Shown here piece by piece: positions 1 through 50,911 of a DNA stretch of 50,911 nt; position 1 is the stretch's first letter, and each line of letters starts with the position of its first letter. The notes below the pieces were generated by a model, which was given only the letters and a program-made list of their open reading frames with translations, searched no databases and was not told the DNA's origin. This DNA comes from Candidatus Methanoperedens sp. Its GTDB lineage: Archaea > Halobacteriota > Methanosarcinia > Methanosarcinales > Methanoperedenaceae. The stretch is taken from positions 1-50,911 of the forward strand of contig VEPM01000030.1 in the NCBI GenBank assembly GCA_012026795.1. The letters run 5' to 3'. A program made the position numbers and the translations under genes.

Positions 1-92
1 TACCCCAGCATTACTACCGACGCATACCCCAGTAGGATTACCCCAAACGGAAGGGGCAGCACGAGGCAATTTATGATGTAACTTCTTGTCAC
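1..92 (-). CDS. possible partial membrane-protein start, cut by window edge
   Basis: A minus-strand frame opens at a GTG (92-90) and runs off the window. It encodes about 30 residues, mostly hydrophobic (LPLPFGVILLGYASVV), which would suit a first transmembrane segment. An in-frame stop lies just upstream, so the start could not be much earlier. There is no convincing ribosome binding site, and the stretch is too short to assign. It could be chance. Confidence 0.22.
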   Translation of the reverse strand, partial: MTRSYIINCLVLPLPFGVILLGYASVVMLG

Positions 93-95
93 AAA

Positions 96-160
96 GGATC
101 AACAGGATTTTCAGGATTAACCATAAAAATCGTATCCTGTCGATCCTGTTAATTCTGTCA
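96..160. repeat. CAGGATT-type imperfect inverted repeat, copy 1
   Basis: The left arm contains iterated AACAGGAT/TCAGGATT units and the right arm contains ATCCTGT units, so the stretch can fold into a long hairpin. A second copy lies at 4916-4984. Runs of ACAGGATT units are common in intergenic DNA of many prokaryotes; their role is not settled. The two copies bracket the four-gene operon between them. Confidence 0.7.
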
Positions 161-223
161 GATCGTACCAGGTTCAATTAATACAGACAAGTCATAAGCC
201 CAAAAAATAGGGAATTCAGGAGT

Positions 224-1249
224 TTACCTCTTTGATATATCTTTCAATGCTGCTTCGAGATAGGTTCTATTTACCCTGGATGCTACATCGAAATCACCTG
301 TTGTGTGTATTCCAATTTTTATCAGGTTTGCTTTTTGCCTGTTTAATTTATCAATTTCTTTCTGAGTCAAAGAGAAACTTTGAATGAACTCACTGCCAGG
401 AAACTGCCTCTTGAGAGCATTAACAGATATTTTGGAAGTATTCGCCTGGAATTCCAGGTATTCATCGGGGTGATCCTTTATCCATTCTTGCGCTCTTATC
501 TGAGCTTTTAAGAACGCTGTCACTACTCCGGGATTCTTAATTCCATACTCCCGTCGTACGACATGTATATCCTGACCCGGCCATTCCGGATCTTCGCTCA
601 CTTCAAATAATATTTCCACCGATCCTTCTTTTTCATATTTTGCTATAGTTGTTGTGCCAATTACTGCAGCATCAACTTGTTTACTGAGCAGGGCAGCCAC
701 CGCATCCGCACTCTCCAGATTCACCCAGGTTACGTCATTTTTTGGTGACAGACCATATTTTTCCACAATATACCAGGAAAACAGATGAGCGTTCCCACCT
801 CCGGACCCTCCGGCTACTTTTTTACCCTTCAGGTCCTTGACAGATTTGATTCCTGATCCGTTTAATACCACAATTGAATTTCTTGACCCACCCCATGGTT
901 TTATTGCAATTATTTCAACATCTATTCCTGCGCCAATAGTATGCAAGATCGGTACATCACCGGAGTCGCTTATGTCAATACTTTTAGACCCGAGAAACTC
1001 TGCAATCGGATTACCAGCCCCTGTAGAAGTAATTATTTCGTATCTGGCATTAACTTTTGCAAGTTCGTCGTCAAGATAACCTTCCTTTATGGATACTCCC
1101 AATTCTTTGCCCGGGAGAGCGCCCACAAGTCCTATTTTGAGTAATACTGTTTCCGCACTCTCCGGTGCACTGCTGTCATTGTATAAAGAGAATACTGTTA
1201 TTGAACCCAGTATCAGTAATCCTATGATTCCGTATGTTTTAGTATTCAT
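224..1249 (-). CDS. ABC transporter substrate-binding protein, SsuA/NMT1-like (SBP 1)
   Basis: Periplasmic-type binding protein of the aliphatic sulfonate/nitrate/thiamine-pyrimidine group, 341 residues. The N-terminus has one hydrophobic signal or anchor segment (YGIIGLLILGSITVFSL) without a lipobox Cys. The body shows the family pattern: GxxxA/SDISDSGDVPIL, SVKDLKGKKVA, and SKQVDAAVIG. The start at 1249 is chosen because GGAGGT (1254-1259) lies directly upstream; the longer frame from 1261 would contain this site. It is the last gene of the operon headed at 4729, 20 bp after the permease. It lacks the YTNEFNPYYKK tail shared by the other three binding proteins, so it is the most divergent. 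The ligand is unknown. Confidence 0.85.
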   Translation of the reverse strand: MNTKTYGIIGLLILGSITVFSLYNDSSAPESAETVLLKIGLVGALPGKELGVSIKEGYLDDELAKVNARYEIITSTGAGNPIAEFLGSKSIDISDSGDVPILHTIGAGIDVEIIAIKPWGGSRNSIVVLNGSGIKSVKDLKGKKVAGGSGGGNAHLFSWYIVEKYGLSPKNDVTWVNLESADAVAALLSKQVDAAVIGTTTIAKYEKEGSVEILFEVSEDPEWPGQDIHVVRREYGIKNPGVVTAFLKAQIRAQEWIKDHPDEYLEFQANTSKISVNALKRQFPGSEFIQSFSLTQKEIDKLNRQKANLIKIGIHTTGDFDVASRVNRTYLEAALKDISKR

Positions 1250-1269
1250 TTTTACCTCCAATTATTTTC

Positions 1270-2130
1270 TTATAAAATCGCATTATCGATGTCCCCTTTC
1301 CAGTAGGTTGCTTTCTTTTCGATCCAGACCATAAAATAATTAGCTGCAAGACCTAAAACTGTCATAACCAGAACGCCGGCATAAACCTGATCTGTCTGGA
1401 TGACGGTCCGGGCATATTGGATAAAATATCCCATTCCTGAATTGGCGGCAATCATTTCGGCTGCGATCACTACCATTATCGCTATTTTAACTCCCAGTCT
1501 GACACCGGCAATTATTGATGGCACACTTGCAGGAAGTATTACTTTCCTGAATAATTCGCGATCATTTACTCCCATCGACCTGGCTGCCTTTATGAAAAGG
1601 GGATCAACGTTTTTGACCCCACTTATAGTGTTTATCAGGATAGGCCATACAGCGCCGAAAAATATTATGGCTATTTTTGATAGCTCACCGATCCCAAGAA
1701 GTAATATAAATATCGGCATAAGGGCAAATGTTGAGGTATTCCTCAGGCTTTGCACTAACAGGTCGGAATACATCTCAATACGGTTATACCATCCGATCAC
1801 AAGTCCCAGTGATATACCTGCCACTAAGGCCAATCCGAATCCCAGAAGCGACCTTTTTAAACTTGCTGACAGATGAACCAGCAATTCACCCGATAAGAAG
1901 AGATTCTTTATTGTTATTATTGTTAATGAGAACGTGGGCAAAAGGATGGGATTAATGATCCCTGACCTTGGCAGGATTTCCCAGAGAAAAATAACAATAA
2001 ATACCAGTAAATATTTTGTTATTAATCTGTGCGCCCATCCTTTAATGTGCATTATTTTTCTTACGGTGGCATCCAATCTCACAGATCCCGTTTTTAATCC
2101 GTCCCCAAAATTAAATATTTCTTCTGACAT
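1270..2130 (-). CDS. ABC transporter permease, SsuC/TauC-like (permease 1)
   Basis: Inner-membrane permease of the binding-protein-dependent family, 286 residues, with about six hydrophobic segments. The cytoplasmic coupling (EAA) loop is visible as AARSMGVNDRELFRKVILPASVPSIIAGVRLG near residues 180-210. The C-terminal KKATYWKGDID is shared with the two other permeases in the window. It lies between the dehydratase-like gene ending at 2154 and SBP 1. No ATPase is encoded in this operon, so it probably shares one of the two ATPases at 8628 or 19088; that sharing is inference. Confidence 0.88.
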   Translation of the reverse strand: MSEEIFNFGDGLKTGSVRLDATVRKIMHIKGWAHRLITKYLLVFIVIFLWEILPRSGIINPILLPTFSLTIITIKNLFLSGELLVHLSASLKRSLLGFGLALVAGISLGLVIGWYNRIEMYSDLLVQSLRNTSTFALMPIFILLLGIGELSKIAIIFFGAVWPILINTISGVKNVDPLFIKAARSMGVNDRELFRKVILPASVPSIIAGVRLGVKIAIMVVIAAEMIAANSGMGYFIQYARTVIQTDQVYAGVLVMTVLGLAANYFMVWIEKKATYWKGDIDNAIL

Positions 2131-2153
2131 AATATACCTCTCACTACATAATG

Positions 2154-3545
2154 TTAATTCAACATCTCTATAAATGCATTAACACGGTTCTGAAGCTGTT
2201 CTGTCTGTTCTCCTCTCATCTCATGTTCTATTATCAAAGTCGGGATACCCGTTTCTTCATGTATTATATCGCACAGCATTCTCGCTATTGCCGATTGGGT
2301 ATTGCAGCCCCAGTTGTACAGGAACAGGAATCCATCCGACCTTGATTTTTTTAACTGGTCAATTGTCCACTCCGCGCGTCCTTCTATCGGTTGCTCGTAA
2401 GGGTATGAAAGGATCGCCCTGGCCAATTTTTCATACGGATCCCCGGTCTCTTCGACAATAGTGCTTATATCGCTCCAGTGGTTATCATTCCCGACTATTA
2501 TTCCCCCGGCTTCTTCTGTCCTGAAGTCATTTGGGAATACGCATGAACCACCCACAAACAATCTTCTGGCATTATCAGTGACACCTTCGCCTTTTGTCGA
2601 ATGCTTCACCCTTTCCTTAATATCTTTATTGGCTTCCTTCAAAACAGTCAGGCTTGCATTCGGGTCTCCATGAAGTTCCATTCCCCCCATCTGGAATATA
2701 GCCCTCCGGTCTGCACCATTTGTTGGTGGCGCGCTGGCTGACCACCAGACATCAGCAGTGTCAAGAGCAAGTTTCCTCCCCTTATTGTGAAGTTTGATCT
2801 CTTCCTTCAGGTCATTTTCCGTAACTTCTTTCCCCGACATTTTCCCGATTTCGCGGGTCAACCTGTGGAGATTCCTGGCCAGATAACCCGCTGCCCACTC
2901 TTTTTCTTTCTGGTGGTCCAGCGGAAAGTCAACAAGGAACAGGCCGATCTTTCTTTTGCCATGACGGTGGGCTTCTACACCATAACCCACATCAGAGCAT
3001 CTCAGGCACAGGTACGGAGCAACCATATCAACAGGAAGATTTCCTTCCTGTATATGCTCATAGCCGGCGGTCTGGCATATTTCAAAGCTAATGGCCTTCC
3101 TGGCCTTCTCACGCACATCCAGGCTCCTCATTTCTTCCTCCCTGAGGTTCAATCCTTCTTCCTTTCCCCGGGCCCATGCGCCTGTGCTTGCAGGCCGGAG
3201 AGCTATTCCGCCGGCAGCATAGTATGGATCAACGCTCTGGCCTCCCTGGACAAAAATAATAGGGGAGCCGTTCTCCCGCGCCCTGGATGTACGGTCATTC
3301 ATGGTAAGCATCAAATAGTTATGCTTTATGCTGCTCGGAAGACGCACATCGCCGGATAGCCGCCTGCCATAGTAGCGGTTGTTAGTATATGCGTATGGAT
3401 ATCTGACGGGTGCTTCTTCTGTCATGAAGTGCCATATATCAGCAGCCGAGATACGGGAACCATCCCGGAATACAATGTCTTCGGTTTCAATGAATTCAGG
3501 TTTTATTTCTTCAGGATACTTGAAAAAATTTTCATTCAGGCTCAT
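2154..3545 (-). CDS. 2-hydroxyacyl-CoA dehydratase/BcrB-like Fe-S subunit (type B, copy 1)
   Basis: 463-residue member of the HgdA/BcrB side of the 2-hydroxyacyl-CoA dehydratase D-component family. Family proteins bind [4Fe-4S] or double-cubane clusters and carry out difficult low-potential reductions or radical dehydrations. Visible features are the substrate-domain stretch PIIFVQGGQSVDPYYAAGG, EICQTAGY (Cys157), PYLCLRCSD (Cys180, Cys183), GGSCVFPND (Cys335) and NWGCNTQS (Cys414). All five Cys recur in copy 2 at 5287-6675. The start follows GGAAGTGGA and overlaps the stop of the type A gene by 4 bp, as expected for subunits of one complex. The substrate is unknown; benzoyl-CoA reduction itself is not supported. 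Confidence 0.82.
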   Translation of the reverse strand: MSLNENFFKYPEEIKPEFIETEDIVFRDGSRISAADIWHFMTEEAPVRYPYAYTNNRYYGRRLSGDVRLPSSIKHNYLMLTMNDRTSRARENGSPIIFVQGGQSVDPYYAAGGIALRPASTGAWARGKEEGLNLREEEMRSLDVREKARKAISFEICQTAGYEHIQEGNLPVDMVAPYLCLRCSDVGYGVEAHRHGKRKIGLFLVDFPLDHQKEKEWAAGYLARNLHRLTREIGKMSGKEVTENDLKEEIKLHNKGRKLALDTADVWWSASAPPTNGADRRAIFQMGGMELHGDPNASLTVLKEANKDIKERVKHSTKGEGVTDNARRLFVGGSCVFPNDFRTEEAGGIIVGNDNHWSDISTIVEETGDPYEKLARAILSYPYEQPIEGRAEWTIDQLKKSRSDGFLFLYNWGCNTQSAIARMLCDIIHEETGIPTLIIEHEMRGEQTEQLQNRVNAFIEMLN

Positions 3546-4729
3546 TGTTCCACTTCCTGGATTTCTTTATTTTTGATCATTTCCACAAAGGCCTCAGCCC
3601 TGGTTCTTATCGCCTCGAGATCGGATCCTGCATACTCGGTATGGATCTCAAGAAGCGGTATCCCTTCTTTTTTTAGCACATCTTTTGTCTCACTTGCCTT
3701 GAATGTAAATGGATCGCAAAAACGCAATGTGTGAAATATTACTCCCTGTGCTTTGTGATCATTGATGATCCGCTTAAGGTTCTTTAGCCGCCCGTCGGTT
3801 TCAAGGTCCAGGTAAGGCAGCGCAGCATGAGGAACACGGTTTATATAGCCATCTGCTATGCCTTTTATAGACGCTTCCCTTATCTCAATATTCATTGAAG
3901 GATTCAGGCCGGACCAGAGTTCATCACTCACTATCCTGCCGCCAACTTGCTCGATAATGTTTATCAGCTTTGTATCCCCCGGAGGAATTATGCTGCCTGA
4001 AACCAGGATACGCGCATCACCGTTCAAATTCCCGATTACAGGTTCGCCGTGCTGTTCCCTAAGCTCGCCAAGCAGTTCATGCAGCAATGAAAGATACTTT
4101 TCCCTATCGAGATAAAATCCGGCATGTACCACATCAAAAACTTCACGCCATTTAATAGTGGATTTGCTTATTGCCTGATACTTATAGAGTTCTTTTATGG
4201 ATTTTCTTATGTCGTTGTAAAGTTTAATGGAACCAGCAAGCTTATTCGTATCAAGCTTTTTTCCTGCAACAGCTTCCAATTTCTTCGTAAAGAATTCAAG
4301 CTCTTTCTCGAAATATTCCTGTCCTTCTGGTAAGGAGAAATTTCGGGGTACGCCAAGAATAACAATATTTATTTTAAAATAATGCTTTATAACCTCTGCT
4401 GCACGGTATGTTTGCAGGCATGTGGCATCTGCAGCCACTATATCTGAATTTTTGATATAAGGATCCTGATTTTCCGCAAATAGCCCTACGAGTTCTCTTG
4501 TAAAAACACAATTCTTTGTTGAAATATATCTTGCCCCGATTTCAACCAGCCTGTCGTTTCCTCCGGTTCCCAGCCTTACAGGGATTAATCCCAGGGCATG
4601 GATTATCTCTTCAGGGATATTATAATTAAACCATCCCACAACTTTTCTTCCTTTTCTTCTTGCGTCAGCAAGTTCTTGGGGTCTTTCCTTTACAGCATTA
4701 TTTATTTTCTCTAATGTTTCCAGGGTCAT
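3542..4729 (-). CDS. 2-hydroxyacyl-CoA dehydratase/BcrC-HgdB-like Fe-S subunit (type A, copy 1)
   Basis: 395-residue HgdB/BcrC-like protein. Recognisable blocks are VVGWFNYNIPEEIIHALGLIPVR, STKNCVFTRELVG (Cys74), ADATCLQTYR (Cys104), ILVSGSIIPPGD and HTLRFCDPFTFK (Cys338). The three Cys match the usual number of cluster ligands per subunit. The start at 4729 is preferred over 4738: GGAG (4740-4743) is 10 bp from it, and it gives the same length as the paralogue at 9522-10709. It is the first gene of operon A, behind the conserved 35-bp box. Its partner is the type B subunit that overlaps its end. Members normally need an ATP-dependent activator; the only candidate here is the truncated gene at 10712-11068. 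Confidence 0.83.
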   Translation of the reverse strand: MTLETLEKINNAVKERPQELADARRKGRKVVGWFNYNIPEEIIHALGLIPVRLGTGGNDRLVEIGARYISTKNCVFTRELVGLFAENQDPYIKNSDIVAADATCLQTYRAAEVIKHYFKINIVILGVPRNFSLPEGQEYFEKELEFFTKKLEAVAGKKLDTNKLAGSIKLYNDIRKSIKELYKYQAISKSTIKWREVFDVVHAGFYLDREKYLSLLHELLGELREQHGEPVIGNLNGDARILVSGSIIPPGDTKLINIIEQVGGRIVSDELWSGLNPSMNIEIREASIKGIADGYINRVPHAALPYLDLETDGRLKNLKRIINDHKAQGVIFHTLRFCDPFTFKASETKDVLKKEGIPLLEIHTEYAGSDLEAIRTRAEAFVEMIKNKEIQEVEQ

Positions 4730-4775
4730 ATTTTTCATGCTCCATTTTCATGAGAATAATCCCAATTGGACACCG

Positions 4776-4822
4776 AATTATATCACCCTATAGAAATCAG
4801 CAATAATCGCCATGATCATTCC
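4776..4822 (-). promoter_or_regulatory. promoter A: conserved 35-bp box plus TATA-like element
   Basis: The 35-bp box (4788-4822, read on minus) contains ATGGCGATTATTGCTGATT and is followed by a TATA-like GATATAATT (4776-4784), about 50 bp before the start at 4729. The same box occurs without gaps at 11123-11157, 15791-15825 and 19978-20012, always just ahead of a minus-strand unit. An ATTGCC (4840-4845) upstream can pair with the GGCGAT of the box. Confidence 0.72.
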
Positions 4823-4915
4823 ACAATATACATGGTTTGCGGCAATCTTGAGCCCATCCATTAATTCCAACTTTCTGAATTGCATGCTATTTTTAAAGGC
4901 TATAACCAGCCAATA

Positions 4916-4984
4916 GACAGGATTCACAGGATCGACAGGATAGATTTCTGGCAATTCATCCTGTCAATCCTGTTATCCTGTCCA
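4916..4984. repeat. CAGGATT-type inverted repeat, copy 2
   Basis: The left arm has three CAGGAT units separated by 2-3 bases and the right arm has three ATCCTGT units, giving a long imperfect hairpin with a loop of roughly 10 bases. It is related to copy 1 at 96-160. It lies between the tusA-like gene and promoter A, where it might also end transcription of the upstream operon. Confidence 0.75.
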
Positions 4985-5021
4985 TTTATTGGATGGGCTC
5001 GGCAATCTTCTGAAGGCTGGC

Positions 5022-5255
5022 TCATCCCTTCTTTACAAAGATATGATATGCCCCTTCTTTACTCTCTACATCAAGGAATTCATCCCCGGATTTGGTCAGC
5101 CATACATCTATGTTCTGCCAGGCTTCAGGATCGCTGGCTATGATCTCAAGTACCTCGCCTTTTTTTAAAGTTTTTATCTGCTGGAGTGTTCTTATGCGCG
5201 GATAAGGGCATTTTTCGCCCCTCACATCTAACTTAACGTCTGGAATTATTGTCAT
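5022..5255 (-). CDS. TusA/SirA-like sulfur carrier protein
   Basis: Small protein of 77 residues with the TusA-family core: LDVRGEKCPYPRI near the N-terminus (the CPxP motif with its persulfide-carrying Cys), then KKGEVLEIIASDPEAWQNID. Family members hand sulfur to tRNA, molybdenum cofactor or other sulfur pathways. The start at 5255 is chosen because AAGGTG (5262-5267) lies 6 bp upstream; a GTG nine bases earlier falls inside that site. It is the last gene of the operon headed at 11068, 31 bp after the type B subunit. Its presence suggests sulfur chemistry in the island, but this is inference. Confidence 0.82.
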   Translation of the reverse strand: MTIIPDVKLDVRGEKCPYPRIRTLQQIKTLKKGEVLEIIASDPEAWQNIDVWLTKSGDEFLDVESKEGAYHIFVKKG

Positions 5256-5286
5256 TTTATTCACCTTTCCTGCTATTGCGTAGATT

Positions 5287-6675
5287 TTATTTTAGCATCT
5301 CAATGAATATCTCAACCCGGCTATGCATTTGTTCATGTCCTTCCCGGCTTTCTGCCATGGCGCGCTCGATTGTTATGGTTGGAATTCCGGTCTCTTCCCT
5401 GACAACATCAGCAACCATTCTTGCTACCCCGGACTGGTAATTGCAGCCCCACTGGTGCATAAAGATCAGACCATCTGCATTTGATCTTATCACCTGTTCT
5501 GCGGTCCACAGGCCCCTCTCCTGTGTAGGAAGTTCGTATGGGAAAGAAACAATTGCTTTTGCCAGGTTCTCGTATGGATCTCCTGTTTCCTTAACATCAT
5601 TTGAGACTTCGCTCCAGCCGTCATCCTTTCCTACTACTATGCCCCCTAAACTGTCCACATGTTTCGTACTCGGATTTACACAGGAACCGCATATGAACAA
5701 TCTTACTGGATCATCTTCTATTCCTTCTCCTTTGACAGAATTCTTAACTCTTTCTTTCACTTCACTGTATGATTCTTCAAGAATCTGTTTTGCAGCCACC
5801 GGATCGCTGTTACTTTCGTTGCCAAGCTGCAATATACCTGTATGGTCAGTACTGTTCGTGGGTGGAGTTGAGGCAGACCACCACAGTTTAGCATAGTCTC
5901 TGGCAAGCCTGCGTTTCTGGTTGTGCAGCTTTATCTCATCTCTGACATCATCATCAGTAACTTCCCGGTTACCTAATTCACCGATTTTTTTCGTAAGCCT
6001 TCGAAGATTATCTGCCACATATTCTGCCGCCCATTCTTTATCTTTCTGGTGGTTAACCGGGGAATCGACTAAAAGCAGTGGAATTTTTATTTTTCCATGC
6101 CTGTGAGCTTCTACGCCATATGCAATATCAGAACATCTCAGGCAAAGGTATGGAGCTATTAATGCTATGGGTACCATACCTTCCTGGATTATCTCGTATT
6201 TAGCTGTCTGGCATGCCTCCACGGTCAATTCCTGCCTTCCGATTTCTCTGATCTGGAGCCTTCGGAAATCAGCTTCCTGGTAATCCTGGTTTTCCTTGAG
6301 ATTTGTAGCCCATTCGTTCACCATGCCAGGTCTTGTGGGTATTCCTCCTGCGGCATAGTAAGGCTCATGTGTCTGCCCGCCCTGTATGAACACTACGGGT
6401 ACGCCCCTTTGGGCTGCTTCAGTCAGGCGGTCATGGACAGTAATGCTGAAATAATTCCGTTTTATGCCGCTGATCAAATCGGTATCTTTTGACAGGCCAT
6501 GATAGCGGCTGTCGCTGAATAAATGGGGATGTCTCCGCGGACCTTCTTCTGCCATAAAATTCCAGATATCACCGGGTGTTAATCGCTTACCATCTCTAAA
6601 TACCAGATCCTCAGTTTCGAAAAACCTGGATTTTACTTCTTCCGGATAATGAAATAGTTGTTTATTTGTTGTCAA
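5287..6675 (-). CDS. 2-hydroxyacyl-CoA dehydratase/BcrB-like Fe-S subunit (type B, copy 2)
   Basis: 462-residue paralogue of 2154-3545 with the same five Cys: VEACQTAKY (155), PYLCLRCSD (178, 181), CGSCVNP (332; Cys329 is extra) and QWGCNYQS (411). The start is a TTG at 6675, fixed by AAGGAG 8 bp upstream. In this operon the type B gene is separated from its type A partner (9522-10709) by a whole ABC transporter, unlike copy 1 where they overlap. This suggests that the module was rearranged after duplication. A double-cubane or extra [4Fe-4S] cluster is possible given the extra Cys, but cannot be shown from sequence. Confidence 0.82.
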   Translation of the reverse strand: MTTNKQLFHYPEEVKSRFFETEDLVFRDGKRLTPGDIWNFMAEEGPRRHPHLFSDSRYHGLSKDTDLISGIKRNYFSITVHDRLTEAAQRGVPVVFIQGGQTHEPYYAAGGIPTRPGMVNEWATNLKENQDYQEADFRRLQIREIGRQELTVEACQTAKYEIIQEGMVPIALIAPYLCLRCSDIAYGVEAHRHGKIKIPLLLVDSPVNHQKDKEWAAEYVADNLRRLTKKIGELGNREVTDDDVRDEIKLHNQKRRLARDYAKLWWSASTPPTNSTDHTGILQLGNESNSDPVAAKQILEESYSEVKERVKNSVKGEGIEDDPVRLFICGSCVNPSTKHVDSLGGIVVGKDDGWSEVSNDVKETGDPYENLAKAIVSFPYELPTQERGLWTAEQVIRSNADGLIFMHQWGCNYQSGVARMVADVVREETGIPTITIERAMAESREGHEQMHSRVEIFIEMLK

Positions 6676-6687
6676 AATATCATCTCC

Positions 6688-7731
6688 TTATTTTTTATAA
6701 TATGGGTTAAATTCATTCGTATATACATCCGATGGCTTGATATCTCCCGGTTTTATCAGGCCGCTCTCAACAAAATTGTCGATCCAGAACTGGATATCAT
6801 CGTCAGTTATGAATTGATTTTCCGGCGACCACCTGGGTCCCCTGTAATATCTGGCTAATTTGGGATTCCCGCCCTTTTCTTCCAGAACTTCACCGTATGC
6901 TTTTCTGACACGTTCCGGGTCTTTTTCATACTCTTCCCATACAATACGCCTCGCGCTATCATAGGCTTTTAAGTATTTCCTGACAGTGTCCGGATACTTT
7001 TTTATGAAGTCTTCCCTGAATCCCTGACTCGTGGTGAACAGGCTCTTTTTCCCTCTTGCCTCGTAGCTGCTGGTACCGGGTATTCTTCTCACGCCTCCAT
7101 TTTCAACTGCCCTGTCAAACCACGTTCCACCGGATGTCGTCCCGGCCACTGCGTCCACCTGTTTGCTCCTCAATGATTGCTCCTGGTTGTTGGCAGGTAT
7201 TACAACCAGTTCCACCTGGTTTATAGAAAGGCCATTTTGCTTCAGGAAGGTCTTTATTATGAATTCAGCCTCTGCGCCCAGCACATTGACTGCAATCTTT
7301 TTACCAGCCAGATCCTTGATAGAATTAATACTGCTATTCTCAAGGACAAGCAGACCGGAATGTTCAGGCTTTTCTGTTATACTTCCGGGGAGAAGAAGTT
7401 TTACCTTCGAACCTTTACTGATAACATTTACCCATATCGAAATTGACCCGCCTGCTGTATCAAGATTATCGGCTAAAAGAGCCTGCATTGTCACAGTTCC
7501 GCCTTCACCGCCCTGTACTGTTATGGGTTCAATCCGTACCCCTTCTTCTCCGGGAATATCCCTTCCTGTTAATTTTTTTACAATTTCAAAATTATTAGGG
7601 GTTGTGGAAACGCTTTCCCTGATCGGGACAATTTCTTCATTTGTCTTCTCCCCATCAGTGAAAAACACTCCTGTCCCAATAATTGCAACAACAATAACTG
7701 CAACTGATAGATATTTTGTGTTATTATTCAT
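6688..7731 (-). CDS. ABC transporter substrate-binding protein, NMT1/SsuA-like (SBP 2)
   Basis: About 347 residues with an N-terminal hydrophobic anchor (YLSVAVIVVAIIGTGVFF). The body shows SIKDLAGKKIAVNVLGAE, FLKQNGLSINQVELVVIP, and RSKQVDAVAGTT, typical of this binding-protein family. The start at 7731 is preferred because GAGGT lies 7 bp upstream; an ATG at 7752 overlapping the permease stop (ATGA) is the alternative. It ends YTNEFNPYYKK, a tail shared with SBP 3 and SBP 4, which may contact the common permease type. The gene sits between permease 2 and the type B subunit. Confidence 0.86.
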   Translation of the reverse strand: MNNNTKYLSVAVIVVAIIGTGVFFTDGEKTNEEIVPIRESVSTTPNNFEIVKKLTGRDIPGEEGVRIEPITVQGGEGGTVTMQALLADNLDTAGGSISIWVNVISKGSKVKLLLPGSITEKPEHSGLLVLENSSINSIKDLAGKKIAVNVLGAEAEFIIKTFLKQNGLSINQVELVVIPANNQEQSLRSKQVDAVAGTTSGGTWFDRAVENGGVRRIPGTSSYEARGKKSLFTTSQGFREDFIKKYPDTVRKYLKAYDSARRIVWEEYEKDPERVRKAYGEVLEEKGGNPKLARYYRGPRWSPENQFITDDDIQFWIDNFVESGLIKPGDIKPSDVYTNEFNPYYKK

Positions 7732-7748
7732 TAGATTTACCTCTTTTT

Positions 7749-8600
7749 TCATCCCAGTATTGCTTTGTCAATATCCCCTTTCCAGTAGGTTGCTTTCTTT
7801 TCGAACCAGACTAATAGGTAATTAACCACAAGGCCCAGGATAACCAGAGTTAGTATTCCTGCATACATCTCCGGGATCATAAAATTGAATTGTGCATTCT
7901 GGATGTAGAAACCAAGCCCTGACTTGGCTCCTATCATCTCGGCTGCGATCACCACCAGTATAGCTGTCTTTGCCGCCAGTCTTGCGCCGGAAACTATGGA
8001 CGGGGTACATGCAGGAAGTATGATCTTCCTGAATAGGTCCTTATCCGAAACTCCCATCGACTTTGCAGCCTTAATATAAATAGGGTCAACGTTTTTTACA
8101 CCGGAAATCGTGTTTATCAGTATATGCCAGGTAGCGCCGTAGAATACTATTGCTATTTTTGAGGCTTCGCCAAGTCCAAGAAATAACAGGAATATCGGAA
8201 GCAGGGCAAAAGTGGAAGTATTTCTCAGGCTCTGTATGAATAGATCGGTATATCTCTCAAAACGATTATACCAGCCCATTAAGAAACCCAGGGGAATCCC
8301 AACTATTACTGCCAGTGCAAAGCCTAATAAAGATCTTTGTAGGCTTGCCCCGATATGCACCAGTAGTTTACCCGAAATAAAAAGCTGGAATAAAGTTGAA
8401 ATAGTGTCAGAGAAAGTCGGCAAGAATAGCGGATCAATTACACCTATCCCCGGTAAAGCCTCCCATATGGCAAAAAATATCAGGACGAGCCAGAGACCAT
8501 GCAAATTTTCTTTTATTTTTTTTAAATTCCTTATTAAACCGTCAATTTCAATGACCCGTGGTTTTATTTCTTCACCAGTACCCAGTATCTCTCCAGCCAT
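7749..8600 (-). CDS. ABC transporter permease, SsuC-like (permease 2)
   Basis: 283-residue integral membrane protein with the coupling-loop sequence AAKSMGVSDKDLFRKIILPACTPSIVSGARLA and the C-terminal KKATYWKGDIDKAILG. It is very similar to permease 3 and somewhat less so to permease 1. It is encoded directly after its likely ATPase (8628-9464) and before SBP 2, so this operon encodes a complete importer. Confidence 0.9.
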   Translation of the reverse strand: MAGEILGTGEEIKPRVIEIDGLIRNLKKIKENLHGLWLVLIFFAIWEALPGIGVIDPLFLPTFSDTISTLFQLFISGKLLVHIGASLQRSLLGFALAVIVGIPLGFLMGWYNRFERYTDLFIQSLRNTSTFALLPIFLLFLGLGEASKIAIVFYGATWHILINTISGVKNVDPIYIKAAKSMGVSDKDLFRKIILPACTPSIVSGARLAAKTAILVVIAAEMIGAKSGLGFYIQNAQFNFMIPEMYAGILTLVILGLVVNYLLVWFEKKATYWKGDIDKAILG

Positions 8601-8627
8601 AATTTGTCTCCTTATTATTTTTTAAAT

Positions 8628-9464
8628 CTACTTTGCATATACCGATGCAAGTTCCCAGTCCTTCTGCGCTTTGATTACTTCTCCTTTGAGTATGCCCCAT
8701 ACTTTATGCCGGTTGTCGGCAAATTCAGGGCTTGATCTTATATCCCCGTTTCTCGGTCTTGGGAGATCGATATCCACTACCTCTTTAACAATACCGGGTC
8801 TTGCGGTCATTACAACAACCCTGTCTGCGAGGAATACCGCCTCGTCAATGCTGTGAGTTACGAATACAACTGTTGTGCCGGTTCCTTCCCATATTCTCAA
8901 AAGTTCATTCTGGAGAATCTCACGGGTCTGGGCATCAAGAGCAGCAAAGGGTTCATCCATCAATAATAATTCCGGATTTGTCGCAAGCGCCCTTGCTATT
9001 GCTACTCTTTGCTGCATGCCGCCGGAGAGCTGGTAGGGAAACCTGTCCCAGAAGTCTGAAAGCCCGAATACGGAGAGGAGCTTTTTAGCTGTCTTTGTCC
9101 TTTCTTCTTTTGGTATATTTTGTGTTTCAAGTCCGAACTCTATGTTAGAAAGAGCATTTCTCCATGGAAAAAGTGCATATTGCTGGAATACATATCCGGT
9201 CTTGATATCCGGTTTTTCAACCGGTTTATCGTCCAGATAGACTTTTCCACTTGTAGAGTTTGTCAATCCTGCGATAATATCAAGTAAAACGGACTTTCCG
9301 CATCCGCTTGGCCCGACAACTACGAGAAATTCCCCGGTTCTGATACTGAGGTCAACACCGTTCAAAACATCTATTTCATTAGATACCAGACCGTTGTTAT
9401 TCACGGTCTGGCTTTCCTTAAGTTTGAATTTTTTCTTCACGCCTTGCGCTTTTACTTTTTCCAA
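8628..9464 (-). CDS. ABC transporter ATPase, SsuB/TauB-like (ATPase 1)
   Basis: 278-residue importer ATPase. The Walker A is GPSGCGKS (about residue 52), the Q-loop VFQQYALFPWRNALSN, the signature LSGGMQQRVAIARAL, Walker B LLLMDEPFAALD and the switch His in VTHSIDEA. It is nearly identical to ATPase 2 at 19088-19924. The start is a TTG with GAGG 9 bp upstream; it aligns with the ATG of ATPase 2. It is followed by permease 2 and SBP 2. With only two ATPases for three permeases and four binding proteins, it may serve more than one transporter. Confidence 0.92.
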   Translation of the reverse strand: MEKVKAQGVKKKFKLKESQTVNNNGLVSNEIDVLNGVDLSIRTGEFLVVVGPSGCGKSVLLDIIAGLTNSTSGKVYLDDKPVEKPDIKTGYVFQQYALFPWRNALSNIEFGLETQNIPKEERTKTAKKLLSVFGLSDFWDRFPYQLSGGMQQRVAIARALATNPELLLMDEPFAALDAQTREILQNELLRIWEGTGTTVVFVTHSIDEAVFLADRVVVMTARPGIVKEVVDIDLPRPRNGDIRSSPEFADNRHKVWGILKGEVIKAQKDWELASVYAK

Positions 9465-9521
9465 TGTAATCAGCCTCTTTCTAACCCAATCTCAGATATC
9501 CAAATAGATCGACATACCCGC

Positions 9522-10709
9522 TCATGCTTTTACCTTCAATATATTTTTATTTTTTACCAGTTCCACGAAAGCCTCAGCTCTTGTTCTTATGGCTTCGATG
9601 TCAGAGCCTGCATACTCGGTATGGATTTCAAGAAGCGGTATCCCGACTTCTTTTAATACATCCTTTGTTTCTCCGGCTTTGAAAGTCCAGGGGTCACAAT
9701 AGCGCAGTGTATGGTAGATCACTCCCTGGGCCTGATAATCCTCTATGAGCTTCTTCAGGTTCTTAAGCCTCCTGTCGGTTTTCAGATCCAGGAAGGGGAG
9801 CGCTGCATGAGGCAAGCGGTTTATATAAGCATCTGCTATGCCTTTGATCGACGTTTCCCTGATTTCCACATTTAGTGAAGGATTGAGGCCGGACCACAGG
9901 TCGTCGCCTACTATTCTTCCCCCGACCTGCTCTATAATATTTATCAGCTTTACATCTCCGGGAGGTATTATGCTACCTGATACCAGGATACGGGCATCTC
10001 CATTCAATTCTCCGATTACGGGTTCACCATGTTTTTCGTTCAGCTCTTTTAGCAGTTCTTGCAGCAATGAAAGATATTGTTCCCTGTCGAGATAGAATCC
10101 CGCATGTACCACATCAAAAACATCGCGCCATTTTATGAGCGGGATCTCTACTGCCTGGAATTTGTACAATTCTTTAATTGATTTGCGTATGTTGGCAAAG
10201 AGTTCGATAGATCCGGACAGTTTTTTCTGGTCAATTTTGGTCCCTGCAAACTCTTCCAGTTTCTGGGTGAAAGATTCCAGCTCTTTCCAGAAGTATTTCT
10301 GTCCTTCAGGCAAGCTGAAATTTCTGGGTACTCCAAGTACCAGGGTGTTCACCTTAAAATAATAGTTTATGACCTCTGATACACGGTATGTTTGCAGGCA
10401 GGTTGCATCAACAGCCACGAGATCTGAATTCCTAATATACGGGTCCTGTTTTTCTGCAAAGAGACCAACAAGTTCTCTTGAATAAACACAATTCTTAGTT
10501 GAAATATACCTGCCGCCGATTTCAACTAACCTGTCGTCTCCTCCTGTTCCCAGCCTCACAGGGATCAATCCCAGGGCATGGATGATCTCTTCAGGGATAT
10601 TGTAATTAAACCACCCGACAACCTTTTTCCCTTTTTTTCTCTCCTGTTCAAGTTCCCGGGGTCTTTTCTTAACAGCTTTATGGATCTTCTCCAGGGTTTC
10701 TAATGCCAT
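9522..10709 (-). CDS. 2-hydroxyacyl-CoA dehydratase/BcrC-HgdB-like Fe-S subunit (type A, copy 2)
   Basis: 395-residue paralogue of 3542-4729, with the same blocks and three Cys: STKNCVYSREL (74), VDATCLQTYR (104) and TLRYCDPWTF (about 338). The start at 10709 is preferred over 10715 because AAAGGT lies 6 bp upstream and both copies then have equal length. It directly follows the truncated activator-like gene, whose stop overlaps the alternative ATG, so translation of the two may be coupled. In characterised systems the activator gene is next to the dehydratase subunits; here that place is held by the remnant. Confidence 0.83.
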   Translation of the reverse strand: MALETLEKIHKAVKKRPRELEQERKKGKKVVGWFNYNIPEEIIHALGLIPVRLGTGGDDRLVEIGGRYISTKNCVYSRELVGLFAEKQDPYIRNSDLVAVDATCLQTYRVSEVINYYFKVNTLVLGVPRNFSLPEGQKYFWKELESFTQKLEEFAGTKIDQKKLSGSIELFANIRKSIKELYKFQAVEIPLIKWRDVFDVVHAGFYLDREQYLSLLQELLKELNEKHGEPVIGELNGDARILVSGSIIPPGDVKLINIIEQVGGRIVGDDLWSGLNPSLNVEIRETSIKGIADAYINRLPHAALPFLDLKTDRRLKNLKKLIEDYQAQGVIYHTLRYCDPWTFKAGETKDVLKEVGIPLLEIHTEYAGSDIEAIRTRAEAFVELVKNKNILKVKA

Positions 10710-10711
10710 CG

Positions 10712-11068
10712 TCATACCTTTGCGCTATAGTTTCTTGCAAGCCCTGTATTTTTTGCAACCCCGCCTGAGAAGAAAACATCACTTTCCACACCCACGCGCG
10801 AAAACATGCTTGATACCCTGCTGGCCATCACTTCAAGGAATCGTCCCGTACCTGCTGCGCATTTATTGTCGATTATTGTTCTTGTGGTGGGATGCAGGTA
10901 ATGGGCGTCTCTTGTTTTGAGTGCGAGCCGCCCATTCTCTTCAGTATCTATTCCTGTTGGAATCAGGCTATAGCCAGCTATCGAACCATTTGATATGATC
11001 ACGGATTTGGTAGTTAGCAAGCCCACATCTACTCCAGCAAATTTTGGTAGATTATCTGATTTAGTCAT
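10712..11068 (-). pseudogene. truncated BadF/BadG/BcrA/HgdC-type activator ATPase
   Basis: Only about 118 residues remain of a family usually near 260. The pieces are in order and in one frame: GVDVGLLTTKSVI (phosphate 1), LHPTTRTIID, then directly NKCAAGTGRFLEVMA, then directly VFFSGGVAKNTGL. Missing are the GGQDSK block that follows RTIID, the second cluster-ligand Cys region between FLEVMAS and the RVSSMFSRVG stretch, and the C-terminus. With one of two cluster Cys absent it cannot form the normal dimer-bridging [4Fe-4S]. The start at 11068 has AGGAG upstream and sits behind promoter B. A reduced but used domain is a less likely alternative. Confidence 0.75.
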
Positions 11069-11110
11069 ATTATAACTCCTTTCAATCGAGTAAACCACTC
11101 TATACTTTAT

Positions 11111-11157
11111 TCTTATAATACTCTTTAGAAAGCAGCAACTATCGCCATGTTTATTCC
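11111..11157 (-). promoter_or_regulatory. promoter B: conserved 35-bp box plus TATA-like element
   Basis: The box (11123-11157) reads ATGGCGATAGTTGCTGCTT on the minus strand and is followed by TATTATAAG (11112-11120), about 50 bp before the start at 11068. It is one of four copies in the window. An upstream ATTGCC (11175-11180) could pair with GGCGAT. Confidence 0.7.
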
Positions 11158-11244
11158 GGATTCAGTATGGTTGCGGCAATATACCGGAAATGTTATGTCC
11201 AACTGCACAAGTCACTTTTTTAAGGTTTTTCATCCGGGCGATCG

Positions 11245-11967
11245 CTAATCCGGTGCTGGTACCCACACGTATCTCTTGTACTCTTCGATTATTCTTGATA
11301 TGCGTTCCTTTGGCCATGATTCATCCCATGCAAGCCCCAGATCTTCATTTATGATTACCACATTTATATCTGTCCGTAATGGTTTTCCTTCTATTATCGT
11401 AAATACATTGCACATCCTTTCCCTGGAATTACAGTCGCTGCATACACCAGTAGCCACGCATGGAGTTTTAACCCGCCGTCCTCCAAGCTCCACACTCCTG
11501 ATTCTTATATGGTTTGGAGCGATCTGGTTTCTAATGCGGTGAAATGCAGCATCGAGGTTCCCTACCAGTTTATTCCTGCCAACAACAATAACTGATAATG
11601 TGTGACCAAAAAACATGCCAGCTACCCTGTTACCTACGGCGTCCACATTTACAAGTTTTCCATCCCGTGTAATAGCGTTCGTACCTGTCAGGAATACATT
11701 GCACATTGCGGATTCTGTCATCATATCATCGCGGAGCGTCTTTGATATCCCTTTTTCAAAACGATTTAATACCTTTGTTCCTTTATTCTTTAAAGCAGTC
11801 AAAATTCCAATTTGAAACATAGTGGTAGAATCGCCAACTCCCACCACAGCCTTTTGTGGGATTAAATCCAATATCTTAACGATCGCTTCTTCACGATTTT
11901 CTGCATAAAATCCGTTGATTCCTCTGGATTTAAGAGATCTTAAGGTCGTGGTTATATCAGTATCCAT
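11245..11967 (-). CDS. LUD-domain (LutC/YkgG-like) protein with C-terminal Cys cluster
   Basis: 240-residue LUD (DUF162) protein. The N-terminal part matches the lactate-utilisation family: FYAENREEAIVKILDLIP, VGVGDSTTMFQIGI, and AMCNVFLTGTNAITRDGKLVN. The C-terminal part has TPCVATGVCSDCNSRERMC, a cluster of four Cys that could bind Fe-S or zinc. LUD proteins often partner LutA/LutB in lactate oxidation, but neither is seen here. It closes the operon headed by permease 3, 52 bp after the PNPOx-like gene. Its role in the island is unknown; electron transfer or redox chemistry is an inference. Confidence 0.82.
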   Translation of the reverse strand: MDTDITTTLRSLKSRGINGFYAENREEAIVKILDLIPQKAVVGVGDSTTMFQIGILTALKNKGTKVLNRFEKGISKTLRDDMMTESAMCNVFLTGTNAITRDGKLVNVDAVGNRVAGMFFGHTLSVIVVGRNKLVGNLDAAFHRIRNQIAPNHIRIRSVELGGRRVKTPCVATGVCSDCNSRERMCNVFTIIEGKPLRTDINVVIINEDLGLAWDESWPKERISRIIEEYKRYVWVPAPD

Positions 11968-12019
11968 TAGTAATCACATTTGATTATTGTTGTAATCTAT
12001 CCTGCTCAAATCAGGATGT

Positions 12020-12493
12020 TCAGTTCTTATCGTCTAATATCCTATCTAGATGCTGGAAATGCGGATGCTTTTTTATTTCCTCCTCTCTTTTAACAGAATA
12101 CGTCTCATTTTGTATCTCTTTGGGAGTAATAAGCCATACTCCTGCAAGATCGGCATATGAATTCTGGGTTTCAATCTCATTTAGATAGAATTGTTCATAC
12201 AGGGGGCCGTTAATCACATATCTTGCAGGTCTTCCTTTTATCTGATAACTGACTCCATTTTTACCATGAACGAGTACTGACACATCTTTATTGAACCATA
12301 AACTCTCGAGAATGTTGCTGTTGGCATGCGATGACTCAAAAGGCTCCCCGTATGCCAGTGTTCCATCATCAAGTATGGTTAAACTCTCCCTCAAAACTGC
12401 ATGAGGATTGCCATTTTCATCTGTTGTTGCTATAATTTTTACTGTTTCTGAATCTTTTATTAAATCTATCACTTCTTTTGAAGGTATTGTCAT
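12020..12493 (-). CDS. PNPOx-like split-barrel flavoprotein (copy 1)
   Basis: 157-residue protein of the pyridoxamine 5'-phosphate oxidase-like split-barrel fold, which commonly binds FMN or F420. The visible pattern is VKIIATTDENGNPHAVLRESLTIL, then LWFNKDVSVLVHGKNGVSYQIKGRPARY, and an acidic/basic C-terminus (REEEIKKHPHFQHLD). The start at 12493 is set by AAAGGTG about 6 bp upstream. It follows the radical SAM gene by 11 bp, and the same gene pair recurs at 16223-17938. The substrate is unknown; it could be a redox partner of the radical SAM protein. Confidence 0.78.
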   Translation of the reverse strand: MTIPSKEVIDLIKDSETVKIIATTDENGNPHAVLRESLTILDDGTLAYGEPFESSHANSNILESLWFNKDVSVLVHGKNGVSYQIKGRPARYVINGPLYEQFYLNEIETQNSYADLAGVWLITPKEIQNETYSVKREEEIKKHPHFQHLDRILDDKN

Positions 12494-12504
12494 TTTTATC
12501 ACCT

Positions 12505-13788
12505 TTAATTATTTTTATAGTCAAGTCTGCTTAAATCCAGGTCCGGATGAAGTGAGCATCTCCTGTAATCATTAAAATCCGCACCTATTTTGTATCTTCT
12601 TCTGATATCACGAATGCCTTGAGCCATTCGTACATAATATTCAAGAGGTGGAGCCTGGTGTTTTATCTTGCTAAAGTACGATGTCTGCCCGATCCTCAAT
12701 ATATGCAGGGAAAGCGATACCCCGTGTTGAGCGTAGAACTCCGCGCCTTCAAGGCTTGAGTTCACAGCATCATCTATTGTCTTAAAACCATAGGGTTGAG
12801 CCATCTCAGCACCACCTACAATTTGTGTGCAAACATTTCCTTTGCCAAATATATCCACCGCAGCTATTGCACTGTTGATCCAGTACTGCCTGCCATAATA
12901 TTTTGACTTCCCCGGGCATATCCACTCGAACAATTTTTCATCCCATACCTCAATATGTGGTTCATAGGCCGTGGCGCCGGCTTCTTTCAACCTGATCAAT
13001 TGATCCTCTGGGAAAGCACTGGCTATTAACCGGATGGGAATATACTTAGACCCAAAAATCCGTTTTAAGGTATTCAGGACTTTAACATATTCATCTACCT
13101 CTTTTTCATAGGGAGAATTATCTGAATGAGGTTGTGAGCCGCCCCCTGCAGAAAAACCGGTCCATCTTCCTTTTTCTTTTAAAGCTTCATTTACTGTTTC
13201 ATATATATCTTCCAGGAATTCAGGTGTATTTCCATTTATGCGGTTTTCCCTGGGTAATCCGCTGCCAACCCCGTTGCAGTATTTACAGGGCAATTTTTCT
13301 TTCCAGAACTGGCAAACACCGAAACTGCCCCCAACACCCAGCGTGTCTGTCCTCCCGGCGCTTACAACGTCCTCCATCGGCGTTCCGCGACTGGTCTTTT
13401 TTCCATAGTATCCGGGTCTGGACTTGAAGAAGCATTCTTCGACAGGCTCATCGCCGTCTAAAAGCGTTAACTTGTCATCGACAACATCAAGGGTATAAGG
13501 CGCACCTTCATGTCCCCTGACTATTTTTGGGAAACGTCCCTGTACTTCTTCCAGGCCGCGGGCTGCGGTGCCATCTCTGAATACTATACCTCCTATTGTG
13601 AATTTAGCGTTTTTAGTTCCTGTATTTGATATTTCTAATATGGCATCTGTTTCACGTGCCCTTTCAAATGCCTTATCAGTAAAATTTATCCCCCGCAATG
13701 CCGTATCAATTTTCAATATCACGAACCTGGATACATCAGGGTATTTCTCAACATATTCTTCTAAGGTGGGTTTTGCATTGTTTGTCAT
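12505..13788 (-). CDS. radical SAM-like protein with C-X8-C-X2-C motif (copy 1)
   Basis: 427 residues. An N-terminal region (about 1-150) carries a conserved YYGKKTSRGTPM block. It is followed by CQFWKEKLPCKYC at 159-171, in which the Cys spacing is C-X8-C-X2-C instead of the usual C-X3-C-X2-C. Downstream, FSAGGGSQPH (GGE-like), IRLIASAFPEDQLIRLKEAGA, EPHIEVWDEKLF and VCTQIVGGAEMAQPYGFKT look like a radical SAM TIM barrel. The paralogue at 16703-17938 has the same spacing. It lies between SBP 3 and a PNPOx-like gene. No known product can be named; I infer SAM-dependent radical chemistry on the imported compound or on a cofactor. Confidence 0.72.
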   Translation of the reverse strand: MTNNAKPTLEEYVEKYPDVSRFVILKIDTALRGINFTDKAFERARETDAILEISNTGTKNAKFTIGGIVFRDGTAARGLEEVQGRFPKIVRGHEGAPYTLDVVDDKLTLLDGDEPVEECFFKSRPGYYGKKTSRGTPMEDVVSAGRTDTLGVGGSFGVCQFWKEKLPCKYCNGVGSGLPRENRINGNTPEFLEDIYETVNEALKEKGRWTGFSAGGGSQPHSDNSPYEKEVDEYVKVLNTLKRIFGSKYIPIRLIASAFPEDQLIRLKEAGATAYEPHIEVWDEKLFEWICPGKSKYYGRQYWINSAIAAVDIFGKGNVCTQIVGGAEMAQPYGFKTIDDAVNSSLEGAEFYAQHGVSLSLHILRIGQTSYFSKIKHQAPPLEYYVRMAQGIRDIRRRYKIGADFNDYRRCSLHPDLDLSRLDYKNN

Positions 13789-13803
13789 GTTTTATCAACT
13801 CTT

Positions 13804-14850
13804 TTATTTTTTATAATATGGGTTAAATTCATTTGTATAGATATCAGACGGATTAATTTGTCCATCTTTGAGTATGCTATCACTTACCATCCAGTCTATC
13901 CATATCTGGACATCACTATCCTGTAATAGCGCATGTTCCCTGACACCAAAGCCAGTCCAGTATTTCGCCAGGCCGGGATCCCCGCCTTTGTCCTTGAGTA
14001 ATTTGGCATATAATCTATTGGCTTCTTCAGGATTTTCTTTGGCCCAGTCAACTGCTTTTACATAACCTTCTACAAACCGCTTAACAGCGTCAGGATTTTC
14101 TGCGATGAATTTCTCAGATACGGGATACGTCGTTGCCATATAATCTCCAACAATTTCGGTTTCATTGAACAATATCCGGGCTTCTCCTCCAGCCAATGTT
14201 TTTAAAATCGGGGTGCCTGACCCTATTATTACATCCACCTGTTTCTCTCTCAGAGCTTGCTCAAAGGATGTTGTAGGCAATGCAATGAATTCTACCTGTT
14301 CTCTGGATATGCCATTACGTTTCAGGTATTCTCTTGTAACATAATCCCCGGTACCTCCAAGAGTATTGGTTGCCAGTTTTTTTCCCACAAGGTCTTTTGC
14401 GGTTTTTATACTGCTGTTCTGCAGTACGACCCATTTATAAGGATTATCTGCGGATCCCCTGCCCGGTACGACGCCTTTAATCTTTGTCCCGCGTGCCTTG
14501 GCGTTTATTATAGCAGACCATGCAGTACCACTACCGATATCTGTGCTTCCTGATCCCAGCGCAAGGATGCCTTCAGGTCCACCCTGGACTGAACCCGTGT
14601 CGATGAGATTTAAGTTCAACTCCTTATAGAACCCAAGTTCTTTGGCGAATTCATGCGGACTTGCGCCCGAAAGACTGGAAACATAACGTACATTAACCGT
14701 AGCTTGTGACTTTTTTGCATTATTTTCTGGGGATAGAGTAATATTGTTGATTTCGTTTGTTTGCGTTTTAGTTTCTTTAAAAATCATACCTGCAATTATT
14801 AGTATTATTGCAGCAGCAGCAACTACTAAAATTTTTGTTGTATTATTCAT
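13804..14850 (-). CDS. ABC transporter substrate-binding protein, NMT1/SsuA-like (SBP 3)
   Basis: 348 residues with an N-terminal hydrophobic anchor (ILVVAAAAIILIIAGMIF). The family signature is clear: VRYVSSLSGASPHEFAKELGFY, EGILALGSGSTDIGSG, TAKDLVGKKLATNTLGGTG and REKQVDVIIGSGTP. AAGGAG precedes the start. It ends YTNEFNPYYKK like SBP 2 and SBP 4. It follows permease 3 by 14 bp and precedes the radical SAM gene by 15 bp; no ATPase is in this operon. Confidence 0.88.
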   Translation of the reverse strand: MNNTTKILVVAAAAIILIIAGMIFKETKTQTNEINNITLSPENNAKKSQATVNVRYVSSLSGASPHEFAKELGFYKELNLNLIDTGSVQGGPEGILALGSGSTDIGSGTAWSAIINAKARGTKIKGVVPGRGSADNPYKWVVLQNSSIKTAKDLVGKKLATNTLGGTGDYVTREYLKRNGISREQVEFIALPTTSFEQALREKQVDVIIGSGTPILKTLAGGEARILFNETEIVGDYMATTYPVSEKFIAENPDAVKRFVEGYVKAVDWAKENPEEANRLYAKLLKDKGGDPGLAKYWTGFGVREHALLQDSDVQIWIDWMVSDSILKDGQINPSDIYTNEFNPYYKK

Positions 14851-14864
14851 CTTTTACTCCTTTT

Positions 14865-15716
14865 TTATCCGATAATCGCACTATCGATATCCCCTTTCCA
14901 GTAGGTTGCTTTCTTTTCGAACCAGACTAATAGATAATTGACTATAAGACCCAGTATAACCAGGGTCAATATTGCCGCATACATCTCAGGTATCATAAAA
15001 TTGTACTGGGCGTTCTGGATATAGAAACCAAGTCCGGATTTGGCCCCGATCATCTCGGCTGCTATCACCACCAGTATAGCCGTTTTTGCCCCCAGCCTTG
15101 CACCTGAAACTATGGATGGAACGCTTGCAGGAAGAATGATTTTTCTGAAAAGTTCCATATCCGAAATTCCCATTGATTTAGCGGCCTTTATATAAATTGG
15201 ATCAACATTCTTGACCCCACTAATGGTATTTATCAGGATATGCCATACGGCGCCAAAGAATATTATGGCTATCTTTGATGTTTCTCCTATTCCTAAAAAT
15301 AATATGAATACCGGAAGCAGCGCCAGGGTGGAAGTATTTCTCAGTCCCTGTACAAATACATCAGTATATCTTTCAAATTTGTTATACCAGCCCATGAGCA
15401 CCCCAAGGGGTATCCCTACCAGCAGGGCAAGTCCGAATCCTGTAATGGATCTTTGAAGACTTACTCCAATGTGTACAAATAGCTTACCTGATAGAGTAAG
15501 ATTAATTAGAGTTAGAATAACCTCTGAAAAAGCCGGAAGAAAGGCTTGATCGATAATTCCAATTCTGGGTAATGCCTCCCATAATGCAAAAAATGCAAAC
15601 ACCAGCAAGAATCTATCCGACCATACATAAAATTTTTTCAAATTTTTTATCAGGCCGCTGGTTTCGATTACCAGTGATTTGGATTTGTTTTCAGTATTGA
15701 ATATTTCTCCTGACAT
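14865..15716 (-). CDS. ABC transporter permease, SsuC-like (permease 3)
   Basis: 283-residue membrane protein, close paralogue of permease 2, with AAKSMGISDMELFRKIILPASVPSIVSGARLG and C-terminal KKATYWKGDIDSAIIG. AAGGAG precedes the start. It is the first gene of operon C, behind a copy of the conserved 35-bp box, and is followed by SBP 3. It must borrow an ATPase, most plausibly ATPase 1 or 2, since the coupling loop is nearly unchanged among the paralogues. Confidence 0.9.
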   Translation of the reverse strand: MSGEIFNTENKSKSLVIETSGLIKNLKKFYVWSDRFLLVFAFFALWEALPRIGIIDQAFLPAFSEVILTLINLTLSGKLFVHIGVSLQRSITGFGLALLVGIPLGVLMGWYNKFERYTDVFVQGLRNTSTLALLPVFILFLGIGETSKIAIIFFGAVWHILINTISGVKNVDPIYIKAAKSMGISDMELFRKIILPASVPSIVSGARLGAKTAILVVIAAEMIGAKSGLGFYIQNAQYNFMIPEMYAAILTLVILGLIVNYLLVWFEKKATYWKGDIDSAIIG

Positions 15717-15776
15717 TTATATTAACTCCTTAAGATTGAAATTTTCCGTCAATAGGATAATTTCACATTATTCCAT

Positions 15777-15825
15777 CTATATATATCATAATTTAGAAAT
15801 CGACAACTATCGCCTTATTCACTCC
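15777..15825 (-). promoter_or_regulatory. promoter C: conserved 35-bp box plus TATA box
   Basis: The box (15791-15825) reads AAGGCGATAGTTGTCGATT on minus and is followed by ATGATATATATAG (15777-15789), the best TATA sequence of the four copies. The start at 15716 is about 65 bp downstream. Unlike the others, this copy lacks an upstream ATTGCC, so a conserved RNA hairpin is less likely than a DNA-binding site. Confidence 0.72.
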
Positions 15826-15885
15826 AAATTCCGCATAAATGTGACATATTTGTCCTATATCTGAAAAAAATAAGAAAATTTTTAA

Positions 15886-16181
15886 CTATGAATCTTTACT
15901 GAAAGGCTTAGCGATTATCTCCAGTATCCTGAAGTCAAAAAAATTATTGGCATGGGAAGGCAAGACCACAATAGCTGTGTCAGCGCCCCTGCCTTTTGCT
16001 CCTGTGCCGCCCACAGCAATGGTCTTATCAAGAGGTATGGCACCCCCATCTAGAGCCATGATCGCGCACTCCACAGCTACTTTCGTGCCTATGCTAAAAA
16101 GTGATCTTAAGGATTCTGCCACAATTTCACTGTATTCTTTGCCCCACTATGTTCAAAATAGGTGATTGGTTTTTTCGTCAT
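15886..16181 (-). pseudogene. remnant of a PK_C-like (pyruvate kinase alpha/beta-domain) protein
   Basis: From ATG at 16181 the frame reads MTKKPITYFEHSG, the typical start of archaeal proteins that contain only a pyruvate-kinase C-terminal-like domain (about 190 residues). Almost at once the frame must shift to continue as WGKEYSEIVAESLRSLF, then VKVAVECAIMALDGG-like and AVGGTGAKGRGADTAIVV and FFDFRILEIIAKPF, the end of the same family. The middle of the protein is missing, so this is an internal deletion plus frameshift. A frame from GTG 16122 is open but would make only a 78-residue C-terminal piece. It follows PNPOx copy 2. The family's function is unclear. Confidence 0.65.
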
Positions 16182-16222
16182 TATTTAGCCTGTAGGGTTC
16201 CCGACCTCTGAATTCATTGAAT

Positions 16223-16693
16223 TTATTTAATAAACGATTCCCTGTCCAGGTGCCTGAAGATGGGGTGCTTTTTTTCTTCCTCTGCCTTCCTTACTGAAGG
16301 CGTTTCATTCCTGATTTCCTTTGGATCAATGATCCATACTGCCGCAATATCGGATTCAGGACCGCTTTTTTGCCTTTTTGCAGTATAAAATTGTTTAAAT
16401 ATAGGTCCGTTCGTTATGCATTTGGCTGCCTCTCCTTTGATCTGATAGCTCAAGCCGTTTTTACCGCGAAGGGTTACTGATATTCCTTTATTGAACCAGA
16501 TGCTTCTGACCATATTCTTGTTGCTTTGCGATGATTCCAATGCTTCAGCATACGCAATGGAACCATTATCCAATACCGTAAGGCTTCCTTTGAAAACTGC
16601 ATGTGGTGCGCCATTCTCGTCTACCGTGGCTACTACTTTTACAGTTTCAGGGTCCCTGATCAATCCAATTACATCTTCTGGTAAGTTTACCAT
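16223..16693 (-). CDS. PNPOx-like split-barrel flavoprotein (copy 2)
   Basis: 156-residue paralogue of 12020-12493, with VKVVATVDENGAPHAVFKGSLTVL and IWFNKGISVTLRGKNGLSYQIKGEA. GAGGTG sits 5 bp before the start. It follows radical SAM copy 2 by 9 bp, repeating the radical SAM-PNPOx gene order. The C-terminus is highly charged (RKAEEEKKHPIFRHLD), as in copy 1. The substrate and the cofactor (FMN or F420) are not determined. Confidence 0.78.
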   Translation of the reverse strand: MVNLPEDVIGLIRDPETVKVVATVDENGAPHAVFKGSLTVLDNGSIAYAEALESSQSNKNMVRSIWFNKGISVTLRGKNGLSYQIKGEAAKCITNGPIFKQFYTAKRQKSGPESDIAAVWIIDPKEIRNETPSVRKAEEEKKHPIFRHLDRESFIK

Positions 16694-16702
16694 AATATCA
16701 CC

Positions 16703-17938
16703 TCAATAATCAAGCCTGTCAAGTCTTGTGTCTGCATGATGCTCATTCCAGTCTAATCTTATTCCATAGTTTTTCCTGATGTCATGCAAACCCTGTGTTA
16801 ATCTCACATAGTACTCAAGATTAGGACGTTTTTGTTGTTCTCTGAAAAATTCCGAACCTTTTCTGACGCCCCATATCGTGGATGAGATCGTCACTCCATG
16901 CCTTGCGAAATACTCAGCACCCTCAAAAGTGGATTTCAATGCGTCATCATTTGTTTTAAATCCGTACGGCTGTGCGGTCTCTACTCCACCTACTACCTGT
17001 GTGCAAACATGATTCTCGCCAAAAACATCCACTGCTTTGATCGCGCTGTTTATCCAGTAATCCCTTCCAAACCACTTTGATTTTCCAGGGCATATCCATT
17101 TGAAAAGTTTCTCATCCCATACCTCGATGTGGGGTTCATAATGTATATCAGCACCGGTTTCAGCCAGCCTGTTCAGTTGGTCCTCTGAAAAAGCACTTGA
17201 AACCAGCCTGACCGGAAAAGTTGATTTGAAATTTTTTCCTATTGCAGTTATTATTTCAATATATCTATTTACCTCATTATCGTATGGCGTCTCTCCTCCG
17301 AAATCAGACCCGCTGCTTAAATGTATCAATTGCCATCTTCCCTGCTCCTTCAAAGCTTCTTTAACGGTTTCATAACAATCCTGAGGATTCAACTGGTTTA
17401 AGCCGCCATGTATCTTCCTATAATCTTTTGGAAGACTGCAATATTTACAGTGATTTCCATTTTCCCAGAAATGGCAATATGCATAAGGCTGGAAACTCAG
17501 GGCATCTTCCGTAGATTCCGAAACTTTTTCCATTGGTGTTCCATTGCTTGTCTTCTTGCCATAATATTCTGGAGTGGATACGAAATCGCCTTGTGCCAGT
17601 GGTTCATTTCCATCCAGGATGGTTATTTTGTCATCAACAATGTCAACAGTATAATTATTTCCATCATTCAAAGATGCACTTCTCTGTCCTCCTGCTATTG
17701 GGGTGCCATCTTTAAGCAAAATAGTCGGGCAGGTTTCTTCAACGGCTCCAAAGCATGCGTTTAATTCTTTTGCCCTTTCAAGCACATTCTCTGTAAATTT
17801 CACTCCGCGTAATGTGGTATCTATATGCAGAATAATAGGTTCCGGTACTTCCGGATATTTTTCCACACATTCTTTAAATCCAAGTTTCTGATTCCTATCT
17901 TTTATACATACTTTTTGTTTTGTTTCCGATTTGCCCAT
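16703..17938 (-). CDS. radical SAM-like protein with C-X8-C-X2-C motif (copy 2)
   Basis: 411-residue paralogue of 12505-13788. It keeps the YYGKKTSNGTPM block, CHFWENGNHCKYC at 155-167 (again C-X8-C-X2-C), HLSSGSDFGGETPYDNE, LVSSAFSEDQLNRLAETGA, HYEPHIEVWDEKLFKW and VCTQVVGGVETAQPYGFKT. The glycine-rich GGGS of copy 1 is replaced by SSGSDFGG, so the SAM-binding stretch varies. GGAG lies upstream of the start. It lies between SBP 4 and PNPOx copy 2. That two diverged copies keep the same odd Cys spacing argues that it is functional. Confidence 0.72.
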   Translation of the reverse strand: MGKSETKQKVCIKDRNQKLGFKECVEKYPEVPEPIILHIDTTLRGVKFTENVLERAKELNACFGAVEETCPTILLKDGTPIAGGQRSASLNDGNNYTVDIVDDKITILDGNEPLAQGDFVSTPEYYGKKTSNGTPMEKVSESTEDALSFQPYAYCHFWENGNHCKYCSLPKDYRKIHGGLNQLNPQDCYETVKEALKEQGRWQLIHLSSGSDFGGETPYDNEVNRYIEIITAIGKNFKSTFPVRLVSSAFSEDQLNRLAETGADIHYEPHIEVWDEKLFKWICPGKSKWFGRDYWINSAIKAVDVFGENHVCTQVVGGVETAQPYGFKTNDDALKSTFEGAEYFARHGVTISSTIWGVRKGSEFFREQQKRPNLEYYVRLTQGLHDIRKNYGIRLDWNEHHADTRLDRLDY

Positions 17939-17953
17939 ATTTCAATATCTCCA

Positions 17954-19048
17954 TTATTTTTTATAATACGGATTAAATTCATTTGTATAGATATCAGAAG
18001 GCTTAATTTGACCTGGATTTAATTTGCCATCCTCTATAAAGCGATCAATCCACCACTGTACATCATCGTCTGTCATAAATGGATGATCAGGCACAAATGT
18101 AGGTAGATAATAATTCCCTAGCTCCGGATTTCCACCTTTTTCCTTTAGAATCTCCGACACAGCTTTCTTGACAGACTCCGGATTCTTTTGGAATTCGTCA
18201 TATATCAAACGCTGGGATTTTTCATATACCCGCACAAATCCTTTCACTGCGCCTGGATGCTCTTTTATGAAATCTTCCCTGAATCCTGCTCCCGATGCCA
18301 TCGTTGCTTTTCCCTTAATTTGATAAGAGTCGGTCACTGTTCTGATCCCTCCTCTTTTCTTTGCAATCTGATACTGTTGTTCGCCTATCACTGCGATATC
18401 AACTTGTTTTGTCCTTAAAACCTGTTCATGCTGTGCACTGGGTACAACAATCAGTTGAACCTGATCGATAGAAATTCCGTTATTTTTCAAATAAAACCTG
18501 GTTGCATAATCAGACTCAGCTCCCAGCGTATTCACTGCAATTTTTTTGTCCACAAAGTCTTTTACCGTAGATATGCTGCTGTTCTCCAGCACTACCCAGT
18601 AACTATCTGGTTTTTCTAATGTCCTGACACGTGTTCCATGGACAACTTTTATCTTTCCTCCTGAGCCAATTGCGTTTATCCATACCGGCAGAGCCGGACC
18701 TGATGAACCGGCAGCAGGATAATCAACATTATTGGCCAGTAGTGACTGTACGCCAGTAGTACCGCTTCCAGTAGGTAAGGAAGTTATGTATTCTAACTTT
18801 ACCCCCTCTTCTTCCAAAATATCTCTTCCTGTCAATTTTTTCATTATGTCCCAATTACTGGCTGTATCAGGGCTGTCAAGAATACGAATAACAACAGTAT
18901 CTTGTTTTGCAATTGTAGCTGGCTCTTTCTGTGTGTTTTCCGTTGTAAGACAACCACTACCGACAAGCAAGATAGCAACGACTGTAATAATAGATAACAA
19001 TTTAATAGTATTATTATTGTTCATATTTATTTTAATATTATTATTCAT
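17954..19048 (-). CDS. ABC transporter substrate-binding lipoprotein, NMT1/SsuA-like (SBP 4)
   Basis: 364 residues. The N-terminus has a hydrophobic stretch ending LLVGSGCLTTEN, which resembles a lipobox, so this copy may be lipid-anchored. The body has VLENSSISTVKDFVDKKIA, NTLGAESDYATRFYLKNNG and RTKQVDIAVIGEQQY, and it ends YTNEFNPYYKK. A second in-frame ATG at 19024 is an alternative start. It lies between ATPase 2 and radical SAM copy 2. No permease is encoded in this operon, so it depends on one of the others. Confidence 0.86.
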   Translation of the reverse strand: MNNNIKINMNNNNTIKLLSIITVVAILLVGSGCLTTENTQKEPATIAKQDTVVIRILDSPDTASNWDIMKKLTGRDILEEEGVKLEYITSLPTGSGTTGVQSLLANNVDYPAAGSSGPALPVWINAIGSGGKIKVVHGTRVRTLEKPDSYWVVLENSSISTVKDFVDKKIAVNTLGAESDYATRFYLKNNGISIDQVQLIVVPSAQHEQVLRTKQVDIAVIGEQQYQIAKKRGGIRTVTDSYQIKGKATMASGAGFREDFIKEHPGAVKGFVRVYEKSQRLIYDEFQKNPESVKKAVSEILKEKGGNPELGNYYLPTFVPDHPFMTDDDVQWWIDRFIEDGKLNPGQIKPSDIYTNEFNPYYKK

Positions 19049-19087
19049 ATTTTTTGCCCTATTTTTATTATATTTATTTTATTATTA

Positions 19088-19924
19088 CTACTTCGAATAT
19101 ACCGATGCAAGCTCCCAATCCTTCTGCGCTTTGATCACTTCTCCTTTGAGCAAATCCCAGACTTTATGACGGTTGTTTGCAAATTCAGGGCTTGATCTGA
19201 TATTCACATCTCTCGGTCTTGGAAGATCGATATCTATCACGTGTTTTACGGCTCCTGGTCTTGCAGTAAATACAGCGACCCTGTCTGCAAGGAAAATTGC
19301 CTCATCAATGCTGTGAGTTACAAATATAACGGTTGTACAAGTTCCTTCCCAGATTTTTAGGAGCTCATTCTGGAGAATCTCACGGGTCTGGGCATCCAGT
19401 GCTGCAAAAGGTTCATCCATCAATAATACCTCCGGATTAGTCGCAAGCGCCCTTGCTATTGCTACTCTTTGCTGCATGCCGCCGGAGAGCTGGTAGGGAA
19501 ACCTGTCCCAGAAGTCAGATAGCCCGAATACGGAGAGCAGTTTTTTAGCGATCTTTGTCCTTTCTTCTTTAGGTACATTTTGTGCTTCAAGTCCGAATTC
19601 TATGTTAGAAAGAGCGTTTCTCCAGGGAAAAAGCGCATATTGCTGGAATACATATCCGGTCTTGATATTGGTTCCTTCGACCTTTTTATCGTCCAGATAG
19701 ACACTTCCGCTGGTGGAACCTGTCAATCCGGCTATAATATCAAGCAAAACGGACTTCCCACACCCGCTGGGCCCAACAACAACGAGAAATTCCCCATTCC
19801 TGATACACAGGTCAACACCGTTTAACACCTCTATTTCATTGGATACTATGCCGTTGGAATTCACCTTCTGCCCTTCTTTGAGCTTGAATTTTTTCTTTAC
19901 GCCTTCAGATCTAATTTTGTCCAT
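19088..19924 (-). CDS. ABC transporter ATPase, SsuB/TauB-like (ATPase 2)
   Basis: About 278 residues, very close to ATPase 1 throughout: GPSGCGKSVLLDIIAGL, VFQQYALFPWRNALSN, LSGGMQQRVAIARAL, EVLLMDEPFAALDAQTR and VTHSIDEA. The start at 19924 is inferred from alignment with ATPase 1 (MDKIRSEG versus MEKVKAQG); an ATG at 19936 is also in frame. No clear ribosome binding site precedes either, so the transcript may have a very short leader. It is the first gene of operon D, behind the fourth 35-bp box. Confidence 0.91.
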   Translation of the reverse strand: MDKIRSEGVKKKFKLKEGQKVNSNGIVSNEIEVLNGVDLCIRNGEFLVVVGPSGCGKSVLLDIIAGLTGSTSGSVYLDDKKVEGTNIKTGYVFQQYALFPWRNALSNIEFGLEAQNVPKEERTKIAKKLLSVFGLSDFWDRFPYQLSGGMQQRVAIARALATNPEVLLMDEPFAALDAQTREILQNELLKIWEGTCTTVIFVTHSIDEAIFLADRVAVFTARPGAVKHVIDIDLPRPRDVNIRSSPEFANNRHKVWDLLKGEVIKAQKDWELASVYSK

Positions 19925-19965
19925 TATCATCAACATTTATTAATAATGCACCAACTATTCCATCT

Positions 19966-20012
19966 GCATATATCACACTTTAGAAATCAGCAACAATCGC
20001 CATGATAATTCC
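19966..20012 (-). promoter_or_regulatory. promoter D: conserved 35-bp box plus TATA-like element
   Basis: The box (19978-20012) reads ATGGCGATTGTTGCTGATT on minus and is followed by GTGATATATG (19966-19975). The start at 19924 is about 45 bp downstream, giving a short leader. Copies C and D also share AGATGGAATA just after the TATA element. ATTGCC at 20030-20035 could pair with GGCGAT. Confidence 0.72.
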
Positions 20013-20075
20013 ATTTTTTAGTGTTATAGCGGCAATGTTTTCCTTATCTGTACTATTTTTTTCCATCCAGGAAAA

Positions 20076-20222
20076 TATATAGATGAATTGGAGAACCTAT
20101 ACCAAAAAGAGGGAGATCCAAAAGCTAAAATACGTCTTCTTGGGGCATTAAACTCTGAATATTTCATCTATGCGTTCACAGACTGGCTGAACGGTGATGA
20201 CTTGAAAGGATGCCAGGCATGA
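20076..20222 (+). pseudogene. relic of a transposase N-terminus (HTH, IS630-like)
   Basis: A plus-strand frame gives YIDELENLYQKEGDPKAKIRLLGAL, resembling the start of IS630-type transposases or related helix-turn-helix proteins (L..LY..E.DPKAKIRLLAAL). It continues with TDWLNGDDLKG and then stops. No start codon in frame, no catalytic part and no terminal repeats are visible. The remaining bases to 20335 hold no gene I can support. It marks the upstream edge of the reductase/transport island. Confidence 0.42.
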
Positions 20223-20335
20223 CGAGCGCCGCCCGCAGTTTGAAGCCTTATCCAGCGTACAAGGGTTCGGGTGGAATGGCTGGGGAAGGTGCCTGAGCAG
20301 TATATCCTGTCAGCAAAAAATGAAAAAAAGTAGAT

Positions 20336-20578
20336 TTATGTGGTAAAGCTCGGTTTCTTCAATCTTGCAACAGCAAGCCTGATATCTTCTTCTTTGACAG
20401 TTGTTCTCTTTGCATGTTTTGCAAGGGTTATGGCTTCACGCGAAATCTCTATGCCATATTCCTCAAGGACTTTTGCAAGCTCAACGCCTGCATCCTCTGC
20501 CACCCTGTCAGCTCCTGCTTTCCTGATTATTCGTTCTACCGGCGCAAGTGGAAGTATCGGTTGTACCTGATTTGTCAT
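20336..20578 (-). CDS. archaeal histone
   Basis: 80-residue single histone-fold protein: LPLAPVERIIRKAGADRV (helix 1), a long central helix ELAKVLEEYGIEISREAITLAKHAKR, then TTVKEEDIRLAVARLK (helix 3). This is the usual length for HMf-type histones, which wrap DNA as dimers and longer polymers. AGAGGAG lies upstream of the start, and a strong TATA box is at 20633-20640. It is monocistronic and adjacent to orc1. Confidence 0.95.
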   Translation of the reverse strand: MTNQVQPILPLAPVERIIRKAGADRVAEDAGVELAKVLEEYGIEISREAITLAKHAKRTTVKEEDIRLAVARLKKPSFTT

Positions 20579-20632
20579 TTATTTTCTCCTCTTTAAATTA
20601 AAATTTTGAATAACTATTAGTGGTAATAAAGA

Positions 20633-20640
20633 TATATATA
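20633..20640 (-). promoter_or_regulatory. TATA box of the histone gene
   Basis: TATATATA preceded by an A-rich stretch (GGATTTAAAAAAC) on the minus strand, about 57 bp before the histone start. Transcription would begin near 20608, giving a leader of about 30 bases that includes AGAGGAG. Confidence 0.6.
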
Positions 20641-20739
20641 GTTTTTTAAATCCATACGGGGAATCCTAAATAATCAATGAAATAATAAACAGCAGATAAA
20701 TGCAGATAAATGCAGATATAGTTATATAAAATCTGTTAT

Positions 20740-21846
20740 TTACAATCTCACTCTTACTTCTTCCGGTTTGAACCTAAGTGTAACAATGCGGCTTCTCCCG
20801 CGTGCCCCCTTACCAGTAAAATCAGTATCTATAAGCTTGAAAGAGCCAAGCTTGTTAAGCAATTCATAAAAACTCGTGTACCCAAGAGAGGTCTTCTGGT
20901 GGAATCTTTCATAAAGGTCGCCTGAATTGGATTGGGGAGAATCCGCTATTAATCCAAGGAGTATTTTTTCATCTTTTTTCAAAGTACGCATCATATAGGA
21001 AAGATGCACAAGCCTGGATTTCTCATACGCTGATTCAACATCTTCCAGGGCAATTGTTTTACTTGCCCGCTTTTCCGAATTGAGTCCGGAGCGCTTTAAT
21101 AGGTCAATACCCACGCGCAGATCGCCAAGTGCGAAAGTGTGCTGTACTATGTTTTCAAGAACGTTTGTATCAAGCACATCCGGGTAAAACCCTAGCTTTA
21201 CGCGGTTTGACAGGATATCGCGTATCTCATCGATCGAATATGGCGGGAATTTCACTTCTTCAGGCAGGAATACAGATTCAACTTTTGGGTCAAGTATATG
21301 GGGAACACCCGTGTCGCTGAGTATCGCAATAACGCCCATCCGCGCGCCGGGATGTGTTTCATGAGCCCTCAGAAGCGAGTACAGGACATCATTGACCTCT
21401 GTGTCATAGAACAGGTAATTCATATCATCAAGCGCTACAATGAGCACTTTTTCATGCTCAACTATATATTTTGCAACATCGCCGAATATCTTCTTAAAAG
21501 AAGCTCCCGAAGCCGGGGGCGCATAACCAATGAGTTTCTTGAATATCTGTGAAAATACAGCGTATCGCGTTGAATTAACCTGGCAATTAACGAGCACCGG
21601 CACCAGCTTTTCAGAATGATTTTCGATCTCCTCGAAAACCTTTTGCACTGCTGTTGTTTTTCCTGTCCCTGGTGCGCCTATACAGAGACTGTTTAGAGGT
21701 CGTCCTCCGCCCAGGGCAGGCCGGATGCAATGCATGAGTGATGAAAGCTGTGTATCCCTGTGAAGAAAATGCTCAGGGATATGGTCAAGTTCAAATAACT
21801 CACTATCTTTGAAAAGTGTCTGGTCCCAGGAGAGAAGCTCTTTCAT
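20740..21846 (-). CDS. Orc1/Cdc6 replication initiator
   Basis: 368-residue AAA+ protein of the archaeal Orc1/Cdc6 family. Walker A is GAPGTGKTT (about 58-66), Walker B VLIVALDDMNYL, sensor 1 is near VIAILSDTGVP, and sensor 2 is LRVGIDLLKRSG. A C-terminal winged-helix domain follows (LGYTSFYELLNKLGSFKLI). It binds origins and loads MCM. Walker B has DDMN instead of the common DEID. I searched the flanks by eye for origin recognition boxes and found none convincing, so an origin here is not claimed. Confidence 0.92.
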   Translation of the reverse strand: MKELLSWDQTLFKDSELFELDHIPEHFLHRDTQLSSLMHCIRPALGGGRPLNSLCIGAPGTGKTTAVQKVFEEIENHSEKLVPVLVNCQVNSTRYAVFSQIFKKLIGYAPPASGASFKKIFGDVAKYIVEHEKVLIVALDDMNYLFYDTEVNDVLYSLLRAHETHPGARMGVIAILSDTGVPHILDPKVESVFLPEEVKFPPYSIDEIRDILSNRVKLGFYPDVLDTNVLENIVQHTFALGDLRVGIDLLKRSGLNSEKRASKTIALEDVESAYEKSRLVHLSYMMRTLKKDEKILLGLIADSPQSNSGDLYERFHQKTSLGYTSFYELLNKLGSFKLIDTDFTGKGARGRSRIVTLRFKPEEVRVRL

Positions 21847-21944
21847 ATTGTGACATTACTTTCACACAGCTTACGATAAGCTTTTCGAGATTATCCGCAT
21901 CTTGTCCGGACTTTTCTTTGCAAGGTGCAGATTGTATCTTATTG

Positions 21945-22217
21945 TTAATCCTGCCTATGGCTCAGTGTCTTTTTATTATAATACTTTTCATATTCGCTGA
22001 TCAAAATGTCTGCGTATTCGTTCCATGACCCGTCTGGCACGAAATTATAATCTGAAAGTTCCCTGACAAGTTCAATTCGTTCGATCTCATCAGGTTTTTT
22101 CTTTCCCTGGTATATTCTTTCAAATACCTCACCAACAGATATTAGACCTATCTCTGCATCCCCTATGCGTACCAGGGTGATTCTGTCATTATTTGATTGA
22201 CTATTTATCCTTCCCAT
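21945..22217 (-). CDS. conserved-looking small protein, function unknown
   Basis: 90 residues with no recognised domain. The N-terminal half reads VRIGDAEIGLISVGEVFERIY, followed by an acidic helix-rich part (KKPDEIERIELVRELSDYNFVPDGSWNEYADILISEYEKYY). No transmembrane segment and no Cys. AAGGAGGT sits 6-8 bp before the start, so it is well translated. It lies downstream of the smsC-smsB pair on the same strand with a 53-bp gap, and a link to Fe-S assembly is possible but only positional. Confidence 0.7.
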   Translation of the reverse strand: MGRINSQSNNDRITLVRIGDAEIGLISVGEVFERIYQGKKKPDEIERIELVRELSDYNFVPDGSWNEYADILISEYEKYYNKKTLSHRQD

Positions 22218-22270
22218 TTTGATTACCTCCTTTCATTTTTACCAAAATTTGATTTGAACTGTTAATTTTT

Positions 22271-23206
22271 TTATTTCAAAATTCCCCTTACGATCGTATC
22301 AACCGCTTCCTCAGGACTCAATCCGTGCGCCATGAGTGTCTCAAGCTGTTTCTTATCAACGCTTCCTATAGCGGCCTCATGTGTCACTTTTGCAAGTGAG
22401 TTTGTTACCATCACAATAGGTATAGCTTTTGCCACAGCTTTGTCCTTAACGATCTCCATGCAGTCGACATGTCCTCTTGCGCCCCGGGCATTACCTTCAG
22501 TAATACCTGTTACCTGGGCGTGCGCATTATCTTCGATCGCCACCCTTGTCTTTATTAGCCCTTTTGAATTCACTCCATCAAGTGCAACTTTATCCGTTAT
22601 TGAAATATTATCATCCCCATGTCCAAACACCCTCGCGGTTATTTCAGTTACAGCATTCTCACTCATTTTAACCGAATAATCGATCTCAAGCTTCCCAACA
22701 CGTCCACTGACCAATAAAAAATCCGTGAAATACTTCCCATTTTTTCCGATTTTTACGACAGCCTTTGGATTTACATATATCCCGCCATATATACCATGAT
22801 AATGGACTTCGGAATATCTCATAGTTGCATTTTCACCGATGTCAATTACCGCATCCATGATATGCTTTACTTTTTCCGCTTTTGGGAAAATGCAATGCGC
22901 AATAAAGCTTGCTTGCGAATCCATTTCAAATTTTACATCCATATTTATTTTTTGAATACCGCTCTTATGGAGAACCCCGAAGCAGATATGCACAGGATTC
23001 AAAAGGTGAGTCCCTTCAAGCACTTTTACCTTTACAGAAATCCCTGATCCGATCTCTTTTGCGTCAACCTCAATACCTTTAACTGCCTTCATACTCAATA
23101 TCGAGTGTCCGCTTGCAACAAGATGTGCAGTATCTTCTTTTGCCAGGATGCTTTTATCACCGCCAGCTTCTCCAAATATCTTCATCAATTCATCAAGCTC
23201 AGACAT
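22271..23206 (-). CDS. smsB: SufB/SufD-like Fe-S scaffold protein (SmsB)
   Basis: About 311 residues, shorter than bacterial SufB/SufD. The C-terminal signature is clear: ARGHVDCMEIV (a Cys at the SufB catalytic position), THEAAIGSVDKKQLETLMAHGLSPEEAVDTIV. Both a Cys and the following His of the HEAAIG motif are present, as expected for a homodimeric scaffold. In archaea this pairs with SufC as the two-gene SMS system for Fe-S cluster assembly. The start at 23206 is set by GGGAGG 9 bp upstream and overlaps the smsC stop by 8 bp, which suggests coupled translation. Confidence 0.87.
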   Translation of the reverse strand: MSELDELMKIFGEAGGDKSILAKEDTAHLVASGHSILSMKAVKGIEVDAKEIGSGISVKVKVLEGTHLLNPVHICFGVLHKSGIQKINMDVKFEMDSQASFIAHCIFPKAEKVKHIMDAVIDIGENATMRYSEVHYHGIYGGIYVNPKAVVKIGKNGKYFTDFLLVSGRVGKLEIDYSVKMSENAVTEITARVFGHGDDNISITDKVALDGVNSKGLIKTRVAIEDNAHAQVTGITEGNARGARGHVDCMEIVKDKAVAKAIPIVMVTNSLAKVTHEAAIGSVDKKQLETLMAHGLSPEEAVDTIVRGILK

Positions 23207-23915
23207 ATATACATTCCTCCCCAATACATACTTCACATTTTCTTGATTTATAATACCTGGTAACTTTCCGGGGAGAGCCGGAACAAATTATTCTTCCATT
23301 ACATATCTCGGAAGCCCTGTCGGCAATATTTGCGATCTCCTCCCTGTGTGTAATCAAAAGCACTGATGCTCCATGTTCCTTAAATTCAGTGATGACATTC
23401 AATATGTCCTGGATCGAAAGCATGTCTATACCAGAGTCAGGCTCATCAAGGACAACAAGCCTGGGGCTAAGTGCAACGACAGATGCCAGTTCGATCCTTT
23501 TTCTTTCACCGCCGCTTAGGGTACTGTCCATTATCCTTTCAAGGTAAAGCCCGGGATTCAATCCTGCCAATTCAAGATAACCGGATGGGTCAATTTCTTT
23601 ATTCCGCAGGGTCAGGTAATCCCTTACAGAAATGCCTTCAAACCTCACAGGCTCCTGCCATGCCATAGTAATTCCAAGCCTTGCCCTTTCATGCAGCAAC
23701 AGGTGATTTATGACTTTTCCATCAAACAATATATCTCCTGTTGTGGGGGTGTAACCCTCACATCCCATGATCAAGTAAGCAAGAGTGCTTTTTCCTGTCC
23801 CATTTTTTCCAAGAATTGCATGGACTTCACCGGGATGAACTAAAAGTGAGAGTCCTGAAAAAATCTCTTTTTCTTTCACCCTGTAGGTAATTTCTTTGAT
23901 CTCAAGTAAAGGCAA
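23199..23915 (-). CDS. smsC: SufC-like ATPase (SmsC)
   Basis: 238-residue ABC-type ATPase of the SufC family. Walker A GKNGTGKST, signature TLSGGERKRIELAS, Walker B LVVLDEPDSGIDM, switch His LLITHREE. SufC proteins power Fe-S assembly on SufB/D scaffolds rather than transport. The C-terminus ends with Cys-rich CEVCIGEEC. It is the first gene of the pair with smsB. Confidence 0.9.
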   Translation of the reverse strand: MPLLEIKEITYRVKEKEIFSGLSLLVHPGEVHAILGKNGTGKSTLAYLIMGCEGYTPTTGDILFDGKVINHLLLHERARLGITMAWQEPVRFEGISVRDYLTLRNKEIDPSGYLELAGLNPGLYLERIMDSTLSGGERKRIELASVVALSPRLVVLDEPDSGIDMLSIQDILNVITEFKEHGASVLLITHREEIANIADRASEICNGRIICSGSPRKVTRYYKSRKCEVCIGEECIYV

Positions 23916-24043
23916 GCTTTCCTCCCCGTCAGCTAATCTTTTTTTTGTTCCTTTCCTATTCTATATTATTGACCTCATATATACTAACTTTTTGGTATAA
24001 TACTGCTATCTTATTATTGGTAAACCCCTAAGAGGATAAATAA

Positions 24044-24772
24044 ATGTCAAACAATCCCCTGCTCGAACAGGATAGAATACAGGCTATTGATTTTGTAAGA
24101 GGTATCGATATCGTTTTTATGGTTTTATTTAATTATTCTATCACTCTGGATTATTTCAATTTGATAAGTATACCGTCAAATTATTTATACCGATACATCC
24201 TTCCTGTTTCTATCGCTTCTATTTTTATTTTGGTATCAGGTGTCTCAGCTTATGTAAGTTACCAAAAACAAAAGGAAAAATTAACCAGGAAGTATTTCAT
24301 ACGGGGAATGAAGCTTCTTTTTTACGCAATATTAATAACCTTATTCACTTATGTTTTTGTACCCCGGAAAACCATATTTTTCGGGATACTGCATTTCTTT
24401 GCTGTTACCTCTTTTCTCATACCCGTATTTATAAAATATAATAAGCTGAATCTGATTGCCGGCCTATTGTTTATTCTATCGGGTGTTTATTTGCAGCAAC
24501 AAACGTTCGGTTTTTCATACCTCTTCTGGCTTGGTTTTATTCCTGAAAGCTTTTCCACATTCGATTATTTTCCTATGATACCATGGCTGGGCGTGGTTTT
24601 ACTTGGCATTTATTACGGGAAATATATCGCTGCGAAAATGCAAAAAATTAAATTTAATAGCAATTTTTCAAATATATTTAAATTTTTGGGTAAACATTCA
24701 TTAACTGTTTATTTAATTCATCAGCCTCTTCTTATTCTCTTCTTAATCGTTCTTGGATTCAAATTATTTTAG
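24044..24772 (+). CDS. DUF1624/HGSNAT-like membrane acyltransferase
   Basis: 242-residue membrane protein with about seven hydrophobic segments. It starts RIQAIDFVRGIDIVFMVLFNY, the N-terminal signature of the heparan-alpha-glucosaminide N-acetyltransferase-like family (DUF1624), and ends with GKHSLTVYLIHQP, also typical. Members are thought to acetylate or modify sugars across the membrane. It is transcribed divergently from smsC behind AGAGGAT. The substrate is unknown. Confidence 0.8.
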   Translation: MSNNPLLEQDRIQAIDFVRGIDIVFMVLFNYSITLDYFNLISIPSNYLYRYILPVSIASIFILVSGVSAYVSYQKQKEKLTRKYFIRGMKLLFYAILITLFTYVFVPRKTIFFGILHFFAVTSFLIPVFIKYNKLNLIAGLLFILSGVYLQQQTFGFSYLFWLGFIPESFSTFDYFPMIPWLGVVLLGIYYGKYIAAKMQKIKFNSNFSNIFKFLGKHSLTVYLIHQPLLILFLIVLGFKLF

Positions 24773-24850
24773 CTGCTCAATAAAAATGGGCAGCATTGAA
24801 ATTAGAGCGCTACGAAATAATTTAGTACATGGAAATGAATCTAAGAATCA

Positions 24851-25186
24851 ATGAAAGATACGATTATTTCATTATTACAAAAAAACAGGAACAACATGTT
24901 CCTGAAAAATAAAATCGAGCTTAAATGCAAGTGTGGATTTTCAGAAAAAATTACTTACTATGATTTTCTTTCAGGCGGGGAATTTGATATCGGACAGACC
25001 ATCCAGACTGTCAGTACATATATTTCCGAATCTATATATGAAGAAACGATCCGGGTAACGCCGCTTAATTTATCAAGGAAATGTCCGGTATGCGGAGAAA
25101 AAACTGCAGCAGTTTTCCCGATCTCAGTTGAAAATCTTATTCCGATGTTGAAGATGGCACCTCCTGATCCTTTGATGTATGGGTGA
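24851..25186 (+). CDS. small zinc-ribbon-like protein
   Basis: Up to 111 residues. Two Cys pairs, LKCKCGF (around 26-28) and KCPVCGEK (around 77-80), could form a zinc ribbon. No other domain is recognised. The start is uncertain: ATG 24851 has no clear ribosome binding site, while ATG 24896 has AGGAAC close upstream and would still keep both Cys pairs. It ends 4 bp before the nitroreductase start, so the two are likely cotranscribed. Confidence 0.62.
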   Translation: MKDTIISLLQKNRNNMFLKNKIELKCKCGFSEKITYYDFLSGGEFDIGQTIQTVSTYISESIYEETIRVTPLNLSRKCPVCGEKTAAVFPISVENLIPMLKMAPPDPLMYG

Positions 25187-25190
25187 TAAA

Positions 25191-25709
25191 ATGGACACGA
25201 TAGAAACAATAAAATCAAGACGCAGCGTACGTGGATTTACTGATGAAAATGTGAGTGATGGGATAATCACGCAAATCCTGGAGGCCGGAAGATGGGCGCC
25301 GTCGGGTTTGAATAACCAGGCATGGCGGTTTATCATAGTACGCGATTCCGGAACAAAGGTAGCATTATCAAATCTTACCAAATATGGCCCTACTATTAAA
25401 AAAGCACCCGTTTTGATAGTTGTTTTCCTGGACAAAGACCACATGTACCATTATGTAAAAGATGTACAATCAATAGGCGCATGTATCCAGAACATGCTTC
25501 TTGCCATCCATTCCCTGGGACTTGGGGGTGTATGGCTCGGCGAAATACTGGAGAATAAGGAAAAAGTCAATAAAGTCCTTGGAGCTCCGGATTCATTCGA
25601 ATTAATGGCCGTAGTTGCCCTGGGGCATCCTGTTGATAAGAAAAGGCTTTCGGAGAGGAAAGAACTCGATCAACTTATTTTCCGGGAAAAATTCGGGAAA
25701 AGCTGGTAA
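25191..25709 (+). CDS. nitroreductase-family FMN oxidoreductase
   Basis: 172-residue nitroreductase-like protein: TIETIKSRRSVRGF (FMN-phosphate binding Arg/Ser), APSGLNNQAWRFIIV, VQSIGACIQNMLLAIHSLGLGGVWLGE, and VVALGHPVDKKRL. These enzymes use NAD(P)H or F420-linked electrons to reduce nitro compounds, flavins or quinones. The start at 25191 is chosen because GGGTG is just upstream. The upstream zinc-ribbon gene ends at 25186. Confidence 0.88.
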   Translation: MDTIETIKSRRSVRGFTDENVSDGIITQILEAGRWAPSGLNNQAWRFIIVRDSGTKVALSNLTKYGPTIKKAPVLIVVFLDKDHMYHYVKDVQSIGACIQNMLLAIHSLGLGGVWLGEILENKEKVNKVLGAPDSFELMAVVALGHPVDKKRLSERKELDQLIFREKFGKSW

Positions 25710-25853
25710 TGCATATCGTTTTTATTCAATCGGTATCCTATGATGATAATGATAATTAGAATTATATAATTAAGGGTTAATAATATATACCTTGGGAATT
25801 AATTACATATTGGTAACGGTTTGAATAATCGTTTACATAACAGGAGGAATAAA

Positions 25854-26000
25854 ATGATAGTTTCACCATACTGCCAGAAACATGATATGGCTATAAGACT
25901 TCTAACTCTTTCGCATTGTGAAAAGCGGCAAGAGGAGGATTGCGAAGCCGGCCAGTGTGAGCACTTTGGAATGCGGTTTTATTCCAAAAATGGTTATTAA
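25854..26000 (+). CDS. 48-residue Cys/His-rich small protein
   Basis: A short frame with a near-perfect AGGAGG 5 bp before its ATG. The product, 48 residues, has Cys/His at PYCQKHD, SHCEKR, EDCEAGQCEHF: four Cys and three His, spaced as for metal binding. No transmembrane segment. It does not resemble a named family to me. It lies between nitroreductase and a 65-residue protein, with about 140 bp on each side, so it is probably its own unit. The strong ribosome binding site and Cys/His content are the reasons to call it. Confidence 0.6.
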   Translation: MIVSPYCQKHDMAIRLLTLSHCEKRQEEDCEAGQCEHFGMRFYSKNGY

Positions 26001-26177
26001 TTTTAAACCATTTTTTGTTTTTTGTTAATAATTTCAGGAATTTAATCCTGTTTTTAATTGAATAATAAATAGCGCGTGAATTAAGCGTCACACGTTGATC
26101 ACACACAAATATAAAAGGTTGTTCACCACTTTTCTGGTTAATCCATTTGAGATATATTATATTTCAGGAGGAAAGTA

Positions 26178-26375
26178 ATGGGTCAATTATTTGAAATATC
26201 TAAAAAAATTGATGAAATAATAACGCAAAAGGGTTTAGACAAACTTCCCACCAGGGGAAAGATAGGCTTGAAATCAGGCATTTTGATGGCTTTTAATGAA
26301 AAAACACCGGATGATCCTGAAAAGATACAGAAAATAAAGAGTGCAGCCTCAGAAATACTCGGGGTAAGCATTTAG
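26178..26375 (+). CDS. 65-residue protein upstream of the sensor gene
   Basis: 65 residues, no known domain, with AGGAGG 5 bp before the start. It is rich in Lys and small helices (LFEISKKIDEIITQKGLDKLPTRGKIGLKSG) and has no Cys or membrane segment. The next gene (Cache-HAMP) begins 10 bp after its stop, so the two are an operon. The small protein could be a soluble partner of that sensor; this is inference from position. Confidence 0.7.
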   Translation: MGQLFEISKKIDEIITQKGLDKLPTRGKIGLKSGILMAFNEKTPDDPEKIQKIKSAASEILGVSI

Positions 26376-26385
26376 GAGTTAAATT

Positions 26386-27546
26386 ATGAGAATAAGTGTA
26401 AAATTCAAACTGCTTCCAATAATTGTAATAGGTATCGCGCTCCTCACGGGTATATTTTATTATACCTTCGTTAATGCCGAGGAAAGGAACCTGCACGCTG
26501 TAAGCGATGATTCAATAAAAACTTCAAAAGAAATGTTTTACAACCTTGAAAATAATGACATTAAGGTGTTATCAAGCACATTGCAGGCTTTTCTCAGTAA
26601 TAAGGAATTAAAAGAAATATACTTAAAAGGCAACCGGACTGACCTGAGCAATTATGGACAGCCCATATTCAGCCAGTTAAGACAGGATTTCGGGATAACG
26701 CACTTTTATTTCCATTATCCGAATGGTACAAATTTCCTCAGGCTTCATAGCCCGGCACAATTCGGTGATAAGATAACACGAAAAACCTATGAGAAATCAG
26801 TAGAGTCGAAAGGATACGGAACAGGACTTGAGCTGGGTAAGACCGCATTTGCATTAAGGGTAGTGCACCCGTATTATAATGGTCCGGATCTCATTGGATA
26901 CCTGGAACTGGGTGAAGAAATCGACCATTTCCTTAAAGATATGAAAAAGCAAACAGGAAATGAATTCGGTATTTTCATTAAGAAAGAATTTATAAAGCGT
27001 GAAGACTGGAAATCGCTCAGGGAAGGAAAGGGATTGAAAGATAACTATGATGATCTTAAAGATTATGTAGTCATAGATACAACAACCGAATCGATAGCGA
27101 CTTTTGCCGCCAACAGCGAAGACAAACTGGCACAAACCCCTGCTGACGGGGACATATTCGACAAATACCAGGCTGGATCTTCCACTTACATTATAGGTGG
27201 CTTCCCATTGCTGGATGCAGGTGGAAAAGTAGTCGGAACGATCGTTGTCGTGAAGGATGTTTCAATTCTTGAGAATGCGGCAAGAGAAAGCACATCGTTT
27301 GTGCTTATCGTATCCATCATCTCAGCCATATTAGTGAGCTTAATAGTTGTAATTCTTGTGAATAAGTACATTCTCAAGCCTCTTGATAACATAGTGGATG
27401 CTACCACAAAGGTCGCAGGAGGAGATTTTACAGCAGAAATCAAAGCACAGTCCGATGATGAGATCGGGGATCTTGCGGTTATGATCGAAGGCTTCAAGAA
27501 GATACTTATCGGAACCGCACAAGACCTTGAAAAAGCGCAAAGGTAA
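26386..27546 (+). CDS. Cache-HAMP membrane sensor without an output domain
   Basis: 386 residues. TM1 is at about 10-28 (LLPIIVIGIALLTGIFYY), then a large extracellular Cache-like region (about 30-300) with FGITHFYFHYPNGTNFLRLHSP and LRVVHPYYNGPDLIGYLELGEEI. TM2 is near 305-327 (FVLIVSIISAILVSLIVVILV), and a HAMP domain ends the protein (NKYILKPLDNIVDATTKVAGGDFT...DEIGDLAVMI). The stop follows within about 15 residues, so there is no methyl-accepting or kinase module. A terminator follows directly, so this looks like the natural end. It may signal through the small protein upstream or through another HAMP partner. Confidence 0.85.
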   Translation: MRISVKFKLLPIIVIGIALLTGIFYYTFVNAEERNLHAVSDDSIKTSKEMFYNLENNDIKVLSSTLQAFLSNKELKEIYLKGNRTDLSNYGQPIFSQLRQDFGITHFYFHYPNGTNFLRLHSPAQFGDKITRKTYEKSVESKGYGTGLELGKTAFALRVVHPYYNGPDLIGYLELGEEIDHFLKDMKKQTGNEFGIFIKKEFIKREDWKSLREGKGLKDNYDDLKDYVVIDTTTESIATFAANSEDKLAQTPADGDIFDKYQAGSSTYIIGGFPLLDAGGKVVGTIVVVKDVSILENAARESTSFVLIVSIISAILVSLIVVILVNKYILKPLDNIVDATTKVAGGDFTAEIKAQSDDEIGDLAVMIEGFKKILIGTAQDLEKAQR

Positions 27547-27564
27547 CGAATAAAAACCGCATTT

Positions 27565-27603
27565 GAACCGCAGGTATTGCGTTTATCTGCGGTTCATTTT
27601 TTT
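27565..27603. terminator. hairpin terminator between convergent genes
   Basis: A 9-bp perfect stem (GAACCGCAG / CTGCGGTTC) with a 13-base loop, followed by A and seven T. It lies 18 bp after the sensor gene; on the other strand it follows the aldolase gene. Confidence 0.7.
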
Positions 27604-27605
27604 AA

Positions 27606-28790
27606 TTATTCGTATCCTGCAAACCTTACCTGTGTCAGTTTCCTGTGGAATTCCGTTTTTCTGATAAGGTCATTCACCGCACGGGCGGCTTCTAATCCGT
27701 CTTTAACAGGCAAACCCCAGATGTTTCTCCCATATATGCCGCCTTCTGCACCTGCTTTCATGACAATTTCCGTTTGTTTTACAAGACTCTCTGTGGGATT
27801 ACCCGGCAGTTTAGGCCCGCCTGAAAAAATAACAATAGAATGAGGAGCGGCCTGCACAACAATGCTTGCCCTGAATATTTCCTGGTCTGCTGTCAATGTG
27901 GTTTCTGCGTTTTTGGGTTCAAGGTATTTGTAAGCGATCATACTTGAGTTCTTTTTTGCAAGACCCTCTATATGCGAATCGTATGCTCTCCGGTTGTCAG
28001 GCTTTACCTTTGCCGGATATTTGGTCTTGACAATATCTGCTCCCAGTAATCCTGAGGCTATCGAAACAGCATAATGTGTCCAGTACAGGCTGTCAGCCTG
28101 CGTCACACCCTGGAATTCACCTTCTTTGTCCTTGAATCTGGTTTTCTCATCTAACCCCGGCCCCCTCGCATAGGCCCAGACCACAGCAACAAGACCTGCA
28201 TCATGAGCCTTCCTTATGATCTGGGCTGCTCTCTCAAGGTCTGCTTTTATGTGTTCTCCCCCCGGATATATTGTCAAGCCGATAGCTGACGCACCATACT
28301 TGAGTGCTTCTTCAATTGTGCCCACAGTTGACATAAACCCGGCGCTCTGTGGCTGCGAAATGTGTCCATCGATCTTGTATATCAAAGGAATATCAGGCCT
28401 GAATAAGTGCTTGAACTGCCTCACATTGCCAGGATGCAGGACATATCCTGAAAAATTACCGCAATTCACAAGTTCTGCAACAGACCGCATGTCTGCCGAG
28501 CCTTTTCCCCTTAAATTTATTTCGTCTGCGTCTGAGTCATCGTTTTCCCACAGGAATTCATGACCGGGGCCGTGCTCGGAGCTTTTCTGGTCAAAAGGCA
28601 TGAAAAGTGCTGTACCGTTCCCGGGGCCATGGGAATAAAGCATGCTGTAAAGATTTGCTTCAACTCCGGGTTCTAAAAACTGCATTTTCTCAAGTCTTGG
28701 CCTTAAAGCTACATTTTTCCCAATATCGATTTCGAGGTCAGCTTCATCAATATGTTTCTTAGAATTCATTAATGTTTGAACAAATGCCAT
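27606..28790 (-). CDS. class I fructose-bisphosphate aldolase (DhnA/FbaB type)
   Basis: 394-residue DhnA-type class I aldolase. Blocks: MLYSHGPGNGTALFMPFDQKSSEHGPGHEF, RFKDKEGEFQGVT, GADIVKTKYP (probable Schiff-base Lys), SIVIFSGGPKLPGNP and AGAEGGIYGRNIWG (phosphate binding). It serves glycolysis/gluconeogenesis. The length fits the longer FbaB group rather than the ~260-residue archaeal aldolases. GAGGGAATT precedes the ATG. It is followed by the 27565 terminator. Confidence 0.88.
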   Translation of the reverse strand: MAFVQTLMNSKKHIDEADLEIDIGKNVALRPRLEKMQFLEPGVEANLYSMLYSHGPGNGTALFMPFDQKSSEHGPGHEFLWENDDSDADEINLRGKGSADMRSVAELVNCGNFSGYVLHPGNVRQFKHLFRPDIPLIYKIDGHISQPQSAGFMSTVGTIEEALKYGASAIGLTIYPGGEHIKADLERAAQIIRKAHDAGLVAVVWAYARGPGLDEKTRFKDKEGEFQGVTQADSLYWTHYAVSIASGLLGADIVKTKYPAKVKPDNRRAYDSHIEGLAKKNSSMIAYKYLEPKNAETTLTADQEIFRASIVVQAAPHSIVIFSGGPKLPGNPTESLVKQTEIVMKAGAEGGIYGRNIWGLPVKDGLEAARAVNDLIRKTEFHRKLTQVRFAGYE

Positions 28791-28840
28791 AATTCCCTCA
28801 ATTTTTAGATGTTTTCTTCTTCCTTAAATGTTTCACGATA

Positions 28841-29647
28841 TTAAAAATTTATGGTATTACATTTATTTCCCGGCTTATTAGGAACTTTATTTCCGGTCTT
28901 GTCAAAACAGGCAAAATAAAGACATTCTTCTCTCGGTATCTGCGGGATATCCGGGCTGCCATCTATGAATACGACAGGCGCATCCCGGATAAGCACTGCG
29001 GGAGTGCTCTCATCGGCCTCACCCATGATTATTTGCGCTGCAGAAACAAGGTTATCCGCAGTTGCGCGCCTTGTAATTAAAAGCGGTTTACCAAATAAGT
29101 CTTTGCGTCCCCTGATATCCTCGACTGGCTCTATACCCGCACAGCCAAGCGCAATGCCCACACATCCAAGACGCAGGGGCTGCGTTCGGCTATCGCCCAC
29201 AATTACTGCGATATTGCAATTGTATTTTTTCATAAGCTTCCTGCGTATCCCGATTGCGCTCTTCCTTGGATCGGCCGGAAGCAGCACCACATAGCCTTCG
29301 GGAGCATTTGAATTATCGATCCCCGCACTTGGGGAGAGTACACCTTTTGTAATGGTCACAACCACACCAGGAATCCCCCCAAGGATCTCATCAGATTCCC
29401 TTATGATCAGCTCCATTTTCCGCGGGTCATTTTGATAGATCTCTGAAAGTTCAATGGCTTTTTCAGAGGGTTTTACCGTATCTAACTTCACAACCCGACC
29501 TTCTGCGGTTGCTACAGCCGATTCGGCAAGAACAAGAATATCATTTTCCTGCGGGGTTATGCTTGTGGTTTTCATGGCATTGCTGAGCACTTCTGCGATA
29601 TCATCGCCAGGTACTATGAGAGGTGTTTTTATTCCGATTAATTGCAT
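28841..29647 (-). CDS. cofE: coenzyme F420-0:L-glutamate ligase
   Basis: 268-residue CofE. The pattern is typical: [92 protein letters not shown] and [34 protein letters not shown]. It adds glutamates to F420-0 with GTP. A C-terminal extension past the usual end carries three Cys ([14 protein letters not shown]...KCNTINF). GAGGT 7 bp upstream sets the start; it lies within the decayed GxxExxY frame. F420 marks the host as a methanogen relative or similar. Confidence 0.92.
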
Positions 29648-29898
29648 GTTGTTAACCTCATAGTATTATATGACTCTGGCCTGTTTGGGTAGAATTGAAA
29701 TATCACCGCAAAGAACGCAAAGAGCGCAAAGATTGTGGTAGCTAAGATTTGCGTTATTTGATATTCGAGTAATTCATTAAGTAATAATTCATGGCAAAGA
29801 CATTCCTCATATGTTGATTCCAGCAACCCGGGCCCCAATGTCCTATGTACTTCTATCGCTGCTCCCCCTATCTTATTTGATAATTCATTCTCGTCCAT
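29638..29898 (-). pseudogene. decayed GxxExxY protein fragment
   Basis: The first ~42 residues are a clear GxxExxY-family start: [38 protein letters not shown]. After that the family sequence stops and the frame reads through the inverted repeat ([12 protein letters not shown]). Family members are about 125 residues, so about two thirds is missing. The end overlaps the cofE start and its ATG overlaps the thiC stop. Confidence 0.75.
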
Positions 29899-29932
29899 TC
29901 TTTGCGTCCTTTGCGTTCTTTGCGGTGAAATA
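29701..29932. mobile_element. 232-bp MITE-like element with terminal inverted repeats
   Basis: The left end (29701-29732) and right end (29899-29932) are near-perfect inverted copies made of CACCGCAAAGAACGCAAAG units. Between them lies the GxxExxY fragment. The thiC reading frame runs through the right end. It looks like a deletion derivative of a GxxExxY-carrying element; target duplication is not evident. Confidence 0.62.
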
Positions 29933-31213
29933 GGTTTTTATACAGTTAATACTGCTGAACTCCTTCATAATTTTTATAGCACAAAAATCCCCGCACATTG
30001 TGCAGGGGCCTTCGGAAGGCGCCAATTCCCTTGCCCTGTCGCTATCAATAGCATATTTCATCTGTCCCTCCCAGTCAAGCATAGCCCTTTTTCCTGCAAG
30101 GTTCCTGTCCCTTTCATCAGGCCCGTATTTTATTGAGTCACCGATATGCGCTGCTATCTTAAAAGCAATGAGACCTTCCCGGACCTGTTCAGGGCCTGGA
30201 AGACCCAGGTGTTCGGATGGAGTTATATAACACAGGTAATCAGCGCCCGCCCCGCTTGCCAAGCTCGCGCCAACGCTTCCTGCAATATGGTCATACCCGA
30301 CTGCAACATCAGCAGGAAGCGGCCCCGCAACAAAAAGAGGATGGCAGGATTGTTTTTTATGGAACCTGACATACCCGGCTATCATGTCAGCGCGGACGTG
30401 TCCGCCCATTCCTTCTATTATTACCTGGACACCAGCCTCATTTGCAGTTTTTGCAAGTTTTACATTCTGTTTTATCTCTGCAATCTGCGCTTTATCCCTT
30501 TTATCATGTATGCATCCGCTTCGCATGGTATTCCCAAGCGAGAGCACAATATCATGTTCCCTGAGGATTTCCAGGACCTCCTCAAAATTCGAAATAAAAG
30601 GATTTTCACAACCATTAAGCATCATATAGGCGCTTGTTATTGATCCGCCTTTTGATACAACACCCATTATGCGTTTTCCTTTTTTCATAATATCAAGTGT
30701 CTTTCTATCGATGCAGTGAAGCACAAAAGAACTGATACCTTCATCAGCCTGCTGTTTTAAGTTCTTGATGAAATCATCACAATTAATGTTCCCGATACCT
30801 TTTTCTGCCGCTGCCTGGTAAATCGGGACAGTTGTTATGGGAAGAGTTGTATTCTCCATCACCAGCTTTCGAATCATGGAGATATTCCCGCCCATGGAAA
30901 GATCAGTTATCGTGTCAGCTCCATACATCTGGGCAATGCGGGCTTTTTTCACCTCTTCATCGGGATCGATCTTTAAGGTAGATGTGCCTAAATTCACATT
31001 GACTTTTGTTGACAGGCCCTTACCGATGCCAACGGATACATTTTCTTTAGTATTTTTATTATTTCCCCTATAATTTCCCCTGGTCATTATTACGATACTT
31101 CCCTCTGAAATACGCGAAATCAGGGTATCGATATCGATATTTTCAGTCCTTGCGACCGCTTCCATTTGTTTTGTTGCTGTTTGTTCCCTTGCATGTTCAA
31201 GCTGGGTTTTCAT
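29885..31213 (-). CDS. thiC: phosphomethylpyrimidine synthase ThiC
   Basis: 442-residue radical SAM enzyme that makes the thiamine pyrimidine (HMP-P) from AIR. Key features: [71 protein letters not shown] and the terminal CTMCGDFC cluster motif (C-X2-C-X4-C). After the cluster the tail reads [15 protein letters not shown], which is encoded by the right inverted repeat of the inserted element, so the original stop has been replaced. Catalytic parts are intact. It overlaps metF by 4 bp. Confidence 0.93.
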
Positions 31214-32088
31214 ATTAAATCCGCCATTTCGAGCAACTTTTTCGTATTTTCGTGGTTTCCGACAGGCATTATATGGATACCGTCACACATTGTTCGTAAT
31301 TTTTTTATTATTTCGGCAGTAATTCTCATGCCTTCAACTTCAGGATCTTTTGCATCTTTTATCTGTTTGATCATATCATCAGGAACTCTTATACCGGGAA
31401 CCTTGTTGAGAAAAAGCGCGCTTCTTTCTGATCGTAACGGTATTATCCCGGCTATTATCTTTATTTGTTTTGATTGTGTTGACCTTATTTCGTCGGCTCT
31501 TTCCATAAATCCAGAAAATTTTTCTACATCAAATACGGCCTGTGTTTGCAGGAAATTTACTCCCATTTTTATTTTTTTCTTAAGCTTAATAAGCCCTGCT
31601 TCATTTAATTCAGTATTTGTTACGGCACCCACGCAGAAATCCGTCCTTCCATCCAGTTTATTTCCTGAAAGATCAACTCCCCTGTTAAGTTCCCGTATCA
31701 TTCCAAGAAGCTGCACAGAATCAAGATCGTAAACAGGTTTTGCTCCCACATGGTCGCCTTTTGAAGGATGATCTCCTGACATCACGAGTACATTTCCAAT
31801 TCCAAGAGCCGAAGCACCGACAAGCTCAGACTGGAGCGCAAGCCTGTTCCTGTCCCTGCAAGTGATGTGCATAATTGTTTCAAAACCTTTTCCCTGGAGG
31901 ATACTGCATGCTGCAATAGGACTCATTCTCATTACAGCCCTCTGGTTATCAGTCACATTTACAGCATCAGCTATATCTTTTAATAACGCAGCATCCCTCA
32001 ACATCCGTGATGTATCTGTCCCTTTCGGAGGGCTGATCTCTGCTGTGATTATGAATTTTCCCGATCGTAATTTTGAAATGAAGTTCAA
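31210..32088 (-). CDS. metF: methylenetetrahydrofolate reductase-type protein (MetF)
   Basis: 292-residue MTHFR-fold protein. ITAEISPPKGTDTSRML (the conserved Glu of the N-terminal motif), VNVTDNQRAVMRMSPIAA, HITCRDRNRLALQSELVGASALGIGNVLVMSGDHP and MGVNFLQTQAVFDVEKF are family signatures. It overlaps metV and thiC by 4 bp each. With MetV it forms the MetVF pair known from acetogens and some archaea, where it works on methylene-tetrahydrofolate. In a cell whose main C1 carrier is probably tetrahydromethanopterin, it suggests a second folate-type C1 branch. Confidence 0.9.
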   Translation of the reverse strand: MNFISKLRSGKFIITAEISPPKGTDTSRMLRDAALLKDIADAVNVTDNQRAVMRMSPIAACSILQGKGFETIMHITCRDRNRLALQSELVGASALGIGNVLVMSGDHPSKGDHVGAKPVYDLDSVQLLGMIRELNRGVDLSGNKLDGRTDFCVGAVTNTELNEAGLIKLKKKIKMGVNFLQTQAVFDVEKFSGFMERADEIRSTQSKQIKIIAGIIPLRSERSALFLNKVPGIRVPDDMIKQIKDAKDPEVEGMRITAEIIKKLRTMCDGIHIMPVGNHENTKKLLEMADLI

Positions 32089-32708
32089 GCTTTTTTCACC
32101 CTGGTTTTCAAGTGGTCTTTTGGTTCATGGATATTTTCAATGTTTTCAAGTTTCCCGAGCTCTTTTAGCCTTTCAAATATCTTATCCCAGGCGCATAAGC
32201 GTTCATCCACTTCGCATTTTCCCTGAACTGCGCCGCCGCATGGCCCATTTAAAAGACTTTTTGCACACCGGATAACAGGACATATTCCACCGTATAACCA
32301 GATTGTGCAATCCCCGCACATGCCGCATTGTTCTGTCACCACTTCATTACAGCATACTCCTCCGAGGGATTCTGTATCAAGAGCAGGATAAACCTGCTTT
32401 CCCGCAAATCCTGAGATCACAGAAACGCCTCCCCCGCATGACATTACAAGAAGTGCATCAGCCTTATTGATACCCGGATTCTGTGACAATACATCGGCCC
32501 ATGAAGTGATGCTGCAAGCCGAACTTAAAACCGTCCATCCCGTGATGTTTTTTCCTGCATCTTCAAGTTTTTTTTTCATTTCCAGCACTTCAGGTTCCCC
32601 GCCAGCGCGCTGTTTTTTCGCGCATTTACCGCAGCCGATTATGAATATGTCTATCTCACCCAGCATCTGCAGGATATTATTGAATTCTTTTTGCCTTGAA
32701 ATTATCAT
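32085..32708 (-). CDS. metV: MetV-type zinc/Fe-S partner of MetF
   Basis: 207 residues of the MTHFR C-terminal-associated (MetV) family. Cys-rich: IIGCGKCAKKQ near the start, SSACSI, CNEVVTEQCGMCGDCTIW, and CPVIRCAKSLLNGPCGGAVQGKC near the end. This matches MetV of bacterial MetVF complexes, which carries an Fe-S or zinc site and helps electron transfer to MetF. It starts 2 bp after the folP stop and overlaps metF by 4 bp. Confidence 0.87.
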   Translation of the reverse strand: MIISRQKEFNNILQMLGEIDIFIIGCGKCAKKQRAGGEPEVLEMKKKLEDAGKNITGWTVLSSACSITSWADVLSQNPGINKADALLVMSCGGGVSVISGFAGKQVYPALDTESLGGVCCNEVVTEQCGMCGDCTIWLYGGICPVIRCAKSLLNGPCGGAVQGKCEVDERLCAWDKIFERLKELGKLENIENIHEPKDHLKTRVKKA

Positions 32709-32710
32709 TC

Positions 32711-33931
32711 TTATCTTGAATACCTGAAAACAGTATCTTTATTCTTATTCATCAATTCTGTCAGCATATCTGCAATTGTGGGAAGTTCTCTTACTTGGTG
32801 GCGTATTTTACTTATAAGACGCTCAACCTGGAGCTGGGTTCCTGAAATAATGAGGCTCACCTTCTGGGTTTCATGAGAAACAGCCTCTCGCGGAAGGGCT
32901 GCATCTCCTCCTCTTGCCAGCATCTCCTGCTTGATTATTAATGCTTCTGTTGTGCTTATATTATTTATCAAAATGTTCAGGATCAATGTCTTTTTCTTCA
33001 TTACATGACTTCCGGTTGAGGTCGCGCCTATTGATAACATCGCTTTCTGGCAATCGTCAATATTTTTAATTTCAAGCAATTCCGCTTCAATACTTCCTGA
33101 TCTGGCTTCAGGAATCCTTGATCTTGCAGCCTGAGCAACCCTGACCGCATCTACAGTTGGCGCTACATCATGAGTCCGTATTATGTGCGCCCCGTTTCTT
33201 ACTGCGATTGCAGTTGCTGCAAGGCTTCCATAAAGCCTCTCTGTTGCAGGTTTGTTCAATGTTTCCCCGATGAATGATTTTCTGGATATTGCTGCTAATA
33301 TGGGTTTATTAAAAATCCTGAGTCTTTTGAGATTATCAATTATTTCATAATCATATACCGGGAGTTTTTCAGGAGTCCATTTTCCAATAGCCGGGTCAAT
33401 GATAATTGAATCCGGTGAAATCCCACGATGTTGCGCCCGTTCAATTATTCTTTCCAGTGACTCCATTATCGCATCCATTCCCACTGGGTCACCCGGAATA
33501 TTATTGCTTGCCATTAATATCACAGGGCAGGCGTATTTTCCAGCAACGTCCATCATTTTTTCATCAGCCGTGAAGCCGCTCACATCGTTTATTATTTTTG
33601 CGCCTGTTAAAAGTGCTTCTTCTGCAAGGCCTGAAAACATCGTATCCACACTAACCGGTACCGGGATATCCGCAAGCGCACGAACAGCAGGTATCAGGCG
33701 CGAGCGTTCTTCATCTTTTGATATTCTGGCAGCAAGAGGCCAGGTTGAACGTGCGCCAATATCGATAATATCTGCGCCTTCATCTATCATTTTTAGGGCA
33801 GCATCGCGCACATGAACGGGTGAAACCACGGAATTCCTGTAAAATGATTCTTTGCTGAGGTTAATTACTCCCATTATCCTTACAGGTTGATTGTCCCCTA
33901 CTTTCAATCCTGCAATGGTTTTTTCTATCAC
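32711..33931 (-). CDS. dihydropteroate synthase-like protein with C-terminal extension
   Basis: 406 residues. The DHPS TIM barrel spans about 1-280: VRIMGVINLSKESFYRNS, GADIIDIGARSTWP, PVSVDTMFSGLAEEAL, AKIINDVSGF, DPAIGKW, AAISRKSFIGETLNKP and IIRTHDV. A C-terminal part of about 125 residues is not in bacterial FolP. Archaeal methanogen DHPS homologues are often of this longer kind and may make pterin cofactors other than folate. It heads a tight operon with metV, metF and thiC, which supports a C1/pterin role. Whether it uses p-aminobenzoate is not shown. Confidence 0.86.
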   Translation of the reverse strand: MIEKTIAGLKVGDNQPVRIMGVINLSKESFYRNSVVSPVHVRDAALKMIDEGADIIDIGARSTWPLAARISKDEERSRLIPAVRALADIPVPVSVDTMFSGLAEEALLTGAKIINDVSGFTADEKMMDVAGKYACPVILMASNNIPGDPVGMDAIMESLERIIERAQHRGISPDSIIIDPAIGKWTPEKLPVYDYEIIDNLKRLRIFNKPILAAISRKSFIGETLNKPATERLYGSLAATAIAVRNGAHIIRTHDVAPTVDAVRVAQAARSRIPEARSGSIEAELLEIKNIDDCQKAMLSIGATSTGSHVMKKKTLILNILINNISTTEALIIKQEMLARGGDAALPREAVSHETQKVSLIISGTQLQVERLISKIRHQVRELPTIADMLTELMNKNKDTVFRYSR

Positions 33932-34156
33932 GTTTTAACCTAATACTTTTTACAGTTATAAAAATGTAACCTTTATGTTTTTATTTTTAAAAAATTCAAA
34001 AAGCAGGCTGCATGATTTCTCATGAATTTCTTTTAATAATTGGGACAGTTCAAGCTGATTAAAAGTAAAATGCTCAAAATTACATTCAAATCTTGAGTTT
34101 GTGTATATCGAACTGAAATCATCATTCTATGATTATTATGACAACATCATATCGAT

Positions 34157-34230
34157 ACTTTTATATATCTTTGCGTCAGACAAAGTGTCAGACAAATGTC
34201 ATACAAGTGGCGTACAAAAGGCGTACACAT
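34157..34230 (+). promoter_or_regulatory. TATA box and five-unit 11-12-bp repeat array upstream of the RHH-ftsZ operon
   Basis: A TATA box (TTTATATA, 34160-34167) is followed by five imperfect units starting at 34175, 34187, 34198, 34210 and 34221: GTCAGACAAA, GTCAGACAAA, GTCATACAAG, GCGTACAAAA, GCGTACACAT. Spacing is 12, 11, 12, 11 bp, about one helix turn, so all lie on one face. The array covers the expected transcription start. Ribbon-helix-helix repressors bind such phased repeats, and an RHH gene follows. Confidence 0.75.
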
Positions 34231-34295
34231 GTATGCACTCTGATGAACCCGTCTAAAAAAGATAAAAACGTGAAAAATCTCAGGGTTTATCATTC

Positions 34296-34308
34296 CTCCC
34301 ACAGGGAG
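34296..34308 (+). promoter_or_regulatory. hairpin that includes the ribosome binding site of the RHH gene
   Basis: A perfect 5-bp stem (CTCCC / GGGAG) with a 3-base loop. The right arm is the GGGAG that serves as ribosome binding site, 10 bp before ATG 34319. It could limit translation unless opened. The rest of 33932-34318 is A/T-rich and holds no other gene I can support. Confidence 0.45.
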
Positions 34309-34318
34309 TTACCAAAAT

Positions 34319-34543
34319 ATGCAAAGAGTAACACTAAGGCTCCCGGAACAGCAATTAAAAATGATCGACATGTTAGTTGAGTATGGTGAATTTCCGTCCG
34401 CTAGCGAAGCAATCAGGACGGCTATAAGAGACCTAATCGATCAGCGAAGTGAAAAATTGGTTGGCAGGATGCAATTGTTCGATAAAGCAAAAGAGCAGTC
34501 AAAGAATGCAGAGTCATTCTTGCTCTTAAAAGAGGAACAATAG
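34319..34543 (+). CDS. ribbon-helix-helix regulator next to ftsZ (CdrS-like)
   Basis: 74 residues. The RHH fold is clear at the N-terminus: MQRVTLRLPEQQLKMID (DNA-contacting strand), VEYGEFPSASEAIRTAIRDLI (helices). The C-terminal ~25 residues are a charged tail. Haloarchaea have a short RHH protein, CdrS, cotranscribed with ftsZ2 and controlling division genes; this gene has the same place and fold, so a similar role is likely but inferred. It sits 45 bp before ftsZ on the same strand. Confidence 0.88.
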   Translation: MQRVTLRLPEQQLKMIDMLVEYGEFPSASEAIRTAIRDLIDQRSEKLVGRMQLFDKAKEQSKNAESFLLLKEEQ

Positions 34544-34588
34544 AAGGAATAATAGAAGGAATACAAAAAATCATCTGAGGGGATGAAT

Positions 34589-35743
34589 ATGGAATCATTT
34601 GTACAGGACGCATTAAAATTCAAAGAAAAGGAAACGAATTTCAAGCAGGCAGCATGCGGCTCGTCTGAAGAAATAGATGAATTTGGAACACCAAAGATCG
34701 TAGTAGTCGGATGCGGTGGGGGCGGTAATAATACAGTAAATCGTCTTTATAATATCGGCGTTGCAGGCGCAGATACTATCGCAATAAACACAGATAAGAT
34801 CCACCTGGATATAATCCAGTCAGATAAAAAAATCCTGATCGGCAAATCAATAACAAGGGGATTGGGCGCAGGCGGGTTCCCGGAAGTTGGAAGAAGAGCA
34901 GCAGAACTTGCAAGGGGAACACTTGAAGATGTACTAAAGGATGCAAATCTGGTATTTGTAACAGCAGGAATGGGCGGAGGAACAGGAACAGGCGTTGCAC
35001 CGGTAGTTGCACAGGTAGCAAAAGACCAGGGCGCAATTGTAATTGGAATGGTCACAAGCCCGTTCAAGGTAGAGCGCTCAAGGATGTTCAAAGCTGAGGA
35101 AGGCCTGGATGAACTGAGAAAAGCAGCAGACACAGTAATAGTCCTTGATAATAACAGACTGCTGGATTACGTCCCGAACCTGCCAATAGACCAGGCATTT
35201 TCAGTAATGGACCAGTTGATATCAGAGACTGTGAAAGGTATTACAGAAACCATTACCCAGCCATCATTGATAAATCTTGACTACGCAGATGTCAGGGCTA
35301 TAATGAAGGGCGGAGGACTTGCAGTAATGCTTGTCGGCGAGGCAAAAGGACAGGATAAGGCAAAAGAAGTTGTAAGAGCTGCTTTAAACCACCCGCTGCT
35401 TGATGTGGATACGAAGGGCGCAACCGGATGCCTGCTCCACATAACCGGTGGGACTGATATGTCTCTCCACGAGGCAGAACAGATTGCTTCATCACTGACT
35501 TATGAGCTTGACTCCCATGCAAACGTTATCTGGGGCGCAAGAGTAAAGAAGGAGTACGAGGGCAAGGTACGCTGCATGGCGATCATGACAGGTATCCACT
35601 CAGCCCAGATCATGGGACCAAAGGGAGACAGCATGCCAGTGAGAAACAGCGCTTCTTCGGTCGAAGAGAAAATCAAAGTGGCTGTAGCAGCTACCAGGAA
35701 CAATAGCAGGAACAGGGGTTCAATAATAGACCAGATCCTGTGA
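34589..35743 (+). CDS. ftsZ: cell division GTPase FtsZ
   Basis: 384 residues. The nucleotide-binding [13 protein letters not shown] (about 37-49) and tubulin signature [12 protein letters not shown] (about 128-139) are complete, as are [15 protein letters not shown] and [26 protein letters not shown]. The start at 34589 is preferred over 34583 because GAGGGG directly abuts the latter. The C-terminal tail after the core is short. Archaea often have two FtsZ; I cannot tell FtsZ1 from FtsZ2 by eye. A terminator hairpin follows at 35782. Confidence 0.95.
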
Positions 35744-35781
35744 TATCCTGCAATTTAGACAAAAGGGTACTAAAGACATAG

Positions 35782-35813
35782 ATCCGGCAATATTTTTGCC
35801 GGATTCTTTTTTT
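35782..35813 (+). terminator. hairpin terminator after ftsZ
   Basis: A 9-bp perfect stem (ATCCGGCAA / TTGCCGGAT) with a 5-base loop, followed by a T-rich tract with seven T in a row. It begins 38 bp after the ftsZ stop. Confidence 0.72.
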
Positions 35814-35876
35814 GGCTGGCGATTTTTTTACCAGCGGTATATTTAAAATATTTGAACTCATCTACGAACGGGTATC

Positions 35877-37541
35877 ATGAGAAGCGATAATATCAAAAAA
35901 GGACTTGAGCGTGCCCCCCACAGGTCTTTATTAAAAGCTGTAGGGCTGACAGACGAAGAAATGTCTTTGCCTTTTATCGGGGTTGTAAATTCCTGGAATG
36001 AAGTTATACCAGGTCATATTCATCTTGATAAGCTTGCGCAGGCGGTAAAAGCCGGAATCCGGATGGCTGGCGGCGTTCCATTTGAATTTAACACAATCGG
36101 GGTATGCGACGGCATAGCAATGGGGCATACAGGTATGAAGAACTCCCTTCCGAGCAGGGAAATAATAGCAGACAGCATCGAAATGATGGTGGAAGCGCAC
36201 CAGTTCGACGGAATGGTCATGATACCAACATGCGATAAGATCGTCCCCGGACATCTCATGGCTGCCGGGCGTATCGATATACCCACTATAGTTGTAACAG
36301 GCGGGCCTATGATGCCAGGCATCGTTGGTGATGAACCCCGCGATGTAATATCACTTTTTGAGGCAGTGGGAGCGCGCCAGAATAATAAGATATCAGACCG
36401 GGAATTGAAGATCCTTGAGGATTGTTCCTGCTGCGGAGCGGGTTCATGTGCAGGATTGTTCACTGCAAATACCATGGCCTGTGTGACTGAAGCGCTTGGC
36501 CTGAGTCTTCCCGGATGCGGGACAGCGCATGCAGTGGATGCAAAAAAAATAAGGATCGCAAAGCAGTCAGGTATGAAAATACTTGAACTTGTTGAAAAAG
36601 GAATAACAGCACGATCCATAGTGACTCAGGAGTCCCTTAACAATGCAATACGCATTGATATGGCAATCGGGGGGAGCACAAATACTGCGTTGCATTTACC
36701 AGCAATAGCCCTTGAATACGGCCTTACCCTCCCGCTTTCTATATTCGATGAGATCAGCAAGGAGACACCACACCTGATCAACCTGCGGCCAGGAGGTAAC
36801 CGGTATCTGATCGACTTTGAACGCGCGGGAGGAGTTCCTGCAATACAGGAACGCCTGCAATCAAAACTTTATCTGGATACGTTGACAGTTACTGGAAAAA
36901 ATCTCGATGAGAACCTGAAAGAATACAGTATCATAAATCCGCGCGCAAACAGGGAGATCATTGCAAGCCTTGATTCCCCCGTACATGCAGAAGGCGGGAT
37001 CGCTGTATTGAAGGGAAGCCTTGCTCCGGACGGCTCTGTAATAAAACAGACAGCAGTCAGCCAGAAGATGTTAAAACATTCAGGACCTGCCCGTGTTTTT
37101 GAGAGTGAAGAAGAGGCAATGGCAGCCATAATGGCAAAGAAGATCAAACCAGGTGATTGTCTTGTGATCAGGTATGAGGGACCAAAAGGGGGTCCGGGAA
37201 TGCGAGAGATGCTTTCCCCGACAGCAGCAATAGCTGGCATGGGACTTATTGATTCTGTGGCTCTCATTACTGATGGCCGGTTCTCCGGCGGAACGCGGGG
37301 GCCATGTATTGGCCATGTGTCACCCGAAGCAGCAGTAGGAGGCCCAATAGCACATGTGCGGGAAGGAGATACAATCGAAATAGACATACCGGGGCGTATG
37401 TTGAACCTTAATATCTCAAAAGAAGAGTTTGAACAAAGGCAAAGATCATGGAAACCACCCGCGCCAAAAGTCACAAAAGGCTATCTTGCACGCTACCAGA
37501 AAATGGTGGGATCGGCGGATAAGGGCGCTGTGATAAAGTAG
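35877..37541 (+). CDS. ilvD: dihydroxy-acid dehydratase
   Basis: 554-residue IlvD, the full usual length. It converts dihydroxy-isovalerate/methylvalerate to the oxo acid for branched-chain amino acids and uses an Fe-S cluster. Visible Cys are in [21 protein letters not shown] (early), [12 protein letters not shown] and [22 protein letters not shown]. Also [21 protein letters not shown] and [28 protein letters not shown]-like TATATTTAAAAT is about 38 bp upstream. It is followed 16 bp later by the phzF-like gene. Confidence 0.94.
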
Positions 37542-37557
37542 CTGTCATATCAAAAAA

Positions 37558-38439
37558 ATGGGAAATCTTACCTTCTATATATTGGATGTATTTGCAGAAG
37601 AGAAATTCGCAGGCAATCAGCTTGCGGTTGTGAAAAATGCAGATAGACTTTCGGATACCAGGATGCAGCAAATTGCCAGGGAGATCAATTTTTCCGAAAC
37701 TACTTTTATTCTGTCAGATAAAAAAAGAAATGGCGGGTATGATGTTCGAATTTTTACCCCGAAAGAGGAGGTTCCCTTTGCTGGTCACCCAACACTGGGG
37801 ACTGCTTATGTAATACAAAGCAAGATTATCAGGAAACCCGTCGAAACCGTAATTCTTAATTTGAAGATCGGACAGATCCCGGTCAATCTCAATGATGCAA
37901 GAGGAGTTTTATGGATGAAACAGATGCCTCCGACATTTGGTATGGTTTTTAATCAAGATAAAATCTCAAGCGTTTTGAATGTCGATGCTTCAGATATTGA
38001 CCACATATATCCGATACAGGAAGTTTCCACAGGATTACCAGTCATCATAGTTCCCCTTAAGACTCTGGAGGCTGTGAAAAAGAGCAGGATCGACATGGAA
38101 AAATACTCTGGATTAATAAGAGATTCCGATGCAAAAGCGCTTCTGGTTTTCTGCCCTGAAACGATAAAGGTGGAAAATGACATTAATGTCAGGGTTTTTG
38201 CGCAATATTATGGTGTACCCGAAGACCCTGCAACAGGAAGCGCAAATGGCTGCCTTGCCGGATACCTTGTGAAATACGATTATTTTAAAAGCAGGAAAAT
38301 CGATATTCGGGTTGAGCAAGGATATGAAATAGGAAGGCCATCATTGCTCTATTTGAGAGGAGAAGAACAGGCCGGGAAAATAGAGGTATTCGTGGGTGGA
38401 AAGGTGCAGATGATCGCAAGGGGAGAATTCGATGAATAA
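37558..38439 (+). CDS. PhzF-family isomerase/epimerase-like protein
   Basis: 293 residues. The family hallmarks are YILDVFAEEKFAGNQLAVV (N-terminal), REINFSETTFIL (catalytic Glu of the family), VRIFTPKEEVPFAGHPTLGTAYV and RVFAQYYGVPEDPATGSANGCLAGYLV. PhzF proteins isomerise or epimerise varied small substrates; the specific reaction is unknown. The gene overlaps the next methyltransferase-like gene by 8 bp. Confidence 0.88.
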   Translation: MGNLTFYILDVFAEEKFAGNQLAVVKNADRLSDTRMQQIAREINFSETTFILSDKKRNGGYDVRIFTPKEEVPFAGHPTLGTAYVIQSKIIRKPVETVILNLKIGQIPVNLNDARGVLWMKQMPPTFGMVFNQDKISSVLNVDASDIDHIYPIQEVSTGLPVIIVPLKTLEAVKKSRIDMEKYSGLIRDSDAKALLVFCPETIKVENDINVRVFAQYYGVPEDPATGSANGCLAGYLVKYDYFKSRKIDIRVEQGYEIGRPSLLYLRGEEQAGKIEVFVGGKVQMIARGEFDE

Positions 38440-39124
38440 ACATATGGATGTGAAAACAGTCGTCCTTATAGGACGGACATTTGATGAATATTATAAGATG
38501 TTCAATCTTGATAATGAATTGCTGAAAAATGAAATCTTCCTTGATGCAGCATCAGGTGTAAGTTCTTTCTGCGCAGAAGCAAATGCAAAAGGATTCAATG
38601 TAACTGCTTCTGATAAAATATATTGCCTTCACCCGGATGAAATCGAGACTAAATGTGAACAGGACCTTGACTCAGTTATGCAGCAGATGCCAGCTATCGC
38701 CGATATTTATTTATGGGATTTTTTCAAGGATATCCAATCATTAAAAGCCAACAGGGAAAAAGCATACAGATCATTCCTGGAAGATTTCAAGAAATATGGG
38801 ATAAAAAGATATAAACCAGTCGAATATCCCATAACGGATTTCAGGGATGAACAATTTACTGTGTCTCTTGTATCCCATTTATTATTTCTTTATGAAGACA
38901 AACTGGATTATGATTTCCACAAGAAAACAATACAGGAACTTTTAAGAGTAAGTTCCAGGGAAATTCGTATTTTTCCGGTCGTAAATTTTAAAGGAATCAG
39001 ATCAGGATATATTGAACTTCTTGTGCGTGATCAGGGTTTCAGGAATTTGAAGATATCAATAAAGAGAGTTGGTTATGAATTTATGAAAAATGCTAATGAG
39101 ATGATGATAATAAAAAGAAAATAA
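38432..39124 (+). CDS. SAM-dependent methyltransferase-like protein
   Basis: 230 residues. A SAM-binding-like stretch is visible: NEIFLDAASGVSSFCAEANAKG (motif I is AASGVSS, weaker than usual), then VTASDKIYCL with an Asp at the ribose-binding position. No catalytic motif that defines a substrate is seen. GGGGAG precedes the start, which overlaps phzF by 8 bp. A role in modifying the phzF product is only suggested by the overlap. Confidence 0.65.
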   Translation: MNKHMDVKTVVLIGRTFDEYYKMFNLDNELLKNEIFLDAASGVSSFCAEANAKGFNVTASDKIYCLHPDEIETKCEQDLDSVMQQMPAIADIYLWDFFKDIQSLKANREKAYRSFLEDFKKYGIKRYKPVEYPITDFRDEQFTVSLVSHLLFLYEDKLDYDFHKKTIQELLRVSSREIRIFPVVNFKGIRSGYIELLVRDQGFRNLKISIKRVGYEFMKNANEMMIIKRK

Positions 39125-39166
39125 CAGTGTAAATAAAAAGGATTTAACCGGTTTTAAGAAGGAAAT

Positions 39167-39877
39167 ATGAAATCATATCCAGGCTGGCAATACAATGAAA
39201 TGAAGCAGGTAGGTACTGACTACAATGATCCTGCCCAGGTTGAGATATATGATTCGCAAATGGGAAAGTTGAGAGACATAAAAAAAGAGAATGAAGAAAT
39301 TATCAAGGCTCTTAATCTCACTAATGACCAGACTCTTATTGAATTCGGTACAGGTACGGGAAATTTTGCAATTGATGCTGCAAAGCACTGCAAAAAAGTA
39401 TTTGCTGTAGATGTTTCTCCCCGGATGCTTGAATTTGCTCAAAAAAAGGCTGATATGAATGGAATAAAAAATATTGAACTTCTAAATGCAGGATTTCTGA
39501 CTTATGAACATTCAGGAGCGCCAGCCGATGCAGTCGTTTCACAACTGGCGCTCCACCATCTTCCTGATTTCTGGAAATTGATAGCCCTGAAACGTGTTTT
39601 TGGAATTCTAAAAAACGGCGGGAAATTTTTCTTGAAAGATACTGTTTACTCTTTTGATGAAAATACCCATGAGGCTTTTTTTAATAATCTAATTGAAATA
39701 ATCAGGAAAGCCGGAGGGATGCAGATTGCAAATGATCTGGAAACCGGGATCAGGGATGAATATTCAACACTTGGCTGGATCATGGAAGCACTGCTTCTGC
39801 GGGCTGGCTTTACAATACATGAGAAACAATATTCGGAAGGTCTTATTGCTGTTTATTTATGCACAAAGGAGAAATGA
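39167..39877 (+). CDS. class I SAM-dependent methyltransferase
   Basis: 236 residues with the full Rossmann methyltransferase pattern: TLIEFGTGTGNFAIDAAKHCKKVFAVDVSPRMLEFAQKKADMNG (motif I and acidic end of beta 2), and DAVVSQLALHHLPDFWKLIALKRVFGILKNGGKFFLKDTV (motifs II-III). Resembles small-molecule or quinone-type methyltransferases. AAGGAAAT lies upstream. The stop overlaps the chorismate mutase start. Confidence 0.85.
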   Translation: MKSYPGWQYNEMKQVGTDYNDPAQVEIYDSQMGKLRDIKKENEEIIKALNLTNDQTLIEFGTGTGNFAIDAAKHCKKVFAVDVSPRMLEFAQKKADMNGIKNIELLNAGFLTYEHSGAPADAVVSQLALHHLPDFWKLIALKRVFGILKNGGKFFLKDTVYSFDENTHEAFFNNLIEIIRKAGGMQIANDLETGIRDEYSTLGWIMEALLLRAGFTIHEKQYSEGLIAVYLCTKEK

Positions 39878-40185
39878 GTTTGTCAGAATGTAAAAGCATC
39901 GAAGAAGTACGTGAAAACATTAACAGGATCGACCGGGAAATAGTTGAACTGATATCGCAAAGAAGCCGCTACGTGGCGCAGGCTGCAAAATTCAAGAAAA
40001 CGGCGCAGGATGTGAAAGCTCCCTCACGTGTGGAAGAAGTAATATCAAAAGTGAGGGGCATTGCAGTTGAGCATGATCTTGACCCTGATATTGTGGAGAA
40101 GATTTATCGCACAATGATTTCATGCTTCATAGATTATGAAATTACCTTAAAATCAATGCAAACATTATACTGGTATGGCGCATAA
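39874..40185 (+). CDS. AroQ-type chorismate mutase
   Basis: About 103 residues of the all-helical AroQ fold: SIEEVRENINRIDREIVELISQRSRYVAQAAKFKK (helix 1 with Arg and Lys of the active site), APSRVEEVISKVRGIAVEHDLDPDIVEKIYRTMISCFIDYE. It turns chorismate to prephenate, though isochorismate pyruvate-lyase relatives look alike. The start is unclear: ATG 39874 (overlap with the preceding stop) or TTG 39880, which has better GGAG spacing. Its 3' end overlaps the convergent trm5 by 52 bp. Confidence 0.83.
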   Translation: MSLSECKSIEEVRENINRIDREIVELISQRSRYVAQAAKFKKTAQDVKAPSRVEEVISKVRGIAVEHDLDPDIVEKIYRTMISCFIDYEITLKSMQTLYWYGA

Positions 40186-41114
40186 GGTCTTACGATTCTG
40201 CGGTCAATGGGACATACCCGAAGACCTGATTTCCTCGCATAAGCTTCAATCTCATTGATCAGGCCTTCAAATAAATCATCTTTGTGTGAAATTGCATAAA
40301 AATGTATTATCCCGCCTTTTTTAATTACCCCAAAAGCGCTATCAATGAACTCTAATCCGCTGTGCGGAAGGTTCATAATAACGTGATCCGCATCCGAAAT
40401 TCCTTTGGCTTCTTCCCTTGCATCGCCTTCCCTTATCTCGATATTCTTAATCTTATTGAGCCGGATATTTTCCCTGAGGTATTTAATTGCCACAGGATTC
40501 TTATCAACAGATATCACCTGCGCGTCGGGAAATTTTTTTGCAATAGGGATGCTAAAAGGCCCGATACCTGCGAACATATCAACAACTTTATCGCCATTTT
40601 TTACCTGGTCTCTTATCCTTATCCTTTCAGTTGACAATCGCGGCGTAAAGTACACCTGTGTAACATCAAGAAGGTATCTGCATCCGTTTTCCCTGTATAT
40701 GGTCTCAGTTTTTTGCTCGCCTGCGATAAATAAAAGCTCGCGTGTCCGGTATTCTCCACAAACCGCACTTGTTGCCTGGAATATTGTTTTTATATTCTTA
40801 TGATGCAAAAGGACTTTTGCAATTTCCGGCGCATTTTTTTCATGCTGGTCAATAATAGCAATATTCCCTATTAACTCATAAGCGCCAGGAACTTGAGTTA
40901 AGGGATTTTCATACTGTGCAATTTCAAATATATCTTTTCCCGATACCCCCAATCCCTCGACAGGCTTTAAAACCGGAATTAATAAGTATCGTCCATCTGG
41001 TTTAATTTTTAAGTTATTATCAAGGAGACAAAGCTCGATTAATTTCTTCCTTGACAATTCACCTTCGGTTTTTGGTACCCTGATACACAGGGATTCCATC
41101 ATTTCTGGTTTCAC
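40134..41114 (-). CDS. trm5: tRNA (guanine37-N1)-methyltransferase Trm5
   Basis: 326 residues. The C-terminal SAM domain contains GDKVVDMFAGIGPFSIPIAKKF, VISVDKNPVAIKYLRENIRLN and DHVIMNLPHSGLEFIDSAFGVIKKGGIIHFY (the Trm5 NLP motif). N-terminal parts (ELIGNIAIIDQHEK, TIFQATSAVCGEYRTREL, YLLDVTQVYFTPRLSTERIRI) fit the Trm5b-type protein that methylates G37. The start is a GTG at 41114 without a clear ribosome binding site; ATG 41102 or 41099 are alternatives. Confidence 0.9.
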   Translation of the reverse strand: MKPEMMESLCIRVPKTEGELSRKKLIELCLLDNNLKIKPDGRYLLIPVLKPVEGLGVSGKDIFEIAQYENPLTQVPGAYELIGNIAIIDQHEKNAPEIAKVLLHHKNIKTIFQATSAVCGEYRTRELLFIAGEQKTETIYRENGCRYLLDVTQVYFTPRLSTERIRIRDQVKNGDKVVDMFAGIGPFSIPIAKKFPDAQVISVDKNPVAIKYLRENIRLNKIKNIEIREGDAREEAKGISDADHVIMNLPHSGLEFIDSAFGVIKKGGIIHFYAISHKDDLFEGLINEIEAYARKSGLRVCPIDRRIVRPYAPYQYNVCIDFKVIS

Positions 41115-41131
41115 GAGGAATATCGTTTAAA

Positions 41132-41257
41132 TTATTTCGCCAGAAAAACTGTTTCAAGCAGCAAAATAGTCATTATGATTCCAGCCAGGATGGCAATATA
41201 TCCCAGGATGCTTCCTATTGTGAGACCTATACCGTTTAGATTTTGACCTATTTCCAT
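41132..41257 (-). CDS. 41-residue single-pass membrane protein
   Basis: A short frame from ATG 41257. The product has one long hydrophobic stretch, with IGSILGYIAILAGIIMTILLL in the middle, and a C-terminal Lys, typical of a small membrane protein. No strong ribosome binding site is present. It is upstream of trm5 on the same strand with an 17-bp gap. Similar tiny proteins in related archaea would confirm it; the composition alone supports a real gene only moderately. Confidence 0.45.
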   Translation of the reverse strand: MEIGQNLNGIGLTIGSILGYIAILAGIIMTILLLETVFLAK

Positions 41258-41335
41258 CGCTTTAATAAAGCATACTTAATTTTTATAGTTTTCTATGGTA
41301 AGACTTACAAATGATAGATTCTATATAATAGAATT

Positions 41336-42124
41336 ATGCTTACATTTATCGGACTTGGGCTTTATGATGAAAAAGATATAACAGTAAAAGGATTGGAATC
41401 TGTAAAAAACGCTGATGCAATCTATGCTGAATTTTATACATCCAATCTTATCGGTACTTCCATAGAAAAAATTGAAAAATTCTATGGAAAGAAATTGATC
41501 ATACTTTCACGGGAGGAAGTTGAGCTGGAACCTGTCTGGCTATCACGGGCAATCAATGAAAATGTGGTATTCCTGAGCGGGGGCGATGCTATGGTTGCGA
41601 CCACGCATATTGATCTTCGCTTACGTGCAAAAGATATGGGCATCGAATCTGCGATCATCCATGCTCCATCGATCTATTCGGCTGTTTCGGGATTAAGCGG
41701 GCTTCAAAATTACAGGTTCGGGAAATCCACCACAATCCCGTTCCCTTATACCAGGAATGAAAAGACGATCATATCCGAAGCTCCGTATGATACAATAAAA
41801 ATGAACCGGAAAAATGATCTGCATACTATTGTTTTTCTTGATATTGACCGCGAAAAAGGCTTTATGGATATTAGAAAAGCTGTTTCCCTTCTTCTGGAAA
41901 TGGAAGAAAGACGGGGTGAAGGTGTGCTTGTAAATGCTCTTGCAATTGGTATTGCACGCGCCGGTTCCCCATCGCCCACAGTTCATTCGGATTATCTTGA
42001 AAAAATAAAAGAATATGATTTCGGAAGTCCGCTGCATACACTCTTGATTCCTGCCAGCCTCCACTTTATCGAGGCTGAAGCGCTTGTAAAATTGTGCGGC
42101 GCTCCGCCGGATATTTTGATATAA
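41336..42124 (+). CDS. dphB: diphthine synthase (DphB/Dph5)
   Basis: 262-residue methyltransferase of diphthamide synthesis on elongation factor 2. The family pattern is complete: MLTFIGLGLYDEKDITVKGLESVKNADAIYAEFYTS, VVFLSGGDAMVATTHIDLRLRAK, IIHAPSIYSAVSGLSGLQNYRFGKSTTIPFP, and LHTLLIPASLHFIEAEALVKLCGAP. Almost restricted to archaea and eukaryotes. It converges with a small gene 2 bp later. Confidence 0.95.
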   Translation: MLTFIGLGLYDEKDITVKGLESVKNADAIYAEFYTSNLIGTSIEKIEKFYGKKLIILSREEVELEPVWLSRAINENVVFLSGGDAMVATTHIDLRLRAKDMGIESAIIHAPSIYSAVSGLSGLQNYRFGKSTTIPFPYTRNEKTIISEAPYDTIKMNRKNDLHTIVFLDIDREKGFMDIRKAVSLLLEMEERRGEGVLVNALAIGIARAGSPSPTVHSDYLEKIKEYDFGSPLHTLLIPASLHFIEAEALVKLCGAPPDILI

Positions 42125-42126
42125 GA

Positions 42127-42264
42127 TTATTTTAATTTCCTTTTTTCTTTGGCAAGTTTCTTCTTGGCTTCACCGCTGCCGGATGCTGCCAATTTTTCAA
42201 GTTCCATTATTTTTTCCTTGCGATCACGTTCTTTTCTTTCCATAATCTTTTTAGACATTGCCAT
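42127..42264 (-). CDS. 45-residue highly basic, helical protein
   Basis: A short frame from ATG 42264: the product starts MAMSKKIMERKERDRKE and is about one third Lys plus Arg, likely one long helix, ending KKLAKEKRKLK. There is no ribosome binding site, but a TATA box (42289-42296) lies about 28 bp upstream of the ATG, as in leaderless archaeal mRNAs. An RNA- or ribosome-binding role is possible but inferred. Confidence 0.58.
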   Translation of the reverse strand: MAMSKKIMERKERDRKEKIMELEKLAASGSGEAKKKLAKEKRKLK

Positions 42265-42288
42265 GGTATACATTTTCTGTGTTTAAAG

Positions 42289-42296
42289 TATATAAA
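42289..42296 (-). promoter_or_regulatory. TATA box of the leaderless small gene
   Basis: TTTATATA on the minus strand, 25-32 bp upstream of ATG 42264, so the transcript would start at or just before the start codon. Confidence 0.5.
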
Positions 42297-42443
42297 TCCT
42301 TATTCCTGAAATATCATGGACAGGTTGATTGTGTGGGAGTGTTATGGAAAAAAGTTATTCAACCTGCCCTTAATAGGTTGTATGATCATCATTATACTTA
42401 TATCTTGCTATCGTATTCTTGTTATTTGGAAATTATACCTTCG

Positions 42444-43496
42444 TCAAGCATAGAAACTACTGAATCTACTGAGAAATTCTACAATTTTCTCAAAAATACT
42501 TTTTTCCGGTTCTTTCGTAACATTCTCCTGATCATGTACTGCTACCCAGCCGCCACTGCTAATTTGGGTATTAAAATCCGGTGTCTCAGCAGGTTTTGGC
42601 GTGGCAACCTCTGTTGGTTGTGCTCCAGGGGGTATGTAATATACTCTTTCAATAATATAGTCGGACCTAGAACTTTTTGGTGCTGCCGGAACACTGGTAG
42701 CAACCGGAGGATTAGTGATTATTGGCTTTACCCCAAAATAATCCGATAGTGTACGTACATCAACATTTTTACTCTTTAGATAATTGCTGACCTTCTGAAA
42801 ATCTGATGTCGTGAATTCTGTTTCTGCATTTGTAGCATTTGCAGAAAGATTATCTACTATTTTGTGGAAAGCTAATATTAATAATCCATTGGTCGCAATT
42901 GTATTATTGATTTGATTTATAATTGTAGCATCATTGTCCTGTCCACCTATAACTTCATAACTTTTAAGGGTATATAAATCCGGACTACTCAAATTATAGT
43001 GCGTATTGTTTGAAGTTGAAGGGTCAATTGTTCTTGCCGCAACATACCCATTGGCTTTTAACGCTGTTATTACATTAGAGTTATGGTCTCCATACGGATA
43101 TGCCAAAAACATCGCACCTCTTGGATATCCATTTGCATTCAACCAGTCCCTGCTTGCATTCAACTCATAATTTAATGTTGTATTATTCGCTGTTGTGAGG
43201 GCTATGTGCGAGTATGTGTGGCTTGATATATCCCAGCCTGCCGCATATAGTATGTTTAACTGGGATCTTTGAGTAAAGTCTGACCATCCTCCTAATATCG
43301 GGTCAATAATGACAAAGTCTACACCCTTTTGACCGTTAGCTTGCATTATTGGATATGCCTTAGTATAAACAGACAACCACCCATCATCAAAGGTTATTAT
43401 TACTGTTGGTCTTTCTGCTGCCCCTATCATGGTTAAAGCTATTAAACAAATCGTAATTCCAACTAATATTCTCATTTTTCTCATAAATCTACTCAT
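42444..43496 (-). CDS. secreted polysaccharide deacetylase (NodB-like)
   Basis: 350 residues. A signal peptide (MRILVGITICLIALTMIGAAE) is followed by the NodB domain: VIITFDDGWLSVYTKAYPIM (catalytic Asp pair), ISSHTYSHIAL (metal-binding His), FLAYPYGDHN and LLILAFHKIVD. After about residue 265 comes a Pro/Thr-rich linker (VATSVPAAPKSS, PTEVATPKPAETPDF) and a hydrophobic C-terminal end. Probably deacetylates a surface polysaccharide. The gene follows the lipoprotein gene on the same strand. Confidence 0.85.
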   Translation of the reverse strand: MSRFMRKMRILVGITICLIALTMIGAAERPTVIITFDDGWLSVYTKAYPIMQANGQKGVDFVIIDPILGGWSDFTQRSQLNILYAAGWDISSHTYSHIALTTANNTTLNYELNASRDWLNANGYPRGAMFLAYPYGDHNSNVITALKANGYVAARTIDPSTSNNTHYNLSSPDLYTLKSYEVIGGQDNDATIINQINNTIATNGLLILAFHKIVDNLSANATNAETEFTTSDFQKVSNYLKSKNVDVRTLSDYFGVKPIITNPPVATSVPAAPKSSRSDYIIERVYYIPPGAQPTEVATPKPAETPDFNTQISSGGWVAVHDQENVTKEPEKSIFEKIVEFLSRFSSFYA

Positions 43497-43529
43497 ATTA
43501 TTTTTATTTTAATATTTTAATGTTGTTTA

Positions 43530-44153
43530 TCAATTCCAGGAAATCTGAGACCGGGTAATTATTTCTGTCCATGGGCCATCTGGCACATCTCCGGATTCGA
43601 TAAATTGCCAGTCTACCTTATCAATATTCTCCAATCCCAAATAATCCCGGACCGCAGGTGAAACATCCAATCCGGCATTATCATTTATATCGTTTTTTGG
43701 CTTACTATCGCCAAAAACATAGTCAATATCATCTATTTCAAATGGACCTACATCCTCCCATTGCGCATAAGCACTTTTATCTTCTTTATTTATCTTTATC
43801 CATTTATTTTTGCAAATCGGTTCGCAAAAAGATTCTTTCGATTTGTTACTTCCATTTATGTCAAAATCATTATAAGGTAACGCAAAATAAAAAGGATTTT
43901 CCTTTGGAATAAACTTGCCTGGATAGAAATCGTTTCTATCATAAGGATCGTCTATTCCACCAAAATGATCTTTCCAATTACTATCCCATGCACTCTGGCT
44001 GTTCTGGATATAATTATTTTCATCAGTTGCATTTTCTCCGATCCAGAAAATTGTTACAGTAATGTCTTTATGCAAGGTATATTGATTGTTGCTCTTGTTC
44101 ACGCATCCGCTTAGAGCCACTAAAAGAAAAAGGAATACATGGACTGGTCGCAT
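43530..44153 (-). CDS. lipoprotein of unknown function
   Basis: 207 residues from ATG 44153, set by GAGGAGG about 5 bp upstream. The signal FLFLLVALSGC ends in a clear lipobox. The exported part is acidic and rich in Asp/Asn, with FWIGENATDENNYI, NPFYFALPYNDFD, KESFCEPICKNKWIKI, and a C-terminal GLDVSPAVRDYLGL. The latter, with AQWEDVGPFEIDDIDYVFG, recalls double-psi barrel (RlpA/3D-like) proteins, but I cannot confirm this. It precedes the deacetylase gene and both may act on the cell surface. Confidence 0.68.
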   Translation of the reverse strand: MRPVHVFLFLLVALSGCVNKSNNQYTLHKDITVTIFWIGENATDENNYIQNSQSAWDSNWKDHFGGIDDPYDRNDFYPGKFIPKENPFYFALPYNDFDINGSNKSKESFCEPICKNKWIKINKEDKSAYAQWEDVGPFEIDDIDYVFGDSKPKNDINDNAGLDVSPAVRDYLGLENIDKVDWQFIESGDVPDGPWTEIITRSQISWN

Positions 44154-44253
44154 TTTTCCTCCTCTTTTCGGACATCTCCCAGAGAGATCACCATACGTCA
44201 ACCTTTGATAATGGTGATGTTTAATAAATGCTTGCGTTGTGAACTACTCCAGC

Positions 44254-45348
44254 CTAAAGGCATGGGGCGTCTTGCGTCATCATGGCTCTATTAAGTCCAC
44301 TCAGACAAGCGTTAATTCCCGCAGTTCCTGCGGTACTTGATCTTTTCAATATATTGATTGCAGCGTTATGATCCCGATCCAGAATAAGACCACAAAAAGG
44401 ACATGAGTGTATCCGAACTTTCAGGTCTTTGGGAACTGGACTATGGCATCCGCTGCAATTCTGAGAAGTATTTCTGGGATTGACCAGTTCAACAACATTA
44501 CCAGCGTATGCTGCTTTGTAATTTGTGAACTGGATCAACTGATACCAGCCAGCATCGGATATAGACTTGGCAAGATGATGATTCTGCGTCATGTTTTTAA
44601 TCTGCAAGCCCTCAAATACGATGTGATTGTAGGTATCTGCAAGCATTCTTGATATTTTATGAGCGAAATCTTTTCTCTGGTTTCTTATCGTCCTGTGTGT
44701 TCTGGCTACAATGGTTTTCTGTCTTATCCTGTTATTGCTCAGTTTCTTTTTTCTTGAAAGCCTTATCTGTTCCCTTGTTAATTTCTTTTCCGATGCTCTC
44801 AGGAATTCAGGCGGTTTAATCTGTTCTCCGTTGCTCATTGTTATCAAAGACGATAGACCAACATCTATTCCTGTTTTGGTTTTGATTTCAACAGGTACAG
44901 GATCATCCATTTCTATGGAAAAAGTGACATACCACTGATCAACGTCTTTTTTGATCGTACAGGTTTTTATCTTGCCCTCTATTTCCCGATGCTGGATTAT
45001 TCTGATAGAACCGATTTTTGAAAGAATGAGTTTTCCGTCTTTAATTCCAAAACCGGACTGTGGATATGTGAAAGAATTGTACCTGTCCCTTCCTTGAAAT
45101 CTCGGATAACCAAAGCCATTAAAGAAATTCTTGAAACTTCTATCTACTCTTTTGAGAACATTTTGTAGTACCTGAGAAAATACTTCTTTTTGATGTGATT
45201 TTTTATTGGCTGCCGTTGCTTTTTGTTGTTCATAACAGCTTATCCATTCCGGTTTTCCCCAAGAGCAAACATCAAATTCTTTTCTTAATCTGTTAAGTTC
45301 TGCTTGTCGTTTACGTTCTGCAAGAGCATCATTATTGAAACGCTTTTC
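44254..45348 (-). pseudogene. TnpB of an IS200/IS605 (IS1341-like) element, N-terminus lost
   Basis: An open frame of 364 residues, without its normal start, lies between an in-frame TGA at 45349-45351 and the stop at 44254. The first residues (FNNDALAERKRQAELNRLRKEF) match the region about 30-40 residues into TnpB; the usual start is missing. The catalytic parts remain: GIDVGLSSLIT (Asp), VFEGLQIKNM (Glu), CSGCHSPVPK...CPFCGLILDRDHNAAINIL (zinc ribbon and Asp). No tnpA is seen. An ATG at 44910 within the frame could give a 218-residue RuvC piece. Confidence 0.82.
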
Positions 45349-45429
45349 TCATGCTTTTTGCCGGTTTCAATTCAGATACATATATTATTTATGTGAGTAA
45401 TGTGAAAGTATTTCAAGGGTACGATTCAC

Positions 45430-45450
45430 CCAGCCCTTCAAAAGGGCTGG
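45430..45450. mobile_element. hairpin near the left end of the TnpB element
   Basis: A perfect 9-bp stem (CCAGCCCTT / AAGGGCTGG) with a 3-base loop, about 80 bp outside the tnpB remnant. IS200/IS605 ends carry such subterminal hairpins. A less regular GC-rich stretch after the tnpB stop (about 44230-44252) may be the other end. Apart from this hairpin and the palindrome at 45523-45536, the stretch 45352-45654 shows no gene. Confidence 0.5.
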
Positions 45451-45522
45451 CGTTCTCTACCCTTGACCTACGATGTAAAGTTTTCAATGCTCATTTATAG
45501 GTAGAAATGTATTTATTGTATG

Positions 45523-45536
45523 ATAATCATGATTAT
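45523..45536. promoter_or_regulatory. 14-bp perfect palindrome
   Basis: ATAATCATGATTAT, flanked by TGTAT on one side and ATACA on the other, so the symmetry extends to 28 bp with one mismatch pair. It lies about 120 bp before the gene at 45655 and could be an operator for a dimeric regulator. Confidence 0.35.
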
Positions 45537-45654
45537 TATATACAGGCATTTTTGCCATTTCCATAAACACATCTCTCTGATGCCTGCCAATCATTAAATC
45601 CTCTGGAATTAATAATAACCAAACATCAGTCCGTAATAAAAGAAGAAGATAATT

Positions 45655-46050
45655 ATGACCCAAACAAAGAAAAGCATGATACGAGGGAAACCTGAGCGGA
45701 CGACTAATGAACCGGAACACAAAGAGAATTTATCGAATATTGGGACAACAATAATAAAAGAACCGGTAATAGGTTTCGTCGTCTCGGCAGCTGAAAGAGA
45801 CGATGGCTCTAAATTTCTGTGGGTTACCCCGATATCATTGAACTGGGAAGGTTTGCTCAATGATGAAGACCTGGATGCTCTTGTATCTAAGGCATCGGTG
45901 CTTGGTGTTTTACCTGCACCAGCCGAATCATATAAAGTATTTGGGTCAGATGCCCGGGATAATGAACTAAAAGCGCTTGGATTTGAATTCAAAGGATGTT
46001 ATCATCCTGAATGGATAAAGGAATTCAAAGATAAGTTAAATCTGGATTAA
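45655..46050 (+). CDS. hypothetical protein
   Basis: 131 residues, no recognised domain. The N-terminal 25 residues are polar and basic, followed by IIKEPVIGFVVSAAERDDGSKFLWVTPISLNWEG, a beta-rich looking part, and a mixed C-terminal half (ALGFEFKGCYHPEWIKEFKDKL). No membrane segment. The ribosome binding site is weak (AGAAGAAG). An overlapping minus-strand frame has low-complexity Ser content and is rejected. The gene converges with the PLP enzyme gene. Confidence 0.6.
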   Translation: MTQTKKSMIRGKPERTTNEPEHKENLSNIGTTIIKEPVIGFVVSAAERDDGSKFLWVTPISLNWEGLLNDEDLDALVSKASVLGVLPAPAESYKVFGSDARDNELKALGFEFKGCYHPEWIKEFKDKLNLD

Positions 46051-46086
46051 TAAATGATTGATCAAATTAATTTAATTCAGCGCTTC

Positions 46087-47262
46087 CTATTGAATAGCCC
46101 CAAGCGCCTGTTCCAGATCATGGATAATATCACTTACATCTTCAAGGCCAACTGAAAGACGAATAAGTTCATCCGAGATCCCGTATCTTATCCTGTCCTG
46201 CCGCGGAACAACTGCATGGGTCATCGTGGCAGGATGCTGGATGAGCGTTGCAGTCTCACCAAGGCTCACCGCCAGCGCGCAAAGCTTGAGGGAATCAAGA
46301 AAAAGAGGCACATCTTTTGCATCTTCCAGTAGAAATGCCATCATGCCGCCAGCTCCGCTTGCCTGTTTTCTTCCGAGCTCGTACTGCGGATGCTCAGGGA
46401 GTCCCGGATAAATTACGCTTTTAACCAGGTCATGTCCCTGCAGGAATTTTGCAACTGCCGTTGCATTCTGGTTATGCCTGTCCATGCGGATAGGCAGCGT
46501 CTTTATTCCCCGGATGATGAGCCATGAAGAGAACGGGGTGATGGAGCCGCCAAAGTTCTTTGCCGTATGCCTTGCTGATTTTATGTAATCCGAAGAACCC
46601 ACAATTATCCCGCCAAGCGTGTCGCCATGCCCGTTCAGGTATTTTGTGGCGCTATGCACAACCACATCTGCGCCAAGCATAAGCGGCTTCTGGAGATAAG
46701 GAGTCAGGAATGTATTATCAACCATCACAGCTGCGCCTTTTTCATGGGCAATATCGCTTACGGCTTTGATATCTGTAAGCTTCATCGTGGGATTGGCCGG
46801 GGATTCAAAGAATACAAGTTTAGTATTCGTGCGAAAAGCTTCTTTTACATTTCGCGGATATGATGTATCGGTAAAAGTAACATCAACGCCATAATCTTTA
46901 AGTCCAGCGAACAGGTCGTATGTGCTTCCGTATATCACTTCATCGGCTATCACATGATCACCCCCTTTGACAGATGTGAAGACGGCCGTGGAAATTGCCG
47001 CCATGCCTGTTGTTTGCGCAAGCGCAGCCTCTCCGCACTCAAGGTCTGTCATTTTCTTCTCAAGCACTTCAGTCGTTGGGTTCAGGCCGCGTGAATACAC
47101 ATATCCTTTTTCACGCCCGCCCATCAGGTCTGCTGCGTGGGCTGCGTTCTTGAATTTAAATGGCGCTGTCTGGTAGATCGGGGTTGTGACTGACCCCGTG
47201 TCTTCATGTTTTTCTCCGGAATGAATGGCGCGTGTGGAAAATCCTGGTTTTTTTAGGTTCAT
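46087..47262 (-). CDS. Cys/Met-metabolism PLP enzyme (MetB/MetZ/MdeA family)
   Basis: 391-residue PLP enzyme. It begins STRAIHSGEKHEDTGSVTTPIYQTAPFKF, has AQTTGMAAISTAVFTSVKGGDHVIADEVIYGSTYDLF, FESPANPTMKLTDIKAV, VMVDNTFLTPYLQKPLMLGADVVVHSATKYLNGHGDTLGG (PLP Lys in SATKY) and LIQHPATMTHAVVP. Cystathionine gamma-synthase, homoserine sulfhydrylase and methionine gamma-lyase share these, so the exact reaction is open. It is divergent from the DtxR-type gene. Confidence 0.87.
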   Translation of the reverse strand: MNLKKPGFSTRAIHSGEKHEDTGSVTTPIYQTAPFKFKNAAHAADLMGGREKGYVYSRGLNPTTEVLEKKMTDLECGEAALAQTTGMAAISTAVFTSVKGGDHVIADEVIYGSTYDLFAGLKDYGVDVTFTDTSYPRNVKEAFRTNTKLVFFESPANPTMKLTDIKAVSDIAHEKGAAVMVDNTFLTPYLQKPLMLGADVVVHSATKYLNGHGDTLGGIIVGSSDYIKSARHTAKNFGGSITPFSSWLIIRGIKTLPIRMDRHNQNATAVAKFLQGHDLVKSVIYPGLPEHPQYELGRKQASGAGGMMAFLLEDAKDVPLFLDSLKLCALAVSLGETATLIQHPATMTHAVVPRQDRIRYGISDELIRLSVGLEDVSDIIHDLEQALGAIQ

Positions 47263-47299
47263 TTAATCGTCCCTGTCTTAAATTTCTCTTTTGCCCGGG

Positions 47300-47307
47300 T
47301 ATAAATA
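47300..47307 (+). promoter_or_regulatory. TATA box of the dtxR-cbi operon
   Basis: TATAAATA, about 27 bp before ATG 47330. This places transcription start at the start codon, so the mRNA is probably leaderless and the upstream start at 47291 is excluded. Confidence 0.6.
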
Positions 47308-47329
47308 CCTGTTTATAAGGACGCTTGCT

Positions 47330-47848
47330 ATGACTTTAAATGTCTCGTTTCAAAAAAATTTAAGTTTGGGGGATGCCCAAAATTATTTATCTTACATAAG
47401 CGTATCTCATCCTATGAGATGCATTGATGGTCTTGAATTAAGCCCGAAGAAAAGCGAGTATTTGAAGTACATACTGGAGAAGGGGGGTATTGTACATACG
47501 ACTGATATTTCGCAGCATTTTAACCTTGATCCTTCAACTATAACCAAGACCATTCAGGAGATGTCGCCGACTAACCTTATCGAACATATCCCGTACAGGG
47601 GAGTACAATTAACAGCAAGGGGCAGGGAATTCGCTGAATTCCTGGTCAGGCGGCACAGGATTATAGAATTAATGCTTTCACATTATGGGCTGACGGCACA
47701 GGAAGCCTGTGAGGAGGCTTTAAAGCTCGAAGGGCTCATGTCAAAGGATATCGTCGATAAGATATGCAGTTCCCTGGGACATCCCAACATGGGTATATGC
47801 GGCAGGATCAAGCATGATACATGCTGCTGCTGCCCTCCTGATAATTAA
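47330..47848 (+). CDS. DtxR/MntR-family metal-dependent regulator with Cys-rich tail
   Basis: 172 residues. The DtxR winged helix is visible: LSPKKSEYLKYILEKGGIVHTTDISQHFNLDPSTITKTIQEMSPTNLIEHIPYRGVQLTARGREFAEFLVRRHRII, followed by the dimer/metal domain (MLSHYGLTAQEACEEALKLEGLMSKDIVDKICSSLGHP). Instead of the usual CPHG end, the tail is GICGRIKHDTCCCCPP. No SH3-like domain. It directly precedes cbiQ, so it likely regulates cobalt uptake. The start is set by the TATA box; ATG 47414 is a second option. Confidence 0.85.
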   Translation: MTLNVSFQKNLSLGDAQNYLSYISVSHPMRCIDGLELSPKKSEYLKYILEKGGIVHTTDISQHFNLDPSTITKTIQEMSPTNLIEHIPYRGVQLTARGREFAEFLVRRHRIIELMLSHYGLTAQEACEEALKLEGLMSKDIVDKICSSLGHPNMGICGRIKHDTCCCCPPDN

Positions 47849-47859
47849 TGGGGTATCAG

Positions 47860-48666
47860 ATGAGCGAACTTTCACCCCATATACCAGACCTTGACCTTAT
47901 CACTTTTTACAGTGAAAAAGGCACTTCATTTTTCTCCAGGATAAGCCCCTGGACAAAGGCATTAATTCTTTTGCTTATCATAATCTTCGTATCAATAGAT
48001 AAAAGCCTCATACTGGCAGTGTGCCTTTACCTGGTCGTTTTTTCATTATATGGTTTATCGGGTCTGCCAATCAAAAAATTGTTCCAGTGGTATATGATGC
48101 CCTTTATATTTGTTCTGTCATTGGCGCTCATATTAATGTGGAACGAACCTGGGAATCCAATATTTTCCCTGGGGATTCCTTACTTTTCGCTTACTCTCAC
48201 GGACAACGGACTGCTATTGATGCTTACGCTACTGTTTAAATCAATGGCATCTATGACATACTCTTTATTTTTTCTTATGACCACCAGGTACAATTATTTC
48301 TCGGCCATGATTTACCGGGTTTTCCCTTATCCGATCGATCAGGTATTTCTTATGTCATACAGGTTTATCTTTACGACTTTAAAAATGCTCGAATCCATGA
48401 TCAAAGCCCTCAGGTCAAGAGGTGGTGGCCTTCTAAAAAGTATGCGCAGGCAGAGCAAGATGTTTGCCGAAGTATTCGCCCTGACAATGATACGGTCATA
48501 CGATAGGGCTGAAAGGATCAATAAGGCCATGGAAGCGAGAGGTTTCAACGGGAGATATGTTGCTGCTACAGGGATACCTGTAATTAGCATGGGTGAATAC
48601 TTTACTATGTTTGTGGTGACGATATTGATGATTTATCTAATATACTTCGTTAAATTACCATTTTAA
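47860..48666 (+). CDS. cbiQ: cobalt ECF transporter membrane subunit CbiQ
   Basis: 268 residues, about five hydrophobic segments. CbiQ family signs are SRISPWTKALILLLIIIFV near the N-terminus and, in the C-terminal coupling helices, LMSYRFIFTTLKMLESMIKALRSRGGG and RSYDRAERINKAMEARGFNG (the two A-R-G motifs that contact the ATPase). The start at 47860 is preferred: GGGG lies 7 bp upstream. ATG 47848, overlapping the regulator stop, is the alternative. Confidence 0.9.
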   Translation: MSELSPHIPDLDLITFYSEKGTSFFSRISPWTKALILLLIIIFVSIDKSLILAVCLYLVVFSLYGLSGLPIKKLFQWYMMPFIFVLSLALILMWNEPGNPIFSLGIPYFSLTLTDNGLLLMLTLLFKSMASMTYSLFFLMTTRYNYFSAMIYRVFPYPIDQVFLMSYRFIFTTLKMLESMIKALRSRGGGLLKSMRRQSKMFAEVFALTMIRSYDRAERINKAMEARGFNGRYVAATGIPVISMGEYFTMFVVTILMIYLIYFVKLPF

Positions 48667-48678
48667 AGAGCGATCTGA

Positions 48679-49572
48679 ATGACAATCTCGAAACAAATTG
48701 AAATAAAACATGCCTGTAATGCCTGTCCACCTGGTGCGAAAGAACTCATTCACGTTGATTGTGTAAACCACATTTACCCTGATGGAAGCCATGGTATTCA
48801 TGAAATGTGTTTCAGGGTGCTTGAAAAAGAGATCGTGGCTTTATGCGGCCCTAACGGATCCGGCAAGTCAACGCTCATTGAGCATTTGAACGGATTGCTG
48901 CGCCCCAGCAGCGGCAATGTCACAGTTATGGGAAGAAAGCTGGATTTGAGTCTCGTAGACATATGGAAAGATGTCGGGGTTGTGTTCCAGAGGTCGGATG
49001 ACCAGCTTTTTGCGCCAACGGTATTAGATGATGTGATGTTTGGCCCCATAAACATGGGCGTTGGTATTGAACAGGCAAGAACGGAAGCTATGGACGCATT
49101 AAAAGCAGTCGGCGCCGAAAAGCTATCTGATAAAATGCCGGGCTATCTTAGCGGTGGCCAAAAAAGGCTGGTTTGCATTGCGGGTGTTCTTGCCATGAAG
49201 CCCAGGGTAATAGCAATGGATGAGCCTACATCTGATCTTGATTCATTACACGCTGAAATAGTAGAGAATATCATTCTTAACTTAAGAAATAACCATGGTA
49301 TCAGTATCGTTATAGCGACACATGATCTTGACATGGCAGCGAGGATATCAAATCGTGTTTGCATCGTAAAAGATGGTTCAATTATAGCAGAAGGGAAACC
49401 TTCTTCTATATTTTATGATAGGGAGCTCCTGGAAATGTCAGGGTTACGGCAGCCCAGGGTTGTCCAGATCTATGAGGGAATAAGAAAAGAAATGGGTATT
49501 GTTATGGATAATTACCCCCTGACTTCTGAAGAATTGATCAAAAACATTTCCCGGATGATAAGGCAAAGATAA
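48679..49572 (+). CDS. cbiO: cobalt ECF transporter ATPase CbiO
   Basis: 297-residue ATPase. Walker A GPNGSGKST, Q-loop VGVVFQRSDDQLFAPTVLDDVMFGPINMG (CbiO-type), signature YLSGGQKRLVCIAGVLA, Walker B VIAMDEPTSDLD, switch IVIATHDLDMA. An N-terminal extension of about 20 residues with HACNACPPG precedes the usual start of the domain. The ribosome binding site is weak. It directly follows cbiQ by 12 bp. Confidence 0.92.
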   Translation: MTISKQIEIKHACNACPPGAKELIHVDCVNHIYPDGSHGIHEMCFRVLEKEIVALCGPNGSGKSTLIEHLNGLLRPSSGNVTVMGRKLDLSLVDIWKDVGVVFQRSDDQLFAPTVLDDVMFGPINMGVGIEQARTEAMDALKAVGAEKLSDKMPGYLSGGQKRLVCIAGVLAMKPRVIAMDEPTSDLDSLHAEIVENIILNLRNNHGISIVIATHDLDMAARISNRVCIVKDGSIIAEGKPSSIFYDRELLEMSGLRQPRVVQIYEGIRKEMGIVMDNYPLTSEELIKNISRMIRQR

Positions 49573-49656
49573 ATCCCTCTCACATCAAGCAGGATACGCA
49601 AAGTCGCAAAGAACATTGCCGGGCTGCTTTGTAGCAAGGTTTGGGGTATAGCCAAA

Positions 49657-49666
49657 CATTTATATC
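49657..49666 (+). promoter_or_regulatory. possible separate promoter for cbiM
   Basis: CATTTATATC in the 143-bp gap after cbiO, about 50 bp before the cbiM start, suggests a second promoter within the cbi cluster. The A/T-rich stretch after it (49670-49705) contains TTGATA repeats that could be a regulator site. A partial ACGCAAAGTCGCAAAGAAC at about 49594-49612 resembles the inverted repeats at 29701-29932. Confidence 0.4.
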
Positions 49667-49715
49667 AATGGTTAGCACAATTGATATTATTATATTGATA
49701 GCAAAGAGGTAACGC

Positions 49716-50384
49716 ATGGCGCATGTACATCTCCCGGACGGGACATTTTCAATTCAATGGATAATAATATGGTGGATTCTGGCCATCATAGTCATAAGTT
49801 TATGCCTGTATTGGTTGAAGAAAATCAGGAAAATTGACAATAAATCAATAACGCTGGCAGCGATGTTAACTGCCGCTTCTTTTGCGATATTCCAGGTCAG
49901 CATACCTTTGTTTGGGGGTGTACACATGAACTTGACACCGCTTATAGGCATACTTGCAGGGCCGGCTATTGGCAGCATTATTGTTTTCATCGTAAACATA
50001 TTATCGGCTGCAATAGGTCATGGCGGATGGGGCCTGATAGGCGCAAACATACTCGTCAATATGACTGAGGTTATGGTTTCATATGCTGTATATAAGGCCC
50101 TTGGAAAGCTGAATCTCGATACGTTCTCAAGAGCCGGAATTGGAACGCTTATCGGACTTCTTTTTGGGAACATTGCAATGATATTGATAATTCTCATATC
50201 GGGAATACAGGGTGTTAACCAGGATATCACAACTACTCTCTATGGACTATCGCTCATTGCTGCTGTAAACATGGGTGTTGCAATAATAGAGTCCTTTATT
50301 ACCGGGTATGTGGTATCATATATTAAGAAGGTCAGGCCCGATATGGTCCCGGAGGTGAATACTGTTGGAGCAGCCTCAAAGTAA
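49716..50384 (+). CDS. cbiM: cobalt ECF transporter substrate component CbiM
   Basis: 222 residues with six to seven hydrophobic segments. The N-terminus MAHVHLPDGTFS contains the His residues that bind the metal in CbiM/NikM. Then LAAMLTAASFAIFQVSIPLFGGVHMNLTPLIGILAGPAIGSII and AIGHGGWGLIGANILVNMTEV are typical. GAGGT sits 5 bp before the start. It overlaps the next gene by 20 bp. Confidence 0.93.
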   Translation: MAHVHLPDGTFSIQWIIIWWILAIIVISLCLYWLKKIRKIDNKSITLAAMLTAASFAIFQVSIPLFGGVHMNLTPLIGILAGPAIGSIIVFIVNILSAAIGHGGWGLIGANILVNMTEVMVSYAVYKALGKLNLDTFSRAGIGTLIGLLFGNIAMILIILISGIQGVNQDITTTLYGLSLIAAVNMGVAIIESFITGYVVSYIKKVRPDMVPEVNTVGAASK

Positions 50385-50634
50385 TAAGAAAGGGATCATT
50401 TTATTCGTGGCGATTGTGGTTATATTCCTGATCTTAAGCGCTTTTGCCTATATTATTACAGGGGATAAAGGGATAGAAGAACGTTTTTCAAATGCCGTAG
50501 GACTGCCGGATGAACCTGAAAGCGGCGATAACGGGTTTTTTGGCTTCACAATAGAGGGTAACCGCCTATCTTATATAATTATATTAATTTTTATTGTGGC
50601 CATAACGGCATTAATATATAAATACGGGATGTGA
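50365..50634 (+). CDS. CbiN/PDGLE-domain-like membrane protein
   Basis: 89 residues with TM segments at both ends (GIILFVAIVVIFLILSAFAYII and LSYIIILIFIVAITALIYKY) and a central loop GLPDEPESGDNGFFGFTIEG, resembling the PDGLE/CbiN companion of CbiM. The start is TTG, fixed by GGAGGT 8 bp upstream within cbiM. It completes the cbi importer. Confidence 0.82.
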   Translation: MEQPQSNKKGIILFVAIVVIFLILSAFAYIITGDKGIEERFSNAVGLPDEPESGDNGFFGFTIEGNRLSYIIILIFIVAITALIYKYGM

Positions 50635-50820
50635 AATATCCTGCAAAAAATTGTTCAAAAATTAAACTGTCGTTCCTTGATCTGTAGTGTGTCTCCATTT
50701 TGATTATTATCATAATCGTAATTTATCTGTATATATAGATATATATTATCGAATAACATTGTTTATTACGGTGCTGAGTGAGATTGGTGGCTTTACCTCC
50801 AAAATTAATAAGAAAGATCT

Positions 50821-50911
50821 TCACCTCAATACTTCTATTCCTGCAATCTCATGCACCTGTTTAAAATCCTCTCCCCTGTATCTAATACACAACTCCGAGC
50901 CCACGAGACAA
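50821..50911 (-). CDS. partial gene end at the window edge
   Basis: A minus-strand frame enters from the right edge and stops at TGA 50821-50823. The 29 visible residues (CLVGSELCIRYRGEDFKQVHE, then IAGIEVLR) look like ordinary protein, but the family is not recognised. The gap 50635-50820 is A/T-rich and shows nothing else that I can support. Confidence 0.42.
   Translation of the reverse strand, partial: CLVGSELCIRYRGEDFKQVHEIAGIEVLR

Follow-up and report, generated by a model that had tools for sequence, protein, structure and literature searches.

A co-regulated, horizontally shared gene island of importers and iron-sulfur reductases in a methane-oxidising archaeon, with an inferred role in anaerobic sulfur scavenging

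The 50,911-nucleotide stretch of DNA analysed here (the window; contig VEPM01000030.1 of assembly GCA_012026795.1) belongs to a methane-oxidising archaeon of the Methanoperedens group and carries 19 intact genes and two gene remnants on the minus strand at positions 224-19936. The intact genes encode four substrate-binding proteins (SBPs), three permeases, two ABC ATPases, two type A and two type B subunits related to HgdB/BcrC, two radical SAM proteins, two PNPOx-like small flavoproteins, one LUD-domain protein, and one TusA-like protein. Coding density is 94%. The island is not marked by its GC content (0.423 against 0.413), and scans of the window returned no Rfam family at gathering score and no tRNA gene. 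The initial annotation, which was made from the sequence alone, had described this set of genes and remnants, and its observation is confirmed. However, it did not report a second island on another contig of the same genome (C36), nor the DNA element that precedes the transcription units.

The genes are arranged in four transcription units, each preceded by a promoter-proximal element. The first element (19966-20009, minus strand as are all features below) has the sequence GGCGATTGTTGCTGATTTCTAA with one mismatch to the core and is intergenic, lying 30 bp before the gene. It is followed by ABC ATPase 2 (19088-19936), which is Tau/Ssu/Sao-like and 91% identical to the ATPase in the island of G049, another Methanoperedens-group genome, by SBP4 (17954-19048), by radical SAM protein 2 (16703-17938) with a C-X8-C-X2-C motif whose cysteines are invariant in the alignment, and by PNPOx 2 (16223-16693), which is 54% identical to PNPOx 1. 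A remnant at about 15890-16180 corresponds to the first 17 and the last 84 residues (the latter at 79% identity) of a 196-residue protein found intact in the G049 island. The second element (15779-15822) precedes permease 3 (14865-15716), SBP3 (13804-14850), radical SAM protein 1 (12505-13788), also with C-X8-C-X2-C, PNPOx 1 (12020-12502), and possibly the LUD-domain protein (11245-11967; PF02589, 137 bits), for which no counterpart was seen in other islands.

The third element (11111-11154) precedes a remnant of an HgdC/BcrAD-type activase (open reading frame 10712-11098, with homology beginning near 11065). This remnant carries four clean, in-frame deletions of 117, 69, 171, and 90 nt and has lost the region of the second cluster cysteine, but an intact copy is present on contig C36 (25083-25889; TIGR00241, 291 bits against a cut-off of 125). 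The unit continues with type A subunit 2 (A2, 9522-10715), ABC ATPase 1 (8628-9464), permease 2 (7749-8600), SBP2 (6688-7752), type B subunit 2 (B2, 5287-6675), which has an N-terminal extension and is 91% identical in the Methanoperedens-group genome METP1, and the TusA/YedF-like putative sulfur-carrier protein (5022-5255), which is adjacent to B2 also in METP1 (91% identity). ABC ATPase 1 is 76% identical to the ATPase of the island in the genome designated G560, and permease 2 and SBP2 are 71% and 69% identical, respectively, to proteins in green sulfur bacteria. The fourth element (4776-4819), with three mismatches to the core, precedes type A subunit 1 (A1, 3542-4738), type B subunit 1 (B1, 2154-3545), which is 79% identical to a Bathyarchaeota copy, permease 1 (1270-2130), and SBP1 (224-1261).

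Profile searches place these proteins in known superfamilies but largely outside the curated functional families. HGD-D (PF06050; cut-off 28.4 bits) is matched at 150-275 bits by B1, A1, and B2 when these three were scanned, and at 151-275 bits by all four A/B genes of the window in a whole-genome search. Type A has exactly three invariant cysteines (C77/C107/C341) that align with the three cluster positions of the family, whereas type B has the corresponding three (C157/C180/C414), an additional invariant cysteine (C183), and an N-terminal extension. Both subunits fall far below every curated equivalog cut-off. Type A scores 219 bits of the 350 required by the double-cubane cluster protein (DCCP) model NF040772, 122 of 700 for HadC, and 108 of 421 for BcrC, and the two type B proteins score 78 and 77 against NF040772. 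The nearest folds, including those to a predicted model of B1 (pLDDT 86), are HadB/HadC, DCCP, BzdNO, and MbdON. The radical SAM proteins exceed the cut-off of 125 bits for the variant radical SAM family NF045502 (172 bits for protein 1 and 181 bits for protein 2), but comparison of a radical SAM model with the PDB gave only generic matches (lipoyl synthase, HydE, biotin synthase; query TM about 0.4), from which no function was inferred. PNPOx 1, the one flavoprotein scanned, is a weak match to PF01243 (25 bits against 28.1). All tested importer components are below their cut-offs: SBP1 to SBP4 score 151, 84, 122, and 74 bits against the SsuA family model TIGR01728 (163.5), permease 1 scores 171 of 295 for SaoP and 146 of 347 for SsuC, permease 2 scores 166 of 295 for SaoP, and ABC ATPase 1 scores 254 of 360 for SaoA. 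The nearest solved structures to SBP3 are THI5/SsuA-type proteins. The TusA-like protein scores 61 bits for the selenium protein YedF (cut-off 79) and 40 for TusA (cut-off 78).

The upstream element is found before all four units of the window and two units on C36, but has no hit in the remaining 30 kb of the window or in 77 kb of other DNA of the same genome. It recurs before sister islands in four other Methanoperedens-group genomes: before the activase in METP1, BLZ2, and G049, as it is before the intact activase on C36, and before the gene cluster in G051. A search of viral contigs for the element returned none.

The core module, consisting of activase, subunits A and B, and importer, recurs in 23 genomes from four lineages, with occurrences in Bathyarchaeota, Margulisbacteria (including Termititenax), and 13 FMO-bearing green sulfur bacteria. 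Among 46 type B genes, a type A gene lies within 5 kb of 38 and an activase gene of 38, and several of the exceptions are at contig ends. Bacterial and archaeal type B sequences interleave on well-supported branches of the tree, which implies interdomain transfer. Among the copies within the genome studied here, type A proteins are 79-81% identical but type B proteins only 49-53%. The radical SAM-PNPOx pair is a second, separable module, and was conserved in 10 of 10 green sulfur genes examined. In archaea alone, co-occurrence of the A/B and radical SAM genes is weak (two shared genomes, of five and six bearers, out of 186; p about 0.008, and about 0.09 within the family), and the strong evidence comes from green sulfur bacteria, where both modules sit in the same islands.

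In green sulfur bacteria, these islands also contain nitrogenase-like HDK operons beside importer proteins 69-76% identical to those of the window, and MarHDK-like operons stand beside similar importers in other Methanoperedens-group genomes. The nearest solved structure to the nitrogenase-like proteins is MarDK of methylthio-alkane reductase (9FMG), at 260 and 172 bits against 96 and 97 for the next. The MarD-like proteins keep Cys270, but no histidine aligns with the MarD cluster ligand His429, in a loop where the alignment is weak and where this ligand had been missed by earlier sequence analysis; we refrain from calling them true methylthio-alkane reductases. Other genes of sulfur metabolism lie nearby in different bearers: MetY and MetX in the C36 island and, at 78/67% identity, near A/B genes in Bathyarchaeota, MetY next to the radical SAM array in two green sulfur genomes, AHCY and SAM synthetase in G049, and TusA beside B2 in two genomes.

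The interpretation offered by the initial annotation, that an imported compound, perhaps organosulfur or a cofactor precursor, is reductively processed by low-potential Fe-S enzymes, is partly supported. Absence of the gene combination from other genomes had been named in advance as evidence for a chance cluster, and the recurrence described above contradicts this. The organosulfur suggestion gains support from gene context, whereas the cofactor-precursor suggestion gained none. The A/B system and the radical SAM-PNPOx pair share an importer class and, in this genome, an upstream element, but they are not one obligatory pathway.

We consider the island, with moderate confidence, to be a co-regulated, horizontally mobile system for the uptake and low-potential reductive processing of small organic molecules, most likely organosulfur compounds that supply sulfur for homocysteine and methionine in the absence of oxygen, which would be a route that has not been described. 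The sequences themselves establish that SsuA/TauA/SaoX-like binding proteins, permeases, and ATPases are encoded beside the enzymes, that an HgdC/BcrAD-type activase, truncated here but intact on C36, accompanies a heterodimer-like pair with the cysteine patterns given above, and that the A/B and radical SAM-PNPOx units carry the same upstream element. Everything further, including the substrate, the reaction, and the release of sulfide, thiol, or sulfite from an imported compound, is inferred. In this view, the activase would spend ATP to push electrons at very low potential into A, which would pass them to B. B, the faster-diverging subunit usually encoded beside a binding protein, would hold the substrate at an open iron site and cleave its carbon-sulfur bond, and the thiol, sulfide, or sulfite released would pass via TusA and the MetX/MetY enzymes into homocysteine and methionine. 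The radical SAM-PNPOx pair would be a second enzyme module of the same regulon for other imported substrates. Several observations weigh against this reading: the importer scores are below the cut-offs for sulfonate, taurine, or Sao transporters, the best model for the TusA-like protein is YedF, no MarHDK-like gene was seen among the open reading frames of the window, the MarD-like proteins of other islands show no histidine aligned with MarD His429, all characterised HGD-D enzymes that act on organic acids use CoA thioesters, and green sulfur bacteria often live in sulfide and should not need sulfur scavenging unless the bearers are low-sulfide strains.

The main rival, although unlikely, is the handling of organoselenium or organometal(loid) compounds, in which methylated selenium, arsenic, or similar compounds would be imported and then detoxified or valorised by the A/B reductase and the methyltransferases seen in sister islands. 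The permease and ATPase score best to SaoP and SaoA, the TusA-like protein to YedF, and type A to the double-cubane reductase model, DCCP and Sao genes occur in selenium-type Mlp clusters (PMC10418091), and the G049 methyltransferase tested has arsenite methyltransferase models among its best weak matches. However, all those scores are far below cut-offs, type A lacks the extra cysteines of the double cubane, and the neighbours that do pass cut-offs (MetY, MetX, AHCY, and SAM synthetase) are sulfur/methionine enzymes. Classical CoA-thioester chemistry, either the dehydration of a 2-hydroxyacyl-CoA or the reduction of an aryl-CoA formed from an imported acid, is less likely still. It is favoured by the HGD-D fold, by the nearest folds, and by the BzdQ/HgdC type of the activase, but opposed by the equivalog scores and by the lack of a degradation operon and of any CoA ligase or CoA transferase, on reading the open reading frames of the window island and of the A/B neighbourhoods in other phyla.

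Equally doubtful is the salvage or modification of a cofactor or tetrapyrrole precursor (thiamine pyrimidine, corrinoid, F430, or bacteriochlorophyll). The binding proteins also resemble THI5/NMT1 proteins, nitrogenase-like relatives include tetrapyrrole reductases, and cobalt-transport-like and ThiC-like genes occur further along the window, but the nitrogenase-like partners are much closer to MarDK than to tetrapyrrole reductases, no cofactor synthesis genes lie inside the islands, and the system is present in few members of each lineage, unlike a core cofactor function. A chance neighbourhood, which could be entertained only because transporters and reductases are both large, common families, is contradicted by the shared upstream element, the recurrent synteny in four lineages, and the conserved radical SAM-PNPOx pairs.

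A bolder possibility, which remains tentative, is that the A/B pair with its activase is a new, non-nitrogenase, ATP-driven carbon-sulfur (or sulfonate) reductase acting on free rather than CoA-bound imported compounds. Together with the radical SAM-PNPOx pair and MarHDK-like enzymes, it would then belong to a mobile sulfur-acquisition toolkit shared between methane-oxidising archaea, Bathyarchaeota, termite-gut Margulisbacteria, and green sulfur bacteria. How strict anaerobes take sulfur from sulfonates and other organosulfur compounds appears to be largely unsolved; the aerobic monooxygenases cannot work there, and a co-regulated gene set with an importer, an ATP-driven reductase, and a link to homocysteine synthesis makes that question directly testable. 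If correct, this reading would also extend the HGD-D/activase enzyme family beyond CoA thioesters and show a two-domain mobile metabolic island. Literature searches, limited to open-licence papers, on Methanoperedens and 2-hydroxyglutaryl-CoA dehydratase, on double-cubane proteins and sulfonate, on green sulfur bacteria and this enzyme, and on Chlorobium, nitrogenase-like proteins, and sulfonate found no description of this cluster.

Individual parts of the island resemble several known systems. Type I Mlp gene clusters (PMC10418091) also combine MarHDK-like or DCCP genes with MetY and sulfur/selenium genes, and one green sulfur radical SAM-PNPOx-importer unit lies next to a corrinoid protein, an MtaA-like protein, and an AcsV-like activase, but no Mlp, corrinoid protein, or corrinoid activase is among the genes of the window island, and neither the A/B pair nor the radical SAM-PNPOx pair turned up in the consulted account of those clusters. 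The SsuABC/TauABC and SaoXPA importers share the transporter class of binding protein, permease, and ATPase, although every component tested here is below their curated cut-offs. DCCP and its reductase, an ATP-dependent small-molecule reductase, is the closest to type A by sequence (7yyl/6eno, 133 bits), but in the alignment with 7yyl the additional DCCP cysteines have no counterpart in type A, and the island encodes a heteromeric A/B pair rather than a homodimer. The 2-hydroxyacyl-CoA dehydratase/class I benzoyl-CoA reductase family (HadBC-I, BzdNOPQ, MbdONPQ) shares the fold, the three cluster cysteines per subunit, the heterodimer-like gene pair, and the HgdC/BcrAD-type ATP-dependent activase, but the island differs in its sub-cut-off scores, the N-terminal extension and extra invariant cysteine of type B, the lack of CoA-thioester genes, and its coupling to ABC importers. 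Finally, methylthio-alkane reductase (MarBHDK; PMC12552129) is likewise an ATP-driven, very-low-potential anaerobic metalloenzyme that feeds sulfur to methionine, and in our favoured view the island would work like this route to sulfur while using a different reductase, of the HGD-D rather than the nitrogenase type.

The window is contig C30 of a 3.59-Mb genome that belongs to the same genus as Methanoperedens BLZ2 and METP1. The gene content reported in the initial annotation, nineteen intact genes and two remnants on one strand, is confirmed, and the island is 94% coding. One remnant, that of the activase (10712-11098), differs from an intact copy on contig C36 of the same genome by four clean deletions of 117, 69, 171, and 90 nt, all multiples of three, while the retained parts are nearly identical, a pattern that is odd for ordinary decay and is possibly an assembly artefact. 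Contig C36 carries a second island (about 12-32 kb) that contains two type B genes, one type A gene, the intact activase, two MFS proteins, a permease, three binding proteins, another complete importer and radical SAM protein, and MetY/MetX. Further along the window, ThiC-like, MetF-like, MetV-like, and dihydropteroate-synthase-like genes, named by inspection of the sequence, stand in a row at 29885-33931 in this archaeon of a methanopterin-using group.

On sequence evidence, the island is a regulon. Similar DNA was noticed upstream of several genes and was traced to a 44-bp element, consisting of the core GGCGATAGTTGCTGATTTCTAA followed by an A/T-rich TATA-like stretch, with many copies also carrying TTGCCGCAA upstream. 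The element lies in intergenic DNA 13-63 bp before the first gene of four units: ATP2-SBP4-rSAM2-PNPOx2, perm3-SBP3-rSAM1-PNPOx1(-LUD), activase remnant-A2-ATP1-perm2-SBP2-B2-TusA, and A1-B1-perm1-SBP1. A 23-base pattern close to the core, allowing up to 3 mismatches, has 3 matches in the window and none in 100 shuffles. At up to 4 mismatches to the core, there are 4 hits in 20.6 kb of island and none in the other 30.3 kb of the window or in the 77 kb of other own-genome DNA that was scanned. A weaker form of the element (TTGCTGATTTCTATAG..ATATA without GGCGATA), however, stands before LeuC-like, activase, and NifH-like genes at loci L075:8957(-), L076:7646(+), L110:10959(-), and L112:12289(-), so part of the element may be an ordinary, genus-wide promoter. 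The element also precedes a type B gene and the activase on C36, the activase in METP1, BLZ2, and a further Methanoperedens-group genome (G049), a methyltransferase in G049, and the start of a methyltransferase/importer/activase cluster in another genome of this group (G051).

Full-length type B occurs in 5 of 186 genomes of the order, 4 of 74 Margulisbacteria, 1 of 398 genomes of the phylum of the Bathyarchaeota bearer, and 13 of 394 genomes sampled from the phylum of the Chlorobiaceae bearer, although the searches sampled only parts of the large phyla and many bearers are metagenome assemblies. All 13 of the latter carry the FMO protein PF02327 and are hence green sulfur bacteria. Of 46 type B genes, 38 have type A and 38 have an activase within 5 kb, and several exceptions lie at contig ends. 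In Gram-negative bearers, a porin (PF07396) joins the importer. In G051, a 667-aa protein with an activase-like part (L119:9197-11200) is followed by an HGD-D-like ORF and preceded by an ATPase, a permease, and a binding protein. The type B tree interleaves archaea and bacteria on well-supported branches, and window B1 groups with Bathyarchaeota and then with 22 green sulfur sequences, apart from B2 of the same genome. Importer proteins are 69-76% identical between this archaeon and green sulfur bacteria. Transfer between domains is the simplest reading.

Type A contains three invariant cysteines (C77, C107, and C341), whereas in type B, C157, C180, C183, and C414 are invariant and C335 is nearly so. 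The two types align with each other (hhalign probability 99), with the cysteine pairs C157/C77, C180/C107, and C414/C341. A predicted structure of B1 (pLDDT 86, pTM 0.88) matches HadB, DCCP, MbdN, and BzdN with query TM values of 0.63-0.69. Type A lacks the extra DCCP cysteines. Copies of type A in this genome are 79-81% identical, and copies of type B are 49-53% identical, which fits, but does not prove, a shared electron-delivering subunit A and substrate-specific subunits B.

The two radical SAM proteins of the window belong to NF045502, and close relatives were not found in other genomes of the order. In green sulfur bacteria, window-like copies (166-210 bits) occur in six genomes, next to a PNPOx in 10 of 10 cases examined, and often with importers and MarHDK-like operons. 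A related form sits in operons with type B, permease, SBP, and ATPase in genomes G458, G398, and G418, and with type B, permease, and SBP in G285. The green sulfur genome G398 (contig C26, L207 and L208) has six NF045502 radical SAM genes of the C36 type, five of them in tandem, near a MarHDK-like operon and a 677-aa ORF whose best match is the activase. Co-occurrence of the type A/B pair with this radical SAM protein, which the initial annotation had set as a check on its reading, is thus found mainly in bacteria and is weak in archaea.

Taken together, a coherent system of an importer plus an ATP-driven reductase is very likely. The interpretation given in the initial annotation, of an imported and perhaps organosulfur compound processed reductively by low-potential Fe-S enzymes, is partly supported. 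That the substrate is an organosulfur compound is only about as likely as not, or slightly more so, and a selenium or metalloid substrate is an unlikely but remaining alternative. Direct C-S cleavage by B, rather than another reductive step, is doubtful on present evidence. The gene content, the synteny, the shared upstream element, the cysteine pattern, and the fold, the last as predicted by modelling, are established by the analysis, whereas the electron flow, the substrate, the bond that is broken, and the fate of the sulfur are inferred. The importers fall below all curated models, so "sulfonate" should not be read into their names, and an earlier description of the system outside the open-licence literature that was searched cannot be excluded.

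The case for sulfur rests on genomic context. MetY and MetX on C36 pass the cut-offs of their models and have counterparts of 78/67% identity near A/B in Bathyarchaeota, and MetY precedes the radical SAM array in two green sulfur genomes. In two green sulfur genomes, a class III aminotransferase, an AhpD-like protein (assigned by inspection), and an amino-acid permease stand upstream of MetY and the radical SAM array (L212:4290-5678 and L222:5032-6435), which hints at an amino-compound substrate such as taurine. AHCY and SAM synthetase pass cut-offs in the G049 island. A TusA-like protein stands beside B2 both here and in METP1, although its best model is YedF. A methionine gamma-lyase-like enzyme lies further along the same contig at 46087-47262, with a score of 476 bits that is below the cut-off of 550.

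The remaining line of context evidence comes from comparison with known systems. Nitrogenase-like operons occur in the same islands in genomes G560, G328, G486, G418, G398, and G576, and beside importers in the Methanoperedens-group genomes G045 and G046. Among solved structures, they are nearest to the R. rubrum methylthio-alkane reductase (MAR) 9FMG, with 260 and 252 bits for the K-like proteins against 96 and 102 for the next structure, and with 172 bits against 97, and 206, for the D-like proteins. They are relatives and not proven MAR: Cys270 aligns but His429 does not, in a loop where the alignment is weak. G045 (contig C57, L110 and L111) and G046 (contig C1, L112), which lack type A/B, carry several nitrogenase-like D/K pairs interleaved with the same importer class, radical SAM NF045502, and a QueG-like protein. 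A protein judged by inspection to be methanogenesis-marker-8-like, with a small NifX-like protein beside or near it, recurs near these islands in several Methanoperedens-group genomes (L031:7036-8268, L074:6078-7359, L110:268-1056, and L111:14018-14401). Mlp gene clusters (PMC10418091) likewise join MarHDK-like or DCCP genes with MetY and sulfur or selenium genes, and one radical SAM-PNPOx-importer unit (L206, on contig C59 of G458), which lies beside a corrinoid protein, an MtaA-like methyltransferase, and an AcsV-like activase, resembles the type I Mlp gene clusters.

Follow-up and report, generated by a model that had tools for sequence, protein, structure and literature searches.

The DNA analysed here (the window: 50,911 nucleotides, contig VEPM01000030.1) is part of the 3.6-Mb genome of a Candidatus Methanoperedens sp., an ANME-2d archaeon judged by its relatives, and carries, on its forward strand, an operon in which a small ribbon-helix-helix (RHH) gene lies directly upstream of ftsZ2. 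The first gene, a cdrS-like open reading frame (34319..34543, + strand), encodes a protein of 74 amino acids; the second, ftsZ2 (34583..35743, + strand), encodes 386 amino acids and begins after a gap of 39 bp (34543 to 34583). The 74-residue product matched Pfam RHH_1 (27.9 bits, cut-off 20.5). Its best NCBIfam model was NF058555, CdrS (62.6 bits, E 2.6e-17); the cut-off of 100 for this model was not reached, and we therefore regard the protein as a CdrS homologue outside the haloarchaeal equivalog. Four haloarchaeal CdrS proteins scored 112-122 bits on the same model. The product of the second gene was identified as FtsZ2 with TIGR00065 (411 bits, cut-off 295) and by comparison with haloarchaeal proteins: it is 66.6% identical to a haloarchaeal FtsZ2 whose own next-best match is an FtsZ1-type protein at 47%.

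The predicted DNA-contacting strand of the RHH protein is conserved across the order, with M1, T5 and R7 invariant in 12 sequences. An AlphaFold model (pLDDT 79.9) contained two helices and left residues 1-9 without assigned structure. Foldseek searches with this model matched RHH antitoxins, none of them at an E value of 0.001 or better. The window's genome contains one close CdrS-type gene (2 matches overall). Eight FtsZ/CetZ-type proteins are encoded in the same genome (G000, L035-L042), comprising one FtsZ1-type, one FtsZ2-type and six others.

Upstream of the operon lies a promoter with a TATA box (TTATATAT, 34161..34168, + strand; TTATATA from 34161), and an array of six copies of a palindromic 9-mer, consensus TGTCAGACA, extends from 34174 to 34238, with unit 1 starting 13 bp on from the TATA box. 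Unit 1 (CGTCAGACA, 34174..34182) is followed by unit 2 (34186..34194), a perfect copy of the consensus palindrome, and by units 3 (TGTCATACA, 34197..34205), 4 (TGGCGTACA, 34208..34216) and 5 (AGGCGTACA, 34219..34227), all on the + strand. The seven-base cores of these five units are GTCAGAC at 34175, GTCAGAC at 34187, GTCATAC at 34198, GGCGTAC at 34209 and GGCGTAC at 34220. Unit 6 (34230..34238, - strand) reads TGTATGCAC on the + strand, an inverted unit of the GGCATACA type; its core, GTATGCA at 34231, is in the opposite orientation and in phase at 11 bp. This last unit falls below the chain cut at the window locus, and in several relatives an in-phase unit of that type (mostly TGTATGCCA) ends the chain. 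The palindrome consensus can be written TGTCnGACA, units 3-6 being degenerate, and the start-to-start steps across the six units are 12/11/11/11/11 bp. From the usual archaeal distance between TATA box and transcription start, transcription is predicted to start near 34190.

A sequence-only reading of this region had described five repeats directly after a TATA box, over the start site of an operon whose first gene encodes an RHH protein. The placement of the repeats held, as did the identity of the first gene (Pfam RHH_1 and NCBIfam), the start site itself being a prediction and the array being longer than claimed. The count held in part, since six units are present and GTATGCA at 34231 had been overlooked. 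Two of the starts given, 34210 and 34221, were each one base late (34209 and 34220 are correct), and the spacing of 12/11/12/11 was wrong; it is 12/11/11/11, followed by 11 to the sixth unit.

To score such arrays, a palindromic matrix was learned from the upstream regions of 29 loci of the family (Methanoperedenaceae), the window locus included, and units 11 or 12 bp apart were joined into chains, with steps of 10 and 13 penalised. The 260 bp upstream at the window locus gave a chain score of 42.1; the highest value among 2000 dinucleotide shuffles was 14.0, and the best other stretch of the 50.9 kb reached 10.3 (780 scanned windows, both strands). Because the window locus had helped to train the matrix, held-out loci were used as the fair test. 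In a spacing test in which all gaps of 9-15 bp were equally allowed, 62 held-out loci from the wider phylum, after removal of duplicates, showed 11-bp steps in 234 of 266 cases, while shuffled sequences were flat.

The RHH gene was present in 30 of the 34 family genomes, and the four without it were 68-84% complete. Upstream DNA was available for 29 loci (L033 was left out because its contig begins inside the gene), and in 28 of these, which formed the training set, an array scoring 20 or more preceded the RHH gene; the exception, L034, had three units. Among held-out loci, the same score was reached by 16 of 20 from the order outside this family, 13 of 20 from the wider phylum and 16 of 27 on named contigs, the last set overlapping the order and phylum sets and omitting L130, which has no upstream DNA. 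Lineages differed in the number of units per locus (2 to 9): 8 or 9 units in succession, every step exactly 11 bp, were found in ANME-2 relatives and in most cdrS-bearing Methanosarcinaceae loci, and 2 in some Methanocellales-type loci. Arrays were weak at some cdrS-bearing loci: G044, G056, G040 (1-3 units), G133, L034 and the Methanocellales-type loci with 2 units.

Within the 28 family loci, an ungapped alignment gave 1.38 bits per column for unit cores, compared with 0.57 for linkers and 0.30-0.38 for flanks, showing that the units are conserved and the linkers are not. The distance from the TATA box to unit 1 was 13-14 bp in 26 of the 28; in the other two it was 24 bp, the first unit being too weak to call. 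The distance from the end of the array to the ATG varied from 22 to 92. With the TATA distance fixed and the ATG distance variable, it is the promoter, not the start codon, that sets the position of the row. Absence of conserved phasing in relatives, which had been named in advance as an outcome that would refute an operator, was looked for and strong conservation was found, supporting that interpretation.

To determine where else such sites occur, genomes were searched for strong doublets, defined as TGTCWGACA-N2-TGTCWGACA with up to two mismatches. In 31 genomes of the genus, 24 of 26 doublets lay at the cdrS promoter, while a reversed control pattern was found at two places. In 25 further genomes, 27 of 33 doublets lay at cdrS and six elsewhere, with the reversed control at four places. 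The array is thus nearly exclusive to the cdrS-ftsZ2 promoter, as for an autoregulated RHH operon. A wider regulon within the genus was sought; the only doublets away from cdrS were the two in G026 and G028, which were read as chance. Three of the six away-from-cdrS doublets in the further genomes belong to a single Methanoregula-type genome (G279, L214-L216), two of them as nearly identical copies, and a wider regulon may exist there.

The converse comparison concerned genomes that keep ftsZ2 without a close cdrS. No array was found upstream of ftsZ2 in any of 20 such genomes chosen from the order (0/20; none scored above 11.8). Three of the 20 (L154, L155 and L156, from the genus containing Methanohalophilus) retain a frame-broken cdrS beside an intact ftsZ2, and the shared frame breaks suggest a single loss of cdrS. 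Their array scores were 6.4-6.8, compared with 37.5 in a cdrS-bearing sister, while the promoter just upstream was nearly unchanged (50-52 of 55 bases). Unit-core identity to the cdrS-bearing reference was 38-40 of 48 in the genomes lacking cdrS and 36-39 of 48 in more distant ones bearing it, so that positional identity alone is not decisive in this genus; the contrast lies in the array score and in the promoter just upstream (50-52 of 55 without cdrS versus 31-33 of 55 in the more distant cdrS-bearing genomes). Counting against a strict link between array and cdrS, the cdrS-bearing G133 also scored low (10.3), and arrays were weak at three loci of family f4 as well. A cdrS gene lying apart from ftsZ2 was sought in family f28, where ftsZ2 was found still to adjoin it.

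In Haloferax volcanii, 18 CdrS sites have been reported by ChIP-seq (PMC8406309, Table 1), among them sites upstream of ftsZ1 at -50 from the start and of threonine ammonia-lyase at -95, and the promoter of cdrS itself is absent from the reported sites (PMC8406309). The published H. volcanii motif appears in figure form alone (Fig. 4C, PMC8406309), and its link to the sites described here is inferred from the position of doublets in haloarchaeal DNA. The pattern GTCnGAC-N4-GTCnGAC, with its units exactly 11 bp apart, was present at 3/3 haloarchaeal ftsZ1 promoters, at -63 and -52 from the ATG in two genomes (G283 and G299) and at -65 and -54 in Natronorubrum bangense, about at the place of the published ChIP site. 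Between these units and the start codon, G283 and G299 have a TATA-like stretch. Across 2.0 Mb of two haloarchaeal genomes, exact doublets occurred four times at period 11, versus 12 in total over 30 other periods; in the same scan, doublets with one mismatch showed no excess at period 11 (16, versus 7-25 at other periods). All four period-11 doublets were in G299, where they precede genes for threonine ammonia-lyase (TIGR01127; 295 bp), FtsZ1, an S-layer-type glycoprotein and a bactofilin-domain protein (other strand). Two of these four, at threonine ammonia-lyase and ftsZ1, thus precede published ChIP targets.

The other two G299 genes, for the S-layer-type glycoprotein (L320:16860-19868) and the bactofilin-domain protein (L329:3807-5081), are predicted new CdrS targets. 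Outside the haloarchaea, no unit was found upstream of five ftsZ1 genes (L233 is outside this count), nor was there one at the FtsZ1 promoter of the window's own genome. A second RHH-ftsZ gene pair was noted on the Salinibaculum plasmid NZ_CP129994.1 (L259:1965-3659), and visual inspection of the 200 bp preceding it revealed no unit.

The haloarchaeal cdrS promoters carry a variant dyad, GTAAGAC-N4-GTCTTAC, with its halves 11 bp apart. In ten haloarchaeal genomes the exact dyad occurred at seven places, all upstream of cdrS, and dyads with one mismatch at four places, one of them at cdrS; the identity of CdrS was checked in four of the ten. The cdrS promoter of G277 has a 12-bp version. In Halobacterium, the sole reported binding place of the protein CdrL (RHH_1 plus a double zinc ribbon) is upstream of cdrS-ftsZ2 (PMC7439475); the protein is encoded upstream of cdrS and has been reported only from Halobacteria (PMC7439475). 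Given this exclusive binding, and since CdrS has not been reported at the cdrS promoter, we infer that CdrL probably reads the dyad, which is only a candidate CdrL site.

The repeats, their 11-bp phasing, their anchoring to the TATA box, their deep conservation and near-exclusivity, their absence without cdrS and the doublets at published CdrS-occupied genes are all observed. Our preferred reading is that the array is, in all likelihood, the operator by which CdrS controls its own ftsZ2 operon; binding, cooperativity and repression are inferred, in the absence of experimental data on binding or expression from this lineage. That an autoregulatory RHH operator controls ftsZ had been proposed by the sequence-only reading, and the proposal is supported by conservation, exclusivity, the joint absence with cdrS and the doublets at CdrS targets, with binding itself inferred. 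One CdrS dimer would occupy each 9-bp palindrome, its beta-ribbon in the major groove, and neighbouring dimers, 11 bp or about one helical turn apart, would be aligned along the DNA and in contact. Since the 11-bp step is close to one turn, the dimers should line up, and cooperative binding would be expected; RHH repressors such as Arc are known to bind cooperatively. The row would cover the predicted start and the first ~45 transcribed bases, and a filled row should therefore block initiation. Negative autoregulation of this kind would hold CdrS and FtsZ2 at a set level, and the units downstream of the start may also permit a two-phase response. The sign of regulation is the weakest step of this scheme: repression is probable and untested. 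Deletion of cdrS in Halobacterium lowers ftsZ2 early in growth, i.e. CdrS activates there (PMC7439475), so the sign may differ. Also weighing against the preferred reading are the lack of a reported H. volcanii CdrS site at its own promoter, the weak arrays at some cdrS-bearing loci, the lack of a period-11 excess among haloarchaeal one-mismatch doublets and the stable folding of the RNA leader.

It is also possible that CdrS binds the array as an activator or as a rheostat, partial filling activating and full occupancy repressing. This alternative draws on the effect of the Halobacterium deletion, on the activator position of the ftsZ1 doublet, ahead of the promoter both in H. volcanii and in the haloarchaeal genomes examined, and on the variation in unit number from 2 to 9 between lineages. 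Against it, the predicted start coincides with or precedes units 2-6, and regulators bound at such positions in archaea usually repress (PMC8406309).

Less likely is that a DNA-binding protein other than CdrS reads the array and controls the division operon. CdrS binding has not been demonstrated; in Halobacterium another RHH protein, CdrL, binds upstream of cdrS-ftsZ2; and the dyad at haloarchaeal cdrS promoters differs from the ftsZ1 sites. However, CdrL is reported only from Halobacteria, the array is missing where cdrS is missing even though ftsZ2 is kept (0/20), the same doublets stand at published CdrS targets, and the window's genome offers a single close CdrS-type gene (2 matches overall).

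It is very improbable that the repeats work at the RNA level, the leader serving as a structured attenuator or being bound by a protein. Most units fall in the predicted 5' leader, and four leaders folded more stably than their shuffles (z-scores -3.38, -3.32, -3.44 and -1.84). Palindromic units, however, fold by construction; unit 1 is conserved yet precedes the predicted start; the phasing is fixed to the TATA box and not to the ATG; and a regular step of 11 bp, kept over as many as 9 units, is the signature of a DNA helix. Rfam contained no family for the leader (best E 0.55), and a scan for sigma-70 promoters and terminators yielded nothing useful for an archaeon. Between the array and the RHH gene, the leader contains an inverted repeat, GATGAACCC...GGGTTTATC (34237-34293), which visual inspection recognised, in altered form, in six long-leader relatives (L006, L007, L008, L015, L021 and L022); it is absent from short-leader relatives and explains some of the stability of the RNA fold. 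Finally, chance or simple inheritance, by which the recent common ancestry of the family loci, all close relatives, would make an unselected repeat seem conserved, is all but excluded: within the same loci, units and linkers have diverged unequally (1.38 versus 0.57 bits per column), which refutes it, and it is further opposed by the recurrence of the strict 11-bp step in held-out orders and families and by the score of 42.1 against a shuffle maximum of 14.0.

An operator read by CdrS, our preferred reading, invites comparison with several known systems. The closest is CdrS-ftsZ2 of H. volcanii and Halobacterium salinarum (PMC7439475, PMC8406309), in which a small RHH protein is likewise encoded directly upstream of ftsZ2; the haloarchaeal doublets at ftsZ1 and threonine ammonia-lyase, two genes of the published ChIP table, resemble the Methanoperedens units. 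The haloarchaeal system differs in that CdrL is reported from Halobacteria alone and in that the published sites exclude its own promoter, whereas the strong doublets of Methanoperedens are found almost only there, in a row of six. The suggestion that the locus is a counterpart to haloarchaeal CdrS control therefore held in part: the protein is a counterpart, but H. volcanii CdrS is unreported at its own promoter and in Halobacterium it is CdrL that binds there. CdrL is alike in binding only upstream of cdrS-ftsZ2, as the Methanoperedens array is private to that promoter, and differs in its greater length, in being encoded upstream of cdrS and in its reported restriction to Halobacteria.

Dimers of RHH proteins of the Arc, MetJ, CopG and ParD types are well known to occupy tandem or symmetric sites at their own promoters. 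CopG/ParD antitoxins and NikR are the closest solved relatives of the window's RHH protein by sequence, although the fold matches were weak. The Arc, MetJ, CopG and ParD systems are bacterial or phage, many with a toxin partner; here the partner is ftsZ2 and the rows extend to 9 units. In Sulfolobales, aCcr1 is an RHH cell-cycle repressor that controls CdvA in an ESCRT-type system (PMC7617429, PMC12284271). It is similar in being an archaeal RHH regulator of a division gene, and differs in that the gene is CdvA and not FtsZ. The aCcr1 model did not match the window protein at E values up to 0.001, and was weak in two relatives (22.2 and 19.6 bits, cut-off 60).

Neither the CdrS-FtsZ2 pair nor tandem operators of RHH proteins are new in themselves. 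What appears to be new is a phylum-wide, 11-bp-phased operator row at the division operon and its apparent re-spelling in Halobacteria, CdrS binding being inferred. No printed description of the operator was found in the literature searched, with figures, supplements and most subscription papers outside the search. A bolder reading joins these observations, and the evidence for it as a whole weighs no more heavily on one side than on the other. A CdrS-read TGTCnGACA code, repeated every 11 bp, would have stood on the ftsZ2 operon before Archaeoglobi, Methanomicrobia, ANME and Halobacteria split, with 2 to 9 sites and FtsZ2 self-limiting; in Halobacteria the operon's own sites would have been re-spelt (the GTAAGAC dyad) and handed to a newly gained CdrL, freeing CdrS for ftsZ1 and envelope genes through two-unit sites.

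From the array one can predict the motif of H. volcanii CdrS, and additional targets, including the genes for the S-layer-type glycoprotein and the bactofilin-domain protein. The locus also presents a case of regulatory rewiring, in which Halobacteria have apparently transferred self-control to CdrL. The means by which archaea fix their level of division tubulin are still largely unexplained, and a readable operator, conserved across the phylum and linked to a regulator with a history of study in haloarchaea, makes that question directly testable.
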